Positions 1 to 64,000 of a DNA stretch of 64,000 bases are shown in pieces; the stretch's first letter is position 1, and each line of letters opens with the position of its first letter. Origin of the DNA: Linnemannia elongata (lineage: Eukaryota > Mortierellomycota > Mortierellomycetes > Mortierellales > Mortierellaceae); contig JAXBDG010000014.1 of assembly GCA_036320915.1 (NCBI GenBank), forward strand, positions 558,001 through 622,000, read 5' to 3'. A program made the translations under genes and the position numbers. Below the pieces are notes generated by a model, which ran no database searches, was not told the origin of the DNA, and worked only from the letters and a program-made list of their open reading frames with translations.

Positions 1-1465
1 GGACAGGCTACATCGACACCCTCACCCCGGACCAAACAGCAGTGTTAAAAGAAGTTTGGTCCATCATCTTTCACATCGCCGATTCTGGAGAAGCCGTCGT
101 CCCCGCCGATATGATGCGAGAAGTCGAAAAGGAAGCCCTTTCGGGAAAGGGCGCTCAAACACCAACCGTTCAGGCTGCTGCAAAGGCGGGCTGGTTCTCG
201 GGAAATAAGAGTGTACAGGCTGAGGAAGCTGCCAAGGCAGAAGGACATGGACAGGGTATGGCCAAGATCTCGTTGGAAGATTTAGGCCTTTCGGTGGATA
301 AGTTGAGGCCTATTCTTTGGGATAATGTCATGGGTGACCATCCTGGTAAGGTTGTTTCCCTTTTCTTGTTGTAGGCGTGGGACAGAGTGTGGGAAAACAA
401 ACAATGGTGTCGTGTCTAATGGGGCTAAGTTCTTGCTCCCTCTCACACACACGCACTCTTTTTGTCCACCTTTGCAATCCATGTTTGCTCACATTTTTTT
501 GTGTACTCTTTCTTGCTCGAAAAGATGCCTTGCTCCTCAGATTCATCCGGGCAAGGAAATGGAACACGATAAACGCCCTCAGTATGATGTTCAAGGCTTT
601 CAAGTGGCGATTGGACGAAGACATCCCAGCCGTCAAGTACTCCTCTGACATCCAACTCAACGACCAAAACCCCAAATTCTTTGAACAACTTGAGATGGGC
701 AAGTTCTACATCAAGGGTACCGATGCCGAAGGCCGAATGGTCGCTTATCTCAACGTCCGACTCCACCACCCGAGTGACCAACCTCCCAAGACCCTCGAGA
801 AGCTGACCATCTATGTCATGGAGTGTGGTCGTGTCATGGTTGAACACCCCGTCGAGACTGTCTGCCTGGTTTTTGATCTCACGGGCTTCTCGTTGTCGAA
901 CATGGATTTCGCGATGGTTCGGTACCTCATTTCAATCTTTGAAGCTTACTATCCCGAATCGCTGGGTCGGATTGTGGTCCATGGAGCGCCATTCGTGTTC
1001 TGGGGAGTCTGGAAGATCATCGAGCCCTGGATGGATCCCGTCGTGGCGTCCAAGGTCCGGTTCACCAGAAAAGACCAAGACCTCCTCGAATACATCCCAG
1101 CCGAACATTTACCATCGCGGTACAAGGGCGGTTTAGACAAGTATGAGTACAAGTACATCCATGCACAAGAGGGAGAGAACGACCATATGGCAGACACGGC
1201 GACCAAGGACCGCTTTGTTGCAGAATGGAAGGCGTTGATGTGGAAGTTTGAGGCGTTGACGAGGGAGTGGGTCCAGTTAGGGACGGACAAGCAGGTAGAT
1301 GCGGAGAGGACAGAGGAAGTAGTGGTGAAGGAGCGTCATGAGTTGGCGAAGCAGTTGAGGGTCGCTTATTTCAGGATGGATCCGTATATCCGGGCAAGAA
1401 ATCTGTTCCATCGACAGGGTGTTGCCCTCCCCGACGGTGGTGTCAAATGGACCTACGACAACTAG
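1..1465 (+). CDS. CRAL-TRIO (Sec14/CSR1-like) lipid-transfer protein, 5' end outside the window
   Basis: The reading frame is open from base 3, so the start codon lies upstream of the window. Exon 1 ends at 345 before a GTAAGG donor. The last exon is 525-1465, starting after AAAAG, and splices in phase to give DALLLRFIRARKW, the CRAL-TRIO N-terminal helix motif. The lipid-binding lobe follows, with FEAYYPESLGRIVVHGAPF and WKIIEPWMDPVVASKV, as in fungal CSR1/Sfh2-type phosphatidylinositol transfer proteins. The protein ends WTYDN. The family moves phosphatidylinositol or other hydrophobic ligands between membranes; the ligand here cannot be told. It is a tandem paralogue of the gene at 5014-6675 but keeps only the first of that gene's three introns. 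Confidence 0.88.
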
Positions 1466-4460
1466 GGGACACGTCTTCTGCTGGTGTCTAGGGTTCCTTT
1501 TTTTTTTATTCACGTCTGTCCTTCCTGTCTCTCCGTAATTAAAGTACGCATCTCGTTTAACTCGCCTATTTGGGTCTTCACATCCAAAAAGCATGCGACA
1601 AGTACTTTCCTCTGCTCCTTCCACCGGCTCGTACCCTTGTGGCACCATCGCCACCCAATATTTAGCGATATCCACACACACACGTTTATCGCCTCCCTAT
1701 CATCAACACCATGATCTAGTCTTGCTGATGGTCGCGGAAGAAAAACGTCAACGGTGAAGAGGGATTAAAGTTTCGACATATGACAACCAGAGAAGGGAGC
1801 CGCACCTCCAAACGCTCCTGCCTCCTTCTGTTTCTCCCCTTCCCCCATTCCTCATCTGAGCCCTATTCACGATAGATGTAAGGGTGTGTGTGAGACGGAG
1901 TGGGAGCGGTGCACATGCCATTGCGCTCTCTAGTGAGCAACCAGACGAGAGTGCGTTTTTTTTTTTCGTTTGTGGACGATAAGCCCATGCATAAGTGTTC
2001 TTCAATTTATTTGTACTTTTCACAATGTTGCCGCACAGAGAATATTAACCTCGCGAAATGAATGAATGCTATGGACTTTTTTTCTCCTTCTTCCTTTTCA
2101 TTGACTCGTGCGCATGCCTCTCTCTGTATTGTCTCTAACCTTCATAAGCGCAGATCCACGAGAAAAAGCTTAACCAAATACTCCCCGTCTGGTTGAGGGG
2201 TCTGAATGTATAAGGACATGGGGCAAAGATAACCGGTTTTTGTTTGTTCACCTTCTCTATCATTCTATCGCCCAAGGTTTAGTTCGAGAAACAAAGAAAA
2301 AATGTGAGCGTTGTGGCTCTCTCATTTTTTTTTTCCTGTGGTCTCGTCCTGCTGTCTTCAGCCCAGTGCGGCGGAGGCGACGGCGAGCTGACAGGTGAAC
2401 AGGTGAACAAGAGGTGCATTTAGATTTTGGAGGGAGGAAGGAGTAATAGCGTCTATGTGTTTTTGGCTTTTTTTTCTTTCTTTGATTGCACTGAAACAGC
2501 CATTGCATGTGCGTATGGAACTGTGGGTGGTAGGATGTTGTGGGCGTGGGCGTGGAGGTGCGGTTGGGTGAAGGATGTGTCTTTCTTTCTCCGCGCAGCC
2601 TGTCTTTTGGGCGTAGATGGAGGGAGGGAAGGGGGGTGCAAAAAAGAAGGAAGAACAAGAGCCAAACAGCAGGGATCGATCAAAAGAAAGTAAAAAAATA
2701 CGTCAGCATCATCCAACCATCTCAAAAGAAAGTAACAACATTGCGTGATAATGAGGAGTAGCTCTTTTTGGGGGGAGGGTGATGGGGAACAAGGAGCCGA
2801 GAGGGCAAAGACGAAAGATATTCTGCACTGCTAGTCGACCATGGATTATCAAAACAGAAAAGATTTCATTTCGGGTCGGTGATCGCGATCATTTGAACTG
2901 ATCATCACATTTTCTTCATTCATCAATTCATTATTATTGATTTTCTACACCTCCTCCTGAATTTGACATGAAATCATTTCATGTGTTGAAGGGTGATCAT
3001 GAACCCATTGACCATGCAAACAATCGATATTCGACATTTTAATTTCTATATATCTGCTTCTGCTAGGCTAACCCACATTATTACTCCACACCCCTAATTG
3101 TCGTTTCAAAGTAGAATATATGCTGTCTCTCTTTTCGATCGGTTGGCTCCTTGTAGGGGGGTTGTGGGTTGTTTCGTTGGAGAAAGTAGAGACAGGATGT
3201 GGAGAAAATGATTACATTTTCATTTGCCGCCCCCCCGGCCCCCCACCCACGCTGTAATCGCTCAAACTGAACAGGAGGATGTGGGTGGGAGAAACAGAAA
3301 GAGCGGGGTGCCGAAGGTAAAATTTTCATGTGGGATGTGTAGAAACATGAGTGGAGGGATGGACGGTGGGGGGGTGAAAAAGGGTACTGGTGCAGGCTCA
3401 TTAAAAGGTACCTTGGACGCTTGTACCTTTCTGTTAGACCCCCTCTTTCCCTCTCACATTCACACACATAAACAAGCATCCATGGACAGAATAGAAGATA
3501 AAACTAATTATACGAGTCTTCTGCTGATGGAGGACATATCGCTGGAGGCGTATAGAACGAGGAAAAAGGTGAAGAAGAGGGGTATTTTTTGAACGAGGAA
3601 GGAATAGCAGATGGGTATGTACCAAAGCCTCGCCTCTATTTTTGAATATCGTTTATAAAAGTATTCATATCACAAAGAGTGTAAAGAAAAGAACACATGG
3701 CAATGGAATTGTTAGGTAGACACCAGCAACGACAACAAACCATCTTTCTCTTGAATAACGAATAAAAGAGGCCAATGCCCTATTACGAAGTGAGCACATA
3801 ACATCACGCACAGATAGTAGCTGTCAAAGAAGAATAATATGGTGCAAGTGAACAAAAAAAACAAATAAAATTCTGTCAGGGACAAACATACCACCCTTTC
3901 TTTCTTCTCCTTCGCCTCCTTGTCTCTCATGTGAAATGAACTTGTAATTTCCTGTGCTCGTGTTGATGGTTAGTGTCAAGTGGATGTATGTGTGTGCATG
4001 TGTGTTACCGCAATTAACGAGTCGATCTACTTTCGCCCAACCCCTTCCCTCATGTCGCCCTATTAACGGATGAAGGAAAGGGGGAGGGGAAAGAGACGGA
4101 GGACCGTCGTAGAAAGTGAACAACGGTAGACACCAACGTGTATGTTCCCAGTGTATGGGAGAAGGAGAGACGCCGGAAAACACGGGTAGCTGGCATCCCA
4201 TTACGACCTGAAGGCTACCTTCCTTTCTTTTATTCATCGACGCAAACAAAGATTTTCATATGTGTCCAAATGCATCCTTTTATTGTTGTGGTTGTTGTGG
4301 TTGTGGTATGTGCAAGTACATACTGGTAGATACATAGTCTTCTTAACTCTCTTTTTTGTGTGCCTTTTCTTTCTTTCTTTCTTTCTCCATAGTATGTTTC
4401 TCAAAAAGAGAAGAGAGGGAACGGCGCATATTGATGTTTTGGTGTTGTTAGTGCTGTTTT

Positions 4461-4523
4461 GGTGCTATTGTTGCTGTTGTTGCTGTTGCTGCTGTTGCTG
4501 CTGTTGCTGCTGTTTGGTGCTGT
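4461..4523. repeat. GTT/GCT trinucleotide microsatellite
   Basis: An imperfect run of TGCTGT and TGTTGC units, about 60 bases long, about 490 bases upstream of the second CRAL-TRIO start codon. In one plus-strand frame it reads as a run of cysteines, which is a by-product of the repeat. Confidence 0.8.
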
Positions 4524-4830
4524 TTGCTTATGGCTGGCTCCGAAATCATTGAACAGGTGGCTCGCCTGCCTTGCTTTGCCTTGCCTTGCCTCTCGTGCAG
4601 TCGACGGAAAAGGGAATTGAATTATGTTATATTTTTTTTAGTTGTTGTTGTTGCTCTCATTTTATGCAGAAAAAGAAGAAGGAACAAAGAAAAGAAGAAC
4701 CAAAAGGGATCCTCACCTTTCTTTGCGCATTCACTTTCACTTTCACGCTACTCCCATCCCCTCCCCATCCAACTTTCTCACCCGAGGAAACAAAGTAAAA
4801 CTTTGATCAAGGACTAATTCTAAGACCGAA

Positions 4831-4837
4831 TATAAAA
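4831..4837 (+). promoter_or_regulatory. TATA box of the second CRAL-TRIO gene
   Basis: TATAAAA lies 177 bases upstream of the ATG at 5014. It is followed by a long pyrimidine-rich CT/CA leader (about 4859-5000), a common core-promoter arrangement for strongly expressed fungal genes. The sequence is seen; the role is inferred. Confidence 0.5.
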
Positions 4838-5013
4838 CGCCCTGGCTAATCCCATTTTCCCACTTTTCTTTTTCTTTCTTTTACATCCATCCTCATCCCA
4901 CTCCACCTTCACTCCTCCACACTCACTCCACCCTCACGCTCCACACCAGGACCAACACCTCTCCAACCCTCCACCTCCTCTCCACAACAACCCAAAACAT
5001 CACATATACAAAA

Positions 5014-6675
5014 ATGGCAAAGGGCGATATCCAGACTGCTCCCGGCACCGGACTTGTCGGCAAGTTGACTCCTGACCAGAAGGTCCTCCTCAAGCAGATG
5101 TGGGCAGAGATCCTCCACATCGCCGATGGCAACACCGGTGCCCTCGAGACCGTCCCCACCGCTGCTGCTCCTGCTGCTGGTGCTGATAAGGCCAAGAAGG
5201 GTGGTTGGTTCGGTGGCAAGAGTGCTGACACTACCGCTGTTGCTGTCCCTGCCACCAAGGTCAACGTTGCTGAGATTGGTATTGACGTTAAGCAGCTCCG
5301 TACTGCCCTCTGGAACAACATCCTCGGTGATCACCCTGGTAAGTATTTTGGATTTTATTGGAGAACAGTTACAGTGCAAACACAAACAAACAAAACAAAC
5401 AAACAATCAACGCTAACAAACAAATACAAAAATCGATGATTTGCTGTGCTGAATAGATTCGTTGTTGCTCCGTTTCCTCCGTGCCCGCAAGTGGAACGTC
5501 ACCAACGGATTGACCATGATCTTGAAGGCCTTCAAGTGGCGTCTTGAGGATGATATCGAGGAGGTCAAGTCCAAGTCTGAGGACGAGCTCGATGCCAAGT
5601 ACCGTGGCTTCCGTCTCCAGATGGAGATGGGCAAGTCCTTTGTCCACGGCACTGACAAGTTGGGCCGCCCCGTCGTGTACGTTTCTAATTTTTTTTCTTT
5701 TTTTACTCTCTGTCATTTTGATTTCTTTTTCTTTTCCCTTCCCCTGCCCCTGCCATTCGGACAAAATGAAGGAAATTTCTCTAACCTTCTTTTCCCTTTC
5801 TTTTCTCATCACCATTGGTTCCAATATATAATTAGTTACATTAATGTCCGCATGCACAAGCCCTCAGAGCAGGACCCCAAGGCCCTTGAAAAGTTCACCA
5901 TCTACGTCATGGAGACTGGTCGTCTGATGATTCAGCCCCCCGTCGAGACCGCCTGCCTCATCTTTGACATGACCGGCTTCTCCCTCGCCAACATGGACTA
6001 CAAGTACGTCTTCAGGAAACACCTTGGCTAATAGTGTGTGTTCAAGTTATCACCGTCACTCACCCTTCGATACTAACCCCCATATCCTTCTTTTATTACC
6101 CATCCCTCTCCCCCAACAATAGCTTCGTCAAGTTCTTGGTGCAGTGCTTTGAGGCTTACTACCCCGAATCGCTCGGAGTCCTCGTCATCCACAAGGCTCC
6201 CTTCGTCTTCTGGGGCGTCTGGAAGATCATCGAGGGCTGGTTGGACCCCGTTGTCGCCTCCAAGATTAAGTTCACCCGTAACGACAAGGAACTCACCGAG
6301 GTCATTGACGCTAACCACCTCCCCAACAAGTACGACGGCGGCAAGGACAAGTACACCTACAAGTATACCCCCGTTGTTTCTGGCGAGAACGATCGCTTCA
6401 AGGATGTCGAGACCAAGAACCGTCTCCTTGACGAGTGGAAGGGTATTCTTTGGAAGTTTGAGGCTGTCACCAAAGAGTGGATCCAGGCTGGTGGAAAGAA
6501 TGCAAGTGGACGGTCTGAGGAGGAGATCGAGGCTGAGCGTTTGTCGTTGGCCAAGGAGTTGAGGGTTGCTTACTTCAAGTTGGATCCTTATATCCGTGCT
6601 CGTAACCTCTACCACCGCGGTGAGCAGCCCGTCCTCCAGGCTGACGGTACTTCCATCTGGACCTACAACAACTAA
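5014..6675 (+). CDS. CRAL-TRIO (Sec14/CSR1-like) lipid-transfer protein, 421 aa
   Basis: Model: exons 5014-5338, 5457-5676, 5836-6003 and 6123-6675. All introns are GT-AG and the splices are in phase, giving 421 residues. An N-terminal region (LTPDQKVLLKQMWAEI) and an Ala/Gly-rich linker precede the CRAL-TRIO N motif LLRFLRARKWNV. The lipid-binding domain then has FEAYYPESLGVLVIHKAPF and WKIIEGWLDPVVASKIKF, features of the yeast Csr1/Sfh2 branch of Sec14 proteins. No signal peptide or membrane segment is visible, so it is probably a soluble or peripheral lipid-transfer protein. A TATA box lies at 4831 and the leader is pyrimidine-rich. Two of the three introns are missing from the upstream paralogue. 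Confidence 0.92.
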
Positions 6676-7178
6676 GTCTTCCCCCCCTTTAGTATCGGGA
6701 CTTAAGGGAAGCAAGGAGTATAGCGTTGATCGTTATGGCTCTTTTCAAAACAGGAGCGTGTTCAGGATAGAACACCTACTACCACATCGAATATTTCACT
6801 AGGATACCATAGTTTTTTTTTCTCATTTCAATTCACTAATGTACAAATCGTCAAAAAGCAAACGCGCCATTTGTCTGTATTTCTCTTGTTGTTCAAGTTG
6901 GATATGATTTATTATTTGTTGCTGAGAGGGGGGTTGTTTTCTCCTGGGTATTTGTCATGACGAGTCGAATGGTATTGATAAAGTTGATGGAGTAGAGAGT
7001 TAGAATATCCTGCACGGTCAGGCAAAGCTTGGTCCTCCTCTTCTCTCTTTTCTGCAGCTCTCATGTCCTTGTGTCCGAGGAGAGAAATTCGATCAAAAAA
7101 AAATAACATAAAATAAGGTGTGAGGTAAGAAAGTCCGGAGGTACAGGTCGGTCTTGAATGCTGTTTATCCGACTCCTT
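6676..7178. other. Intergenic, convergent gene ends
   Basis: About 500 bases between the 3' ends of the CRAL-TRIO gene and the DUF962 gene. AT-rich with short T and A runs; no gene or structured element was recognised. Confidence 0.6.
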
Positions 7179-7994
7179 TTAGAACTTGCGCTGACCACTC
7201 ACAACTAAAAGTACAGGCGTGTGAACAAAAGGAGAGAGAGATGTTATTGCATGTTCAATTCACCACATCTTCCGTGTATCCTTTGTACGTTATGACCTGA
7301 GTTTTCACTGTTTTCTCTTGCTGTACCTTCAAACCACATCTTCCAGTCGCCCATGAACTAAGAATTAAAGCGCGCAAAATAAGAAGGGGAGGAAATAGTT
7401 TGTTAGATGGATCGTTCGCTTATGCATTATCGTGTGCCCTTGTTTTCCCCTCATTTTCATTCGTCTCTCGGCTCGGAAGAAAATTTTCACAGGAGGGTTT
7501 TCGCGTGAGTGAAGAAATGATGAAAAAAAGACACATACGGAGTAGATGGGGTGCTTGAAGGTTGCGGGTTTGTTCTTCTCAAAGATAAAGTGCCCAATCC
7601 ATGCAAATCCGTACCCTATATGTGACATTCAAGAAAGAATAAAAAAAAAAAAGTGAGGTCGTGTTAGTAAAAAGAACTCTATAGCGGGGAAAGCATGTGT
7701 CCTGTTAATAACAAACTCGGCATCGTTGATAAAAGCCGCCCTAAAGCTTTATTTTCATTTACCTTGGACGAGAGCAATCCACCAGAACTTGGGCTGCTTG
7801 GTAAAGATGAGGTAGGCGAGGATGCCGACGACGTTGGTGGTAGCGAGGAGATGGAGACGCCTGTTGATGGTGTTACAGTGCTCTGAGAGGTAGTATGGGT
7901 AAAAGTCCTCAAACGACTTGTAACCCTCGGTCTTGTAGGCTCGCTTGGAGTAGTTGTGGTTCGCGATTTCCTTGTTCAGCTTCTGGACAGCCAT
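7179..7994 (-). CDS. DUF962/Mpo1-like small membrane protein, 121 aa
   Basis: Minus-strand model: exons 7994-7763, 7615-7539, 7357-7327 and 7204-7179, each with a GT donor and AG acceptor and with matching phases. The two last exons are short (31 and 26 bases) and easily missed. The protein has the DUF962 landmarks: FYPYYLSEHCN then NRRLHLLATT, YGFAWIGHFIFEKNKPATF, HPIYSFMGDWKMW and a final SGQRKF. Length (121) fits the short DUF962 class. Yeast Mpo1 of this family is an iron-dependent ER dioxygenase in the breakdown of phytosphingosine; the His residues in EHCN, RLHLL, GHF and KHP are candidate metal ligands. Two or three hydrophobic segments suggest ER membrane location. Whether this short form has the Mpo1 reaction is inference. 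Confidence 0.87.
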
Positions 7995-8645
7995 TGTGTG
8001 TTGAATGAGTAGAGAGTGGAGAGTGGGAGCAAGTATAGGTGAATGAGAGAGAGGAATGGAGGGGGTGATGGACAAAGTGAAGAGGGAAAGAAGCTGAGTG
8101 AGGTACAACTTTGAGGTAGCGGGAGAGAGAACATTTTTATAAAAAAAAAGGTTCGTTGCCGCTCTCTCCACAACACTGGCCAACTCTGCAAGAAAGCGAT
8201 CGGTTGAAGATGAGCCGATTGCATTCACCCTTAAATGGCACTTGGTGCCCTTTCTCCCTTTTGGTGTATTTTTTTTTTCCACCTTTTGCCACATTACCTA
8301 ATGGTAAGTAATTTGTTCGAGAATTTGTGGCGTATTCCAATTTCTGGAACAAATGTTAAAACGAAGAAAGTAACCATGGGGACTGATTGCTCGTAAAGAA
8401 GTAGCATTTGCATTGAGAGCACCAGCCATCCTTGTCATTCTCCGTCCATCAAAAAAAGAACGTTATCTAACAATATGGAAAAAATCAGTGTTTTTTTTTT
8501 TTTATTGATCTCTCTTTCAAGGAGCGAAATGGTGACAAGTGGGTAAAGGTCGCCAAACTAATGCTACACGCATGATACAACAACTAGAGCAAACAAAAAA
8601 CAAAACGAAAAAAGAAAAAGGGCCATAATATAGAGGGACTTATAT
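7995..8645. other. Intergenic: promoter of the DUF962 gene and 3' flank of the SPRY gene
   Basis: About 650 bases between two minus-strand genes. There are A/T runs near 8120-8300 and a 14-base T run near 8491-8504. No further gene was seen. Confidence 0.55.
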
Positions 8646-11405
8646 CTACACAACGTGTTGGTCGTCAATATCATGATCCAGTAGCGCGTCGTTCAAAAGC
8701 AACGTTGCCGACTCGGCACTATCATCACTCGCAATACTAGCCGTGTCATCATCATCCACCAGTCCCTGCGCTTGTACAACCAACGATGGCTGATCCGTCC
8801 TGGGATGACCATATCGGTCTAGACTCGAGTAGTTGGGCGGGGGCGCAGACATGTTGGTGGCAGTAATCGCTACAGGCATGGGACCATCGGCCCCTCCGTT
8901 CCCACTGAGAGTCGAAGTTCTCGGGGGACTCAAATGCTGCATGATAGGTCGTCCAGCTCCAGCCAATGATCCGGAAGATGACGAGCTCGTGAAACCTTGT
9001 GGTGACAATCTTGACCCAGATCCCGCTGCAGCCTCCAACAATATCGAGCCCAGTTCCTTGCCGTAGGCTGGTGGAGGTGCTAACGATCCTGACGCGGGCG
9101 CAAGACCCCACTTCTTAACATTCGCCTCTACAAACACGAAGCCAGACTGTCCAAAATTGATATGGAGAACACAGGGTCCTGTCGCACCAACAGTCGGGAA
9201 CAAGTTCGTGCGTCCATATCCTGTGTAGGCATCATCAATCCGCTTTCCGTTCCTTGTAAAGAAGATGGTTCCGTTCCTGGGTCTGTATCCACATCCGACG
9301 ACATCTCCTTCAAAGTAGGTCGGTCCAAAGGGTACTCCACTCCACAGAGAGTTGCAGTATTTCTGGCCATTGTTTGAAAAGTATCCAACTGAATGGCGGT
9401 TCCAGCCTTTATCATTCGGAAAATTAAATTAATTAACCAGTTAGTTATCAGGAAGCCAACCATTCATAAGGCAATCGATCCAGAGTATCGTTCATTACCT
9501 GGAAGGCGAGTGGAAGGATAGGGTTTGGTGGCGACTCCAATGGCGATGGTGGTGCGAGGACTCTTTTCAAACATCTTGACCTCCCAGTAGTAGACCTCCT
9601 GCTGCTTCGGGAGCGGTAGATTAGTCTGCACAGAGGCCACCCGATCAAAGAACGAGAGCTCAGTCCGGTCATGAACATAAAGCTGGTGGTCATACGATGG
9701 TTCGAACTCCCATGCTGAGACTCCCTTTTCCTGAATGGACAGGTATTGTGAAAGTGAGATGTCGGTCGGTACGCTGTTAGGAGGATTCACCACTTGGAAT
9801 GCTATGGAATTGGGTGGCGATGAAGAAGAAAATAAGGGGCGACAAGTAGGAGATAGGGTCAGCAAAAATGCCATTAAGTAACAAAATGTTGTGATTGTTG
9901 CATGGGTTAGGCACGAGTTCAGCATGGGTGCAAGAGCGGACACTTGTTCACTGCCAGAGATAAGCACCACTTGGTCAATACTCCTATTCACCAGACACCC
10001 GATTGACCCATACTCCTGTTTACCATTCCCTATCCTCCTTTTGTGCGACAATTCAACCTTTGTTGACGCCTTTTACCTCCCCTCTTGTTCCTGCTGCCGC
10101 TTTAGTGAACAAGGGTGGTCAATTTGAAAAGCACTGTCGACGTTTTAAGCTCCCAGGGGTGAACAACAATGGGCTGTTTTTTTTGGAACCATTTCACTTT
10201 TCCTCTTGGGCTAACTTTTGGACGTTCTCTCCCTTCCATCCACAACGGTCACTCTCTAGTCTCTTTTTAATCGTCGGAGTTTTTTTTTTTTTGGGATTGT
10301 CAATGGTCGAAGCGTTTCTTATTCGTCGGTATGACCGAACTTTGCAATGGTTGTTCATACCTTCAGCAGCGTCGTAAGCTTGACGGTCAGCATCGGAGAG
10401 GGTGTTGAGTCGGTCGGGGGTTGCCTCTGGATCAACTTCCGAGTCAGGGACCAATAGAGCGTTACCAAATCCTCGTCGACCGCCTCGACCAGTCCCGCCG
10501 TTGCGACGATGATGAGGAGAGGAAGATGAAGAGGGCGAGGACGACAAAGAAGAAGAGGATCCTGTGAGCCAGCCAGCCTTTTGGCCACAGGTCCGGATTG
10601 CCGATACGATGGAAATGATGAATGCAGTTGTGAGGACAAGGGCTACCAGCCAGGTCAAGTCCTCGTCGTCGCCGTCCCTGTCGGGGTCTGTCGGCTGAGG
10701 AAAAGGTGCGTTTGTAAACGTTGGGTAAGGGGCTGGGTAAGGGTCGCGAGAGTAACCGCTAGGAGGAGCCGAGAAGGTCTGGCGAAACGGTGGTGGATAG
10801 GTGGTAGTGGGTCTCCAGGTGTAGTAGGGGTAGGTCGTAGAAGAAGGAAAGTATCGAGGTTGGCTCAAAGGTAACTGCTCGTTCGGTTCGTATGGGTTGT
10901 CCTGGTTCGGGTAGGATGAAGGAGATGCTGCAGGATAAAATCGAGAGGAGGGACGATGGTCGTTCCCGTAGGGGGGGTACAGGGCGGGAGTAGGCAAAGG
11001 GTTGAAAGGGCGAGAAGTGAGGGTGTGGACGGATCGAGGGGGAGGAAAAGTTGGAGTGGGGTTGTTGTAGAGATAGTCTGGGGAGGGAAAGTCGAACAGA
11101 TGGTCCTCCGTGTTGTCGTCAAGGTCAAGGTCAAAGTCGACGTTGTTGCTTTTGTCGTCGCTGAAGGTATCCCGCGGGTCTAGGTCTTGTTCGTAGTTGT
11201 CTAGTTTGTATCTGCGTTCCTCTTCCTCAAGTAATAACTGTTCGCTGAAGCGAGCTTGCTGTTCTGCTAGGTCCAGCAGTCTGTTGAAGAAGTCCTCGTC
11301 GTTGTTATCGTAGTCGGAGTCCTTGTCTTGGTGACGGTAGGGTGGATAAGTTGGTGACTTGTGTTGAGCAGAGGAGGGGAAGGAAGAAGGAAGAAGAGGT
11401 GACAT
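8646..11405 (-). CDS. SSH4-like single-pass membrane SPRY protein, probable Rsp5/Nedd4 ubiquitin-ligase adaptor, 702 aa
   Basis: Minus-strand exons 11405-10361, 9801-9499 and 9406-8646, GT-AG, in phase. Residues 1-249 are disordered and rich in Asp, Pro and Tyr. Residues 250-270 (LTWLVALVLTTAFIISIVSA) form one membrane segment. A Ser-rich linker and the motif LSDADRQAYDAAE lead into a SPRY domain at about 385-545, split over the last two exons, with VYYWEVKMFE, GWNRHSVGYFSNNG and GDVVGCGYRPRNGTIFF. The tail carries two PPxY motifs (561-564 PPAY, 639-642 PPNY). A membrane segment, SPRY domain and PY motifs together match yeast Ssh4/Ear1, endosomal/vacuolar adaptors that bring Rsp5 to cargo for sorting. 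The start at 11405 was chosen because upstream in-frame codons read as low-complexity leader. Confidence 0.88.
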
Positions 11406-12980
11406 TGTTTGCAGCGCACTACGAGGAGAAAAAAGTGGAGGAGGAAGAGGAGTGTGCTTTGCGCTTATGCTGGGAGTGGGTTTGGGTCGGTGGGTGAGTG
11501 GGTGAGTGGGACAACACACACACACACAGACGGACACGGACACAAAAAAGAAAAAGACTCAGGGTCAGGCAGTCAGTGAGTCTCAGTTCAAAAAAGACAG
11601 AGAGAGAGAGTGTGAGTGTGTGTGTGTGGCGAAGGGTGAGAAGGGGTGTATGAGTTTGTTTGTATGTTGGAATGGGTAAACAGCGAGCAGGAAAAGGGAG
11701 CAAGAAAGGAAGAAAAGAAAGGGGCTTGTTGAATGTTGTTTGTTTGAATGTTGCTTGTGAGAAGTTGTTGAAGAAAAAAAAAACAACGCACGCGCAAGTT
11801 GAAGGAAGGACGGAAGGTACAGAAGATAAAGAAAGAACGAAAAGGGAAAGGACCAAGCCGTTTTCAGGTGAAAAGGCTAAAAAGGCGCGTGTTTGCTGAT
11901 GAACAGCTGGAACAGGAAGGAAGGATGGAAGGAATGGGAGTTGTGAGTGAGTGTGAGGTGATGAAGGCGTGATCAAAGAGGACAAGAGTAAGGAGCGAAA
12001 GAGAAAGAGGAGGGAGTAGAAAAAGGCAAGCAGAATAATAATAAAAAAAGCAGAGGATGGAAAGAAGGCAAGAAGGCTGGTTCAAAACCAGCAAGACCTC
12101 CTTGTATCCGACAAGTCGACAATGACAACCCCTTACGCCAACCGCCCCATTGCCACGTGTAGGGCTGGACTTCAAGCACAATATGTCTGTCATGTTTGCG
12201 TGATATGTCTTTGCTCAGCAAGCACAGCATAAAGTTGTGCTCGAAGAGAGTGCGAGGGGTTAGGGGTGCCAGTCTGGCTGTCACCTTGATCGTCTTAAGC
12301 TTTTGGTGGCAAAGAATGCAAAGAGGCACTGTGAGACAAAGGGATTTTTGTCTGGAGTGTCTGAGAGAGTTCCCGCTTGGCGACTGTAGTCACATGATTA
12401 TGACCTAATAGATCATCATTGCATCGCATTTGCTGTAAGACAAACGAATAAAATAACCACAAAAATTTGACCCAACGAGGATCTTTCACTTTTGTGACAT
12501 GTAAGTTGTCGCACCATAACTCTCGGATCCAGGATCGCATCAAAACTGCTAGAACGGGATTCAGTCATGGGCAGCGCCATGGGATCTACAGGACAAGGAT
12601 AGGAATCCTACTCTGAGGATCATCTCTCATCGTAAGAGATCTCGGGCAGCTCAGTGGTGATGGGGAAACCAACATCTATGTCCATTTTCGTCCGGAGTTC
12701 AGCTCTTTACGGGATTCGATTCAACCAGCAAAAATATAACTCCCCTCCGAATTCAGAATCCACATTCAACTACAAAGCACGCTCATCATCAACCACCAAC
12801 ACAGGACCAACTGCAAGACAATGAGGAGAAAGAGGAACGGCCTCTTGGACACATGCAAACGACATAATAAGCAGAATATCAAAAAAAAACTGCAAGAAAC
12901 AACTCCATTAACAACATCCATATCATCTGTTCATCTTTTAATAGCGAGGACGTCTACCACCAACAAAACTATTATCAAAA
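11406..12980. other. Divergent promoter region between the SPRY gene and RPS12
   Basis: It contains the purine/pyrimidine-biased leader of the SPRY gene (GT and GA runs near 11515-11640) and the RPS12 upstream region. Short open frames here, such as 12821-13018, have no domain features. Confidence 0.55.
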
Positions 12981-13582
12981 ATGTCTGCAGAAAGAGATGC
13001 CGCTATTGCCGAGGTTGAGGTCGCTGCCGATGCCTCTCCCCGTGGACAGATGTCCGTCGAGGAGGCCCTTCAGGATGTCTTGAAGCGTGCCCTCGTTCAC
13101 GACGGTCTCGCTCGCGGTCTCCGTGAGTGCGCCAAGGCCCTTGACAGGTAACTTTTAGTGCTTTTGTTTTTTGGTATCAAGTTCGGTTATATTGTGCTGT
13201 TCGGTTATATTGTGCTGTTCGGTTATATTGTGCTATTCGGACTTTCACCAATGCGATCAAATGTTAACATCGTTATCTAACATCGTTATCTACGTTCATT
13301 TATTCGACCCACTATAGACGTCAGGCCCATATGGCTGTCCTCGTTGAGACCTGCACTGAGAAGGAGTACATCAAGTTGGTCGAGGCCCTTTGCGCTGAGC
13401 ACAACATCAACTTGATCAAGGTCTCTGATGCCAAGAAACTCGGAGAGTGGTCCGGTCTCTGCAAGATCGACCGTGAGGGTAACGCCCGCAAGGTCGTTGG
13501 CTGCTCGTGCGTTGTTGTCAAGGATTTCGGTGAGGAGTCTGAGGCCATGAACGTCCTCTTGGAGTACTTCAAGACTCGTTAA
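12981..13582 (+). CDS. RPS12: 40S ribosomal protein S12 (eS12), 143 aa
   Basis: Exon 1 is 12981-13147 and exon 2 is 13318-13582, with a 170-base GT-AG intron that joins AG to A for arginine. The product has 143 residues, the same as yeast eS12. Recognisable stretches are [53 protein letters not shown] and [16 protein letters not shown]. It is a small-subunit protein of the cytosolic ribosome in the L7Ae-like fold family. The start has an A-rich context (ATCAAAAATG). The intron contains unusual short tandem repeats, annotated separately. Confidence 0.97.
13182..13240 (+). repeat. Three 18-base tandem repeats in the RPS12 intron
   Basis: The unit TTCGGTTATATTGTGCTG occurs at 13182-13199, 13200-13217 and, with one change in the last base, 13218-13235. 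A fourth copy stops after TTCGG. About 30 bases downstream, ATCGTTATCTAAC-like units repeat twice (about 13268-13292). Confidence 0.9.
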
Positions 13583-15308
13583 GAGTGGCTCAGGTGATGA
13601 CTTTTTTCGTCATTCCTAGATTGCTTGTTTTCTTTTGCTTCTGTCTTTACTTGTGAAGGTGCTGCACAATTGAACTAGCAAACAAACACCAACCCATTAA
13701 AAAGAGTTTCTGCTTCGGCTAAAGTCATATCGTTTTGTCTTTTGTAATATTGATATTAATGCTAAGAGGACAATGTTAGTATCGGCTTCATGGCAAGTAA
13801 TGAACAGGTCAGCCAGCCACTGGGACATGCATCGCAATGCACGGAGTGCAGCTTGGGCAATACCAGTACAGTCTTGAACTGCAAGGGGGAACATATGATA
13901 ACATGTACCTCTTGTACACATGGGTGAATGACGTTAATATTGTCCGACCAAGCTCGAATGAAAGACCAGTGGGAAACAAAGAGTTGCATACCTACCCCCT
14001 TGCAAAGGTAAAAAAAAAAAACCAAGGAAGAGCTGGGAAAGTTTCTCCGATGGGAGTGGGGGAGTGGGAGGTGGGAGTCTCCCAAAAATAACGCGACTTT
14101 GACGAATGGAAAAAATAAGATGACTGGGGGGAAGAGCTGAGAGCACGGGAACATGGACCCTTCAATCCAGGAAACGAGGGAAAGGATACGACCATAGAAT
14201 GGCCAGTATCCACCGTCAGGTTAGCAAACAAAATATAACGGCAGGAGGAGTTTCTCCGAGACTTAGCTTTGGTCGGTTGCCTCAGTCATTTGAGGGGTTC
14301 TTTCATTCAAGGAACAGACAGAGAGAGACGAGACGATTGCTGAGACCTCTGCAAGGGCAAATGATTTCTCCTATCAATGATGAATGTGATTTGTGAGATT
14401 CGAATGTGGTCGTGCGCAAGATGTAAGATGTAGTGGGTGTGTGCTTGTGGAGGGGTGTTTGTTTGTCCTGGATCGAGTTAGAGTTCGGACATTAACACAT
14501 AGAAATGAAAAAAAAGAACAAGAGGCATTGAGTCCAGCCCATCCTTCATGTTGCTCTCTCTCGCTCTTATTCTCTCTCACTTTCTAGTCGAAAATTTAGA
14601 CCGGCGAGGTAAAAGGGCGATCCCTATCCAGGCACCATCTATCACCGATCGTGTTATTTGTGTCACTGCGGAGGAGTAAAGAAGAGAGCGAGAGAGAGAG
14701 AAAAAGAGAGGAGCAATTGGCAAGGGAAAGGACCCCTCTTCCTTCTTGTTCTCGCCCTTTTCCTCTACCCTGGGGTCGCCCTCTCGCTCTTCTTCCCCCT
14801 TTTTTGTCTCCCCCTTCCCCCCTTTTGCATCGATATAATCTCTCTCTCTCTTTCCCTCCCTCTCGTTCTGCTCCCACTTCTTTTCGCTTTGACTAGTCAT
14901 CCTTCGCTCCTTCCCTTGTGCACTGTCTCTTTCTCTTTCTCTTTCTCCTTCTCTCCTTTTCTCCCTTTTCCCATTCTCCCTTTCTCCCATTCTCCCACTC
15001 ATTCACTCTCATTCTCTCTCATTCTCTCCCTCTTCATCCCTCTTTCTCTCTCTTTATCCCTTTCTCCCTCTCACACACGCATTTTTCTTTCTCCCTCACC
15101 GCTCCACACTCACTAAACCCTTCATCGCTCCTTTCCCTTTCCTCTCTCTCTCGCCCTTCTCTCTAATACTCTACTCTCATCAACCTTCTCGCACACACCC
15201 AATTGCTCCACCTGCACTTCAATAAAACACAAACACCTTCTACTACAAACACAGCATTCCACATCCACTGTCGAACAACCTCAATTCCCATCCGTCCCCT
15301 CCCTCACG
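13583..15308. other. Intergenic region with a long pyrimidine tract
   Basis: RPS12 3' flank, then about 14,690-15,230 of purine- and then strongly CT-rich sequence leading to the Harbinger-like gene. Open frames in the CT tract are composed of Ser, Leu, Phe and Pro only and are not believed. No gene was recognised. Confidence 0.6.
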
Positions 15309-17801
15309 ATGCTGTCAGAGCGCAAAAAGCTCTTGGCCCTGCTCTCAAAGCGGCAGCAGCTCGAACAGGAATATAAACAGACCCACAGCCCCTCCATTCA
15401 GTCCCAACTCGACAACATGGTCCCTGCCCTCGTCAATTTCTTCAAATGCACCGACCCAGCCGACCTGGCCAATAAATACCCCACCACCGCCGACATGCAA
15501 GCCGCCGCCGACAAGCAGCGCTACTTTGCCTCGAGAAAGCTCAACGTCAACCCCCGGGCTGCTCAGGTCTATGAGCAGCTTCGACAGAATGGGACCGACG
15601 CCGACTATCTTGAGTTTGTACGCATGACCAAGTCCGCCTTTATCAGCATCGTCTCCTCCGTCCTCAAGCAGAACCCGCTCTACAAGAACCAGTCCAACGG
15701 ACAGGAGATCATCGAGAAGCAGATGGCGGTCACCCTCTGGCGAATGGGACACCATGGCAAGGATGCAGGAATCGGCGACGCCAGCAAGATTTTTGGCCTG
15801 TCCGAGGGGTCAATTATGAAGTGTACCCAGCGGTGCATGGAGGCCCTCAACGGAATCGCCATCGACGTCGTGAGATGGCCAAGTCGAGGCGAGAAGCGGA
15901 CAATCAAGAACAGGATTAAGGAGCTCGCCAAACAACCGGTGGTTAGCAGCAATGGCACCGACTACAGCAATGTAGGAGCACCGGAGGACGAACCAATTGA
16001 CGGTGCTATTGGTGTTCTCACCAGCATGAAGATCGTGCTGCACTCACGACCCATCATGACCAACCCGGACGACTATCTGGTGCCTGTGCCGCCTCGGTTA
16101 CTCCACGCTGCGGCGGAATGGTTTGCTGCCTCAGGAAAGAAGCGTTGGGCTTCGCATCCTATCGCGGTGTCGTCTCTGCTGGCGGGGCATGACTCGCCCG
16201 ATCAGGATTCCGATCTTCCTTCTACAACATCTGCAGCGACCACTTCAGCGGCAGCCGTCGCTGCAACAAAATTGAAAAAGCGGCGAAAAACGACAACCAA
16301 AAAAACGACAACCAAACGATCTTCAAAACGAGCTGATCCCAATGACAAGGACAGGGAGGTGGACCCAGATACGGAAACAGGAAACGACAACCGCAAACGC
16401 CACAAGGGCCGGAAATCTCAGACAGCAGAGGACACGCACCAAGTCTCTTTAACCCATTCAACCACACCCATGTCTGAAAATTCGAGCCCAACAGCAACAC
16501 TCTGCCCGTCAGGAACGGCCGTAGATAATGACACAGCAGAGGCGAATGCGACAAATGATCCTGCAGAAACTGAAACGCCAGATGACCCTGCAGCGATCGA
16601 CACACCCGCCGACATATCGGTCATCAAGCCTGGAGCATACGTGCGGCGTGACTATGGCTATAACGTCCTGATGGTTTGTGACTCCACCACCCGAATCCGG
16701 CTTGTTGAGAAAATGACACCAGCATCCTGGACCGACCAACAGTCTCTGGAGTCAAGTACCATTCACAACAGCGACGCCTACTTTGACGAAGGCGAGTACT
16801 TGGTTTCGGACGGCACCTTTACACTTGGTGATACAATTCTCCCAGTTACGCCTGTTAACTCTCCAGACGCAACATTGTCCACGCCAGCACCAACAGCAGA
16901 CGGCGATTTCGAGATCGGAATCAAGCACGAGGATGTCGACGTTGACATGCGTGATTTCGAGGATGCTGATATGGAGGAGGTCGAGGCTCAAAAGCGACTG
17001 TACGAGAGTTTGGCACGGATCCACAAACGAGCTCGAGATTGTGAGCGGATGCTGAAGGCTCGGTTCCCTAGTCTGCTGGGCGTTCGTGTTCAGATCAAGG
17101 ATGACCAGGTCGGGCACGATAATGTCATGAGCTGGATTATGGCATGTGCGACAATCCACAACCTGGTCTTAGCGGATGACACAAGTTTCGACCCGGAGTG
17201 GGAGACCCAACTGGATCACTGGGAGAAACTCTTTCAGGCGCACCAGGAACATCTAGCCCGATACATTTGGAAAGCCAACCATAAGCGTCATCGGAGACCA
17301 GCCAGAAAATCGGCCCTGAACAATGCAGTAAGCGGGTCTGAGGATCCTTTGTCGGGTGATATGAATGACGCGGGGGCAGAGGACAACAACAGTGTTCGTG
17401 CAGGATCCAATCTGTCTACCGCCCATATTTCAACCATTTCGCCACAACTCCCATCCAACCCACAATCGCCGGCATCAACCGACCACCATTCACTGCCTCC
17501 ACTGGTCTATGGAGACGAACTCGCGCGAGAGTTCAACTCTAGACTTGCAGAGACAGGATCGTTCTCACAGAACCAAGCTCTCGGCGAGGCGGACATTACT
17601 GAGACGCTGAACCGTTTGAGCGAGTCGATCAAGGCGTCTACCCAGGCCAAGGTGGACACCCAGATCCTGCACCAGGAACACCAACAACAACTTCAGGAGC
17701 AGCTGGAGCTCCAACAACAACAGCACCACCAAGAGGCCAGTGTTCATATTCATCCTTCGACTTCTAAGGATATCAATGGTCACTCGTCGACTATGCGCTG
17801 A
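15309..17801 (+). CDS. PIF/Harbinger (DDE_Tnp_4)-like nuclease-domain protein with a long disordered insert, 830 aa
   Basis: A single exon. Residues about 95-195 match the N-terminal helical region of HARBI1/PIF-type nucleases (FVRMTKSAFISIVSSVL, MAVTLWRMGHHG, SKIFGLSEGSIMKCTQRCM). About 240 residues of low-complexity, Lys/Thr- and acid-rich sequence follow (about 200-440). The DDE-like core then resumes: YNVLMVCD (Asp458), GEYLVSDGTF (Asp501), and DCERMLKARFPSLLG (Glu579) with MACATIHNLVL. All three acidic positions of the presumed triad are present. The C terminus is Gln-rich. No terminal inverted repeats or target duplication were seen, and the coding frame is long and intact. A domesticated or immobile transposase-derived protein is therefore more likely than an active element, but this is inference. 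Confidence 0.72.
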   Translation: MLSERKKLLALLSKRQQLEQEYKQTHSPSIQSQLDNMVPALVNFFKCTDPADLANKYPTTADMQAAADKQRYFASRKLNVNPRAAQVYEQLRQNGTDADYLEFVRMTKSAFISIVSSVLKQNPLYKNQSNGQEIIEKQMAVTLWRMGHHGKDAGIGDASKIFGLSEGSIMKCTQRCMEALNGIAIDVVRWPSRGEKRTIKNRIKELAKQPVVSSNGTDYSNVGAPEDEPIDGAIGVLTSMKIVLHSRPIMTNPDDYLVPVPPRLLHAAAEWFAASGKKRWASHPIAVSSLLAGHDSPDQDSDLPSTTSAATTSAAAVAATKLKKRRKTTTKKTTTKRSSKRADPNDKDREVDPDTETGNDNRKRHKGRKSQTAEDTHQVSLTHSTTPMSENSSPTATLCPSGTAVDNDTAEANATNDPAETETPDDPAAIDTPADISVIKPGAYVRRDYGYNVLMVCDSTTRIRLVEKMTPASWTDQQSLESSTIHNSDAYFDEGEYLVSDGTFTLGDTILPVTPVNSPDATLSTPAPTADGDFEIGIKHEDVDVDMRDFEDADMEEVEAQKRLYESLARIHKRARDCERMLKARFPSLLGVRVQIKDDQVGHDNVMSWIMACATIHNLVLADDTSFDPEWETQLDHWEKLFQAHQEHLARYIWKANHKRHRRPARKSALNNAVSGSEDPLSGDMNDAGAEDNNSVRAGSNLSTAHISTISPQLPSNPQSPASTDHHSLPPLVYGDELAREFNSRLAETGSFSQNQALGEADITETLNRLSESIKASTQAKVDTQILHQEHQQQLQEQLELQQQQHHQEASVHIHPSTSKDINGHSSTMR

Positions 17802-18566
17802 ACTGAGTCTTATCCATTTCCCTCAGCGCTTTTGTTCGTTTATTTTTCTTGCCTTGTCTTATCATTTTTGCTTTTTCATTTACTACTACCACCTTAACTC
17901 CCCTACTGTTATTTTTTTGCTACCACCACCTTCTACTTCTACTACATCACAATACTTGTACATAATTCTCAGTGACTACAACCTGTTAAATACACACAGT
18001 CTATGACCCTACAAAGGATGCCGATCCTTGCTAGGAGACTCGTAATGAATTTTTTTTACGACTTTTGAGTGCCCCGTAACTAGAATGAGAAAGGGGCGAA
18101 GATGGAAGAAAGACCTACTGATCACGCGGACGCGACGTGCTAGAGAACCGATCAATACGATCTTTAAAAAAATGCATCAGCTACAAAGTGAAAGTAATTG
18201 GTCTCGTCATTTGTCAGTACCCATCCATGTGGGGTCAAACTGTCTAGAGTTTGCTTTCCCCGTTGAGTAGTCGGGTATCTCTCCGAGATTTAGATGAATG
18301 AAGGCGAGGATGATTGAGTATTTGTTTATTGTTGGTGGGTGTTGTGAATCGTTCACAAAAAGGATTTGCCTATTATTTTTTAATGTATGTATATATATGT
18401 ATTAGTGAAGGGAATAGGCAAAGGAGAAAGGAGACAGGGCTAAGGTTAGTTGCTACCTTGTTTGCCACCTTTGACAGAGACACAAAGGACCTTACAAAAC
18501 GTAAACCTCGAGAACCGTGATGGACCTTGAGGTTTTTAAATACTCCATCTGGGGTTGTCCATAGTC
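17802..18566. other. Intergenic boundary of the accessory island
   Basis: 3' flank of the Harbinger-like gene, then the left edge of the virus-like/LRR island. The outermost island signature recognised is the TTTAAAAAC-type motif at 18531-18542. No gene was seen. Confidence 0.5.
18531..18542 (-). promoter_or_regulatory. TATTTAAAAACC motif, 3' of family copy 1
   Basis: On the minus strand this reads TATTTAAAAACC and then CAAGGTCC. It is a diverged member of the TTTTTAAAAACCTGGATCC-type motif found between virus-like genes, and lies about 25 bases past the stop codon of copy 1. Confidence 0.4.
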
Positions 18567-19961
18567 CTACTCCTTTGGTAGGATACCATGACGGTTCATG
18601 GAGTACAGACAAGTATCCACATAATCCATCCAGTTCGTGATAAATCCACATTCGTCACAGGTATGTGGGCATAAATATGGGTCTATCTCCACCTTGCTCG
18701 GGATGAAGTACATGTATTCCTCCACGATAAGGGGTTGGAATAGATCCTCTGCATCTAAAAGTACCTGGAACCTATCCTGGTCCATGATCCACATGGCATC
18801 TTCAACGGTCCTTGGATAGATCCTCTTGAGACCCTCAAGGGCTCCATTACCATGTACCCTTATCGCCTCCTTTACATGTTCTACCCCGAGATCAGGCGCC
18901 TCTATAAGAAATCCCAACTTGGCCAAATAAGTTACCCACTTCTCACACCCACTGCTGATAAGGTACTCAACCAGGGAGGTATCATTTGGGTTATGGCGGG
19001 CAACAATCGTCGGCCATCTTTCGTTGGGCTTGTTGGGGACATCCATCGTCTGGAGGGCGGCTACAAGTTCGCCGAGATCTAGTTGCCACCGATAGGTAAA
19101 TAGGAACTCCATGTACTCCTCCTCCATGCCATTCCGCTTGAAGAATCCTCCGGCACTAACAAGGATATTCCTGTGTCTGGGTGCCATCCGGGGCTCGTAA
19201 CTGCCGTCCATAAATCTTTGGACCACCTTCTCAGCGAGAGAACCTCGGATGGATGACAGATCTGTCTTGGATAATCTCTCCATGATCTTTTTGTCGGACC
19301 CTCCGTACTTGACATACACGGCAGCAGCAACCTTTACCGGTGCCAGGTCCAAGATGTCCGAGATACATATCTGCCTATCCCGTTCCTCCAGTCTATCCAA
19401 TGCCTCGAGGGCCTGGTCCTTGTCACCACTCAATGCCAACACCTTACACCGGGTTCTCTCATCGCACCAAGAGAGTAGCTCGGATGGATCTCCTTGGATG
19501 CCATAGATCTTCCCACACGGATCTAGGATGGTCCTGTCGAGTCTATCGTACATGCCCTTAAATATGTAATAGGCATTCCGATGTCTTATGGTCTCGTCGA
19601 GGGATGGTTGGATGGTCTCCACAGCATACTCCCAGTCCATCTCTATGGCTATCTTAAGGCCTCCGTCTGAGATGTTGGTGCCCCATATGGTAATGGTCCT
19701 CTCCAGTACTCCTCCGTCCATGGTTACCACGGCTTTATAAATGGCAACATGTGGGGGGACCAGATCCTTGATGGTTGCCAATGCTCTGGGATCACACCCA
19801 CGGGAGAAGATCTCGGAAAGAACCCTCCCAGGTCCACCACTACGGGACATACACTGGCGAATATGTGGCGAGGATAAATCCAACTCCAACACACAACATG
19901 TGTATCCGTCTGCGTAGGAAGCTATCTCCTCAAGTATCTCTTGGGGTATCTTGAGTTCCAT
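18567..19961 (-). CDS. MELKIPQ family copy 1: F-box-like, Cys-rich C-terminal protein of virus-like island, 464 aa
   Basis: Single exon. The N terminus (LKIPQEILEEIASYADGY) resembles a short F-box, as in multigene families of large DNA viruses. About 380 residues of probable helical repeats follow. Near the end is EDAMWIMDQDRF, then a Cys cluster CPHTCDECGF and WMDYVDTCLYSM. It is the most diverged of four paralogues (others at 26249, 28607, 33405), differing along its whole length while its upstream region stays nearly identical to theirs. The ATG follows a leader homologous to LRR-gene leaders; a TATA box lies about 216 bases upstream. No catalytic motif was recognised. A role in ubiquitin-ligase targeting would follow from an F-box, but that is speculation. 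Confidence 0.72.
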   Translation of the reverse strand: MELKIPQEILEEIASYADGYTCCVLELDLSSPHIRQCMSRSGGPGRVLSEIFSRGCDPRALATIKDLVPPHVAIYKAVVTMDGGVLERTITIWGTNISDGGLKIAIEMDWEYAVETIQPSLDETIRHRNAYYIFKGMYDRLDRTILDPCGKIYGIQGDPSELLSWCDERTRCKVLALSGDKDQALEALDRLEERDRQICISDILDLAPVKVAAAVYVKYGGSDKKIMERLSKTDLSSIRGSLAEKVVQRFMDGSYEPRMAPRHRNILVSAGGFFKRNGMEEEYMEFLFTYRWQLDLGELVAALQTMDVPNKPNERWPTIVARHNPNDTSLVEYLISSGCEKWVTYLAKLGFLIEAPDLGVEHVKEAIRVHGNGALEGLKRIYPRTVEDAMWIMDQDRFQVLLDAEDLFQPLIVEEYMYFIPSKVEIDPYLCPHTCDECGFITNWMDYVDTCLYSMNRHGILPKE

Positions 19962-20260
19962 GGGGATGATTTTGGCTGTTCAAAGTAGTCAATGAGGTGG
20001 ATAAGGATATGAAGGATGATAGTCACTATGGGTAATAGCAACAGGGCAAGAGAGTGTGAATGAGGGAATGAGCAAGGGGAAGTAAGATAATAGAGAGACA
20101 AGAAAGAGACAAGAGGACTAGGGGAAAGTGGAAGAGACTAAAAAAGATCCCGATTTATGGTACAGAAAGGGAGGGGTATTTATATTAGTATACAGAAGGG
20201 ATGGAGCAAGTAGAGACTCAGTAGTGAGAGCTGGTAGAAGCATATAGGAAGGTAAAATAG
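19962..20260 (-). promoter_or_regulatory. LRR-type promoter and leader upstream of family copy 1
   Basis: A TATA box, TATAAATA on the minus strand (20177-20184), lies 216 bases before the ATG. The leader contains CCTTCATATC, CATTGACTACTTT and a CT-rich stretch, also seen upstream of the F-box/LRR genes at 31986 and 35975. Nearly the same sequence precedes all four family copies. Confidence 0.7.
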
Positions 20261-20752
20261 AAAACTCTATTACTGCGCCAGTAATCTTATCCATTAATTG
20301 CTTTCAAGTGAGCAAGCATGACACATGGTTATTGTAACTCATACGATTTGGCATTTTCGGTGAAATCCCGGATCCTATTAGCAAAGACCTGGGCTAATTT
20401 CGGTTTCAACTAGCTTGTGGCAGCCAAGCGTTCGTAGCGACATTGCCTTTTGATCCTTTCGATGTTGGATCTTTCAATTCTTCCTTCATTAGAACATACG
20501 AGGTTGCGTTATACGAATTGGCATACTGTAACCAATTCAAGGTATATGGTTTAGATCTGTGCCATGTCTTTGGGAGGAGGGGTATTTAAATAACGTTGTA
20601 GATTTACTAAAGCCTATTGTGCTAGAAAATGAAATGAGTTAATATAAGCAGATAGAACCTTTATGGATAGGAGTCAGCGAGAAAGAAGGTGGAGGATCTT
20701 TTACTTTTATCACTATTGAATAAATATACTCTATCCGTCTTTATCACCCTTG
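20261..20752 (-). repeat. Repeated 3' flank of the LRR gene unit (copy A)
   Basis: A roughly 490-base sequence found after LRR genes or LRR fragments, also at 27941, 30311, 35101 (shortened) and 36431 (partial). This copy has a deletion of about 25 bases and single-base changes that break the 79-codon frame present in the copies at 27980 and 30361. Confidence 0.75.
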
Positions 20753-21421
20753 CTAAGGCACGGACAGTGACTGAATTGGGACGCCCATAATGTTCAGAGT
20801 CGAGTTAGTCTTGAGTGCTTCAGACAGCGCCTCAGCTCCGTTGTCTCCGATCGAGTTGTTGTCCAAGTCCAGAATGGTAAGGGTCGAGTTGGTCTTGAGT
20901 GCCTCAGCCAGCGCAACAGCTCCGTCAGACTCGACCAAGTTGTCATGCAATCGCAAAGTGGTCAGAGTCGAGTTGGTCTTAAGTGCCTCAGACAGCTCCT
21001 GGGCTCCATCGTCCATAATCCAGGTCTCATATAAAGTCAAGGCGGTCAGAGTTGAGTTGTTCTTGAGTGCCTCCACTTCATTGGGTCCGAACGAGTACCC
21101 ATCCAGATTCAAAGTAGTCAGAACCGAGAAGACTATATCGCTAGTAACCACCTTCTCTCGTTCACTTGTTAATGACGAGATTTCATGAACAGTGTCCCGA
21201 ATCTTCAGGTGTTGTATAAGGTGCTTGTTTCTCTCAAGAGATTCCATGCTGAGACCACGTTTTGACAGCACGACAGACTTGTAGAGTGGTGGTGTAAATG
21301 AGCCATTCCAATCCTGACACACACGCGCACAGGACGCGAGGGCGTTAAGGCCAAGACTGTTAGCAATTCTTGACCGAATTTCATGTAGATCGAGGGGATG
21401 TGTTTGGAATATCCTAGTCAT
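20753..21421 (-). CDS. F-box-like NLRC3-type LRR protein (LRR-1), 222 aa
   Basis: ATG at 21421 (MTRIFQTHPLDLHEI). This start was chosen because the same start is kept in LRR-2 and LRR-3, and the upstream frame is leader sequence. Residues about 5-45 are F-box-like (IANSLGLNALASCARVCQDW). From about residue 125 there are three 28-residue ribonuclease-inhibitor-type repeats (ALKTNSTLT..L.L..N..., DGA.AL.E), and the protein ends IQSLSVP. In the paralogue LRR-2 there are nine such repeats. Its promoter is missing: at 21640 the leader is joined to the truncated virus-like gene, so the known TATA element is absent. The gene may be silent. The binding partner is unknown. Confidence 0.72.
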   Translation of the reverse strand: MTRIFQTHPLDLHEIRSRIANSLGLNALASCARVCQDWNGSFTPPLYKSVVLSKRGLSMESLERNKHLIQHLKIRDTVHEISSLTSEREKVVTSDIVFSVLTTLNLDGYSFGPNEVEALKNNSTLTALTLYETWIMDDGAQELSEALKTNSTLTTLRLHDNLVESDGAVALAEALKTNSTLTILDLDNNSIGDNGAEALSEALKTNSTLNIMGVPIQSLSVP

Positions 21422-21639
21422 AAAGAAGACAAGCGTGACAAGAGTGACGGGGTATGATGATGAGAACGGTGATGATGGGACTACAAGAAGGTGCGATAAC
21501 AAAGGGAGAATGAAGAAATTAATGAAGTAAGAACAAACGAAATGAAGAGGATGAATAAGGTGACAGTGGTGTTGTAAAGTAGTCAATGAGGGGATAAAGA
21601 TATGAAGGATGAAAGGCACTATATGTAATATTGCAGGGC
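21422..21639 (-). other. Remnant LRR-1 leader ending at a junction with virus-like DNA
   Basis: The sequence matches the leader of LRR-2 (32,000-32,200) up to GTAATATTGCAGGGCAA at about 21,623-21,639. There LRR-2 continues GAGAGAGTGAAAG, while this copy switches to TCTTGACCTCC, the coding sequence of the 424-codon virus-like gene. Confidence 0.75.
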
Positions 21640-22893
21640 AATCTTGACCTCCCGTTTGTCCTTGAGCATAAGGGGTAACCTGTGACATTCTCTCGTGTAG
21701 TTGCTTGCGAACAGCTCTGGAAGTCTCTCCCTAAGGTCCTCTATCTTGGTCCTGCTGTATATGCGCTCCTTCCTGGGACCTTTGGTGGGAATTTTGGAAG
21801 AACCAGATAGGGTCTTGTACACTCCGCTACATACGGTCTTGTAACTCTCCAGTAGGATTCCAACTATGGCAACTGTACACACAACAGCAAACTCGTTGGG
21901 TGCATTGGACACCACCACGTTCCTGTTACGTATGGTACACTTGGCACCTGTGGAGAGTATGGTTATAGGCAACAACTCTTTCTCCTGCTTAATGTACGGT
22001 AGGGTGTAGTTGACATCTGTGTCTACCTTCATGACATCCTTGAAGGGGCTGTGGTTAGATACGATGTAAGCCATAACCCTACGATGCCATATGCAATCGT
22101 GGGGGAACTGGAGTCTAAGGTTGGTGTCATAGACCTCGTCTACGGAGATATCCGGGTAGCCATATCGGTGGAGTATGTCAAGGGGTACATCCACATCCAC
22201 CATTTCGTCTCCCTTCCTCTGTACCGAGATGGTCCTATCCATGAACATGTAGTCCTTCCCATGGACGTCCTTGATCATGACATACTCGGGTCGGATTGTA
22301 ATAGTTGGCTTGGTGTACTTTCTGTCGAGTTTCTTGGGTGGTAGGGATCTACTAACTTTTCTTCGGATGCCTTTATGGGACACCTCCATGAGAGCTTGGA
22401 AGGATCCTGTAATCTTCTCGAACAACCTGTATATGTCTATTGTAGAGGACAACTCACCCACCATGGTACAAGACTCCATGGTATATTCCGGTATGTCCTC
22501 TATGTCGTGAAGCATCTCGTGCAACCTACGGATGTTCTCCACGTCCTCGTAGTATTCTCTGACGATATTGCCTACCTGGGTGATCATGGTCTTACACTCG
22601 GGGTACTTGTCCAGGTAGCTGTAGTCTATAGTACCAAGAATCCCCATATGTATCATGGCACATCTATGGGCAAGATTTGTGTCAACGACCTTCATGAGAC
22701 CCTTGGCCTTCCGACTGGATTTACCTTGGATGCCCTCGAGAAGGTTCATGCATGAGGTTACCTTCCCAGTGTACTCATCCAGGTCTTCTAGTTCCCGGAA
22801 GGATTTCTCCTCATCCACAAGGTACAGCATCTCGACTGCACATTTGTACTTTGTAGCATATGCTAATATCCTCTTGATCCTATACAAAGACAT
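21619..22893 (-). CDS. Virus-like protein, C-terminally truncated at a junction, 424 aa; possible NCLDV transcription-factor (DUF5757-like) fragment
   Basis: Single exon from ATG 22893. The last six codons (ALQYYI and stop) come from the LRR leader, so the original C terminus was lost at about 21,640. The sequence is rich in charged residues and has no membrane segment. Towards the end it reads LPELFASNYTRECHRLPLML. To the reader this resembles a conserved 'YxRxC...P' motif of large NCLDV proteins related to the early transcription factor large subunit (DUF5757). That link is tentative; its support is position, being directly downstream of an RPB5 gene with 52 bases between. If correct, only part of a roughly 1000-residue protein is present. 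Confidence 0.5.
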   Translation of the reverse strand: MSLYRIKRILAYATKYKCAVEMLYLVDEEKSFRELEDLDEYTGKVTSCMNLLEGIQGKSSRKAKGLMKVVDTNLAHRCAMIHMGILGTIDYSYLDKYPECKTMITQVGNIVREYYEDVENIRRLHEMLHDIEDIPEYTMESCTMVGELSSTIDIYRLFEKITGSFQALMEVSHKGIRRKVSRSLPPKKLDRKYTKPTITIRPEYVMIKDVHGKDYMFMDRTISVQRKGDEMVDVDVPLDILHRYGYPDISVDEVYDTNLRLQFPHDCIWHRRVMAYIVSNHSPFKDVMKVDTDVNYTLPYIKQEKELLPITILSTGAKCTIRNRNVVVSNAPNEFAVVCTVAIVGILLESYKTVCSGVYKTLSGSSKIPTKGPRKERIYSRTKIEDLRERLPELFASNYTRECHRLPLMLKDKREVKIALQYYI

Positions 22894-22940
22894 CTGGTAC
22901 GCGTGTAGGCGGCGGCCCTTGGTTACCCTAAACCAGAATG

Positions 22941-22954
22941 CCGTTTTAAAAAAC
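22941..22954 (-). promoter_or_regulatory. TTTTTTAAAACGG motif between RPB5 and the 424-codon gene
   Basis: The minus strand reads GTTTTTTAAAACGG. It overlaps the RPB5 stop codon and lies about 50 bases before the next ATG (22893). It could be a promoter for the downstream gene, a 3'-end signal, or both. Confidence 0.45.
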
Positions 22955-23464
22955 TAGTCTATAGTACATCTCTCCGGATAGCCTGGTAATACGTATGACA
23001 TCTCCCTTGGTCCATCCCTTCCATCGAACGATAGGGTCCCACGGTGGAATACCTGGGAGTTGCTCCTTGAGTATACTATACCTCTTTAGGATCTCACCTA
23101 CCTCTTCCAGAGTGCACAGTTCGTGGGGTGGTACCATGACGTTGTCCAATGGGCACACCAATAGTTCCTCATGGAAGAAGACCCGGTTGTGTGGGAATCC
23201 ATCCACGTCCCTAAGCTTGTCCATTAAAAGTCTCCAATTGGCAAGGTACAGAATGGCTATGTAGTTGTTGTCCTCTGTGGGTAAGGATCCCAGTACCTGT
23301 TCTACCTGATCCCTGACGGTCTTGTCTGGAGCCACTTGCACCTCGATGAGCCTTGCCGGTTTGTTGGAGTGTCTGGACCCAACATGGTCTGTTCCTCGGG
23401 TTCTAAGGTAGTGGATACACTGGGCAATCTCACGGTGTTGCCATCTGGGTATTCCTGGGTACAT
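22946..23464 (-). CDS. RPB5: Virus-like DNA-directed RNA polymerase subunit RPB5, 172 aa
   Basis: Single exon. The C-terminal half is a clear RPB5 assembly domain: VMVPPHELCTLEEVGEILKRY, then EQLPGIPPWDPIVRW, then KGDVIRITRLSGE and YYRLVF at the end. In RPB5 this pattern is V-P-H, an LL-x-RY helix, QLP-x-I-x-DP-x-RY and G-x-V-x-I-x-R-x-SG. The N-terminal 90 residues fit the shorter, diverged jaw domain. Eukaryotic RPB5 is about 210 residues; NCLDV versions vary and can be shorter. The lack of introns, one-strand packing and neighbours argue for a viral rather than host gene. RPB5 forms part of the lower jaw of RNA polymerase contacting downstream DNA. A TTTTTAAAAA motif lies about 45 bases upstream. 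Confidence 0.85.
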   Translation of the reverse strand: MYPGIPRWQHREIAQCIHYLRTRGTDHVGSRHSNKPARLIEVQVAPDKTVRDQVEQVLGSLPTEDNNYIAILYLANWRLLMDKLRDVDGFPHNRVFFHEELLVCPLDNVMVPPHELCTLEEVGEILKRYSILKEQLPGIPPWDPIVRWKGWTKGDVIRITRLSGEMYYRLVF

Positions 23465-23494
23465 GATGAGAGTTTTAAAACATGGGGTGTCGCG

Positions 23495-23515
23495 GGATCC
23501 AGGTTTTTAAAAAGG
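23495..23515 (-). promoter_or_regulatory. TTTTTAAAAACCTGGATCC motif upstream of RPB5
   Basis: The minus strand reads CCTTTTTAAAAACCTGGATCC, between the 74-codon gene's stop (23525) and the RPB5 ATG (23464). A second, shorter TTTTAAAA palindrome (23473-23480) lies 10-15 bases before the ATG. This is the best-formed member of the motif set. Confidence 0.5.
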
Positions 23516-23524
23516 CCTATCTCA

Positions 23525-23749
23525 CTAGACACATCCAGCTGGGTTGTACATCTCCAGATCTTTCTCGGCGGTAGTACAGTCTCCATCTACGGTCACCACA
23601 ATCTTGGAACTGGTGGAGGTAGGTGAGATATCCCCAATGGATGCGATGTCAGGGACGGCATCTAAGATGTTAACGGATGGGTCAACCACCACGGTAACTT
23701 GGGCGGTCGTAAGGGCAATAAGGATGGATAGGGTCGTAAGGTATTTCAT
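23525..23749 (-). CDS. Small predicted secreted protein of virus-like block, 74 aa
   Basis: It begins MKYLTTLSILIALTTAQVTV, a typical signal peptide with likely cleavage after about residue 16. The mature part is about 58 residues, Val/Ser/Thr-rich, with two cysteines (GDC and AGC near the end) that could pair. No family was recognised. It sits 65 bases after the 779-codon gene and 60 bases before RPB5, same strand. The frame is supported by a clean signal peptide and by fitting the compact gene order. Confidence 0.55.
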   Translation of the reverse strand: MKYLTTLSILIALTTAQVTVVVDPSVNILDAVPDIASIGDISPTSTSSKIVVTVDGDCTTAEKDLEMYNPAGCV

Positions 23750-23814
23750 GTCTGATATCTTTTTGGGTATTATATTTGTCTATCGTAGAGTCCCAAATTC
23801 ATGTAATGGAGGTA

Positions 23815-26154
23815 TTAGATCTTACCTCCCTTGGCGGTGCCTTGCTTGCTGCCAACCCTACCAACGGTCTTCCTACTGGAAGATGGTACCTTGGCAAGTT
23901 GGCCAGCACGGGTGAATGCCGGCTTACCCTGTTGGACTTTCACGGCAATCTTGGTTGGTGCTTGGATGATGTTTCCGGGATCCTCTGTATACTCGGGCAT
24001 GGCATCTATCTTGGCCTTATCCTCTGGGGTAGTGGTCATGCCATCGACGTTCCTGGTCTCCAATGCCCCAGCAACAACCCTATGGAATCCATCGATGGCT
24101 TCGTACTCATCCTTCTCCTGTTTTGTGGTAGTTTCTCCGTTCTTTTCCTTGCTCTGGAGGACCTTGATACGCATCTCGAGGGATCTGGAGTTCTTGGACA
24201 ACATGGCTCTAAGTCTCACCAACTTCCACTTGGGTGTATTAGGGTTCTTGATAAGGTCTCTGGTAACCGTGGCCATGACTCTGTACACCTGAGCATACTC
24301 GTCGGTACCTGGCAGCATGCGAGACACGTCTATACCGGCCTCTTCGCCGTTCTCTATGTCTGGTTGTTTGCCCACGGTTCCAATTGCACCTGTGGTTTCG
24401 GCGAGATCATCCAGAACACCAGACTCGGCAACGGATCCGATATCTTGTGGGTCTCCATACTTGTTACTGTCAAACACAACGTCGACATCTGGTTCTCCTC
24501 CCTCGGCGCCGGTATCTCCTGGTGGATCGTTGGCACCCTTAACATCCCTATACGATGTACCGTAGATACCAAGGAACTTCTTGGCGAGGGTGTTGATGGT
24601 ATTCTTACGAGACTCAGCGGTGATCATCTGGTTACGGAACAGAGACATAACAAGCCTGGTGTCAGCTCTTGCCTTGATCATGGCGATGTTATGTCTGTAG
24701 TCATCCTCGAATGCTCTGATGATACTTGCGGCGAGACCCTTGTCGACTACTTCTGGCTGGTTATCAAGAACAGACGAGAAAGCATCCGTAACCAACCCCC
24801 ATGCAGCATCTTGGTCCTCGGCATCCTCGTGAACATCTCTGGCGCTGATATCACCGGGGCTAAACGGGTCCTCGCTGGGGGTACCACCGTTATCGTTGCG
24901 GAGAATCTTGTTGTTGCCGGTGAAGAACTTAATCATGCGAAGGATCTGTGCCTGACGGTTCAGACGGGCTGCGTTTCCCTTGTCTTTGGCGTTCAGGGAG
25001 TCTCTGTTGAGTACGGTAATCTTGGGAATACATGATCCATCTGCTCTCTTGGCGAGACTGCGTTTGGTAACTGTAACCGAGCATGCAAAGGGTGTGACCT
25101 CGTTCCCTAACTCTGGATTAGGTGCCCTCCAAATAGCAGTACCTAACTTGGTCCACTTGGCAAAGACGTCTGCGTGACCGAGGAGGGTCCTCAGGTCTCT
25201 CTCATGCCCTTCTATGGCCTCCCCAAAGATGTCACGGTACTGGGCGGACAGGTCTAGAGTCACACCTCCAGCTGGCCCAGGTGTTGTAGGGGTAAATTCT
25301 GGGCTAAAGGACCGCATAGTAGCAAGTCTACCCTCAACCATAGTCCTAATGGATCTCTGGAACGTTGCCAACTTGGTGTTTAAGGTATTACGAGTGGCTG
25401 GGTCGGGTAGCCTCTGGATGTACAATCCAACCATCTTTCCGATAGACACGGTGGATCCATCTGCCTCTGTCACGTGTTCCAATTGGCCCCCAGCCACGGC
25501 CTCCATGGCAGGCGAGTCGAAGGTCTGTCCAAGTCTGTCTGCCAGATCCGTGTATTCGTTCCCACCCGCCAAATCGGACGAAAGGGTACCCGAGGGGTTT
25601 GAGAAGAGGGGTACTAGGGGCCAACCCATTCCTGGGGGCCCTTTTCCTTCTCCTGTCCTCCATACCGGCACTCCCTTAAAGTCTCCCGTGACTTTCCCAC
25701 CCGCTTTCCACTTGTACTCCTTGACAAACCCGTTCCGGATACCACCAGCTACAGGTTCCACGAGACTGTGCCCTGTTGGTTGACCATTGGCATCTATCTC
25801 GGGGTATGCGTTCTTGATGGTGTCGACTCTCCCGTCACCGATCAGGACCCTGTTAGGGCCGTTGACACCCGCTGGCCAGACGTTATATCCCCCTCGTACT
25901 CTCGTTGGATCCATCGATGCTAACTTACCAAAATCTGGCAAGAACTCGGACCCGGGAAGTCTGGTCATCCAATACGGGGGATTCGCTCCCGCGGTGGTGC
26001 GGAGTGTTGTTACGAGATCCTTCAGGTCGAAGAACATATCTCTCTCGGCCACGCCATATCTCTGTCCAGCCGGTTCGTCGGTAACAGCATCAGACCAGGT
26101 AGCAGTAACGCGCGTGATAGCTATAGCTGCGTAGATGACAGGTAGTATTCTCAT
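23815..26154 (-). CDS. Large predicted secreted or lumenal protein of virus-like block, 779 aa
   Basis: The start is taken at 26154 because it opens with a signal peptide, MRILPVIYAAIAITRVTATW. The frame is open a further 37 codons upstream, but those overlap the end of family copy 2. The mature protein is hydrophilic, with Gly/Pro/Asn/Asp-rich N-terminal parts (GANPPYWMTRLPG, GEGKGPPGMGWP), a central helical region (about 470-560) and a basic Lys/Gly/Ser tail (SSSRKTVGRVGSKQG). No domain was recognised and no other membrane segment is evident. It is uninterrupted over 2.3 kb, which argues for recent arrival or selection. A long antisense frame (23776-25035) is a shadow. Confidence 0.68.
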   Translation of the reverse strand: MRILPVIYAAIAITRVTATWSDAVTDEPAGQRYGVAERDMFFDLKDLVTTLRTTAGANPPYWMTRLPGSEFLPDFGKLASMDPTRVRGGYNVWPAGVNGPNRVLIGDGRVDTIKNAYPEIDANGQPTGHSLVEPVAGGIRNGFVKEYKWKAGGKVTGDFKGVPVWRTGEGKGPPGMGWPLVPLFSNPSGTLSSDLAGGNEYTDLADRLGQTFDSPAMEAVAGGQLEHVTEADGSTVSIGKMVGLYIQRLPDPATRNTLNTKLATFQRSIRTMVEGRLATMRSFSPEFTPTTPGPAGGVTLDLSAQYRDIFGEAIEGHERDLRTLLGHADVFAKWTKLGTAIWRAPNPELGNEVTPFACSVTVTKRSLAKRADGSCIPKITVLNRDSLNAKDKGNAARLNRQAQILRMIKFFTGNNKILRNDNGGTPSEDPFSPGDISARDVHEDAEDQDAAWGLVTDAFSSVLDNQPEVVDKGLAASIIRAFEDDYRHNIAMIKARADTRLVMSLFRNQMITAESRKNTINTLAKKFLGIYGTSYRDVKGANDPPGDTGAEGGEPDVDVVFDSNKYGDPQDIGSVAESGVLDDLAETTGAIGTVGKQPDIENGEEAGIDVSRMLPGTDEYAQVYRVMATVTRDLIKNPNTPKWKLVRLRAMLSKNSRSLEMRIKVLQSKEKNGETTTKQEKDEYEAIDGFHRVVAGALETRNVDGMTTTPEDKAKIDAMPEYTEDPGNIIQAPTKIAVKVQQGKPAFTRAGQLAKVPSSSRKTVGRVGSKQGTAKGGKI

Positions 26155-26220
26155 GATGTTTGTTATTGGATGTATAGACCATAGTCCGATCGACCCATAT
26201 TCATGACATCCTAGGTACCA

Positions 26221-26234
26221 AGTTTTTAAAAATT
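26221..26234 (-). promoter_or_regulatory. TTTTTAAAAACTTGG motif between family copy 2 and the 779-codon gene
   Basis: The minus strand reads GAATTTTTAAAAACT, followed by TGGTACC and then CATGAATATGGGTCGATC. It is 15 bases past the copy 2 stop and about 67 bases before the 779-codon gene's ATG. The stretch up to GGGTCGATC is shared with the motif region at 28,562-28,602. Confidence 0.5.
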
Positions 26235-26248
26235 CGGGTAGACACCTG

Positions 26249-27610
26249 TCATACGATGGGTACATGCGGGTACATGGAATACAGGCATGTGTCTATGTAA
26301 TCTATCCAAGTATCCCAGAAGTGTGGGCAATCGTAAGGATCTATCTCCACTCTAATGGGTATGTAGTACACATTCATGTATATCGTAAGGGGTACACCCG
26401 GTTCTTCCTCGGGCAACTCCATACGAAATCGTGGGTGATGCATGATCCACATAGCATCCTCGACAGTTCTTGGAAAGATATTCTCGGTGATCTCGTCAAG
26501 GACTCCTTCTCCACGTACCTCCATCGTCGCTCTTACGTGATCGACTCCATAGTCGGTCTGGTAGCTTCCTGTTATATTATGTCCTTCTCTTGCAAGACGT
26601 AGGACTGTCTTTCCGTACCCATTGCTAATAAGCTCATCAACCGGAAGGGGCCTGTTGAACTGGTCCAAGTACCCAAAGAGTTGTCTCCATCCTGCATTGT
26701 ACACGTTAGAGATATCCACGGCCTGAAAGATGGAGAAAATATCTACTTCATGCAAATGTCCTGCAAGATACGTGATGAACCTACTCTCCATACCGTTCTT
26801 CACCAGGAACCCACCCGCCCCCACAAGCAGATGCATGTACTTTCGCGGGGGATCCTCATCGTGGTCTATGAACATCTGTATGACTCTCGCAGTCATGGTA
26901 CCCTCGATGGGTGATAGGTCCACTAGTCTCTCCATGATCTTGTGGGTAAAAGATTCGTACTTGGTGTACACGATGGTAGCTACCTCCATTGGGGCCAACT
27001 CCAAGATATAGGGTATACATGTATCTCTGTCTCGTCCAAGGTCATCCAAGATCTCCAAGACCCGGTCTCCTTGACCAACAAAAGCCAGCATCTTGCATAG
27101 GGTTACCCCATTACACCAAGGAAGTAGCAGAGATGGATCTCCACCAACACCATAGACCATTCCACATGGATCCTCGATTGTCCTGTCGAGCTTATCGTAC
27201 ATCCCCTTGGAGATGTAATATGCATTCCGATGTCTTATGGTCTTGTCAAGGGATGGCTTGATGATCTCCACAGCATATCCAAAGTCCATCTCTATGGCCA
27301 ACTTAAGACCACCGTCTGATATGTTGGTGCCGTACATGGTAATGGTCTTGTCCACTACTTCGTCGTCCATGGTTACCACGGCTTTGGCAATGGCGGCGTG
27401 AGAAGGAACCAGATCGCGGATAGTCGCCATTGCTCTGGGGTCACACCCACGAGAGAGGATCTCGGAAAGCACTCTCCCGGGTCCACCACTCTGGGACATA
27501 CACTGGCGAATACGTGGTGATGATAGATCTAGACCTAACACACAACAGACGTAACCGTTGGTGTAGGATACTATTTCCTCAAGTATCTCTTGGGGTATCT
27601 TGAGTTCCAT
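26249..27610 (-). CDS. MELKIPQ family copy 2, 453 aa, C-terminal Cys cluster deleted
   Basis: Single exon. It has the F-box-like N terminus LKIPQEILEEIVSYTNGY and a helical body. Over about residues 1-380 it is nearly identical to copy 4 (33405-34772), then diverges. The end reads IDPYDCPHFWDTWIDYIDTC: the C-G segment of the CPxxCxxCG cluster seen in copies 1, 3 and 4 is missing by an in-frame deletion. It sits at the head of the virus-like block, 94 bases from the 779-codon gene, which is the reason for calling the family virus-derived. A TATA box lies 218 bases upstream, in the LRR-type promoter. Confidence 0.72.
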   Translation of the reverse strand: MELKIPQEILEEIVSYTNGYVCCVLGLDLSSPRIRQCMSQSGGPGRVLSEILSRGCDPRAMATIRDLVPSHAAIAKAVVTMDDEVVDKTITMYGTNISDGGLKLAIEMDFGYAVEIIKPSLDKTIRHRNAYYISKGMYDKLDRTIEDPCGMVYGVGGDPSLLLPWCNGVTLCKMLAFVGQGDRVLEILDDLGRDRDTCIPYILELAPMEVATIVYTKYESFTHKIMERLVDLSPIEGTMTARVIQMFIDHDEDPPRKYMHLLVGAGGFLVKNGMESRFITYLAGHLHEVDIFSIFQAVDISNVYNAGWRQLFGYLDQFNRPLPVDELISNGYGKTVLRLAREGHNITGSYQTDYGVDHVRATMEVRGEGVLDEITENIFPRTVEDAMWIMHHPRFRMELPEEEPGVPLTIYMNVYYIPIRVEIDPYDCPHFWDTWIDYIDTCLYSMYPHVPIV

Positions 27611-27940
27611 GGGGATGATTTTGGCTGTTCAAAGTAGTCGATGAGGTGGATAAAGATATGAAGGATGATAGTCACTATGGGTAATAGCAACAGGGCAAGA
27701 GAGTGTGAAAGAGGGAATGAGCAAGGGGAAGTGAGATAAGAGAGAGAAAGAGAGAGATACAAGAGGATTAGGGGAAAGTGGAAGAGACTAGAGAAGATCC
27801 TGTCTTATGGTATAAAAAGAGAGGGGGTATTTATATTAGTATACAGAAGGGATGGAGCAAGTAGAGGCTCAGTAGTGAGAGCTGGTAGAGGCATATAGGA
27901 AGGTAAAATAGAAAACTCCATTACTGCGCCATTAATCTTA
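27611..27940 (-). promoter_or_regulatory. LRR-type promoter and leader upstream of family copy 2
   Basis: TATAAATA on the minus strand at 27828-27835. The leader is nearly the same as at 19,962, 29,990 and 34,773. Homology with the LRR-gene leader stops at GACTACTTT, about 20 bases before the family ATG. Confidence 0.7.
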
Positions 27941-28433
27941 TCCATTAATTGCTTTCAAGTGAGCAAGCATGACACATAGTTATTGCAAATCATACGATTT
28001 GACAGTTTCGGTGAAATCCCATTCTTTCAGAGCAGTATTCGCCGTATGGATCCTATTAGCAGAGACCTGGGCTAATTTCGGTTTTAACTGGCTTTTGCCA
28101 GCCATGCGTTCATAGCGACGTTGCCTTTTTGATCCTTTCGATGTTGGCTCTTTCAATCCTTCCTTCATTAGAACATTCGAGGTTGTGTTATACGAATTGG
28201 CACACTGTAACCATTTCAAGGTACATGATTTAGATCTGTGCCATGTCTTTGGGAGGAGGGGTATTTAAATAACGTTGTAGATTTACTAAAGCCTATTGTG
28301 CTAGAAAATGAAATGAGTTAATATAAGCAGATAGAACCTTTATGGATAGGAGTCAGCGAGAAAGAAGGTGGAGGATCTTTTACTTTTATCGCTATTGAAT
28401 AAATATACTCTATCCGTCTTTATCACCCTTGCT
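27941..28433 (-). repeat. Repeated 3' flank of the LRR gene unit (copy B)
   Basis: About 490 bases, almost identical to 30,311-30,812. It contains an intact 79-codon frame (27980-28219) and ends at an LRR C-terminal fragment. Confidence 0.75.
27980..28219 (-). CDS. Conserved 79-codon frame in the LRR 3' flank repeat (uncertain)
   Basis: It starts MKWLQCANSYNTT and contains a basic patch (SKGSKRQRRYERM). It differs by one residue from the frame at 30361-30600 (Gly versus Ala). The version at 20,345-20,530 is broken by deletions. It may be a small gene, an exon, or a transposon relic carried in the repeat. No family was recognised. Confidence 0.25.
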   Translation of the reverse strand: MKWLQCANSYNTTSNVLMKEGLKEPTSKGSKRQRRYERMAGKSQLKPKLAQVSANRIHTANTALKEWDFTETVKSYDLQ

Positions 28434-28541
28434 AAGGTTCGGACAGTGACTGAATTGGGACGCCCATAATGGTCAGAGTCGAGCCGGTCTTGATTGCGTC
28501 GGACAGCGCCTCAGCTCCCTTGTCTCCGATCGAGTTGTAGT
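28434..28541 (-). pseudogene. C-terminal stub of an F-box/LRR gene
   Basis: It encodes only the last 35 or so residues of the LRR family (ending GVPIQSLSEP-like) and is cut at 28,541, where GAGTTGTAGT is joined to virus-like AAATTTATGTAGAC sequence. The same point of LRR-2 continues as AGTACAAGTCC. Confidence 0.7.
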
Positions 28542-28590
28542 AAATTTATGTAGACATCTTAGATCGACCCTTTTTCATGACACCGTACGA

Positions 28591-28602
28591 GTTTTTAAAA
28601 AT
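28591..28602 (-). promoter_or_regulatory. TTTTTAAAAACTCG motif 3' of family copy 3
   Basis: The minus strand reads ATTTTTAAAAAC, then TCGTACGGTGTCATG and GGGTCGATC. It aligns with the copy 2 / 779-codon gene intergenic region, showing that the virus-like DNA here was cut just before the next gene. Confidence 0.5.
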
Positions 28603-28606
28603 CTGG

Positions 28607-29989
28607 TCAAGACCTTTGGACATAGGTTGTGGAGTGTAGACACAAGTCCATGTAATCTACCCAGTTCCAGATGAAGCCACAACCTTCGCATGTCTGAGGG
28701 CATACGTATGGGTTCTCCTCTATAGCCGATGGAATCCAGTAGTCGTTACCAAGTGTAGAGGCACCAGTACTCTCGGTAACGTTAACTCGGTACCTACTCT
28801 GGTGCATGATCCAGACAGAGTCTTCCACAGTCTTGGGGTACATCTGTTGCACCTTGTCGAGGATCCCGTAACCATGAACCTTTACCATCTCCCTTACATG
28901 TTCCACTGTAAGAACATCCGTGGTGGTGACATCGTAACCACATCTGGCTAGGTAAGTTACAACCTTCTCGCATCCGTTTAGGATGAGGTTATCTACCAGA
29001 CCTCCCTGTTCACGGAAGATAGGCCCAAGGATGGCTTTCCAACTCTCTAGGGGTATCCGTCCATCCATGATCCGAGACAGATGAATAACATCACCAAGTG
29101 TCAAGTCATGACTCCACCGATGGAGCAACTCGGAGAGCTTCTTCTCCATATCGTGTTTCATGAGGAATCCACTTGCACAGATGAGGGTAGTTAGGCTTCT
29201 CCATGAGTGTTCGTAGCTGTCCTCCAAGAACGCTTGGACAAGCTTTCCGACATAGGTACATTGGACAAGTGCCAGGTCTTCAAGGGTTCCTATGTCGGAG
29301 AGTCTTTCCGCGAACTCGTAGTCGTATCCTTTATGTCTCGTGTATATAGCAATAGCCATGGTCATCGAGGTTGTACGTAGGATGTCCAAGATGCGTTCAT
29401 GTCTATCCGTTGACTCCAACCCTTCCAATGCCTCTAAGGTTGCTTCCGTGTTGCCATACAGCGCTAGTACCTTGCATTGGGTTCCTTCATCGATGGTAGG
29501 GAGTAACTTGGATGGATCTCCACCAACACCATAAACCATTCCGTATGGATCATCGATGGTCCTATCCACGTCATCGTATCTACCCTTGGAGATGTAGTAT
29601 GCATTTCGATGTCTTATGGTTTCGTCAAGAGAAGGTTCGAGGGTGTCCACCGCGTACGCAAAGTCCATCTCTATGGCCAACTTAAGACCACCGTCTGATA
29701 TGTTGGTGCCGTACATGGTAATGGTCTTGTCCAATACTTCGTCGTCCATGGTTACCACGGCTTTGGCAATGGCGGCGTGAGAGGGAACCAGATCGCGGAT
29801 AGTCGCCATTGCTCTGGGGTCACACCCACGAGAGAGGATCTCGGAAAGCACTCTCCCAGGTCCACCACTCTGGGACATACACTGGCGAATACGTGGTGAT
29901 GATAGATCTAGACCTAACACACAACAGACGTAACCGTTGGTGTAGGATACTATTTCCTCAAGTATCTCTTGGGGTATCTTGAGTTCCAT
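28607..29989 (-). CDS. MELKIPQ family copy 3, 460 aa
   Basis: Single exon. Its first 160 or so residues are almost identical to copies 2 and 4. From about residue 170 it becomes a different, only distantly similar sequence (ILPTIDEGTQCKVLALYG...), so the gene is modular. The C terminus keeps VWIMHQSRYRV, the cluster CPQTCEGCGF and WVDYMDLCLHS. The F-box-like start is LKIPQEILEEIVSYTNGY. The upstream promoter has a TATA box at 30218-30225. No enzyme motif was seen; a scaffold or substrate-binding role would fit the fold class but is speculative. Confidence 0.7.
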   Translation of the reverse strand: MELKIPQEILEEIVSYTNGYVCCVLGLDLSSPRIRQCMSQSGGPGRVLSEILSRGCDPRAMATIRDLVPSHAAIAKAVVTMDDEVLDKTITMYGTNISDGGLKLAIEMDFAYAVDTLEPSLDETIRHRNAYYISKGRYDDVDRTIDDPYGMVYGVGGDPSKLLPTIDEGTQCKVLALYGNTEATLEALEGLESTDRHERILDILRTTSMTMAIAIYTRHKGYDYEFAERLSDIGTLEDLALVQCTYVGKLVQAFLEDSYEHSWRSLTTLICASGFLMKHDMEKKLSELLHRWSHDLTLGDVIHLSRIMDGRIPLESWKAILGPIFREQGGLVDNLILNGCEKVVTYLARCGYDVTTTDVLTVEHVREMVKVHGYGILDKVQQMYPKTVEDSVWIMHQSRYRVNVTESTGASTLGNDYWIPSAIEENPYVCPQTCEGCGFIWNWVDYMDLCLHSTTYVQRS

Positions 29990-30310
29990 GGGGATGATTT
30001 TGGCTGTTCAAAGGAGTCGTTGAGGTGGATAAAGATATGAAGGATGATAGTCACTATGGGTAATAGCAACAGGGCAAGAGAGTGTGAAAGAGGGAATGAG
30101 TAAGGGGAAGTGAGATAAGAGAGAGACAAGAGAGAGAAAAGAGAGAGAGAGAAGAGGATTAGGGGAAAGTGGAAGAGACTAGAGAAGATCCTGTCTTATG
30201 GTATAAAAAGAGAGGGGTATTTATATTAGTATACAGAAGGGATAGAGCAAGTAGAGGCTCAGTAGTGAGAGCTGGTAGAGGCATATAGGAAGATAAAATA
30301 GAAAACTCTC
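29990..30310 (-). promoter_or_regulatory. LRR-type promoter and leader upstream of family copy 3
   Basis: TATAAATA on the minus strand at 30218-30225, 229 bases before the ATG. It contains an expanded GAGAGA tract also found at 34,900-34,935, so the copy 3 and copy 4 promoters share a recent origin. Confidence 0.7.
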
Positions 30311-30812
30311 CAGTAATCTTATCCATTAATTGCTTTCAAGTGAGCAAGCATGACACATAGTTATTGCAAATCATACGATTTGACAGTTTCGGTGAAATCC
30401 CATTCTTTCAGAGCAGTATTCGCCGTATGGATCCTATTAGCAGAGACCTGGGCTAATTTCGGTTTTAACTGGCTTTTGGCAGCCATGCGTTCATAGCGAC
30501 GTTGCCTTTTTGATCCTTTCGATGTTGGCTCTTTCAATCCTTCCTTCATTAGAACATTCGAGGTTGTGTTATACGAATTGGCACACTGTAACCATTTCAA
30601 GGTATATGATTTAGATCTGTGCCATGTCTTTGGGAGGAGGGGTATTTAAATAACGTTGTAGATTTACTAAAGCCTATTGTGCTAGAAAATGAAATGAGTT
30701 AATATAAGCAGATAGAACCTTTATGGATAGGAGTCAGCGAGAAAGAAGGCGGAGGATCTTTTACTTTTATCGCTATTGAATAAATATACTCTATCCGTCT
30801 TTATCACCCTTG
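30311..30812 (-). repeat. Repeated 3' flank of the LRR gene unit (copy C)
   Basis: The 3' flank of LRR-2, near-identical to 27,941-28,433, with the 79-codon frame intact at 30361-30600. Confidence 0.75.
30361..30600 (-). CDS. Conserved 79-codon frame in the LRR 3' flank repeat, second copy (uncertain)
   Basis: Same product as 27980-28219 except for one residue in the ERMAAKSQ stretch. Conservation of the frame between copies may reflect recent duplication of the whole repeat rather than selection. Confidence 0.25.
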   Translation of the reverse strand: MKWLQCANSYNTTSNVLMKEGLKEPTSKGSKRQRRYERMAAKSQLKPKLAQVSANRIHTANTALKEWDFTETVKSYDLQ

Positions 30813-31985
30813 CTAAGGCTCGGACAGTGACTGAATTGGGACGCCCATAATGGTCAGAGTCGAGCCGGTCTTGATTGCGTCGGACAGCGCCTCAGCTCCG
30901 TTGTCTCCGATCGAGTTGTAGTACAAGTCCAAAGTGGTCAGAGTCGAGTTGGTCTTGAGTGCATCAGCCAGTGCCTGAGCTCCGTAGTCTCCGATCGAAT
31001 TTTCTACCAAGAACAACATGGCCATTGTCGAGTTAGTCTTGAGTGCTTCAGACAGCGCCTCAGCTCCGTTGTCTCCGATCGAGTTGTTGTCCAAGTCCAA
31101 AGTGGTCAGAGTCGAGTTGGTCTTGAGTGCATCAGCCAGTGCCTGAGCTCCGTAGTCTCCGATCGAATTTTCTACCAAGAACAACATGGCCATTGTCGAG
31201 TTAGTCTTGAGTCCTTCAGACAGCGCCTCAGCTCCGTTGTCTCCGATCGAGTTGTTGTCCAAGTCCAGAGTGGTAAGGGTCGAGTTGGTCTTGAGTGCCT
31301 CAGACAGGGCCAGAGCTCCGTTCTCTCCGATCGAGTTTTCGTACAAGACTAGAGTGGTGAGGGTCGAGTTGGTCTTGAGTGCCTCAGCCAGCGCAACAGC
31401 TCCGTCGTCTCTGATCGAGTTGTTGTATAAGTCCAGAGTGGTAAGGGTCGAGTTGGCCTTGAGTGCCTCAGCCAGCGCAACAGCTCCGTCAGACTCGACC
31501 AAATTGTCATGCAATCGCAAAGTGGTCAGAGTCGAGTTGGTCTTAAGTGCCTCAGACAGCTCCTGGGCTCCATCGTCCATAATCCAGGTCTCATATAAAG
31601 TCAAGGCGGTCAGAGTTGAGTTGGTCTTGAGTGCCTCCACTTCATTGGGTCCGAACGAGTACCCTTCCAGATCCAAAGTAGTCAGAACCGAGAAGACTAT
31701 ATCGCTAGTAACCACCTTCTCTCGTTCACTTGTTAATGACGAGATTTCATGAACAGTGTCCCGAATCTTCAGGTGTTGTATAAGGTGCTTGTTTCTCTCA
31801 AGAGATTCCATGCTGAGACCACGTTTTGACAGCACGACAGACTTGTAGAGTGGTGGTGTAAATGAGCTACTCCAATCCTGACACACACGCGCACAGGACG
31901 CGAGGTCTTTAAGGCCGAGACTGTTAGCAATTCTTGACCGAATCTCATGTAGATCGAGGGGATGTGTTTGGGGTATCCTAGTCAT
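30813..31985 (-). CDS. F-box-like NLRC3-type LRR protein (LRR-2), 390 aa
   Basis: ATG at 31985 (MTRIPQTHPLDLHEI). F-box-like residues about 15-45, then a linker, then nine 28-residue ribonuclease-inhibitor/NLRC3-type repeats of pattern ALKTNSTLTTLxLxxN.IGDNGAEALSE, ending IQSLSEP. Repeats 5-6 and 7-8 form a duplicated 56-residue pair, so the array grew by unequal exchange. This is the one complete unit: TATA promoter, leader, intact frame and 3' flank. F-box/LRR proteins typically serve as substrate receptors of SCF ubiquitin ligases; the substrate is unknown. The frame extends upstream to 32306, but that part is leader sequence shared with other copies. Confidence 0.78.
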   Translation of the reverse strand: MTRIPQTHPLDLHEIRSRIANSLGLKDLASCARVCQDWSSSFTPPLYKSVVLSKRGLSMESLERNKHLIQHLKIRDTVHEISSLTSEREKVVTSDIVFSVLTTLDLEGYSFGPNEVEALKTNSTLTALTLYETWIMDDGAQELSEALKTNSTLTTLRLHDNLVESDGAVALAEALKANSTLTTLDLYNNSIRDDGAVALAEALKTNSTLTTLVLYENSIGENGALALSEALKTNSTLTTLDLDNNSIGDNGAEALSEGLKTNSTMAMLFLVENSIGDYGAQALADALKTNSTLTTLDLDNNSIGDNGAEALSEALKTNSTMAMLFLVENSIGDYGAQALADALKTNSTLTTLDLYYNSIGDNGAEALSDAIKTGSTLTIMGVPIQSLSEP

Positions 31986-32430
31986 AAAGAATACAAACGT
32001 GACAAGAGTGACGGGGAATGATGATGAGAACGGTGATGATGGGGCTACAAGAAGGTGCGATGACAAAGGGAGAATGAAGAAATTAATGAAGTAAGAACAA
32101 ACGAAATGAAGAGGGTGAATAAGGTGATAGTGATGTTGTAAAGTAGTTAATGAGGGGATAAAGATATGAAGGATGAAAGGCACTATATGTAATATTGCAG
32201 GGCAAGAGAGAGTGAAAGAGGGAATGAGCAAGAGGAAGAGAGATAAGAGAGAGACAAGAGGACTAGGGGAAGTGGAAGAGAAGAGACAGGAAAAGATCCC
32301 GTACAAAAAGAGAGGGGTATTTATACTAGTATACAGAATAGTTGGAGCAAAGTAGAGGCGCAGTAGTGGGAGCTGTTAGAGGCATATAGGAAAGCGAAAC
32401 AGGACATTCTTTGCCACTACGCCACTAACC
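31986..32430 (-). promoter_or_regulatory. Promoter and leader of LRR-2
   Basis: TATAAATA on the minus strand at 32318-32325, 333 bases before the ATG. This full version shows which parts were kept at the family copies (TATA box to GACTACTTT) and which were lost (the 110 or so bases nearest the LRR ATG). Confidence 0.65.
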
Positions 32431-32540
32431 TTATCCATTAATCAGAAACTGCATGGATAGGAGTCAGCGAGAAAGAAGGCGGAGAATCTTACTGTCTTCG
32501 CTATTGAATCAATATACTCTCTTCGTCTCCACCGCCCTTG

Positions 32541-32752
32541 CTAAGGCACGGACAGTAACTGAATTGGGACGCCCATAATGGTCAGAGTCGAGCCGGCCTT
32601 GATTGCGTCGGACAGCGCCTCAGCTCCGTTGTTTCCGATCGAGTTGTAGTTCAAGTCCAAAATCTCAAGAGTCGAGTTGGTCTTGAGTGCCTCCACTTCG
32701 TGGAGTTCGAGCGAGTACCCATCCAGGATCAAAGTAGTCAGAACCGAATAGG
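32541..32752 (-). pseudogene. F-box/LRR gene fragment, 5' truncated
   Basis: It encodes the last 70 or so residues of the LRR family with a single repeat (ALKTNSTLEILDLNYNSIG) and the usual tail GVPIQLLSVP. It breaks off upstream at about 32,752 in the VLTTL segment, next to a possible solo LTR. Confidence 0.65.
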
Positions 32753-33366
32753 TGTTGTATCACAGTAAAAATGAATAAAAGAGTGATTGAGGTGTTTATA
32801 TGTGTAGATGTGAAAAGGATGGAAGCTGGACAGAAACATATGTTCTTTATTTTCTATCCGTCTGCGCTTTTATAGACACCTCTCTTCACGTGAGTAAACA
32901 TGTAGCTGCTGCGACTAACAACTGCTAAACATCTCACATATGTTGTGCACGTACACAACAGGAGTGATGACACAAAGGGGAGAAGGGGAACTGTTGAGTG
33001 AGAGCTCTAAGAGGACGAGTGTGCAGAGAGTGAAAAGAAAGATGAATACCCAATACAAAGAGGACATTCGAGGGAAGTAGATATGTTTTAATGACGACTT
33101 TATGAGAGAAAGGGAAAACGAAGTGAAGAACTGTCTAAGGCTAAGCTAGCTATCTTATAGGGAACTGGGAGCTAAAGATGATAGATCTTCTATGCTAAGA
33201 GTCATATCTATGGTGTCAGAAAGGTCAGGAATGGTTGCTACTTGAGAGCGATGGGCTACTTAAGATAGATGGGAGTCGGCGTCGAAGGTGAGCACGACGA
33301 CCTACGAGATCCCAGCGAGAGCATCAAAGTGGTGGCTTAGGAAGTGCCAAACGCTGCAGCGCAACA
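32753..33366. mobile_element. Possible solo LTR (614 bases)
   Basis: The segment begins TGTTG and ends CAACA, the usual short inverted ends of LTRs. It contains TATA-like sequence (CTTTTATAGACACC) and no coding frame. It exactly fills the gap between the broken LRR fragment and the virus-like motif. The flanking five bases (ATAGG and TCTAC) do not match, so there is no target duplication, as expected if it marks a rearrangement or if the call is wrong. Confidence 0.3.
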
Positions 33367-33381
33367 TCTACTCCAAATCCA

Positions 33382-33394
33382 GGTTTTTAAAAAC
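33382..33394 (-). promoter_or_regulatory. TTTTTAAAAACCTGGATTTGG motif 3' of family copy 4
   Basis: The minus strand reads GTTTTTAAAAACCTGGATTTGG, 10-20 bases past the copy 4 stop. It is very close to the RPB5 upstream motif. Confidence 0.5.
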
Positions 33395-33404
33395 TTGGTA
33401 GATG

Positions 33405-34772
33405 TTAACCCTGGGAATGCATGGAGTACAAGCAGGTATCCACGTAGTCTATCCACGGTGGAATAAGTCCACAGCTGTTACAGAGGTATGGGCAGTTGTA
33501 TGGGTCCACTTCCATCTCCGTGGGAATGTAGTATACATGGTCATACACGGTAAGAGGTATGTATACTACATCCGGTGTCTCTACACGGAACCGTGGGTGA
33601 TGCATAATCCACATGGCATCCTCGACAGTTCTTGGAAAGATTTTCCCGATGATCTCGTCAAGGACTCCTTCTCCACGTACCCTCATCGTCGCTCTTACGT
33701 GATCGACCCCATAGTCGGTCTGGTAGTTTCCTGCTATATCATGCCCTTCTCTTGCAAGACGTAGGACTGTCTTTCCGTACCCATTGCTAATAAGCTCATC
33801 AACCGGAAGGGGCCTGTTGAACTGGTCCAAGTACCCAAAGAGTTGCCTCCATCCTGCATTGTACACGTTAGAGATATCCACGGCCTGAAAGATGGAGAAA
33901 ATATCTACTTCATGCAAATGTCCTGCAAGATACGTGATGAACCTACTCTCCATACCGTTCTTCACCAGGAACCCACCCGCCCCCACAAGCAGATGCATGT
34001 ACTTTCGCGGGGGATCCTCATCGTGGTCTATGAACATCTGTATGACTCTCGCAGTCATGGTACCCTCGATGGGTGATAGGTCCACTAGTCTCTCCATGAT
34101 CTTGTGGGTAAAAGATTCGTACTTGGTGTACACGATGGTAGCTACCTCCATTGGGGCCAACTCCAAGATATAGGGTATACATGTATCTCTGTCTCGTCCA
34201 AGGTCATCCAAGGTCTCCAAGACCCGGTCTCCTTGACCAACAAAAGCCAGCATCTTGCATAGGGTTACCCCATTACACCAAGGAAGTAGCAGAGATGGAT
34301 CTCCACCAACACCATAGACCATTCCACATGGATCCTCGATTGTCCTGTCGAGCTTATCGTACATCCCCTTGGAGATGTAATATGCATTCCGATGTCTTAT
34401 GGTCTTGTCAAGGGATGGCTTGATGATCTCCACAGCATATCCAAAGTCCATCTCTATGGCCAACTTAAGACCACCGTCTGATATGTTGGTGCCGTACATG
34501 GTAATGGTCTTGTCCACTACTTCGTCGTCCATGGTTACCACGGCTTTGGCAATGGCGGCGTGAGAAGGAACCAGATCGCGGATAGTCGCCATTGCTCTGG
34601 GGTCACACCCATGAGAGAGGATCTCGGAAAGCACTCTCCCGGGTCCACCACTCTGGGACATACACTGGCGAATACGTGGTGATGATAGATCTAGACCTAA
34701 CACACAACAGACGTAACCGTTGGTGTAGGATACTATTTCCTCAAGTATCTCTTGGGGTATCTTGAGTTCCAT
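33405..34772 (-). CDS. MELKIPQ family copy 4, 455 aa
   Basis: Single exon. Residues about 1-380 are almost identical to copy 2, with scattered changes (for example SHGCD for SRGCD). The last 70 or so residues differ and retain the cluster CPYLCNSCGL and WIDYVDTCLYSM. Its upstream region is instead most like that of copy 3, so the gene is a mosaic. F-box-like start and helical body as in the other copies. The frame is intact with no stops, and a TATA box lies 228 bases upstream. Confidence 0.72.
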   Translation of the reverse strand: MELKIPQEILEEIVSYTNGYVCCVLGLDLSSPRIRQCMSQSGGPGRVLSEILSHGCDPRAMATIRDLVPSHAAIAKAVVTMDDEVVDKTITMYGTNISDGGLKLAIEMDFGYAVEIIKPSLDKTIRHRNAYYISKGMYDKLDRTIEDPCGMVYGVGGDPSLLLPWCNGVTLCKMLAFVGQGDRVLETLDDLGRDRDTCIPYILELAPMEVATIVYTKYESFTHKIMERLVDLSPIEGTMTARVIQMFIDHDEDPPRKYMHLLVGAGGFLVKNGMESRFITYLAGHLHEVDIFSIFQAVDISNVYNAGWRQLFGYLDQFNRPLPVDELISNGYGKTVLRLAREGHDIAGNYQTDYGVDHVRATMRVRGEGVLDEIIGKIFPRTVEDAMWIMHHPRFRVETPDVVYIPLTVYDHVYYIPTEMEVDPYNCPYLCNSCGLIPPWIDYVDTCLYSMHSQG

Positions 34773-35100
34773 GGGGATGATTTTGGCTGTTCAAAGGAGT
34801 CGTTGAGGTGGATAAAGATATGAAGGATGATAGTCACTATGGGTAATAGCAACAGGGCAAGAGAGTGTGAAAGAGGGAATGAGTAAGGGGAAGTGAGATA
34901 AGAGAGAGACAAGAGAGAGAAAAGAGAGAGAGAGAAGAGGATTAGGGAAAGTGGAAGAGACTAGAAAAGATCCCGTCTTATGGTACAAAAAGAGAGGGGT
35001 ATTTATATTAGTATACAGAAGGGATGGCAAGTAGAGGTGCAGTAGTGAGAGCTGGTAGAGGCAGAAAGGAAGGTAAAATAGAAAACTTTATTACTGCGCC
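34773..35100 (-). promoter_or_regulatory. LRR-type promoter and leader upstream of family copy 4
   Basis: TATAAATA on the minus strand at 35000-35007. It shares with the copy 3 promoter the CAAAGGAGTCGTTGAGG variant and the expanded GAGAGA tract. Confidence 0.7.
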
Positions 35101-35389
35101 ACTAATCTTAACCATTACTTGCTTTCAAGTGAGCAAGCATGACACATAGTCATTGCAATTCATACGATTTGGCATTTTCAGTGAAATCATTCATTCAGAG
35201 CAGTATTCGCGGTTGAGTATTTAAGCAACGTTATAGATACTACCAAAAGCTTATTATGCTAGAAAATGGAATGAGTTAATATGAGCAGACAGAAGCTTTG
35301 TGGATAGGAGTCAGCGAGAAAGAAGGTGGAGGATCTTTTACACTTATCGCTATTGAATAAATATACTCTATCCGTCTTTATCACCCTTG
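35101..35389 (-). repeat. Shortened 3' flank of the LRR gene unit (copy D)
   Basis: It keeps both ends of the flank repeat but has lost about 200 internal bases, including the 79-codon frame. Confidence 0.65.
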
Positions 35390-35974
35390 CTAAGGCTCGG
35401 ACAGAAACTGGGATGCGACGTCCATATATGTCAGAGTTGAGTTGGTCTTGACTGCGTCAGACAGCGTAACAACTCCGTTTTCTCCAATCAAGTTGCTGTG
35501 CAAGTCCAGGGAGGTAAGAGTTGAGTTGATCTTGATTGCATCGGACAGCGCCTGAGCTCCGTTGTCTCCGATCGGGTTGTATCTCAATTCCAAAACCACA
35601 AGTGTCGAGTTGATCTTGAGTGCCTCCACTTCATTGGGTCCGAACGAGTACCCATCCAGGATCAAAGTGGTCAGAACCGAGTAGGCTATATCGCTAGTAA
35701 CCACCTTATCTCGTTCACTTGTTAATGATATAATTTCATAGGTAGTACTCCGAATCTTCAGGTGTCGTATAAGGTGCTTATTTCTCTCAAGAGATTCCAT
35801 GCTGAGACCACGTTTTGACAGCACGACAGACTTGTAGAGTGGTGGTGTAAATGAGCCATTCCAATCCTGACTCACACGCGCACAGGACGCGAGGTCTTTA
35901 AGGCCAAGACTTTTAGCAATTCTTGACCGAATCTCACGTATATCGAGGGGATGTGTTCGGGATATCCTATTCAT
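35390..35974 (-). CDS. F-box-like NLRC3-type LRR protein (LRR-3), 194 aa
   Basis: ATG at 35974 (MNRISRTHPLDIREI). F-box-like region IAKSLGLKDLASCARVSQDW, then two full repeats (ALKINSTLVVLELRYNPIG, AIKINSTLTSLDLHSNLIG) and a C-terminal half repeat. It is the most diverged of the LRR copies. It is short, and its upstream TATA position reads TACAAATA, so expression by the same promoter is doubtful. Confidence 0.7.
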   Translation of the reverse strand: MNRISRTHPLDIREIRSRIAKSLGLKDLASCARVSQDWNGSFTPPLYKSVVLSKRGLSMESLERNKHLIRHLKIRSTTYEIISLTSERDKVVTSDIAYSVLTTLILDGYSFGPNEVEALKINSTLVVLELRYNPIGDNGAQALSDAIKINSTLTSLDLHSNLIGENGVVTLSDAVKTNSTLTYMDVASQFLSEP

Positions 35975-36430
35975 AAAGAAGACAAGCGTGACAAGAGTGA
36001 CGGGGAATGATGGTGAGAACGGTGATGATGGGGATACAAGAAGGTGTGATAACAAAGGGGGAATGAGGAAATAAAATAAATAAGAAGAAGCGCAATGAAG
36101 AGGATGAATAAAGCGACAGGGGTGATATAAAGTAGTCAATTAGGTGGATAAAAATATTAAAGATGAAAAGCACTATATGTAATATTGCAGGGCAAGAGAG
36201 AGTGAATGAGGGAATGGGCAAGAGGAAGAGAGGTAAGAGAGAGACAAGAGAGTGACAAGAGGTTTAGGGTTAAGTGGAAGAGACTAGAAATAATCTCGAT
36301 TTATGGTACAGAAAGGGAGGGGTATTTGTACCAGTATGCAAAAGGGTTGGAGAGGTAGCAAGTAGAGGCGCAGTAGCGGGAGCTGATAGAGGCATAGGAA
36401 GGCGAACAGAACATTCATTACCACTCTGAC
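35975..36430 (-). promoter_or_regulatory. Promoter and leader of LRR-3 with altered TATA box
   Basis: Same layout as the LRR-2 promoter, but the minus-strand TATAAATA is TACAAATA (36323-36330). Confidence 0.55.
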
Positions 36431-36640
36431 ACTAATCTTATCCATTAATTGCTTTCAAGTGAGCAAGCATGACACATAGTTATTGCAACTCATACGATTT
36501 GACATTTTCGGTGAAATCCCATTCTTTCAGAGCAGTATTCGCCGTATGGATCCTATCAGCAGAGACCTAGGCCAATGTTGGTTTTAACTAGCTTGTGGCG
36601 CCAAGCGTTCGCAGCAAAGTTGCCTTTGATCCTTCGATGT
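36431..36640 (-). repeat. Partial 3' flank of a further LRR unit (copy E), right edge of the island
   Basis: It matches the first 200 or so bases of the flank repeat (GCTTTCAAGTGAGCAAGCATG onward) and then stops near 36,650 in unrelated AT-rich sequence. No LRR gene follows, so the array was cut here. Confidence 0.65.
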
Positions 36641-37267
36641 CGCTTCTTTCTATCATATTGCGCTTGTATTATTACCACCTATTTATTTTACAGGGAAGTG
36701 GCTGAGTCATCTTAGAGCAGGGGAAGAAGGAGATAGTTTTGTTGCTGGCTAAGTGTATAATTAGAGCTGATTACAGTATTTTGGTGCAAAGGAAATCGAG
36801 AGATAAGAAGTTGGGGTTGCTCAACGATAATTGGGCAAGATCAAAAAAATGGCGGGCGGTATGACAGAGGCTGAAGCCTAAGGTTCAAGGGCCGGTCTGG
36901 GGCCAGGTACCAGTGGTCATGGTAACAAAAGAGCTACCTAAATAGTGATAGGCGGTTGTTCGGACGCGTGTGTATCTAGGGAACGGGTGATAAATCTAGC
37001 ACCGGCGCATTAAATATTCAAACCTAATTGGAGCAGTTCTTGGCAGACGCTGTGATCGCCGAGCAAAAGATTATTGAGTTGGGCAAAAGCACTCTCGACT
37101 TCCTCGTCAACATGCAAATTCCGAGAAGTGGTCCTATCGATACCAGCAGTTGGACCGATGACATCAAGACATCGACAATCGTAGGCATGGAGACAATAGA
37201 ATTGAACAAGGGTTCTGTCTTGAAGGTGACAGCTTTATTCGTTTTAATGCTAATTAGAAACTGCGAT
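36641..37267. other. Intergenic region right of the island
   Basis: It contains an 88-codon plus-strand frame (37028-37294), part of which (residues 1-65) has protein-like composition (FLADAVIAEQKIIELGKSTL). It has no recognised family and overlaps the ABC gene end. It may be a fragment of a lost gene. Confidence 0.35.
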
Positions 37268-40200
37268 CTATCGGCGAGATGGGGGAGGTGGTAGGGGCAA
37301 AGAATTACCGTGGTGAATGCTGTCTTCAGGACGAGGGGGCCATAACATGGGAGGCGAAAAGAGAGGGGAAGCGTAGCCAGTTGGAGAGTCCACCTCGTCC
37401 GAGACCACGTCGTCTGAGTCCTCCTCTCCCTTGAACGATTCCTTCTCGCTCGAATCACTGCTTTCGACAGGTGTACGGTCCTCACGAAGCTGTTGCATCC
37501 ACATGGCAGCATAGATTCCTCCGGCCTGCAAGAGTTCCTCATGGCTACCCTGCTCTGCGATCTCGCCCCTCTGGATCACCAAGATTTCGTCCGCATCCAC
37601 AATCGTTGACAAACGATGCGCAATCATGAGAGCCGTCCTACCCTTGGAGGTGGATTCGATCGAGTTTTGGATCTCTCGCTCCGTTTGGGTGTCCAAAGCA
37701 CTGGTCGCTTCGTCCAGGAGCAAGATCGGTGGGTTCTTGAGAATGGTTCGAGCAATGGCGATTCGCTGCTTCTCTCCACCAGACAGACGCAGTCCGCGCT
37801 CTCCTACACGAGTGGCGTATCCGTTTTGGAAGCGACTGACAATCTCGTGTATCTGTGCAGCCTCAGCAGCCGCCTGAATGCGACCCTCAACTTCCAAACC
37901 CTCGTCGTCTGAATCAACATCCTCACCCTCTGTGACATCTGCTATTTTGGGTGACGGCGAAGGCGATTCATTCTTGTGCTTAAGCCCAGGTCCTGATTTT
38001 GCAGCCTTGTGATCCTGCCCGATCTGGCCATAACCAATGTTGTACTCGATCGTCTCGTTAAATAGCGTCGTATCCTGCGGCACAATTCCAATCCACTTTC
38101 TCAGACTGGACTGCGTTACATTCCTGATATCCTGGCCGTCAATCAAGATCCTGCCCTGCGTTGGGTCATAAAACCGAAAGAGTAGACGCAAGATCGTGGA
38201 CTTTCCACCGCCCGATGGACCAACTAAGGCCAGTTTCTTGCCAGGTGGGACCTTGAACGAAACAGACTTGAGATTTGAATCCTGTGGCTTATAGCCGAAG
38301 GAAACGTTTTCTGTGTTTGATTGATAAGAAATATGAAATTAAGTTATTGTCGTTTTTTTTTTTGCTGGGGATGGGGTGTTTGTTTGTGTTCATGCATACG
38401 TACCAAAGACGACTTCCCCGCCAGTTATCACCAACGGCTTAGCATCGGGTTTGTCTTGGATCTCAACCGGCTCCTTGAACACATCGAGCATCCTTTCCAT
38501 GTCAATAAAGTTTTTCTATCAAAGTCAAGAGCGAAAGTGTGAGTAGTTAGGGTCGTCAAGTTTCATCCCATTGCAATTTTACACCAATCCAATATAGTAA
38601 AATTGTAGAAAGACTCACCTGCAGAGATCGGTAGGAAGCACCAAATTGGTCGAGCGGCCCATAGAGCTGGAGGATGTATGCATAGTACATGACAAATTCG
38701 CTAACCGCCATCTCCTTCTGAGCGACTCTTTGGGCGCAGAGCAAACACCCTACTGTCAAACCTCCTTGTATCACGATGTTGAGAGTCGTGTTGAGAACAC
38801 CCAGAGTGTACTGCGATTTGCGGTCAGCCTTCTGGTATGCGAGAATGGCATCCGTATACTTTTCGGTCTCGTACTCCTCTGTGGCGAAGAGCTTGATCGT
38901 CTCGTAGTTGAGCAAACAGTCGACTGCACGGGCCTCCACTGCATTTTCCAAGTCGTTCGATTCTCGGCGGTAGCGCGTCCTCCAATCCGTCATGAGAATG
39001 GTGACGTAGATGTAACAGATCATGGTAACTCCGACAATGATTCCAAAGTAAATGTCGAAAGCGTACGTCAAGATAATGCAGGCAACCGCAATGTCAACCA
39101 AGCAGGGTAGGATGTTGAACAGTAGCGTGGAGAGCAGCGTCACGATTGATGATACACCGCGGTCTAAATAGAAGGGCGTAGCAAATGTTAGTATCGGATT
39201 CCCTTCTGATATTTATCTCGCATTCACACCCAGTACCACAGCGCTGATGATCACCTTGGATGCGCAGCAACTCGCCCGTCTTGCGGTTAAGGTGGAATCG
39301 CAGGGAGAGGTTGAGCAGGTGCTCAAACATCTTGACAGCCAGTTCGCGTGTGTTGAACTGTCCCACAGGAATCCACAGCAATCCCTGAAGGGTGTCGATA
39401 ACGCCGAGTTCACCCTGAAGTGCCCTGAGCATAATAAGCACCACGATCTCCTTCCAAATGAATCGAGGGTTGCCGTTCTGGTCCATGCCTCCGGGGCTGC
39501 CCTCCGCGACCATTGTCAGCGCATTGACCACGTTCGCCACCTGCTGGGGCACCAGTACGTTCACGATTCTCCCGGCGACCAGCAGGCCCAAACAGAGCAT
39601 GATGTGGCCCTGAAGTCTCCGCGAGTTGGACGGCCAGATGTATGGCAGAAGGCGCTTCCAATGCTCATAGAACTCCTTGAACGTCGTCGGCCTCTTGTAG
39701 TCCTTTTGCACGGAGTCTGAGGTCGATGCAGCCGCTCTATTTCTCCTTTTCATTTTCTTGTTGCTGCTCCTGCTGTAGTTAATATTCTCGTGGATAGGTG
39801 TGATGTGTGATGGGAGGTTGTTACGGAGCTCATCTGTCGAGAAGGTCGATAACGGTTGGTCCGAGGATATAGTCGAGATCCTTGCAGCATCGAACATGAC
39901 CGAGGCGTTTGAGAACCGAGCGGGATCAAAGTCCGGGTCGACCCCGACGATCGTCGTGTCTGAGAAACGGTTGTTGTAGGCGCCGTTGTTGCCGTTGGGG
40001 TTGTCGAAATCAGAAAAGACGGGGGATCGATTCGGCGCGACAAGGCTTTCGCCTTCTGCAAACCTGCCCAAATGGTTCGCGTCTTTATCGTCCATGGGAT
40101 CGGAGCGGCTGTTAGCGAGGCTCTGACTGCCATGCTTGTTCAGACTGACGCTTCTGTATAACGAGCTCTTGGTGAGGGCAGGGGTCGTGACCATGGGGGC

Positions 40201-40722
40201 TCGATTATGGGTAAATCTGCCAATCAAGGATCGTCTCGGCTCAGATTTCTCGGTCTCCATGACAGTCTCGTTACAGACGAGAGGGACATTTTGGAACTGT
40301 CCCAAGAACATGTCGTGCTCCAGCCATGTCGTGCTCTTTGTAAAAGCAATCGGAGCTGACAGTGTTTTGTGATGGACGTTCGAAGGCAGCGACAGTTCCT
40401 TTGATGGAGTATCGGCACCAACCAGAGTCGTGGAAGAGCCTTGCTTCTCGAAATACAGGCTAGTCTTTTCTTGATCCATGAACGTGGGCAGGAACCTCTG
40501 GAGCCGACCGATCCTCCGCGAAGCGCGTCGTTTACGCACGCAGTAATAAAAGAGTGCGAGGGACAAGATGAGCAGCAACGAGCCCACAGACGCCATGACG
40601 ATGATAATGACCTTGTCAGATGAGCCTTCGGGAGGGGGAGGAGCGCGCTTGTGGAGAAGCGAGCCTGGTGAGCGCGTTTTGCGCATACAACCAATAGGAT
40701 CAACTTCGCAAGAAGGCGCCAT
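37268..40722 (-). CDS. ABCB6/HMT1-like ABC half transporter, 1055 aa
   Basis: Minus-strand exons 40722-39255, 39163-38619, 38515-38404 and 38310-37268, all GT-AG and in phase. A single N-terminal membrane segment ([20 protein letters not shown]) is followed by a disordered Ser-rich stretch, then a six-helix exporter domain starting near [17 protein letters not shown] and including [14 protein letters not shown], typical of the ABCB6/HMT1/ATM group. One nucleotide-binding domain follows: Walker [10 protein letters not shown] (739-747), signature LSGGEKQR (884-891), Walker [13 protein letters not shown] (Asp908, Glu909) and AHRLST. A strongly acidic insert of about 45 residues (about 805-850) sits inside the nucleotide-binding domain. 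The family exports heavy-metal-peptide conjugates, porphyrins or related compounds across vacuolar or mitochondrial membranes. The substrate here is unknown. Confidence 0.9.
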
Positions 40723-43162
40723 GATTCTTGCGTGTAAACGATGGAGTGGATGTGAAACTGGGTATTAAAGATGAGATAGACGAGCAGGGATGGCAAAGTG
40801 CAGATGCTCGAATCACAAAAAGGATACGGGGAGTTATACAGAGACGTGATGGATGTGGTGAGAGAAACGATATGAGCGGCAGAGAGAAGGAATTGAGGCA
40901 ACAACTTGTCGTCGTCAGTGTCGTTATCGAAAGCAAGCATACACAAATAAAAGAAGGGAGAGAGACAAAAGTGAACAACTATATATATACATACCTCTAG
41001 TTAAGGTACAGGTATGCTGCAAAGTTCTATTTAAAGTAATAGGCTACTTTTATTTGTACTCGCCTGATCTCTATTTTTCGACTTGGGGATGTGTGCAAAA
41101 AAACTGCCCTTTGCCCTTGGTGTCAGAGCCGCAATGCCCTAAAATGCAGATGGATCCAACAAGGTTCATGACATACAATAAAGTATTCTCCTCTGTGGCT
41201 GTGCATGGAGATCCATTCTTGCCCCTACCGGTTAGTAAAAGGGAAGGATGTTGATCATTCAATCCCCTGAACTCCCATAGTCTAGAACTCCCTTTTCCAA
41301 GTTGGGTAATGCACATGCGAGAATTTTAAGACTGTATCATCATTTGTCCTTCCAATATGTCCGTAAATACAGGCAAAGGTAGCCCGAGCACAGCCCAGAG
41401 GTCCTTTATTCCAAAATATGCCATGAACCGTGTCACACCCCTCTGTGTTTCAGGGCAGTGCCGATGCTAGCACCCCAAATAGGAAAATAGAGGTCAGACG
41501 AGCTCGACAAATGAAGAAAATTATCATAAATAAACACACGCGGTTATTGGCCGCCAAAATTGATCGTCAATAGGGATGTGCATATCATTGACTGGCAAAA
41601 AAACAAAAAAAACGACTGAAACAAGACCATCCAACAACAGGTGGACTGTGCATCATCGATTATCATTGGTTGCAGCATTGACGAATGAGTCTAGAATCGT
41701 ATTTATTCTCTCTGGCCGTATTCACGAAGTAACGTTAGGCTCATCGCACCGTCCCATGTTACTGTGGTCATATCGACTGCGTCAGGTTTTTTTTTTGGTA
41801 AACTCCATTGGACTCAAATCGATTTGGATGGATGTTTCCATTCATATAAGCACGGCTATACCATGCAACGACCGAAAGGATGAGAGAGTGATGAGTGGAC
41901 GAGGGAACAAGAGGGTTCTGTGTTTCATTGTTGTGATAGACAAAACTGGACTATTATATTTTGTCGATGGCTGCGGCGACTTAAAAATTACAGTGCCGAT
42001 TCAAATAATGAATCGTAGCTTTTGGCTATCATCAACCCGTGTCCGTTTCATCTAGCGATGTCCAAATAGGTCAGAGAGCTTCTGTGATACTATTCTAGGC
42101 CTTCCAGCTTTGACTCCCCTTACCCCCACCCACCACGCCTCCACTCCAGCTAACGCGCCTCTAGCTACGCCCCCGCTCCCTGTATACTATATATTTTCTT
42201 GCTCCCGTACATTAAACATTCTAGCTTCTTGTCCCTTTCACTTGTCTCTGTACTCTTATCTTTTGTCGCTGCACTCTTGCTTCTTGTCTCCCCTCCTCTT
42301 CCTGTTGCTATTACAGCATCGTTTTCTTCCCTTGATCATGATCCTAACGCGAAATCAGAAAATAAATAACGCATTCAGTTGCTATCCTTCTTGGTCGTGA
42401 CGATCATTGAATCAGCTTTTTTAATTCGTTATCGTAGGCCACCCCTTTTTGTATCAATCCTTCTGTTAGTGGTCTCCCTGATTCACCCACCTTTCAGCTG
42501 CCACTTATTTACTTTTTCAATGATCACTGGCTCAGTACCCAATCAACATGAAACCGCTTGCACGATTCATTGCACTGACTGCCACGAAACAGCATTGGCA
42601 AGGTAAGCCGACCAAGGAGGTTGCACGCGACCTTCCGAACTCTGTTTCATCAGCGATCAGCAGGAATGAGGACAAGAATAATATCCCCGAACATCGTCCA
42701 GGCAGAATCAGGAAGGTCTTAAAATAGACAAGGGCGAAACTTACGCGCCGTTTCATACAAGGCGACTTGAAATCACGAAAAGGATGGACAACGCTTTCCT
42801 TAATCGATCGAGTGCAATGATCAGGCATGACTCGAAAATGTGTGTATGGGTTTCGTTATTTTTGTAAGAGCAAGAGGGAACCTATTTATATTAAGGACAA
42901 GGAGAAAGATGAGAACGAGTCTGGACTATTGAATGAGGAGCCGGAAGGGAGAATGGCAGAATGGCAAAACGAATGGCAAAGGCTTGTGGGTAATGACGAA
43001 AAAAGGCCATAAGATCAAAAGGTAAGACTGTTGCCGGCAGGGCTCAAGGCAAGTAGCTCTTTTACAAGTACCGGTCTGGAGCCAGGGATAAGAAAGTAGA
43101 GTCATGAAAGACACATAGCCGCGTCCGACGAATCTGTTAGTAGAGTTGGTGGCGTAGATCAC
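40723..43162. other. 2.4 kb intergenic region
   Basis: ABC transporter promoter side (CT/CA-rich near 40,725-41,000), then AT-rich sequence with no recognisable gene. Frames such as 41576-42055 look random in composition. No RNA gene was seen. Confidence 0.55.
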
Positions 43163-44454
43163 GTGATGATTAAATATAGGAGTCTTCAGGCGGTCGAACG
43201 TATCTCAGCTCTGTCATGGGTACAGGACACGGCGGACTCTTTGAAAGTTGGGACCATGATGGCAACTCTCCTACCACAATGGCTCAAGCCAGATAATGTC
43301 CCCGAACCTCACCCTCCCAACTGGCGCATGGACCAGGTCTTCAGACCTGTATGGACGGACGAGGCCAAGACAGAAGGCAGACTGGAGTTCATTCCAACGA
43401 ACGAACGTTCCATCGGCCGCCGCTCCTACTCAAGGTTGGAGGAGAACACCAGGACAGGTCACTTCAAGGCTCATCCCGCCCTGAGACGAGCCTTGGATAA
43501 TGACGGACCCCTCGACCTGGTAGATGATCTAGCGGAACGGATAAACGAGATTCCTATCAACAAGTCTGAGAACGGCACCTTCGAGCTAGCCAGTACCCGA
43601 GCGTTTCGACAGGTGATGTTCTCAAAGTCCTACCGTCCCCCAACCCCAACGCCACATCACCCACCCATGGTTGCACCGCCCCCACCACTCACTGCCTCCT
43701 TCTGGTCATCCTTCTGGAAGAACCAGATCCCGCACAACGCACGTAATGTCTGGTGGCGGCTCTTGATCAACAAGCTTCCCTCTGGTCTTCACCTTCACTC
43801 CATCATTCCTGATATGGTCGAACCCCTCTGACGTGTCTGTGGAACGAGTCTAGAGACGAGCCAACACCTCCTTTTCAGCTGCCCCAAAAAGTTGGAAGTG
43901 TGGCAAGGCGCACTGTCGAAGTATGTGGAGGAACGAGCCTGGACCGCGGACTTCATCTGCAGCCTCTTTTTCCCCGACCCGGACCCTGTCAAACCCCTTT
44001 ATGACATCCCCATCTTCATCTTGATCGGCACCATCCTTGCCTCCGTCTGGAGGTACCACCATGCCTTTGTCCGCGAGGATCAAGCCTTTGAACCTCGCAT
44101 GGTCCTTGCCGCGGTGGACTTGGCCATCACCCAAGTTCGCGCTCAGTTGGCTGAGAAGAAGCGCCAGAACGAGGAGCGTGAACCCCCACCCCCAGTCGAC
44201 CACCCCCCTGTCAACAACAACTTCCCCACCTAACTTGTATTTTATTTCTTATCTCCCTGTACTTATTTTGCCTGGTCTTTCCTGTTTTTCTCTGTTAACT
44301 GTTTTTTTTCCCAGTTTAGATGTGACTTTTGTACTTTTTTAGAAAGTATTTATTTTTATATCTTTTGAATGGCGGTGACTCCTGTAGATGAGGAGTATTA
44401 GTTTACTGCACGCACTCCCACGACGCAATAAATTTCTTACAAACAAAAAAAAAA
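43163..44454 (+). mobile_element. 5'-truncated LINE (non-LTR retrotransposon) 3' end, broken by a stop codon
   Basis: The frame 43163-44233 encodes the C-terminal part of a reverse-transcriptase polyprotein: FWKNQIPHNARNVWWRLL, then a zinc-binding zf-RVT segment RVCGTSLETSQHLLFSCP, then a Pro-rich tail. An in-frame TGA at 43829-43831 stands where the first Cys (TGC) of the zinc motif is expected. The frame then continues to TAA at 44231-44233. A 3' untranslated stretch ends in an A-run at 44445-44454, the usual LINE tail. The reverse transcriptase and endonuclease domains are absent, so it is a dead 5'-truncated copy. Confidence 0.75.
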
Positions 44455-44460
44455 GGAGTT

Positions 44461-44520
44461 GGCCTAGGTTGGCCGAGTCTTAGGCGTCAGTTCCAGACGT
44501 AACAGGGTCTTCGATCGGCG
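44461..44520 (+). other. tRNA-like (Leu/Ser-type) promoter-box sequence, possible tRNA relic
   Basis: TTGGCCGAGTCTTAGGCGTC closely resembles an A box of tRNA-Leu/Ser. About 25 bases on, GGGTCTTCGATC resembles a B box with a small insertion. A matching acceptor stem is not visible, so it is not annotated as a working tRNA. It directly follows the LINE A-tail. Confidence 0.25.
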
Positions 44521-46214
44521 ACGAGGGGGAAGAGAAGGAGGAGTCCCTATCAGCAACCCCTGCATTCAAGGATGTGTCTTCAGGGTCAACAGGCATGACT
44601 TGGGTACCGATAGACGAGAAAAAGCTCGTGTATGTGCGACATGTGTGTATGGTTGGGTGTGTGTGTGTGTGTCCTCTCTCAATATCTCAATTAAAAACAG
44701 TTACGCTCGCGACCTGCTCTGCTCTGCTTGGTTATCAAGAACTACACTGTAGCAAGCGGTCTCACCAAAACTGCTAGGAACAAGAACACTATTGCATATA
44801 CCTGCTCGGCTATCAAGAAGGAATGGTGCTGTTCCATCTTATCTCGAGCAGAGTCTTCTACACTACTCGGCCTAAGGCTGTGCAATCAATCTGTTATGTT
44901 TCGCGATCCCTTTTTCTCCTCGCTTGAGAGCCATGGGACAATTTTGTGCGCGATGAATGTTTAGGTGATGTGCGAGTGACCTGACCCAACCTGTATACAG
45001 ACGGTGAAAAATGAGAGGCAGAGACAACGATTCGCTTCATGTGATGCATACACGTCGCTCCCATGTATATTATTATTTTCACACGGCTGGTTTGGATATT
45101 ATTTGTTACCCTTGATAATGACATCAATTACAAGGGTGGAAATTGGATTGTTTGGTAAAAAAGGTGGGCGTTGTTGCTTTTTGAGATATAATAGGAGCCG
45201 CAGATGATCTTTTGAAAGTTGCATTTGATAATGTACCGACCGATCTAGGCTGCTGATGCGACATGTTTGGAGGATTATTTTTTCGGGTTAGAGTCGTGTC
45301 AGTGGTGATGAGAGCGAGGAAGAGGGAGTGCTTAGTGAAGAACAGAGAAAAGTGGAAGAGGATGGCAAATTATTGGATTTGATAAGGCGAACAGGAGAAG
45401 AGGGCAAGGCGAGAAGAGAGGAGTAGAAGAAAATAACAAATGAGTGACTCGAGTACACAAAGATGCAGCTCTTTCCTTGATTGTCAAAAGTAAGACCCGA
45501 ATAGTATGCAAGCTGAGCACAAAGAAAAACAAGACGTGAGAGGTATACTGTGGCACAGGTTCAGAGTCGAAAGGAACAAGGCGAAGTAAGGGGTTATGTG
45601 GGTTTCGGACATGTTTCTGAGCGGGAGTGCTGTGCATGCAAGAGGGAGGCTAGGGCTCTGTCAGGCAATCCCTCAAGCATGTTGCATAAAGTGTGACGCT
45701 TGCTTATTTTGCATAGCGCAAACAAGTTCAAGGCTATTCATATTGGCGCTTTTGTGGTTATTGTCCACGCACCATGCAATCAAAAAAGAAGCGGATGTGG
45801 AGAGCACTTGTTGCTCAATGGCAGGTCCACACTGTTAGTTTCGAGGCGTGCGTACTTTTTTATGTTTTTTGTTTCTTTCATCCTTACTCTTTCCCTCTTT
45901 TTTCCACTCCACCTAACAAGAAAGCACCACACTTTCGCTGCCCACACTACTACTACAACAACAGACAACTTTTTCGCTTCTTCACACTTATTTTTACCAT
46001 CTAAACCATCCGAACCATCCAAACCATCCACAACAACCAAAAAAAAAAAAAAAAAAGCAATACAAGCGCCAGGGTAACTCTTTGAGCCACCTCCCATGTT
46101 GCTCTCGATGCAAAACCTTTTTTGTGTTTTTTTTTAAGCCCAACACTACCACCAACGTAACTCGACACAACACACTAACTTGACATGTGCTATTTTGTTG
46201 ATATTTTTCGAAAG
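44521..46214. other. Intergenic region and leader of the helicase gene
   Basis: No gene was recognised. A GT run lies at 44,656-44,672. The leader of the helicase gene has an AACCATCC tandem repeat (46,002-46,030) and an A-run at 46,039-46,056. Confidence 0.55.
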
Positions 46215-49200
46215 ATGTTTTCCGGAGGAACATTTGCACCTAGGCGCGGTGGTGGCCAAGGGAGTCAAGGTCTCGAGGGGGGTCGAGGACGAGGTTTTGG
46301 TCGAGGCGATCGAGGACGTAGAGGAGCCGAAGTCTCACACGGCGGTTATTTTGGCAGAAGCAGAGGTCGAGGAGCGTGGCGTGGTTATTCCGACCAAGAG
46401 CAGGATGAGATACTAACACCTCGCCCCAACATCAAGCATGTATCGAGTGAAGGGACCGATGATCTCATTGTGCCGTTTCCCTCCAGTTGTCAGATTGAGC
46501 TCGCTATGCAGGTCCTCCAACAAGACGACCTCGATGGCCTCCAGTCTCCTCTTCAGATTCGCATGTTCGTGCAGTCATGTCTCCTCAACTTGTCCAACCA
46601 CCACTCTGTCGATACTTCTGTGGTTCTCTATAACCTGGCATCTCAGAAGGGTCTTGCCAAGCTACGCCATATCATGCTACATCCTGAGCCTCCTCAAGAC
46701 GGGAGAGATGTCACATCGTCCATCATGACTTTTCAGACCGTCACTCTCCCATTGATCGGTGTCCTAACCCGCCAGAGCTTATGCCAAACAATGTTGACGT
46801 GCAAGTCCAATCGAGTGTTTGGTTTGGTCCACGATCTCTGCCATCCATTCTTGAAGTTGCGCGTCCTGCCTTTCATGAACACTCTCTTGGACCGAGACTT
46901 GGCTAAAATGTCCTCCAGTGATTCTCCTCCTCACCCACATTATCGAGCACATGAGCATCAATCGCATCAGCATAATCAGCATCAATCTGAAGGCACTTTT
47001 GGGAGTATGGCCCCCTCGCATTGCGCACTTTTGGCTATCATTCGTTTGATATATCAGCTGATGATGCGGTTCCCCGACTCTATCTCTGGAATTGCACCCC
47101 ACTTCAGCGACCTTGCCGGACTTGTTGATCGATGCCGCCAACAATCGGAGGCGGGAAACGCCAAACAGATCTTCTTGAACACTACCCTCGCTCTAGAGAT
47201 GAGTCAACTTGGGAAGATTGTACAAGGTAGCATTCATGACTCTAGTGGATACCGAGGAGAGCATTTGCGGATCACATCCTCAAGCCCGTCTGCTTTTACC
47301 GCTGATGGTCCAGGCGCGCTTGCTCCTCATGGCACTCGCAACGACAACGACCACGCCATGATCAACAAGATCAACATATACCCGACAAGGGATGAAGTCC
47401 TTTGCAGCTTGGAGCCGTTCCTTCCTCTCAACGACGACAAAGAGCCATCAACGCATTTTTTGCCTCCCGGTTGGTCTAGACATCTCGATGTTCACTATCG
47501 CCTTTATCGCCAAGACGCGATCGAGCCACTCAGGGTCGGTATCCAGGCTTTCGTCAATCTACTGGAGAGGACAGACAAGCGCTGTGATCAGGACTTTGTC
47601 GATCCACCTGTATTCAGAAGACTTATCAAGGACAACATAAATCTGAACATTTACAGGAACGTGAAATTCCTGGACGTATCTACTAGTGGATTCCAAGTCG
47701 GTCTGACCAAAGTCTCCTTCGAACAACCATCTAATGCCAAAGGTCTGAACTATGACGATCGCAAGGAGATGTGGGAACGGTCTCGGGGTCGGTTGATGCA
47801 AGGTTCTCTTGTCTGTTTTGTGAGGCGGTCCAAAGGTCGGTTAGGTGGTGACTATCATCGTCACCAAGTCGCGTTAGCGGTGGTTCAGGAACGAGATAGC
47901 GATGGTCTGTTCGAATCGGAGCAAGCTGCTCACATCCAAGTCTCCTTGACGGAATCCGCTTCGTATTCGACGATCTTTGAAGCGGCGCAGCTCTACTCTC
48001 CAGATTGCGAAGAATGGTTCATGATTGAGTTTCCTGGATCTTTTTTTGAGGGTCACAGGCCAGCACTTAGGACACTCAAAGACTCTCGGCCGTCGGTACT
48101 ACCATTCGGCAAGTACATCGCGCCCACAGACGAGGATATTGCCCGGTCCTGTCGAGCTTCGGCTCCTGGTGCGATTGACCCACCCGTCTACACGACCATG
48201 CCGGGATTCGAGTTCGACTTGTCAGTGTTGCTGGAGAACGGTGGCCATTGTGCGCTTGATGTCAGAGACCCTCAGTCAGTCGACCAAGCGGTGAAAGTGC
48301 TGAGAGAGCGTAGCTCGTTGGATAATTCCCAAGCTCTGGCGCTGGTTGAGACTCTCGGAAGGGAGATTGCTCTGATCAGTGGGTACGTAATGCTCTTGCT
48401 CTATACTTGTATGCTTTCACGCTTGGCGCTGACACTTTGTGCACTACAATGTATTATTTAGTGCGTCTGGAACTGGCAAAACCAAGGTCGGAGTCGACTT
48501 GATAAGGGTTCTTCTCCGCAACAAAGAAGCCATGAACTGCGGTCCTATCCTTGTTATTTGCTACACTAACCACGCCCTGGACCAGTTTTTGGAGCACCTT
48601 CTCGATCAAGGAGTCACAAACATTGTACGTGTCGGCTCTCAATCCAAAGCGGCGCGACTTCAGGAATACAACCTCAAGTCGATGACGATCAATCGATGGA
48701 AGCCCGAGGCAGCCAAACGAGTTCTTACCGAGTCTTATGTGGCATCTGTGCAGGCTGCCGAGTCTATCCGCGATCTGACTCTGGCGCTGAAGTCTGGTTA
48801 CTTCGACTGGAAGCACGTGAGGGAGCATCTTCTGCATGAGAATCCTGCACAGTGTAGTCAGTTTGAAGATTCACCTCCTTCACCTGTCGTCTGGAGAGAT
48901 GAAATGACCGAGACGTCTCATAGCGGTCATCTGAAGGGCGATGTTGCGTACGAGCGCTGGGCTACTGGCAAGGATCTGGACGAGAAGCGCCTTTGGAACC
49001 GCTATGCTGACAAGAAGAACAGGGAGGAGGTACGGCCAAAAATCATCTTCGGGACCCTTGACGAAGATGCTCCTGAGATTGCTGGAACTCCTCGCTACGA
49101 CGTGCCGGTGTCTGACCGCCCGATCTCTTTGCTCGGCGGAGATGTGTGGGAAATGTCGATGCAGGAGAGACGTCGTTTGATCGCATACTGGAGGCCCGAT

Positions 49201-50594
49201 GTCATCCGAACAATTGAGCAGGAGTTGGAGAGGCACCATCAAGTTTTAAGTTTGGAGGACGAGGTCAAGTTCAGCGGCCATGACGAGTTGCGAAGATTGA
49301 TCCTCTCTGGCGTGGACGTCATCGGCATGACGACCACCGGCTCGGCCAAGTTTCATGCTTTGCTAGAATCGGTGACGCCAAAGGTCATTCTCTGCGAGGA
49401 GGCTGGAGAGGTCGTGGAGTCACAGATCTTGACAGCGCTATCTGCGGCGACCCAGCATCTCATTCTTATTGGCGATCATCTCCAGCTCCGTCCCCCCGTT
49501 CAGACCTACAACCTTTGCTCGGAATCTTCAGTTGGCCAAAGGTACAACCTCAACAGATCTCTCTTCGAACGACTGGTCACATCAGAGGTTAATCAATTAT
49601 CTGTGTCACGCCTGACTATCCAACATCGAATGCGAGCAGAGATCTCATGCCTCATCAAGAACACCCAATACCCTACCCTCAAAGACGGCGGCCCTGTTCA
49701 CCTGTATCCTGATATCGGAGGCATGGTGACCAACCTATTCTTCATGGATCATAGTCACCCCGAGGAGAGAATGTATCCGTATGGCTTGCAGTCGTTCTCC
49801 AACTCATTCGAGGTCGAGATGATTGAAACCCTGGCCCTACACCTCATTCAGAACGGCTACGACCAGCCCGGAGACATTTTGGTCCTGACGCCATACTTTG
49901 GTCAGCTTGCCAAGATTCGTAACCATCTCGAAAATCGGTTTGTAGTTCTGATGGACGGACGCGACAAAGAGCGACTTGATGCAGGTGGCGCTGAGGGTGT
50001 GTATGAGACGCATGGAACCAATTCAAGGACAGATGTTCAAGAGGTCCAGGGTACAGCTCGCAATCACATCACGATCCGCTCCATTTTCAACTGCCAGGTA
50101 ACATTTTCCCTCTTTCTCTCGCGATGATAACACTACAAGGCTTTCATCGCTGTTCCAAAAAAAATCCATCGCTGACCATGCTTTTTTTTGACCGACAATA
50201 GGGCGAGGAGGCAAAGGTTGTCTTAATCTCACTCGTGCGAAGCGAGACTGATTTTGATGATAGGGAGTTGTTCGGGTCCATCGGTTTCCTTAGATCACCT
50301 AATCGCGCCAACGTACTATTGTCTCGAGCCCAACATGGGATGTTCATCATTGGCAATGCGAGAGTTATGGATCAGCCTGAACATGGGATCTGGCCGGCTG
50401 TAATGAAGGAGCTTCGACAATCGGGTCGCATCGGTCGGGGGTTCCCCATTGTCTGCGAGAATCACCCGGAGACAAAGAGGGTCGTTTGCAGCGCTGAGGA
50501 ACTTCAAGCAGCGGCACCAGATGGAGGTTGTACTCTTCCTTGCGGGGAAATCTTGCCTTGCGGTCATCCCTGCCTTCGATCTTGTAAGTCCGTA

Positions 50595-50627
<33 letters not shown>

Positions 50628-52547
50628 CCTTTGCAAAAGATTTTCAATTTTAACCATGACAGAGAAATTGACGACTTGGTTGTATTTGTAGGCCACCCTG
50701 ATGATCCAGACCACACTCAATTCAGGTGCACAGAGCCCTGTACACGCCTACGATTAGAGTGTGACCATGCTTGTCAGAGGATGTGTGGCGAGGAGTGCGG
50801 AGAATGCGACGTGGTTGTTGCGCCGTTAGCTTTAGCTTGTGGTCACGTCCTTGAAATAACCAGATGCTGGCAGTTGTCCTATCCTGTCCCAATTACCTGC
50901 ACTGCTGAGGTCGTAAAGAAGATGAACTTGTGTGAGCACTACCGCACAATGAAGTGCCATCAAGACCCAATGAAAGTCCACTGCCTCGAGAAGTGTCCGT
51001 CGATTCTGGATTGTGGCCATCCCTGCGGCTCGACCTGTCACGATGTCAATCCCTGTGCCCCTTGCACGAAGAAATGTACAGTATTCTGTGCTCACACTAG
51101 TTGCAACCATGACTGCCAGGTCTTGTGCCAGCCCTGCCGCCTGGACTGTGTTTGGCATTGTGAGCATAGTGGCAGATGTACCCTGCCTTGTGCAGCTCCC
51201 TGTGATCGGCTGCCTTGTAACGAGCGATGTGACAAGAACCTATCCTGTGGTCACCAGTGCCCTTCTGTCTGTGGTGAGCCATGCCCGTCCGTCAAGTTTT
51301 GTCTCGAATGCTCTGAGATAGCCATTGAGACTCTGGTCTCTGACAGATGCGAGACCATTCGGCTCGATAAGGTAGACTTAGACAGAGATCCTCTCATGGT
51401 GCCGCCCTGTGGTCACGCTTTGACCTTGTCGACGTTGGATGACTTGATGGAGCTTGGCCGTTACTACCAGGGGCAGAAGGACGAGTCCTCTGGATCTGTG
51501 TATTATGTTGGTCTCAAGGAGTTACCCGATCGTCCTAGTGACGAGGTTGTTTGTTCAGAGTGCACCCAGCCCATTGGTGCATCGTTTTTCCGGTACAGCC
51601 GGTCCGTCAAGCACACCCAGCTTCTTCATCTGATGGAGAGGCTTCACAAGAAGCAAATGAACAACAACAACCAACGATGTTCGAAAGTGGCCGAGTCGTT
51701 TGCCAGAGCAAAGGACGCTTTGTTGCAGAGTCTGAGCAAGGCCTGGTTTTCTCCTTGCCCAGTTTCGACGCGATCGATTGACAAAAGAGTCACGATGCAG
51801 GATGGAGTTTTGATTGGTGATCTAGGCGAGATTGCGTCCTTGTACCACATTCCCTGGAGACATCAGTCAATTTGGAAGGAGGCCATCAAACCAGCTGAGG
51901 ATGCGTTGGCGTTCTTTGGACAGTCTCTGGTCGAGCGGTCGGTACGACAGTCGTCGCCTCTCAGCCAAAGTTCGCAGAGGTCGGAACGCAAGAATGCACC
52001 TGCTCTCTCTTACCAGAGCCCGCCCTTCTCTCCATCTGAAGAGGAACTGTCTCAGGCGATCCGAACACTGAGTGTCAAAGATTCCGTCAGAGCAGACGAA
52101 GCCATCATGCTTCATAACGCTGGGTGTTCCTCTTTGATCCTGTCAAGCGTCCTTCGTCTGGCTATGCAGGCGATGCATGCGGTAGGAGTCGAGTCGGGCT
52201 GGTATTGGTTTGTCGGGGATCTGATCGACTGCTGCCAACTCTATAACTTGCAGTACAACAAGATGGCGCTCGATCGTGGCGACACAAGCACAGCCTCGAT
52301 TGCCAGCAAGATGGTTTTGGAGGGGTTCTATCGAAAGGCAGATTGGATGACAGAGAGACCCCTTGGTGGTATGGGATCGACGAAGGATTACATGAAGGCT
52401 GTCCAGGAACTCGAGCAGGCGTTCCGCGCTGAATTGAGTGAACATCGTGGCGACGATCTTGGAGGAACACGTGAGTGGGCCTTGGTTGGACTGGAAGAGA
52501 AGCTGATGGCGTTGTTGCAAGGGGCGACATTGCAGCACGAGGAGTAA
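46215..52547 (+). CDS. ZNFX1-like NFX1-type zinc-finger SF1 helicase, 2013 aa
   Basis: Exons 46215-48382, 48462-50097, 50202-50583 and 50692-52547, in phase. An N-terminal RGG-type region (RRGGGQGSQG...GRGRGFGRG) is followed by an armadillo-like ZNFX1 region and the helicase core: Walker A GASGTGKT (723-730, across intron 1), VILCEEAGEV (1031-1040) as motif II, GDHLQLRP, and FNCQGEEAKVVLISLVRS with RANVLLSRAQHG (motifs V-VI). From about residue 1385, Cys/His-rich NFX1-type fingers of CGHPC spacing follow. ZNFX1/Hrr1 relatives act in small-RNA-directed silencing with RNA-dependent RNA polymerase and Argonaute in RNA granules. An alternative in-frame ATG is at 46185; 46215 was chosen for its context and because it precedes the RGG region. 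Confidence 0.9.
50598..50627 (+). repeat. T30 run inside the third helicase intron
   Basis: About 30 consecutive T near the 5' end of the intron 50584-50691, followed by CC. It can be read through in frame as a run of Phe, so careless gene models would miss the splice. The spliced reading restores a Cys needed in the zinc-finger region. Confidence 0.85.
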
Positions 52548-52825
52548 CAGCCCCAATGATGCCCCTTGAACCAAAACTTTAACAAAAAAAATATATCGCT
52601 CGTCGGCCAAGAACAACAGTAGTTCTTAGAAAGAGTGGTTCGAGAGAGAAGGTCTTTTTTTTTATTACAGACAGAAGCATTATTACACAAGTGAAAACAG
52701 TTTACAAAGGAAAATGAATATGAAATGGTGGGATGCAGGTCATAACCAAAAAGAGAAGAAAAAGGATGCGTAAAGAGTGGACAAGCTCCAGAGTAAAGTT
52801 TTTTTTTTTAAAAAAAACAACAACC

Positions 52826-53560
52826 TCACTTGCCATTGAACTTGAGCCTGAACAAACTCTCGATCTTTTCCTCATACTCCCGGACTTTAATTTCCAAACT
52901 ACTCAATCCCACATAGAGTTCACGATACTTTTGCTCTTGTGTGGGATCATGTTTGACGGTTTCAATCTTTTGCATCTGTCCCTTGATCAATTGGTCTCCG
53001 TAGTGCATCTTGCAGGCGTACCGGGTGATGAAGTCGTCGATGGTGTAGATGGAAGTTGGTGGGTGAGGGGATGGCTGCTTTTGTTGTTTTTGTTGTTGTT
53101 GTGCCTGAATGTGTTGTTGTATCAGTGGTTGTGTTTGGGTTTGGGCGAGGGGTTGTTGTGGATGTGATAGTGTCTGCTTGGAGCCAGTTGTGGTAAGAAT
53201 TGGAGAACCAGGACTGGATGTTGTGGTAGCGGTGACGGCAGAGATATTGTGAGCCATGAGCTCAGGCATCGAAACTGAGGCGGATGAAGACGACGTAGGT
53301 ATAGTTCCAGTAATAGCGGACGCGGCGATATGGGGTACTTGGTTTGTGCTGTTAAATTGGTCATCGACGGTGTATGTTGCTGTTGGTAGAGGTGGGGAAG
53401 GGAGGTGGGCGCTAGATCTGGTTTTCTTTCTGGTGTGCGTATTGTCGGATCCGTCTTCTTGGTCTTGGTCTCGTTCACGCTCTCGCTCGCGCTGTCGGTT
53501 TCTGTATTCCTGGGTGTTGATGATCGACATGTTAGTTGAGGTCATGATACTGGTAGACAT
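52826..53560 (-). CDS. Unrecognised protein with Gln/Ser-rich middle and C-terminal helix, 244 aa
   Basis: Single exon, convergent with the helicase gene (278 bases between stops). The N-terminal third is charged (RNRQRERERERDQDQ), with a possible nuclear signal (TRKKTR). The middle is Ser/Thr/Pro/Gln low-complexity sequence. From about residue 170 the sequence is well ordered: YTIDDFITRYACKMHYGDQL, then a probable coiled coil (GLSSLEIKVREYEEKIESL). The ordered C terminus and strong start context favour a real gene, perhaps a nuclear regulator, but no family was recognised. Confidence 0.6.
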   Translation of the reverse strand: MSTSIMTSTNMSIINTQEYRNRQRERERERDQDQEDGSDNTHTRKKTRSSAHLPSPPLPTATYTVDDQFNSTNQVPHIAASAITGTIPTSSSSASVSMPELMAHNISAVTATTTSSPGSPILTTTGSKQTLSHPQQPLAQTQTQPLIQQHIQAQQQQKQQKQPSPHPPTSIYTIDDFITRYACKMHYGDQLIKGQMQKIETVKHDPTQEQKYRELYVGLSSLEIKVREYEEKIESLFRLKFNGK

Positions 53561-54698
53561 GGATGGTGATCAATGCGGTGGTAAAATTATTTTGAGTGGT
53601 CGAGGAGCGAAAGTAAAGGGGGAGAAGGTAGGATGATGGGTATTTATGAATACGCTAAGGAGTGAAAGCGAGTAAGATTTGAGACTGAAAAGAAAGAAAA
53701 AAGACAACGAACGATGGCAAGTTTAAAGAGAGAGAAAAGCATGTACAGATGGGAACAGAAGATATAAGAAAAGAATGTTGAAGTAAATGGTTAGAACGGG
53801 ACGGGAGAGTACAAAGCCCTTCCTTATTTGGATGTACTCGAAAAAGAAGGAGGTTAGCTTGGCAATGAACAATAAACGAAGCTGATACGAGATCGTGAGT
53901 GGTGAAGGTGGCGGAACAATAAGATGACAATGAGCCTTTAGTTCTCTTTTCTTTGTTGCATATAAGGCTTTGAACCATCTTTTCCTTTACTTTCACTCGA
54001 ACGATTGGCCTCATTGTGTATCAATCATGCAATGCAATGCCTCTGTCCATTGAACGAGCGATCGGGGCACATTTACCACCATGCGCGAAGGTTAATTAGG
54101 GTGCACAATGATCGTCCCTTTTAGGAAATCACCTTCTCTGCTCATTTTTTTTTTTTTTTTTTTCTTTTCTTTTGTAGTCCTTTTGTGATATGAAAGGTGG
54201 TGAGGGCATAAAAGGGAGGTGTGTATAACTTGAAAGACAGGATCCCTGTTCTGAAAACATTTACCATCTTGCCACCTCTCTCCACTGGACAGGTGAATTG
54301 TGATAGCGAGGTTCCTTATCCATTTTGCGAGGCTTTTCAATAATAATCCTTAGTGATACGTATGGCTGGGGGTTGGCGTTATATGGGTGGAATTCATCGC
54401 TGAGATGGTGGCGGGACGTCCTCGACAGCGTTGCATTGTGCATCACCTTTGAGTTTGGAATAGTTAAGTATCGCAGAGGAGATAGGAGAGAGACCAGAGT
54501 TCACAAGCGATAGGAACGAGCCAGTGGCAAAATCAAAAACGCGATCCTGGTACTTAAGCTTATCATCGACATCATCAACCAGGCACTACTGTCGTCTGTG
54601 TTGATTTATCCTGCAGCCTACTTGTAAAGTCTTTGTCATGAATACAAACAGTAACACACACACAAAAAATAATATGAAAACAAGTGTGATATTAATTA
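53561..54698. other. Intergenic region
   Basis: 5' flank of the 244-residue gene and 3' flank of the F-box gene. A T-run lies at 54,147-54,163. No gene was recognised. Confidence 0.55.
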
Positions 54699-56195
54699 TC
54701 AATGGGAAGGAGGAAGAGGAACGTGTCCACTAAAAGTGTCCTTGAAAAAGCTCTTGATCTCCCTGTTAAGGACAACATTTTTAGCATTAAAATTACCCCG
54801 GACAACACGGAGCGCCTTCCAATGTTCCTCCATCCAATGTGCGTCCGCCAAGGTCATGTTCTGAGGGGGTCCATCAAAGTACAATTCCGTGAGGTTTCGT
54901 AGTGTCTCCAATTGTCCAAGTCCATGGTCCAGTCGGAATTGGAGACCTTTTTGGGAATCTCCAACGATAGGTCGGCCGTGCGGGGTTATGTAGCGAGAGA
55001 TGTTGAGTCGTCGGAGGGCTTTCAGCTTCGAGAGGAGGGAAAAGGTTCGTTGGCAGTCGGCGAGATGGTCGGAGAGTGTCAAATCGAAGTAGAGTACGAG
55101 CGTGTCGAGGTGTTCATGACAGGGCCAGACTTCTCCGTCCTTGATATCGTCCGAAACAATGGCTTCAGCTTTGAAGACTCGCAAGAGAGAGCAAGACCGG
55201 AGCAGCAAGGCGATGTTGGCGCTTGTGACGAGAGGGCACTGCAAAAGGTTGATTTCTTCGATCGACTTGAAGTGTGGTTCAAGGGATCGAAGACTGGAGG
55301 GCCCAAAGTTGGTCTGGTAGACGGCCAGTTTCCTGATGCGCGACATGCACTGGATAATGTGTTCCGTGTCCAGATCTGCCAAGTTCATGCCCATAATATC
55401 CATCGAGTCCAGGTTAGGTAGGCGTCCAGATCCTAAGATGCTGAGTAGAGTATCCCTTGCGAGTCCGTGAATAAGCCCACCTCGCCAATAGAATGACGTC
55501 AACTGCGGACAGTATCGAAGGAGCTCGACCTGAGTATGCGGCAAGGGCTGCATAAGGTTCTCAATATTCAACTCCTGCAACTGCCGGAAGTTCGTTGGCA
55601 AGGCATCCGCTGAGTCATTGCTATTCGCGATCCTGCACCGCTGAAGCGTCAGCACATTGACGCCACTGCATGCCTTCCAAAAGTCATTCAAGTGCTCATA
55701 ATCCACCCGGACCTGATCAAACCGCAACTTCCTAATCCCCGGGTGATCTGCCACCGCCTTCCAGAACACTTCCGTCGGCGTCCGATCAATCTCTGCAATC
55801 TCCACCGTTGTCAACGCCGGATTCGTTTCCACAATCCTCGCTAAACTCGCCCAGACCTCATCCGCAATATCCGCTCCAAACCCTCTAAAATCCATATTGG
55901 ACCCATCCACAACCTTCAATGTTTCCAGCCGAGTACAGGGGATCGCGAAATGGTCGGCAGAGACAAAGCCCTGGAAGGCAAGGGTCCGTATATGTTGAGC
56001 ATAAGTATGGAGGGCGCTGGTGGGGATCGGGGATTGCTTGGTATGGTGCTCATAATCGATGGTGCAGGATTTCCAGACGAGTGGAGAGAAGTGGCTATTC
56101 CAGGTCCAGCAGACTTGGATGCAGCGTTGTTGTTCTTTGAGAGGCAGATAGCCGGAGATGAGACCGAGGAGTTCTGGGAGGAGGAGCGGATGCAT
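54699..56195 (-). CDS. F-box/LRR (RNI-like) protein, 498 aa
   Basis: Single exon. The F-box is at about residues 3-45 (LLLPELLGLISGYLPLKEQQ, then CWTWNSHFSPLVWKSCTI). Irregular RNI-type leucine-rich repeats follow over about 70-480 (for example LETLKVVDGSN, LQELNIENL, LDSMDIMGMNL). This layout is typical of the large F-box families of Mortierella-type fungi. Such proteins usually join an SCF ubiquitin ligase through Skp1 and bind a substrate by the repeats. It is of a different subfamily from the island LRR genes, lacking the 28-residue NLRC3-type repeats. No introns; the substrate is unknown. Confidence 0.8.
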   Translation of the reverse strand: MHPLLLPELLGLISGYLPLKEQQRCIQVCWTWNSHFSPLVWKSCTIDYEHHTKQSPIPTSALHTYAQHIRTLAFQGFVSADHFAIPCTRLETLKVVDGSNMDFRGFGADIADEVWASLARIVETNPALTTVEIAEIDRTPTEVFWKAVADHPGIRKLRFDQVRVDYEHLNDFWKACSGVNVLTLQRCRIANSNDSADALPTNFRQLQELNIENLMQPLPHTQVELLRYCPQLTSFYWRGGLIHGLARDTLLSILGSGRLPNLDSMDIMGMNLADLDTEHIIQCMSRIRKLAVYQTNFGPSSLRSLEPHFKSIEEINLLQCPLVTSANIALLLRSCSLLRVFKAEAIVSDDIKDGEVWPCHEHLDTLVLYFDLTLSDHLADCQRTFSLLSKLKALRRLNISRYITPHGRPIVGDSQKGLQFRLDHGLGQLETLRNLTELYFDGPPQNMTLADAHWMEEHWKALRVVRGNFNAKNVVLNREIKSFFKDTFSGHVPLPPSH

Positions 56196-57286
56196 CCTGA
56201 CTTGTCGTTGTTGTTGAAAGTTGTTATGAATGGGAGAGAGAGAGACAGAGGAATGAATGTCGAGATTGCTTTTTGGAAAAAAAAGAAGAGGGAAGGAAAG
56301 GAAAGAAAAGAGAACGAGGACTAGAAATAGGAAATGAGAGGTAGGCTGAGGGGGAATAAGTGGGACACGAGAAAAGTTAAAAAGTTAAAAAGGTAAAAAG
56401 TGGAAAAGGAAAAAATGAAAAGAAAAGTATCCTGCCGCATGCTTGCTTTGCCACTAACAAGCCGTCAAGAAGGAGGTGGTGTCGCTTTTTAGTCCAAACG
56501 TACACTTCCACACTCCCCTGAAAGTCGATGGTGGACGTATGACTGCGGAGAAAAAGGAGAATGCTTTTAAACAAAATTATGGGAACGAGACAACACAATG
56601 GAGAAAGGATTGCTGTTGTTGCCAAATAAGCGGCGGTGATAGGCGTGAACTTCTTGAAAGCGTGCAATAGCATTCACTTGAAGAATGGTTACGGTCGTGT
56701 TACAAGTTGATGAGGATATGCTTATGTTCTGTTGACTTGATCTGAATCGATGGTTCATCAATTGCCCTGGTTTCCAAAGCGACGTGAGCCAGTAGCGAAG
56801 CAGAGTAGTTCCAGGCCGCTAATTCGTGATCCTGTATCAATCGATGTTTGTCCCTGAGGTTTTTGTCTCGGTATCTAATCTCGTTTTGCTGAGGGTGCTT
56901 TAAAACAGCTCACTCGCCGACCCTTCACAGTCCGCGAGGGTTCTGCGACACTCCTGCCATCCTGCCCTTGAAGAGCAATGAAAGAGGGGTCTTGATCTTG
57001 GGAAAGCACAAAGAAGTAAGTCTATTTCCATAGTCCAGTAATCGTTTCAAGGAAGGGAAGGGTGGAAGAAAAGGGGTAGGTGAGCATGGGGTGTGTGCAA
57101 AATGAAAATGAAGTCATTTGAACCCTTAAGATCATTCATCGTGAACTCTGAAGAAGTGGCGACCTGATTTTTGGTTGTTGCACACTTACTATTCCCTATC
57201 CTCCTCTTCCTGTTCCTCCTTCTCCTCCTCCTCTTCCTTCTACTTTCCCCTGTCTCACCTTCAACGCATTCTCAAATTTAGTTGGC
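56196..57286. other. Divergent promoter region between two F-box genes
   Basis: About 1.1 kb between start codons on opposite strands. It has GA-rich stretches (56,270-56,420) and a CT-rich leader before 57,287. No gene was recognised. Confidence 0.55.
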
Positions 57287-59035
57287 ATGCCCGAATTGCC
57301 CTGGGAGATCATTAGCTACATCGTTGCATTACTCGACAGGCACACGCTTACACAAGCAGCACTCATCAACAAGGACTGGAACGCAGCATGCAACCGTTGT
57401 CTCTGGAGTGACCTGAGGTCATCCGCCCTCAAGGACAACCTCCTCTTCCAAGGACAGCCCTTTCAGCAGGGCCTGGACCGCAATAAGCGTCATATCCGAA
57501 ATGTTCGTTACGTCTGGGACGCCTCTCTGTTTCTCTCCTTGCTCTTGGGCGTCCTTCCCGACCTCGATCTTGCCATTTTATCCTGCAAGCTAGGGTCGCA
57601 CAAACCCCTTGACGACGTGACTCCGCTTTTCTTGATCTTAGAGGCGAGTTCTCGCCTACGAACATTACGCCTGGGCACCTTGCCTTTACCAATTGAGAAT
57701 GCAGAGAGGCTTTTGCTGACGATCGCCCGGTGTCTGCCACTGCTATCGACGCTGGACTTGTTTGCTGACGTCCTCGTGTCGGTGCGACCACTTGTTGTGC
57801 GCGAGTTCCTGGAAACTTGTCCACAGGATTTGGAGATTCTGTCGCTCAACATTAATTTTTGCCAACATAATTTCGACAGCGAGGAGGCAAAAATGTTGAA
57901 GGAGCCTGTTCCTGGAAGCAAAGCCCATCCCAACCTCAAGTCATTTATCCTTCCACTTCAGCACAACACTGACCACACTGAAATGGTGGAGGCGCTCGTT
58001 CTGGAAGGCTTTTTGCGTTCTTGCCCGGCGTTAGAGGCAGTTTTCGATTGCGCATCGGTCAGTCTGCCTCGGTGGTCATGGATGGTCGACAACCTTGTCA
58101 TTTTCAACAGTATCCGAGGGGTTGTGGGCGACTATCGATTTGCTCGACTTGTCGTTAACTCCTCATCGCCGCATCTGCATGTCGACTCAGCGCTGGCGGC
58201 GGAAGTGTCGCGCTACAGTTTACCCCAAGACGGGAGTCAGGCTTACAGGAATATTTACCTCGACGTCAGTCTTCATCCATCGATGGAACTAACCGGTCAA
58301 GCACTTGTGGTCGCCAGCAAGCGAGGGCTACAGGGGTTATACATCGTCGACGGCAAGAAGTTTGCAAGCAATAACATCCAATCGATCCTTCATCACGGCC
58401 AGAGCTTGCGATCTTTCACATCATTCCACCCTCCAATAGTCATGGCAGCGGATGTAATTCAGTCGCGGTGGGCTTGCACCTGGATCACGATCCTCAGCAT
58501 ACAGATCGGCGGGATTCCAAGACCGGATATCGAGTTTGACGCTCTGGGCAAAAAGATCGACGCAGGAACGCCTCTAAACAGCGGGACATTGGAAGAGAGT
58601 CGGATCATCCAGAGGAAGGTCTATTCTCAGCTTGGAGCCTTGGTATCGCTGCAGCAACTGTCACTTGGCAACAGCCCCAGTACACGTAGTTATATTGTTG
58701 ACAATACAGGAGTGCAAGGTCCAGTTTACTACAATCCTCTTTTCCAGACGAATTGCCTCGAAATGAGTCTGGCGAGTGGTCTTGGGTTGCTCGGGGGTGT
58801 GACCGCGCTGCAATCGCTGGATGTTTCTAATATGGCGCACAGGATAGGTGAGGATGAACTGCGGTGGATGGAGAGTCGATGGCACAGCATGAGAGAGTTG
58901 GTTGGGTTGAATAGGGAGGAGGTCGATGCAATGTGGCTGGGCTTGTATGATCCTGCTATTGAAACTGTTCCTTGCGGGCACCAGTTCGCCATCGATCCAT
59001 CGCTCTTCTCGTGTAATGTTGACTTTACCTTTTAG
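57287..59035 (+). CDS. F-box protein, 582 aa (tandem pair, first member)
   Basis: Single exon. F-box at residues about 1-42 (MPELPWEIISYIVALLDRHT, then NKDWNAACNRCLWSDL). The remainder is a diverged RNI-like repeat region. Near the C terminus is the block GGIPRPDIEFDALGKKI, GTLEESRIIQRKVYSQLGAL and LDVSNMAHRIGEDELRWM, shared with the next gene. The two genes have the same length and domain order and lie 206 bases apart, so they are a tandem duplication that has since diverged strongly. Probable SCF substrate receptor; target unknown. Confidence 0.8.
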   Translation: MPELPWEIISYIVALLDRHTLTQAALINKDWNAACNRCLWSDLRSSALKDNLLFQGQPFQQGLDRNKRHIRNVRYVWDASLFLSLLLGVLPDLDLAILSCKLGSHKPLDDVTPLFLILEASSRLRTLRLGTLPLPIENAERLLLTIARCLPLLSTLDLFADVLVSVRPLVVREFLETCPQDLEILSLNINFCQHNFDSEEAKMLKEPVPGSKAHPNLKSFILPLQHNTDHTEMVEALVLEGFLRSCPALEAVFDCASVSLPRWSWMVDNLVIFNSIRGVVGDYRFARLVVNSSSPHLHVDSALAAEVSRYSLPQDGSQAYRNIYLDVSLHPSMELTGQALVVASKRGLQGLYIVDGKKFASNNIQSILHHGQSLRSFTSFHPPIVMAADVIQSRWACTWITILSIQIGGIPRPDIEFDALGKKIDAGTPLNSGTLEESRIIQRKVYSQLGALVSLQQLSLGNSPSTRSYIVDNTGVQGPVYYNPLFQTNCLEMSLASGLGLLGGVTALQSLDVSNMAHRIGEDELRWMESRWHSMRELVGLNREEVDAMWLGLYDPAIETVPCGHQFAIDPSLFSCNVDFTF

Positions 59036-59241
59036 TGAACTTTCGAATAGCAGTTATACTTGAGACAACGGATATCGTGGCCGAAAGACAGTTGATGGCG
59101 AATAAGATTTGAAGGTTCAAAAATTGGATTTATCAGTTGATTAGCCACACTAAGCCAATTGATCTGTGTCTTTTCCTTGTGTCGCCCTTTCTTCCTTTTT
59201 CTATACTCATTAACGCATCCTCTTTATTGCCACCGTTCATC

Positions 59242-60990
59242 ATGCCGCTGTACCTACCACCGGAGGTAATTAATAACATCGCGGCCCACCTCACCCACAA
59301 GGATTTCACCAGTTCAGTCGTCGTCAACAAGGACTGGTTCGCACTCTACACTCCTCACCTTTGGACCACCTTCAGGATCACTAAACATGACATGCCATTC
59401 ATGTCATTGCAATTTCGACAAGCCTTCTCGAGGAACCACCGCTACATCCGCCATCTCCAGTGCAAAGACTCCACCCCTCCCATCATACAAATGTTCGTCA
59501 TCAACGACCTTCACCTGGAAACCATCTCCTTTCGCACCACCTCTGACCCTCTCTCCCCATGCGCAATCGAGGCTCTTATCTCTGTTCTCAAAAAAAGTGC
59601 TGCCCTTCAGGTCTTGCATATCAACCGCGGATCCCGCCAACTCTTTCGAAATAAACGCCTCTTGGAGACCATTTCCAACTCGCTGCAGGAATTGAGGGTT
59701 CTGGACCTATTTGCGGACAGCGAGCAGAGAATCCCACCCGGCAACATCAAGGGCTTTCTTAAGACTTGTTCAGCCAAGCTCGAGAGACTACACATCAAAG
59801 TCGTTGTCGGCGTCACGGGAGTGAGGGACATGGAGGGAGAAGGGACGAAGGACTACAAATCTCATCCGAGATTGAGGACGTTCAGTTTTATTCACGTCAA
59901 GGATTTGGTGTCGAATTTTGACCTCGCATCCCTCGCGACGATTCTGCTGGACTTTTTGAAAGGATGCGACAGCCTCGAGATGGTGGATGACGGTTTGCCT
60001 GCTGGTGACAGTCGGTTATCATGGATATATCATTGTCACCAACTCGACGGTGCCTTGCTGCCTGTGCTGAAAACGCGACACTTTAGGGGTCTCCCTGCCG
60101 GCCATGTTCCGGATTACGCGATGCAGGATTCTACGCTGGCGCAGGAGATTTTGAGGGTTGTTGAGCACAAGGACGAACTAAAAGATAATTGGCGCGTAAT
60201 TCACCTACGAGAAGAACTGCACCCTATTCCAGAAACCTCGCAGGCGCTTGTCGAGGCATCTGGACAAGGATTACGATCACTTTACACGACCGTCAGGAAT
60301 CAGTTGTCGAGTACGGTTGTACAGCTGATTCTCGTTAAAGGCCGCGACCTGAGAATGATTGGGGGCTCTGTTCTTCCGGAGCTTTTGGTCTCCGACTTGC
60401 TTCAGTCGCCGATGTGGTCCTGCAAGTTCCTTACGGTCCTTATGGTTGCGATTACAGGGATCCCAAGACCAGATGTCCAGGTTGATTATCGAGACACTCC
60501 CATTGCTCCTGGAACGCCTCTTCACATTGGGACCATGGAAGAGAGTCGCAGGATTCAGAGGGCAGTGTTTCATCGGCTCGGGAGTCTTGTCTGCTTGAGA
60601 GAATTGGTTGTGGGAGCCGAAGGAAAGAACGAGCATCTGGTTCTGGACTGCACGGGATTGACTCCTGTGTTTTATGATACGATTTTTCAATCGACATGTT
60701 TGGAGATGACGCTGGAGAGTGGGTTAGATTTACTTTCAGGGCTTACGTTCCTTCGACGGCTGGATGTTTCAAACATGGAACATAGGATCGGAGTGAAGGA
60801 ACTGGAGTGGCTGGACTGGACTTTACCGGGACTCACCTATTTGCAGGGGATGAGACCACGGTTGCCGGCGGTGTTTTGTCGTCAGTCAAGTGAAACGGGT
60901 ACTGTGCATGACATCCGCGCCACCCCAGGAATGAAGACGCGAGTCAATCTCGATAATCTGTTGTTTTATGAAGCGGGATTTATGTACTGA
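59242..60990 (+). CDS. F-box protein, 582 aa (tandem pair, second member)
   Basis: The start is taken at 59242 (MPLYLPPEVINNIAAHLTHK), which aligns with the start of the upstream paralogue. The frame extends to 59137, but the extra residues are hydrophobic leader sequence. F-box about 1-42 with NKDWFALYTPHLWTTF. The C-terminal block TGIPRPDVQVDYRDTPI, GTMEESRRIQRAVFHRLGSL and LDVSNMEHRIGVKELEWL matches the first member. The body between is poorly conserved, as expected if the substrate-binding part evolves fast. Confidence 0.8.
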   Translation: MPLYLPPEVINNIAAHLTHKDFTSSVVVNKDWFALYTPHLWTTFRITKHDMPFMSLQFRQAFSRNHRYIRHLQCKDSTPPIIQMFVINDLHLETISFRTTSDPLSPCAIEALISVLKKSAALQVLHINRGSRQLFRNKRLLETISNSLQELRVLDLFADSEQRIPPGNIKGFLKTCSAKLERLHIKVVVGVTGVRDMEGEGTKDYKSHPRLRTFSFIHVKDLVSNFDLASLATILLDFLKGCDSLEMVDDGLPAGDSRLSWIYHCHQLDGALLPVLKTRHFRGLPAGHVPDYAMQDSTLAQEILRVVEHKDELKDNWRVIHLREELHPIPETSQALVEASGQGLRSLYTTVRNQLSSTVVQLILVKGRDLRMIGGSVLPELLVSDLLQSPMWSCKFLTVLMVAITGIPRPDVQVDYRDTPIAPGTPLHIGTMEESRRIQRAVFHRLGSLVCLRELVVGAEGKNEHLVLDCTGLTPVFYDTIFQSTCLEMTLESGLDLLSGLTFLRRLDVSNMEHRIGVKELEWLDWTLPGLTYLQGMRPRLPAVFCRQSSETGTVHDIRATPGMKTRVNLDNLLFYEAGFMY

Positions 60991-61532
60991 GAAATAAGCA
61001 GGTCGTATGTCTATTTGTTTTTCGAATGTAGTTGTGTGTTTGTGTTTGTACTCTTGCTGTATACACCACGAGTGTATTGCATTTTTCTAGCACAGGCATC
61101 GACAGTTCGCGTTTGTCCATGACCCTCACCAATAGCGCGATTTTATCGGCGGTAACAGCTCAGCCGCCTGCCATGTCGGTTTTCGTACTGCGTGTCCTTG
61201 ACAGAGTATTTCTAGTTCAGGAGCAAAAAAAAAACCATGAAGGCTTTCTAATCGCTTGTAGCAAATAAAAGGATGAGTGCGATATCAACATGAACTATAG
61301 TTTTGCTGATCAACATCACGCAATTATTACCCTTTTCTTCCTCCGCATACGGTTCACAACATGGATCAAAGTTGTTCTTTCGCGCGAGCATCAAAATATT
61401 TATTTGTTCTTATTCACAGGGGAGGGGAATGATGGCCAAATGCGAAGATCTATGAGAATGAAAGGGTTATCTGGATATTTTTGTGATCTTTTTATCTTTT
61501 ACAATGGGAGTTACGATACTTCGTTGCGTTAT
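60991..61532. other. Intergenic, convergent gene ends
   Basis: 3' flanks of the F-box gene (plus) and the thiolase gene (minus). AT-rich; AATAAA-like signals occur at 61,263-61,270. Nothing else was recognised. Confidence 0.55.
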
Positions 61533-63720
<2,188 letters not shown>

Positions 63721-64000
63721 TGTGAGAGGAGTGCTTGGGTGAGAAGAGAGAGAGGAGAGGAAGTCAGAGAGAGAGAAGTACAACTGGAGGAATGAAATAA
63801 CCGACCCTCTTCCTTTTATTAACGAGGTTGGGGCTGACGATCTGTAATTGAATGGCTTATCTGTGGTCATGTGCAGTTAGGAAGGGGAAAATACCAAGTC
63901 ACTCTGGTCGTTCCTTGATCAGGGGCGATGATTCAGAGAAATGCAATGTCCCATTGTCAGGCCACTTTGACAGAGACTGACAAGGAATACTATTTGACAT
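63721..64000 (-). promoter_or_regulatory. Upstream region of the thiolase gene
   Basis: A CT-rich leader (minus strand) lies directly before the ATG at 63720. No TATA box stands out. The window ends before any further gene. Confidence 0.4.

Follow-up and report, generated by a model that had tools for sequence, protein, structure and literature searches.

The window analysed here is the whole 64,000-nt stretch of DNA, and all positions are given in its numbering. At about 18-37 kb it contains an island that repeats itself far beyond chance, with best self-matches of 83-96% over 0.8-1.8 kb (E 0). Genes of the MELKIPQ family (hereafter M) and LRR genes are named by their lower window coordinate, and C4, C19, C22, C23 and C30 denote contigs of the genome. 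All features below lie on the minus strand except TTTTTAAAAA, which is listed without strand.

36129 to 36654: LRR promoter and leader, unit 1, containing TACAAATA
35390 to 36139 (ORF-list limits): LRR35390, F-box/LRR gene, F-box part recognised by motif
34793 to 35213: LRR-type promoter and leader of M33405, unit 2
33405 to 34772: M33405, M family, 455 aa, matching M26249 until about nt 1060, with a different tail beyond
33384 to 33393: TTTTTAAAAA past the M33405 stop
32753 to 33358: two dispersed repeats, 33358-32960 (6 other copies) and 32960-32753 (about 25 other matches; TGTTG...CAACA ends by eye, solo-LTR-like)
32541 to 32752: LRR 3' fragment, 70 residues
32140 to 32442: LRR promoter and leader, unit 3
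30813 to 32306 (ORF-list limits): LRR30813, F-box/LRR gene; leader makes up the upstream portion of its frame
30010 to 30539: LRR-type promoter and leader of M28607, unit 4
28607 to 29989: M28607, 460 aa, with a body of its own beyond about nt 340
28592 to 28601: TTTTTAAAAA past the M28607 stop
28434 to 28541: LRR stub, 35 residues, fused to about 66 nt of the virus-like 3' flank of M28607
27631 to 28158: LRR-type promoter and leader of M26249, unit 5
26249 to 27610: M26249, 453 aa, at the head of the virus-like block
26223 to 26232: TTTTTAAAAA past the M26249 stop
23815 to 26154: 779-aa ORF (816 aa if the earlier ATG at 26265 is used), hydrophobic N-terminus; its sole genome match is itself
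23525 to 23749: 74-aa ORF, hydrophobic N-terminus
23504 to 23513: TTTTTAAAAA separating the 74-aa ORF from RPB5
22946 to 23464: RPB5-like ORF, 172 aa, intronless
21642 to 22893: ORF ending in DUF5757 positions 1-26 of 96 (match under cut-off), truncated at an LRR leader
20753 to 21641: LRR20753, keeping the last part of the leader, without promoter
19982 to 20478: LRR-type promoter and leader of M18567, unit 6
18567 to 19961: M18567, 464 aa, close to other M genes only in the leader and first ~35 nt; ATTTAAAAA past the stop

The stub, the 70-residue fragment and the promoterless LRR gene described by the sequence-only reading were all recovered at these positions; upstream of the 70-residue fragment lie the two dispersed repeats, with no viral flank there. 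The segment 17900-18600, at the island's end, is single copy by search. A DDE_Tnp_4 gene adjoins the island.

That reading had also held that the four minus-strand M genes carry an LRR promoter and leader whose homology ends about 20 nt before the ATG, and alignment bears this out. Through TATAAATA, the four M upstream regions match those of LRR30813 and LRR35390; the match then breaks at the same point, 20 nt before the M ATG. At the break, M18567 and M26249 have the motif GACTACTTT, M28607 and M33405 the motif GACTCCTTT; the 20 nt that follow it, together with the ATG, are identical in all four M genes. From TATAAATA to the M ATG the distance is 223-236 nt. This stretch is ATG-free in 4/4 genes, which we dismissed as evidence because shuffled sequences yield the same 21-33% of the time. 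Outside the window, 37 leader matches were listed and all 24 of those examined precede LRR frames; in a tree, the M leaders form one clade (100/99) that is sister to the LRR leaders of the window (100/99). With LRR frames behind every outside match examined, and the M leaders grouped as a single clade among those of LRR genes, alignment and phylogeny assign the promoter and leader of the M genes to the host F-box/LRR family. M genes carrying this promoter without LRR genes, a case set beforehand as contrary evidence, were not seen in this genome. As members of the host F-box/LRR family, LRR30813 and LRR20753 are clear in their LRR part and only weakly so in their F-box part; profile search of LRR30813 gave 112.8 bits for LRR_6, above cut-off, and 20.3 bits for F-box-like, below the cut-off of 24.3.

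M26249 adjoins an RPB5-bearing block (21.6-27.6 kb), the final ORF of which breaks off at an LRR leader. The earlier description of this block as NCLDV-like is supported by its compact ORFs beside M26249 and by the RPB5 C-terminal domain of the RPB5-like ORF (58.3 bits, cut-off 23.5). The host's own RPB5, on C4, is a split gene that aligns to this ORF over 36 aa at 56%; judged by profile score, missing intron and short alignment, the ORF appears to be a virus-type transcription gene distinct from the host's RPB5. RPB5 is a cellular gene too, which counts against a viral reading. The DUF5757 match, to a family that we take to be viral, scored 21.5 bits against a cut-off of 25 and covers profile positions 1-26 of 96. 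The ORFs of the block are compact and co-directional, separated by gaps of 94, 65, 60 and 52 nt, and share an intergenic signal: TTTTTAAAAA occurs 5 times in the window versus 0.12 expected, with 4 of those in the island, and follows 4 of 5 close M genes as well as the 74-aa ORF. A search of the genome with PF04451 (major capsid protein) gave no match, and control genomes gave none either. About 66 nt of leader on each side of the viral piece were considered as a target-site duplication and rejected; an insertion inside one leader is not proven, because the flanking copies belong to different leader types.

The M family is also present on C30 and at C19, C22 and C23. On C30, in the region 1,229-1,236 kb and outside the window, a 738-aa open frame carries a GTPase domain fused in frame to M; its M part is 90.7% identical to M26249, with homology running about 103 nt beyond the stop and reaching the start of the 779-aa ORF. 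On C23, in the region 2,947-2,961 kb and also outside the window, a distant M copy without TTTTTAAAAA after its stop is joined to a duplicate of the 5' end of the BCS1-like gene beside it; the BCS1_N profile match is under cut-off. This duplication, of at least 1.2 kb (1,199 bp matched at 97%), ends at 2958117, and M homology starts at 2958118. Both other M lineages found are thus, as read from their junctions, also provided with host 5' ends.

Could M instead be an old host gene family that takes up or donates exons, with the virus-like block merely having landed next to one copy? The presence of M at three kinds of host locus agrees with this view, as do five IMG/VR scans of viral contigs, which found no relative of M or of the RPB5-like, DUF5757-like or 779-aa ORFs. 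Against it, M and the block share the TTTTTAAAAA end, M is packed compactly with the block, and the C30 copy keeps virus-like downstream sequence as far as the ATG of the next ORF. We therefore regard an old host family as unlikely and the viral origin of M as probable, not proven.

The sequence-only reading proposed that viral DNA entered an LRR array, that a viral gene gained the host promoter, and that this one fusion was then simply copied. The leader matches and the tree support a host source for the promoter and leader, and the M genes do adjoin a virus-like block, whereas simple copying is not supported, given mosaic divergence. In six pairs, M leaders differ by 2.9-7.5% and gene bodies by 32-66% at fourfold sites (Fisher p from 9e-5 to 3e-31; the cut points were picked after viewing the alignment), and homology breaks at three distinct points in the M genes, at about +35, +340 and +1060. 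By contrast, native LRR control pairs gave similar values, 0.23-0.34 for leaders and 0.12-0.38 for fourfold sites (29 pairs). Of 14 control genes, 12 have an F-box motif (all except L022 and L024), and these 12 form 66 pairs; 37 passed a 60% identity filter, and six LRR20753 pairs (this stretch includes viral sequence), LRR30813-LRR35390 and L036-L037 were left out. Among the pairs left out, L036-L037 is near-identical (0.00 and 0.06), and LRR30813-LRR35390 shows a mismatch in the opposite direction (leader 0.18, fourfold 0.04), probably reflecting conversion in the F-box part. With bodies far more diverged than leaders, and native LRR pairs similar in both, the alignments argue that recombination joined a cassette of leader and M start to three or more diverged M bodies.

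A single gain of the LRR promoter, followed by duplication of the entire fusion along the array and later mutation, would fit the single M-leader clade and the 95.7% identity of M26249 and M33405 across most of the gene, which does indicate that some plain duplication occurred. Yet this scenario has little chance of being right, given the excess divergence of bodies in 6/6 pairs, the abrupt shifts in divergence and native LRR leaders that are not slow. If the virus had earlier acquired the LRR leader and brought the leader-M fusion along, the one leader-M junction common to four copies would be explained; however, in the tree this leader has as its sister group the leaders of the same array that holds M, and the units concerned are bordered by LRR 3' ends, which makes this history very improbable. 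Assembly error is hardly credible, even though array units are up to 95% identical and C19 and C22 resemble duplicate contig ends of C23, for the units are not alike in sequence or breakpoints, reading frames run uninterrupted through the junctions, and M with host 5' ends occurs on other contigs too.

We consider the following history likely: a host F-box/LRR array received a viral piece, a cassette recombined among copies, and two other 5' ends were gained separately. Part of the genome of a large DNA virus would have entered the tandem array at or inside an LRR 5' leader; the LRR promoter would thereby have passed to the leading M gene of this piece, leaving the LRR gene behind the piece without one. 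Exchange between copies, by unequal crossing-over or gene conversion, would then have carried the cassette (LRR promoter, leader, M start and the opening 35 to 1060 nt of M) to three or more diverged M bodies, with LRR genes nearby being trimmed to varied lengths. Two other M lineages would have gained host 5' ends separately, by the GTPase frame fusion on C30 and the BCS1-like 5' duplication on C23. The M genes of the island may be transcribed from the LRR promoter, and a BCS1-M transcript may be spliced at an 83-nt intron; any function is likewise presumptive.

As to the M protein, Pfam search up to E 1 gave no match for M26249 or M33405, and an F-box at the M N-terminus, proposed by eye from xPxEILExI, could not be supported. 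The structure model is of low confidence; Foldseek returned no match at E 0.001 and weak rows to giant-virus ankyrin and F-box proteins. All five close M copies keep an open frame. The dN/dS ratio (NG86) is about 0.17-0.23 in the N-terminal part, versus 0.64 (M26249/C30) and 0.33 (M26249/M33405) in the C-terminal part; with values up to about 0.6 in one comparison, constraint there may be weak. Much of the M divergence may be older than the capture.

In exon shuffling and promoter capture, one gene supplies the 5' part and another the body, for example through duplication of a neighbour's 5' end. Compared with promoter capture in general, each of the three lineages found in this one genome has a virus-like family on the receiving side, with the join at or near the start codon. 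Large-DNA-virus sequence within a fungal chromosome has a counterpart in the fungus Rhizophagus irregularis, where an endogenous Nucleocytoviricota region runs for 1.5 Mb continuously; unlike that region, the piece here measures about 6 kb and sits within an array of host genes, where viral-type genes carry host promoters, and the passages on promoter and expression in that report describe silencing by compaction, not promoter gain (PMC10640383). Giant-virus insertions of Phytophthora parasitica, as described in the relevant passages, include virus RNA polymerase genes, most of them silent and one truncated copy expressed; a Harbinger element lies beside it, as the DDE_Tnp_4 gene does beside the island here, and those passages identify no promoter for the expressed copy, whereas the promoter in the present case can be assigned to a family of host genes (PMC8204020). 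The dynamic, chimeric viral insertions of Acanthamoeba likewise include partial copies, duplicated and recombined at 85-95% identity; the passages describing them mention neither host promoters nor host exons attached to viral genes, and 'promoter' occurs 0 times in the main text (PMC12210455). Among the titles and abstract openings listed in a literature search, none describes these fusions, which does not prove their absence from print.

It is possible, though we put it forward only tentatively, that in this one genome a virus-derived module was recruited on at least three separate occasions to form the body or the C-terminal portion of host-type genes (after an F-box/LRR promoter, a GTPase domain and a BCS1-like exon), joined at or near the start codon, with C-terminal halves still being exchanged between copies. 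Such a module might serve host defence as a recognition or decoy component of viral origin. How viral genes that lack promoters readable by the host turn into host genes is rarely visible at the level of the junction; here one genome contains several junctions, and donor relatives are still adjacent (the array LRR genes and the BCS1-like neighbour), and the steps can therefore be read base by base. The 5' ends of three kinds of host gene in front of a probably viral family represent one way in which viral DNA might become host genes, and the findings suggest that recombination can spread a captured promoter over diverged viral paralogues, a route besides the duplication of one fusion.

In the 51-Mb, 32-contig genome, where the window corresponds to C6:558001-622000, the island comprises six minus-strand units running from 36,654 down to 18,567, in which a shared LRR-type promoter and leader precedes either a host F-box/LRR gene or a member of the MELKIPQ family (M), of probable large-DNA-virus origin; genes are named by their lower window coordinate.

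Unit 1, minus strand: leader and LRR35390
Unit 2, minus strand: leader, M33405, two dispersed repeats, LRR 3' fragment
Unit 3, minus strand: leader and LRR30813
Unit 4, minus strand: leader, M28607, LRR stub
Unit 5, minus strand: leader, M26249, virus-like block, then LRR20753 without promoter
Unit 6, minus strand: leader and M18567
Block in unit 5, same strand, in order after M26249: 779-aa ORF, 74-aa ORF, RPB5 homologue, partial-DUF5757 ORF

This layout confirms the leader-plus-gene units described in the sequence-only reading, including the end of leader homology just before the M genes: it stops at GACT(A/C)CTTT, and the ATG follows after 20 identical nt. The two dispersed repeats of unit 2 (window 32753-33358) meet at 32960; the second contains a TATA box, is bounded by TGTTG...CAACA, and is possibly a solo LTR to which the LRR fragment is joined. 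Adjoining the island, an 830-aa ORF (15309-17801) carries a DDE_Tnp_4 domain (46.4 bits), which is of interest because a Harbinger element adjoins an expressed viral gene in Phytophthora, according to an excerpt of PMC8204020.

Searching with the leader produced 44 matches, 7 inside the window and 37 outside; this count is a lower bound, and in places several matches belong to a single locus. At all 24 outside loci examined among these 37 matches, an LRR frame, detected by motif, lies within 1.5 kb downstream on the same strand. Among 30 leaders placed in a tree, those of the four M genes form one clade (100/99) whose sister is the leaders of LRR30813 and LRR35390 (100/99), the whole group being nested among LRR leaders. 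Judged by homology and phylogeny, the leader on the M genes is the host's, as had been proposed. The F-box/LRR query returned at least 284 frame matches across the genome, hence a very large family. LRR30813 and LRR35390 differ by 0.18 in the leader and 0.04 at fourfold sites, and the F-box parts of the window LRR genes look converted.

The six pairs of M leaders differ by only 2.9-7.5%, whereas the bodies beyond the breakpoints differ at 32-66% of fourfold sites, with cut points picked after the alignment had been seen. M18567 is near-identical to the other M genes over the leader and ~35 nt of CDS only, M28607 tracks M26249 for ~340 nt, and M33405 does so for ~1060 nt before a different tail; the shifts in divergence are abrupt. 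LRR leaders are not unusually slow, since 29 native LRR pairs showed leader differences of 0.23-0.34 and fourfold differences of 0.12-0.38. Taken together, these comparisons indicate that one leader-plus-start cassette sits on at least three diverged M bodies. The proposal that one viral gene gained the LRR promoter and the fusion was then copied along the array is thus too simple: the common cassette stands, but the bodies are too diverged.

That interpretation is also incomplete, because M has been joined in a similar way to two further host genes. On C30, a single open frame of 738 aa (1231059-1233275) encodes a GTPase part (MMR_HSR1, 44.7 bits; C1 carries three weaker matches, at 35-38%) and then M, which starts at M codon 8 and shares 90.7% DNA identity with M26249. 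This homology extends ~103 nt beyond the stop, as far as the 779-aa ORF start, so the copy was taken with its virus-like flank in the same order. The dS between the two M sequences is 0.51 in the first half and 0.07 in the second, an additional sign of exchange.

On C23, an M relative (31% to M26249; equal-scoring matches on C19 and C22) is preceded by a 97% duplicate, the source of which is the 5' portion of a BCS1-like gene ~9 kb upstream. The duplicate spans at least 1,199 bp, a lower limit as the compared stretch began there, and runs up to 2958117, with M homology from 2958118. Splicing of its 83-nt intron would connect the exon to M in frame. The BCS1 label draws on a BCS1_N match of 17.3 bits (under cut-off), a BCS1 lid domain above cut-off in the neighbouring ORF, and paralogous exons (94% and 71%). 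The ends of C19 and C22 carry similar copies of the region (C23:2948000-2959500).

M26249 does adjoin a block with an RPB5 homologue (58.3 bits), as had been noted, with intergenic gaps from M26249 through the block of 94, 65, 60 and 52 nt. Host RPB5, on C4, is split and alignable with it over 36 aa. The DUF5757 match in the last ORF (21.5 bits, under cut-off) ends at profile position 26/96, from where LRR leader sequence continues. Five copies of the motif TTTTTAAAAA lie in the window versus 0.12 expected (5 reached in 0/100 shuffles): after M26249, M28607, M33405 and the 74-aa ORF, and one outside the island (52805-52814, shortly before an ORF end at 52826). M18567 has ATTTAAAAA at the equivalent place and the C23 copy lacks TTTTTAAAAA there; the C30 copy has it, directly after M, as the sole occurrence in 108 kb of other loci. 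By its sequence the block is virus-like; five IMG/VR scans returned no virus relatives, which counts against a firm viral label. Searches for a capsid gene and a further DUF5757 match found none, their controls being silent as well.

With the GTPase fusion and the BCS1-like join besides the LRR leaders, all three M lineages found in a single-protein search (8 matches) have host 5' ends; they are not an unbiased sample, as promoterless copies may be lost or missed. Excerpts of PMC10640383, PMC8204020 and PMC12210455 do not describe the spread of a host promoter across paralogous viral genes. All five close M copies are open frames, and dN/dS is ~0.2 in the N-part and 0.33-0.64 in the C-part (two close pairs), which makes the evidence of selection mixed. 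Neither M26249 nor M33405 matches any Pfam family at E values up to 1. The M28607 structure model (mean pLDDT 58) has helical repeats at 157-400 and an N-terminus not resolved in the model; our guess is that the M protein has a putative binding or scaffold role.
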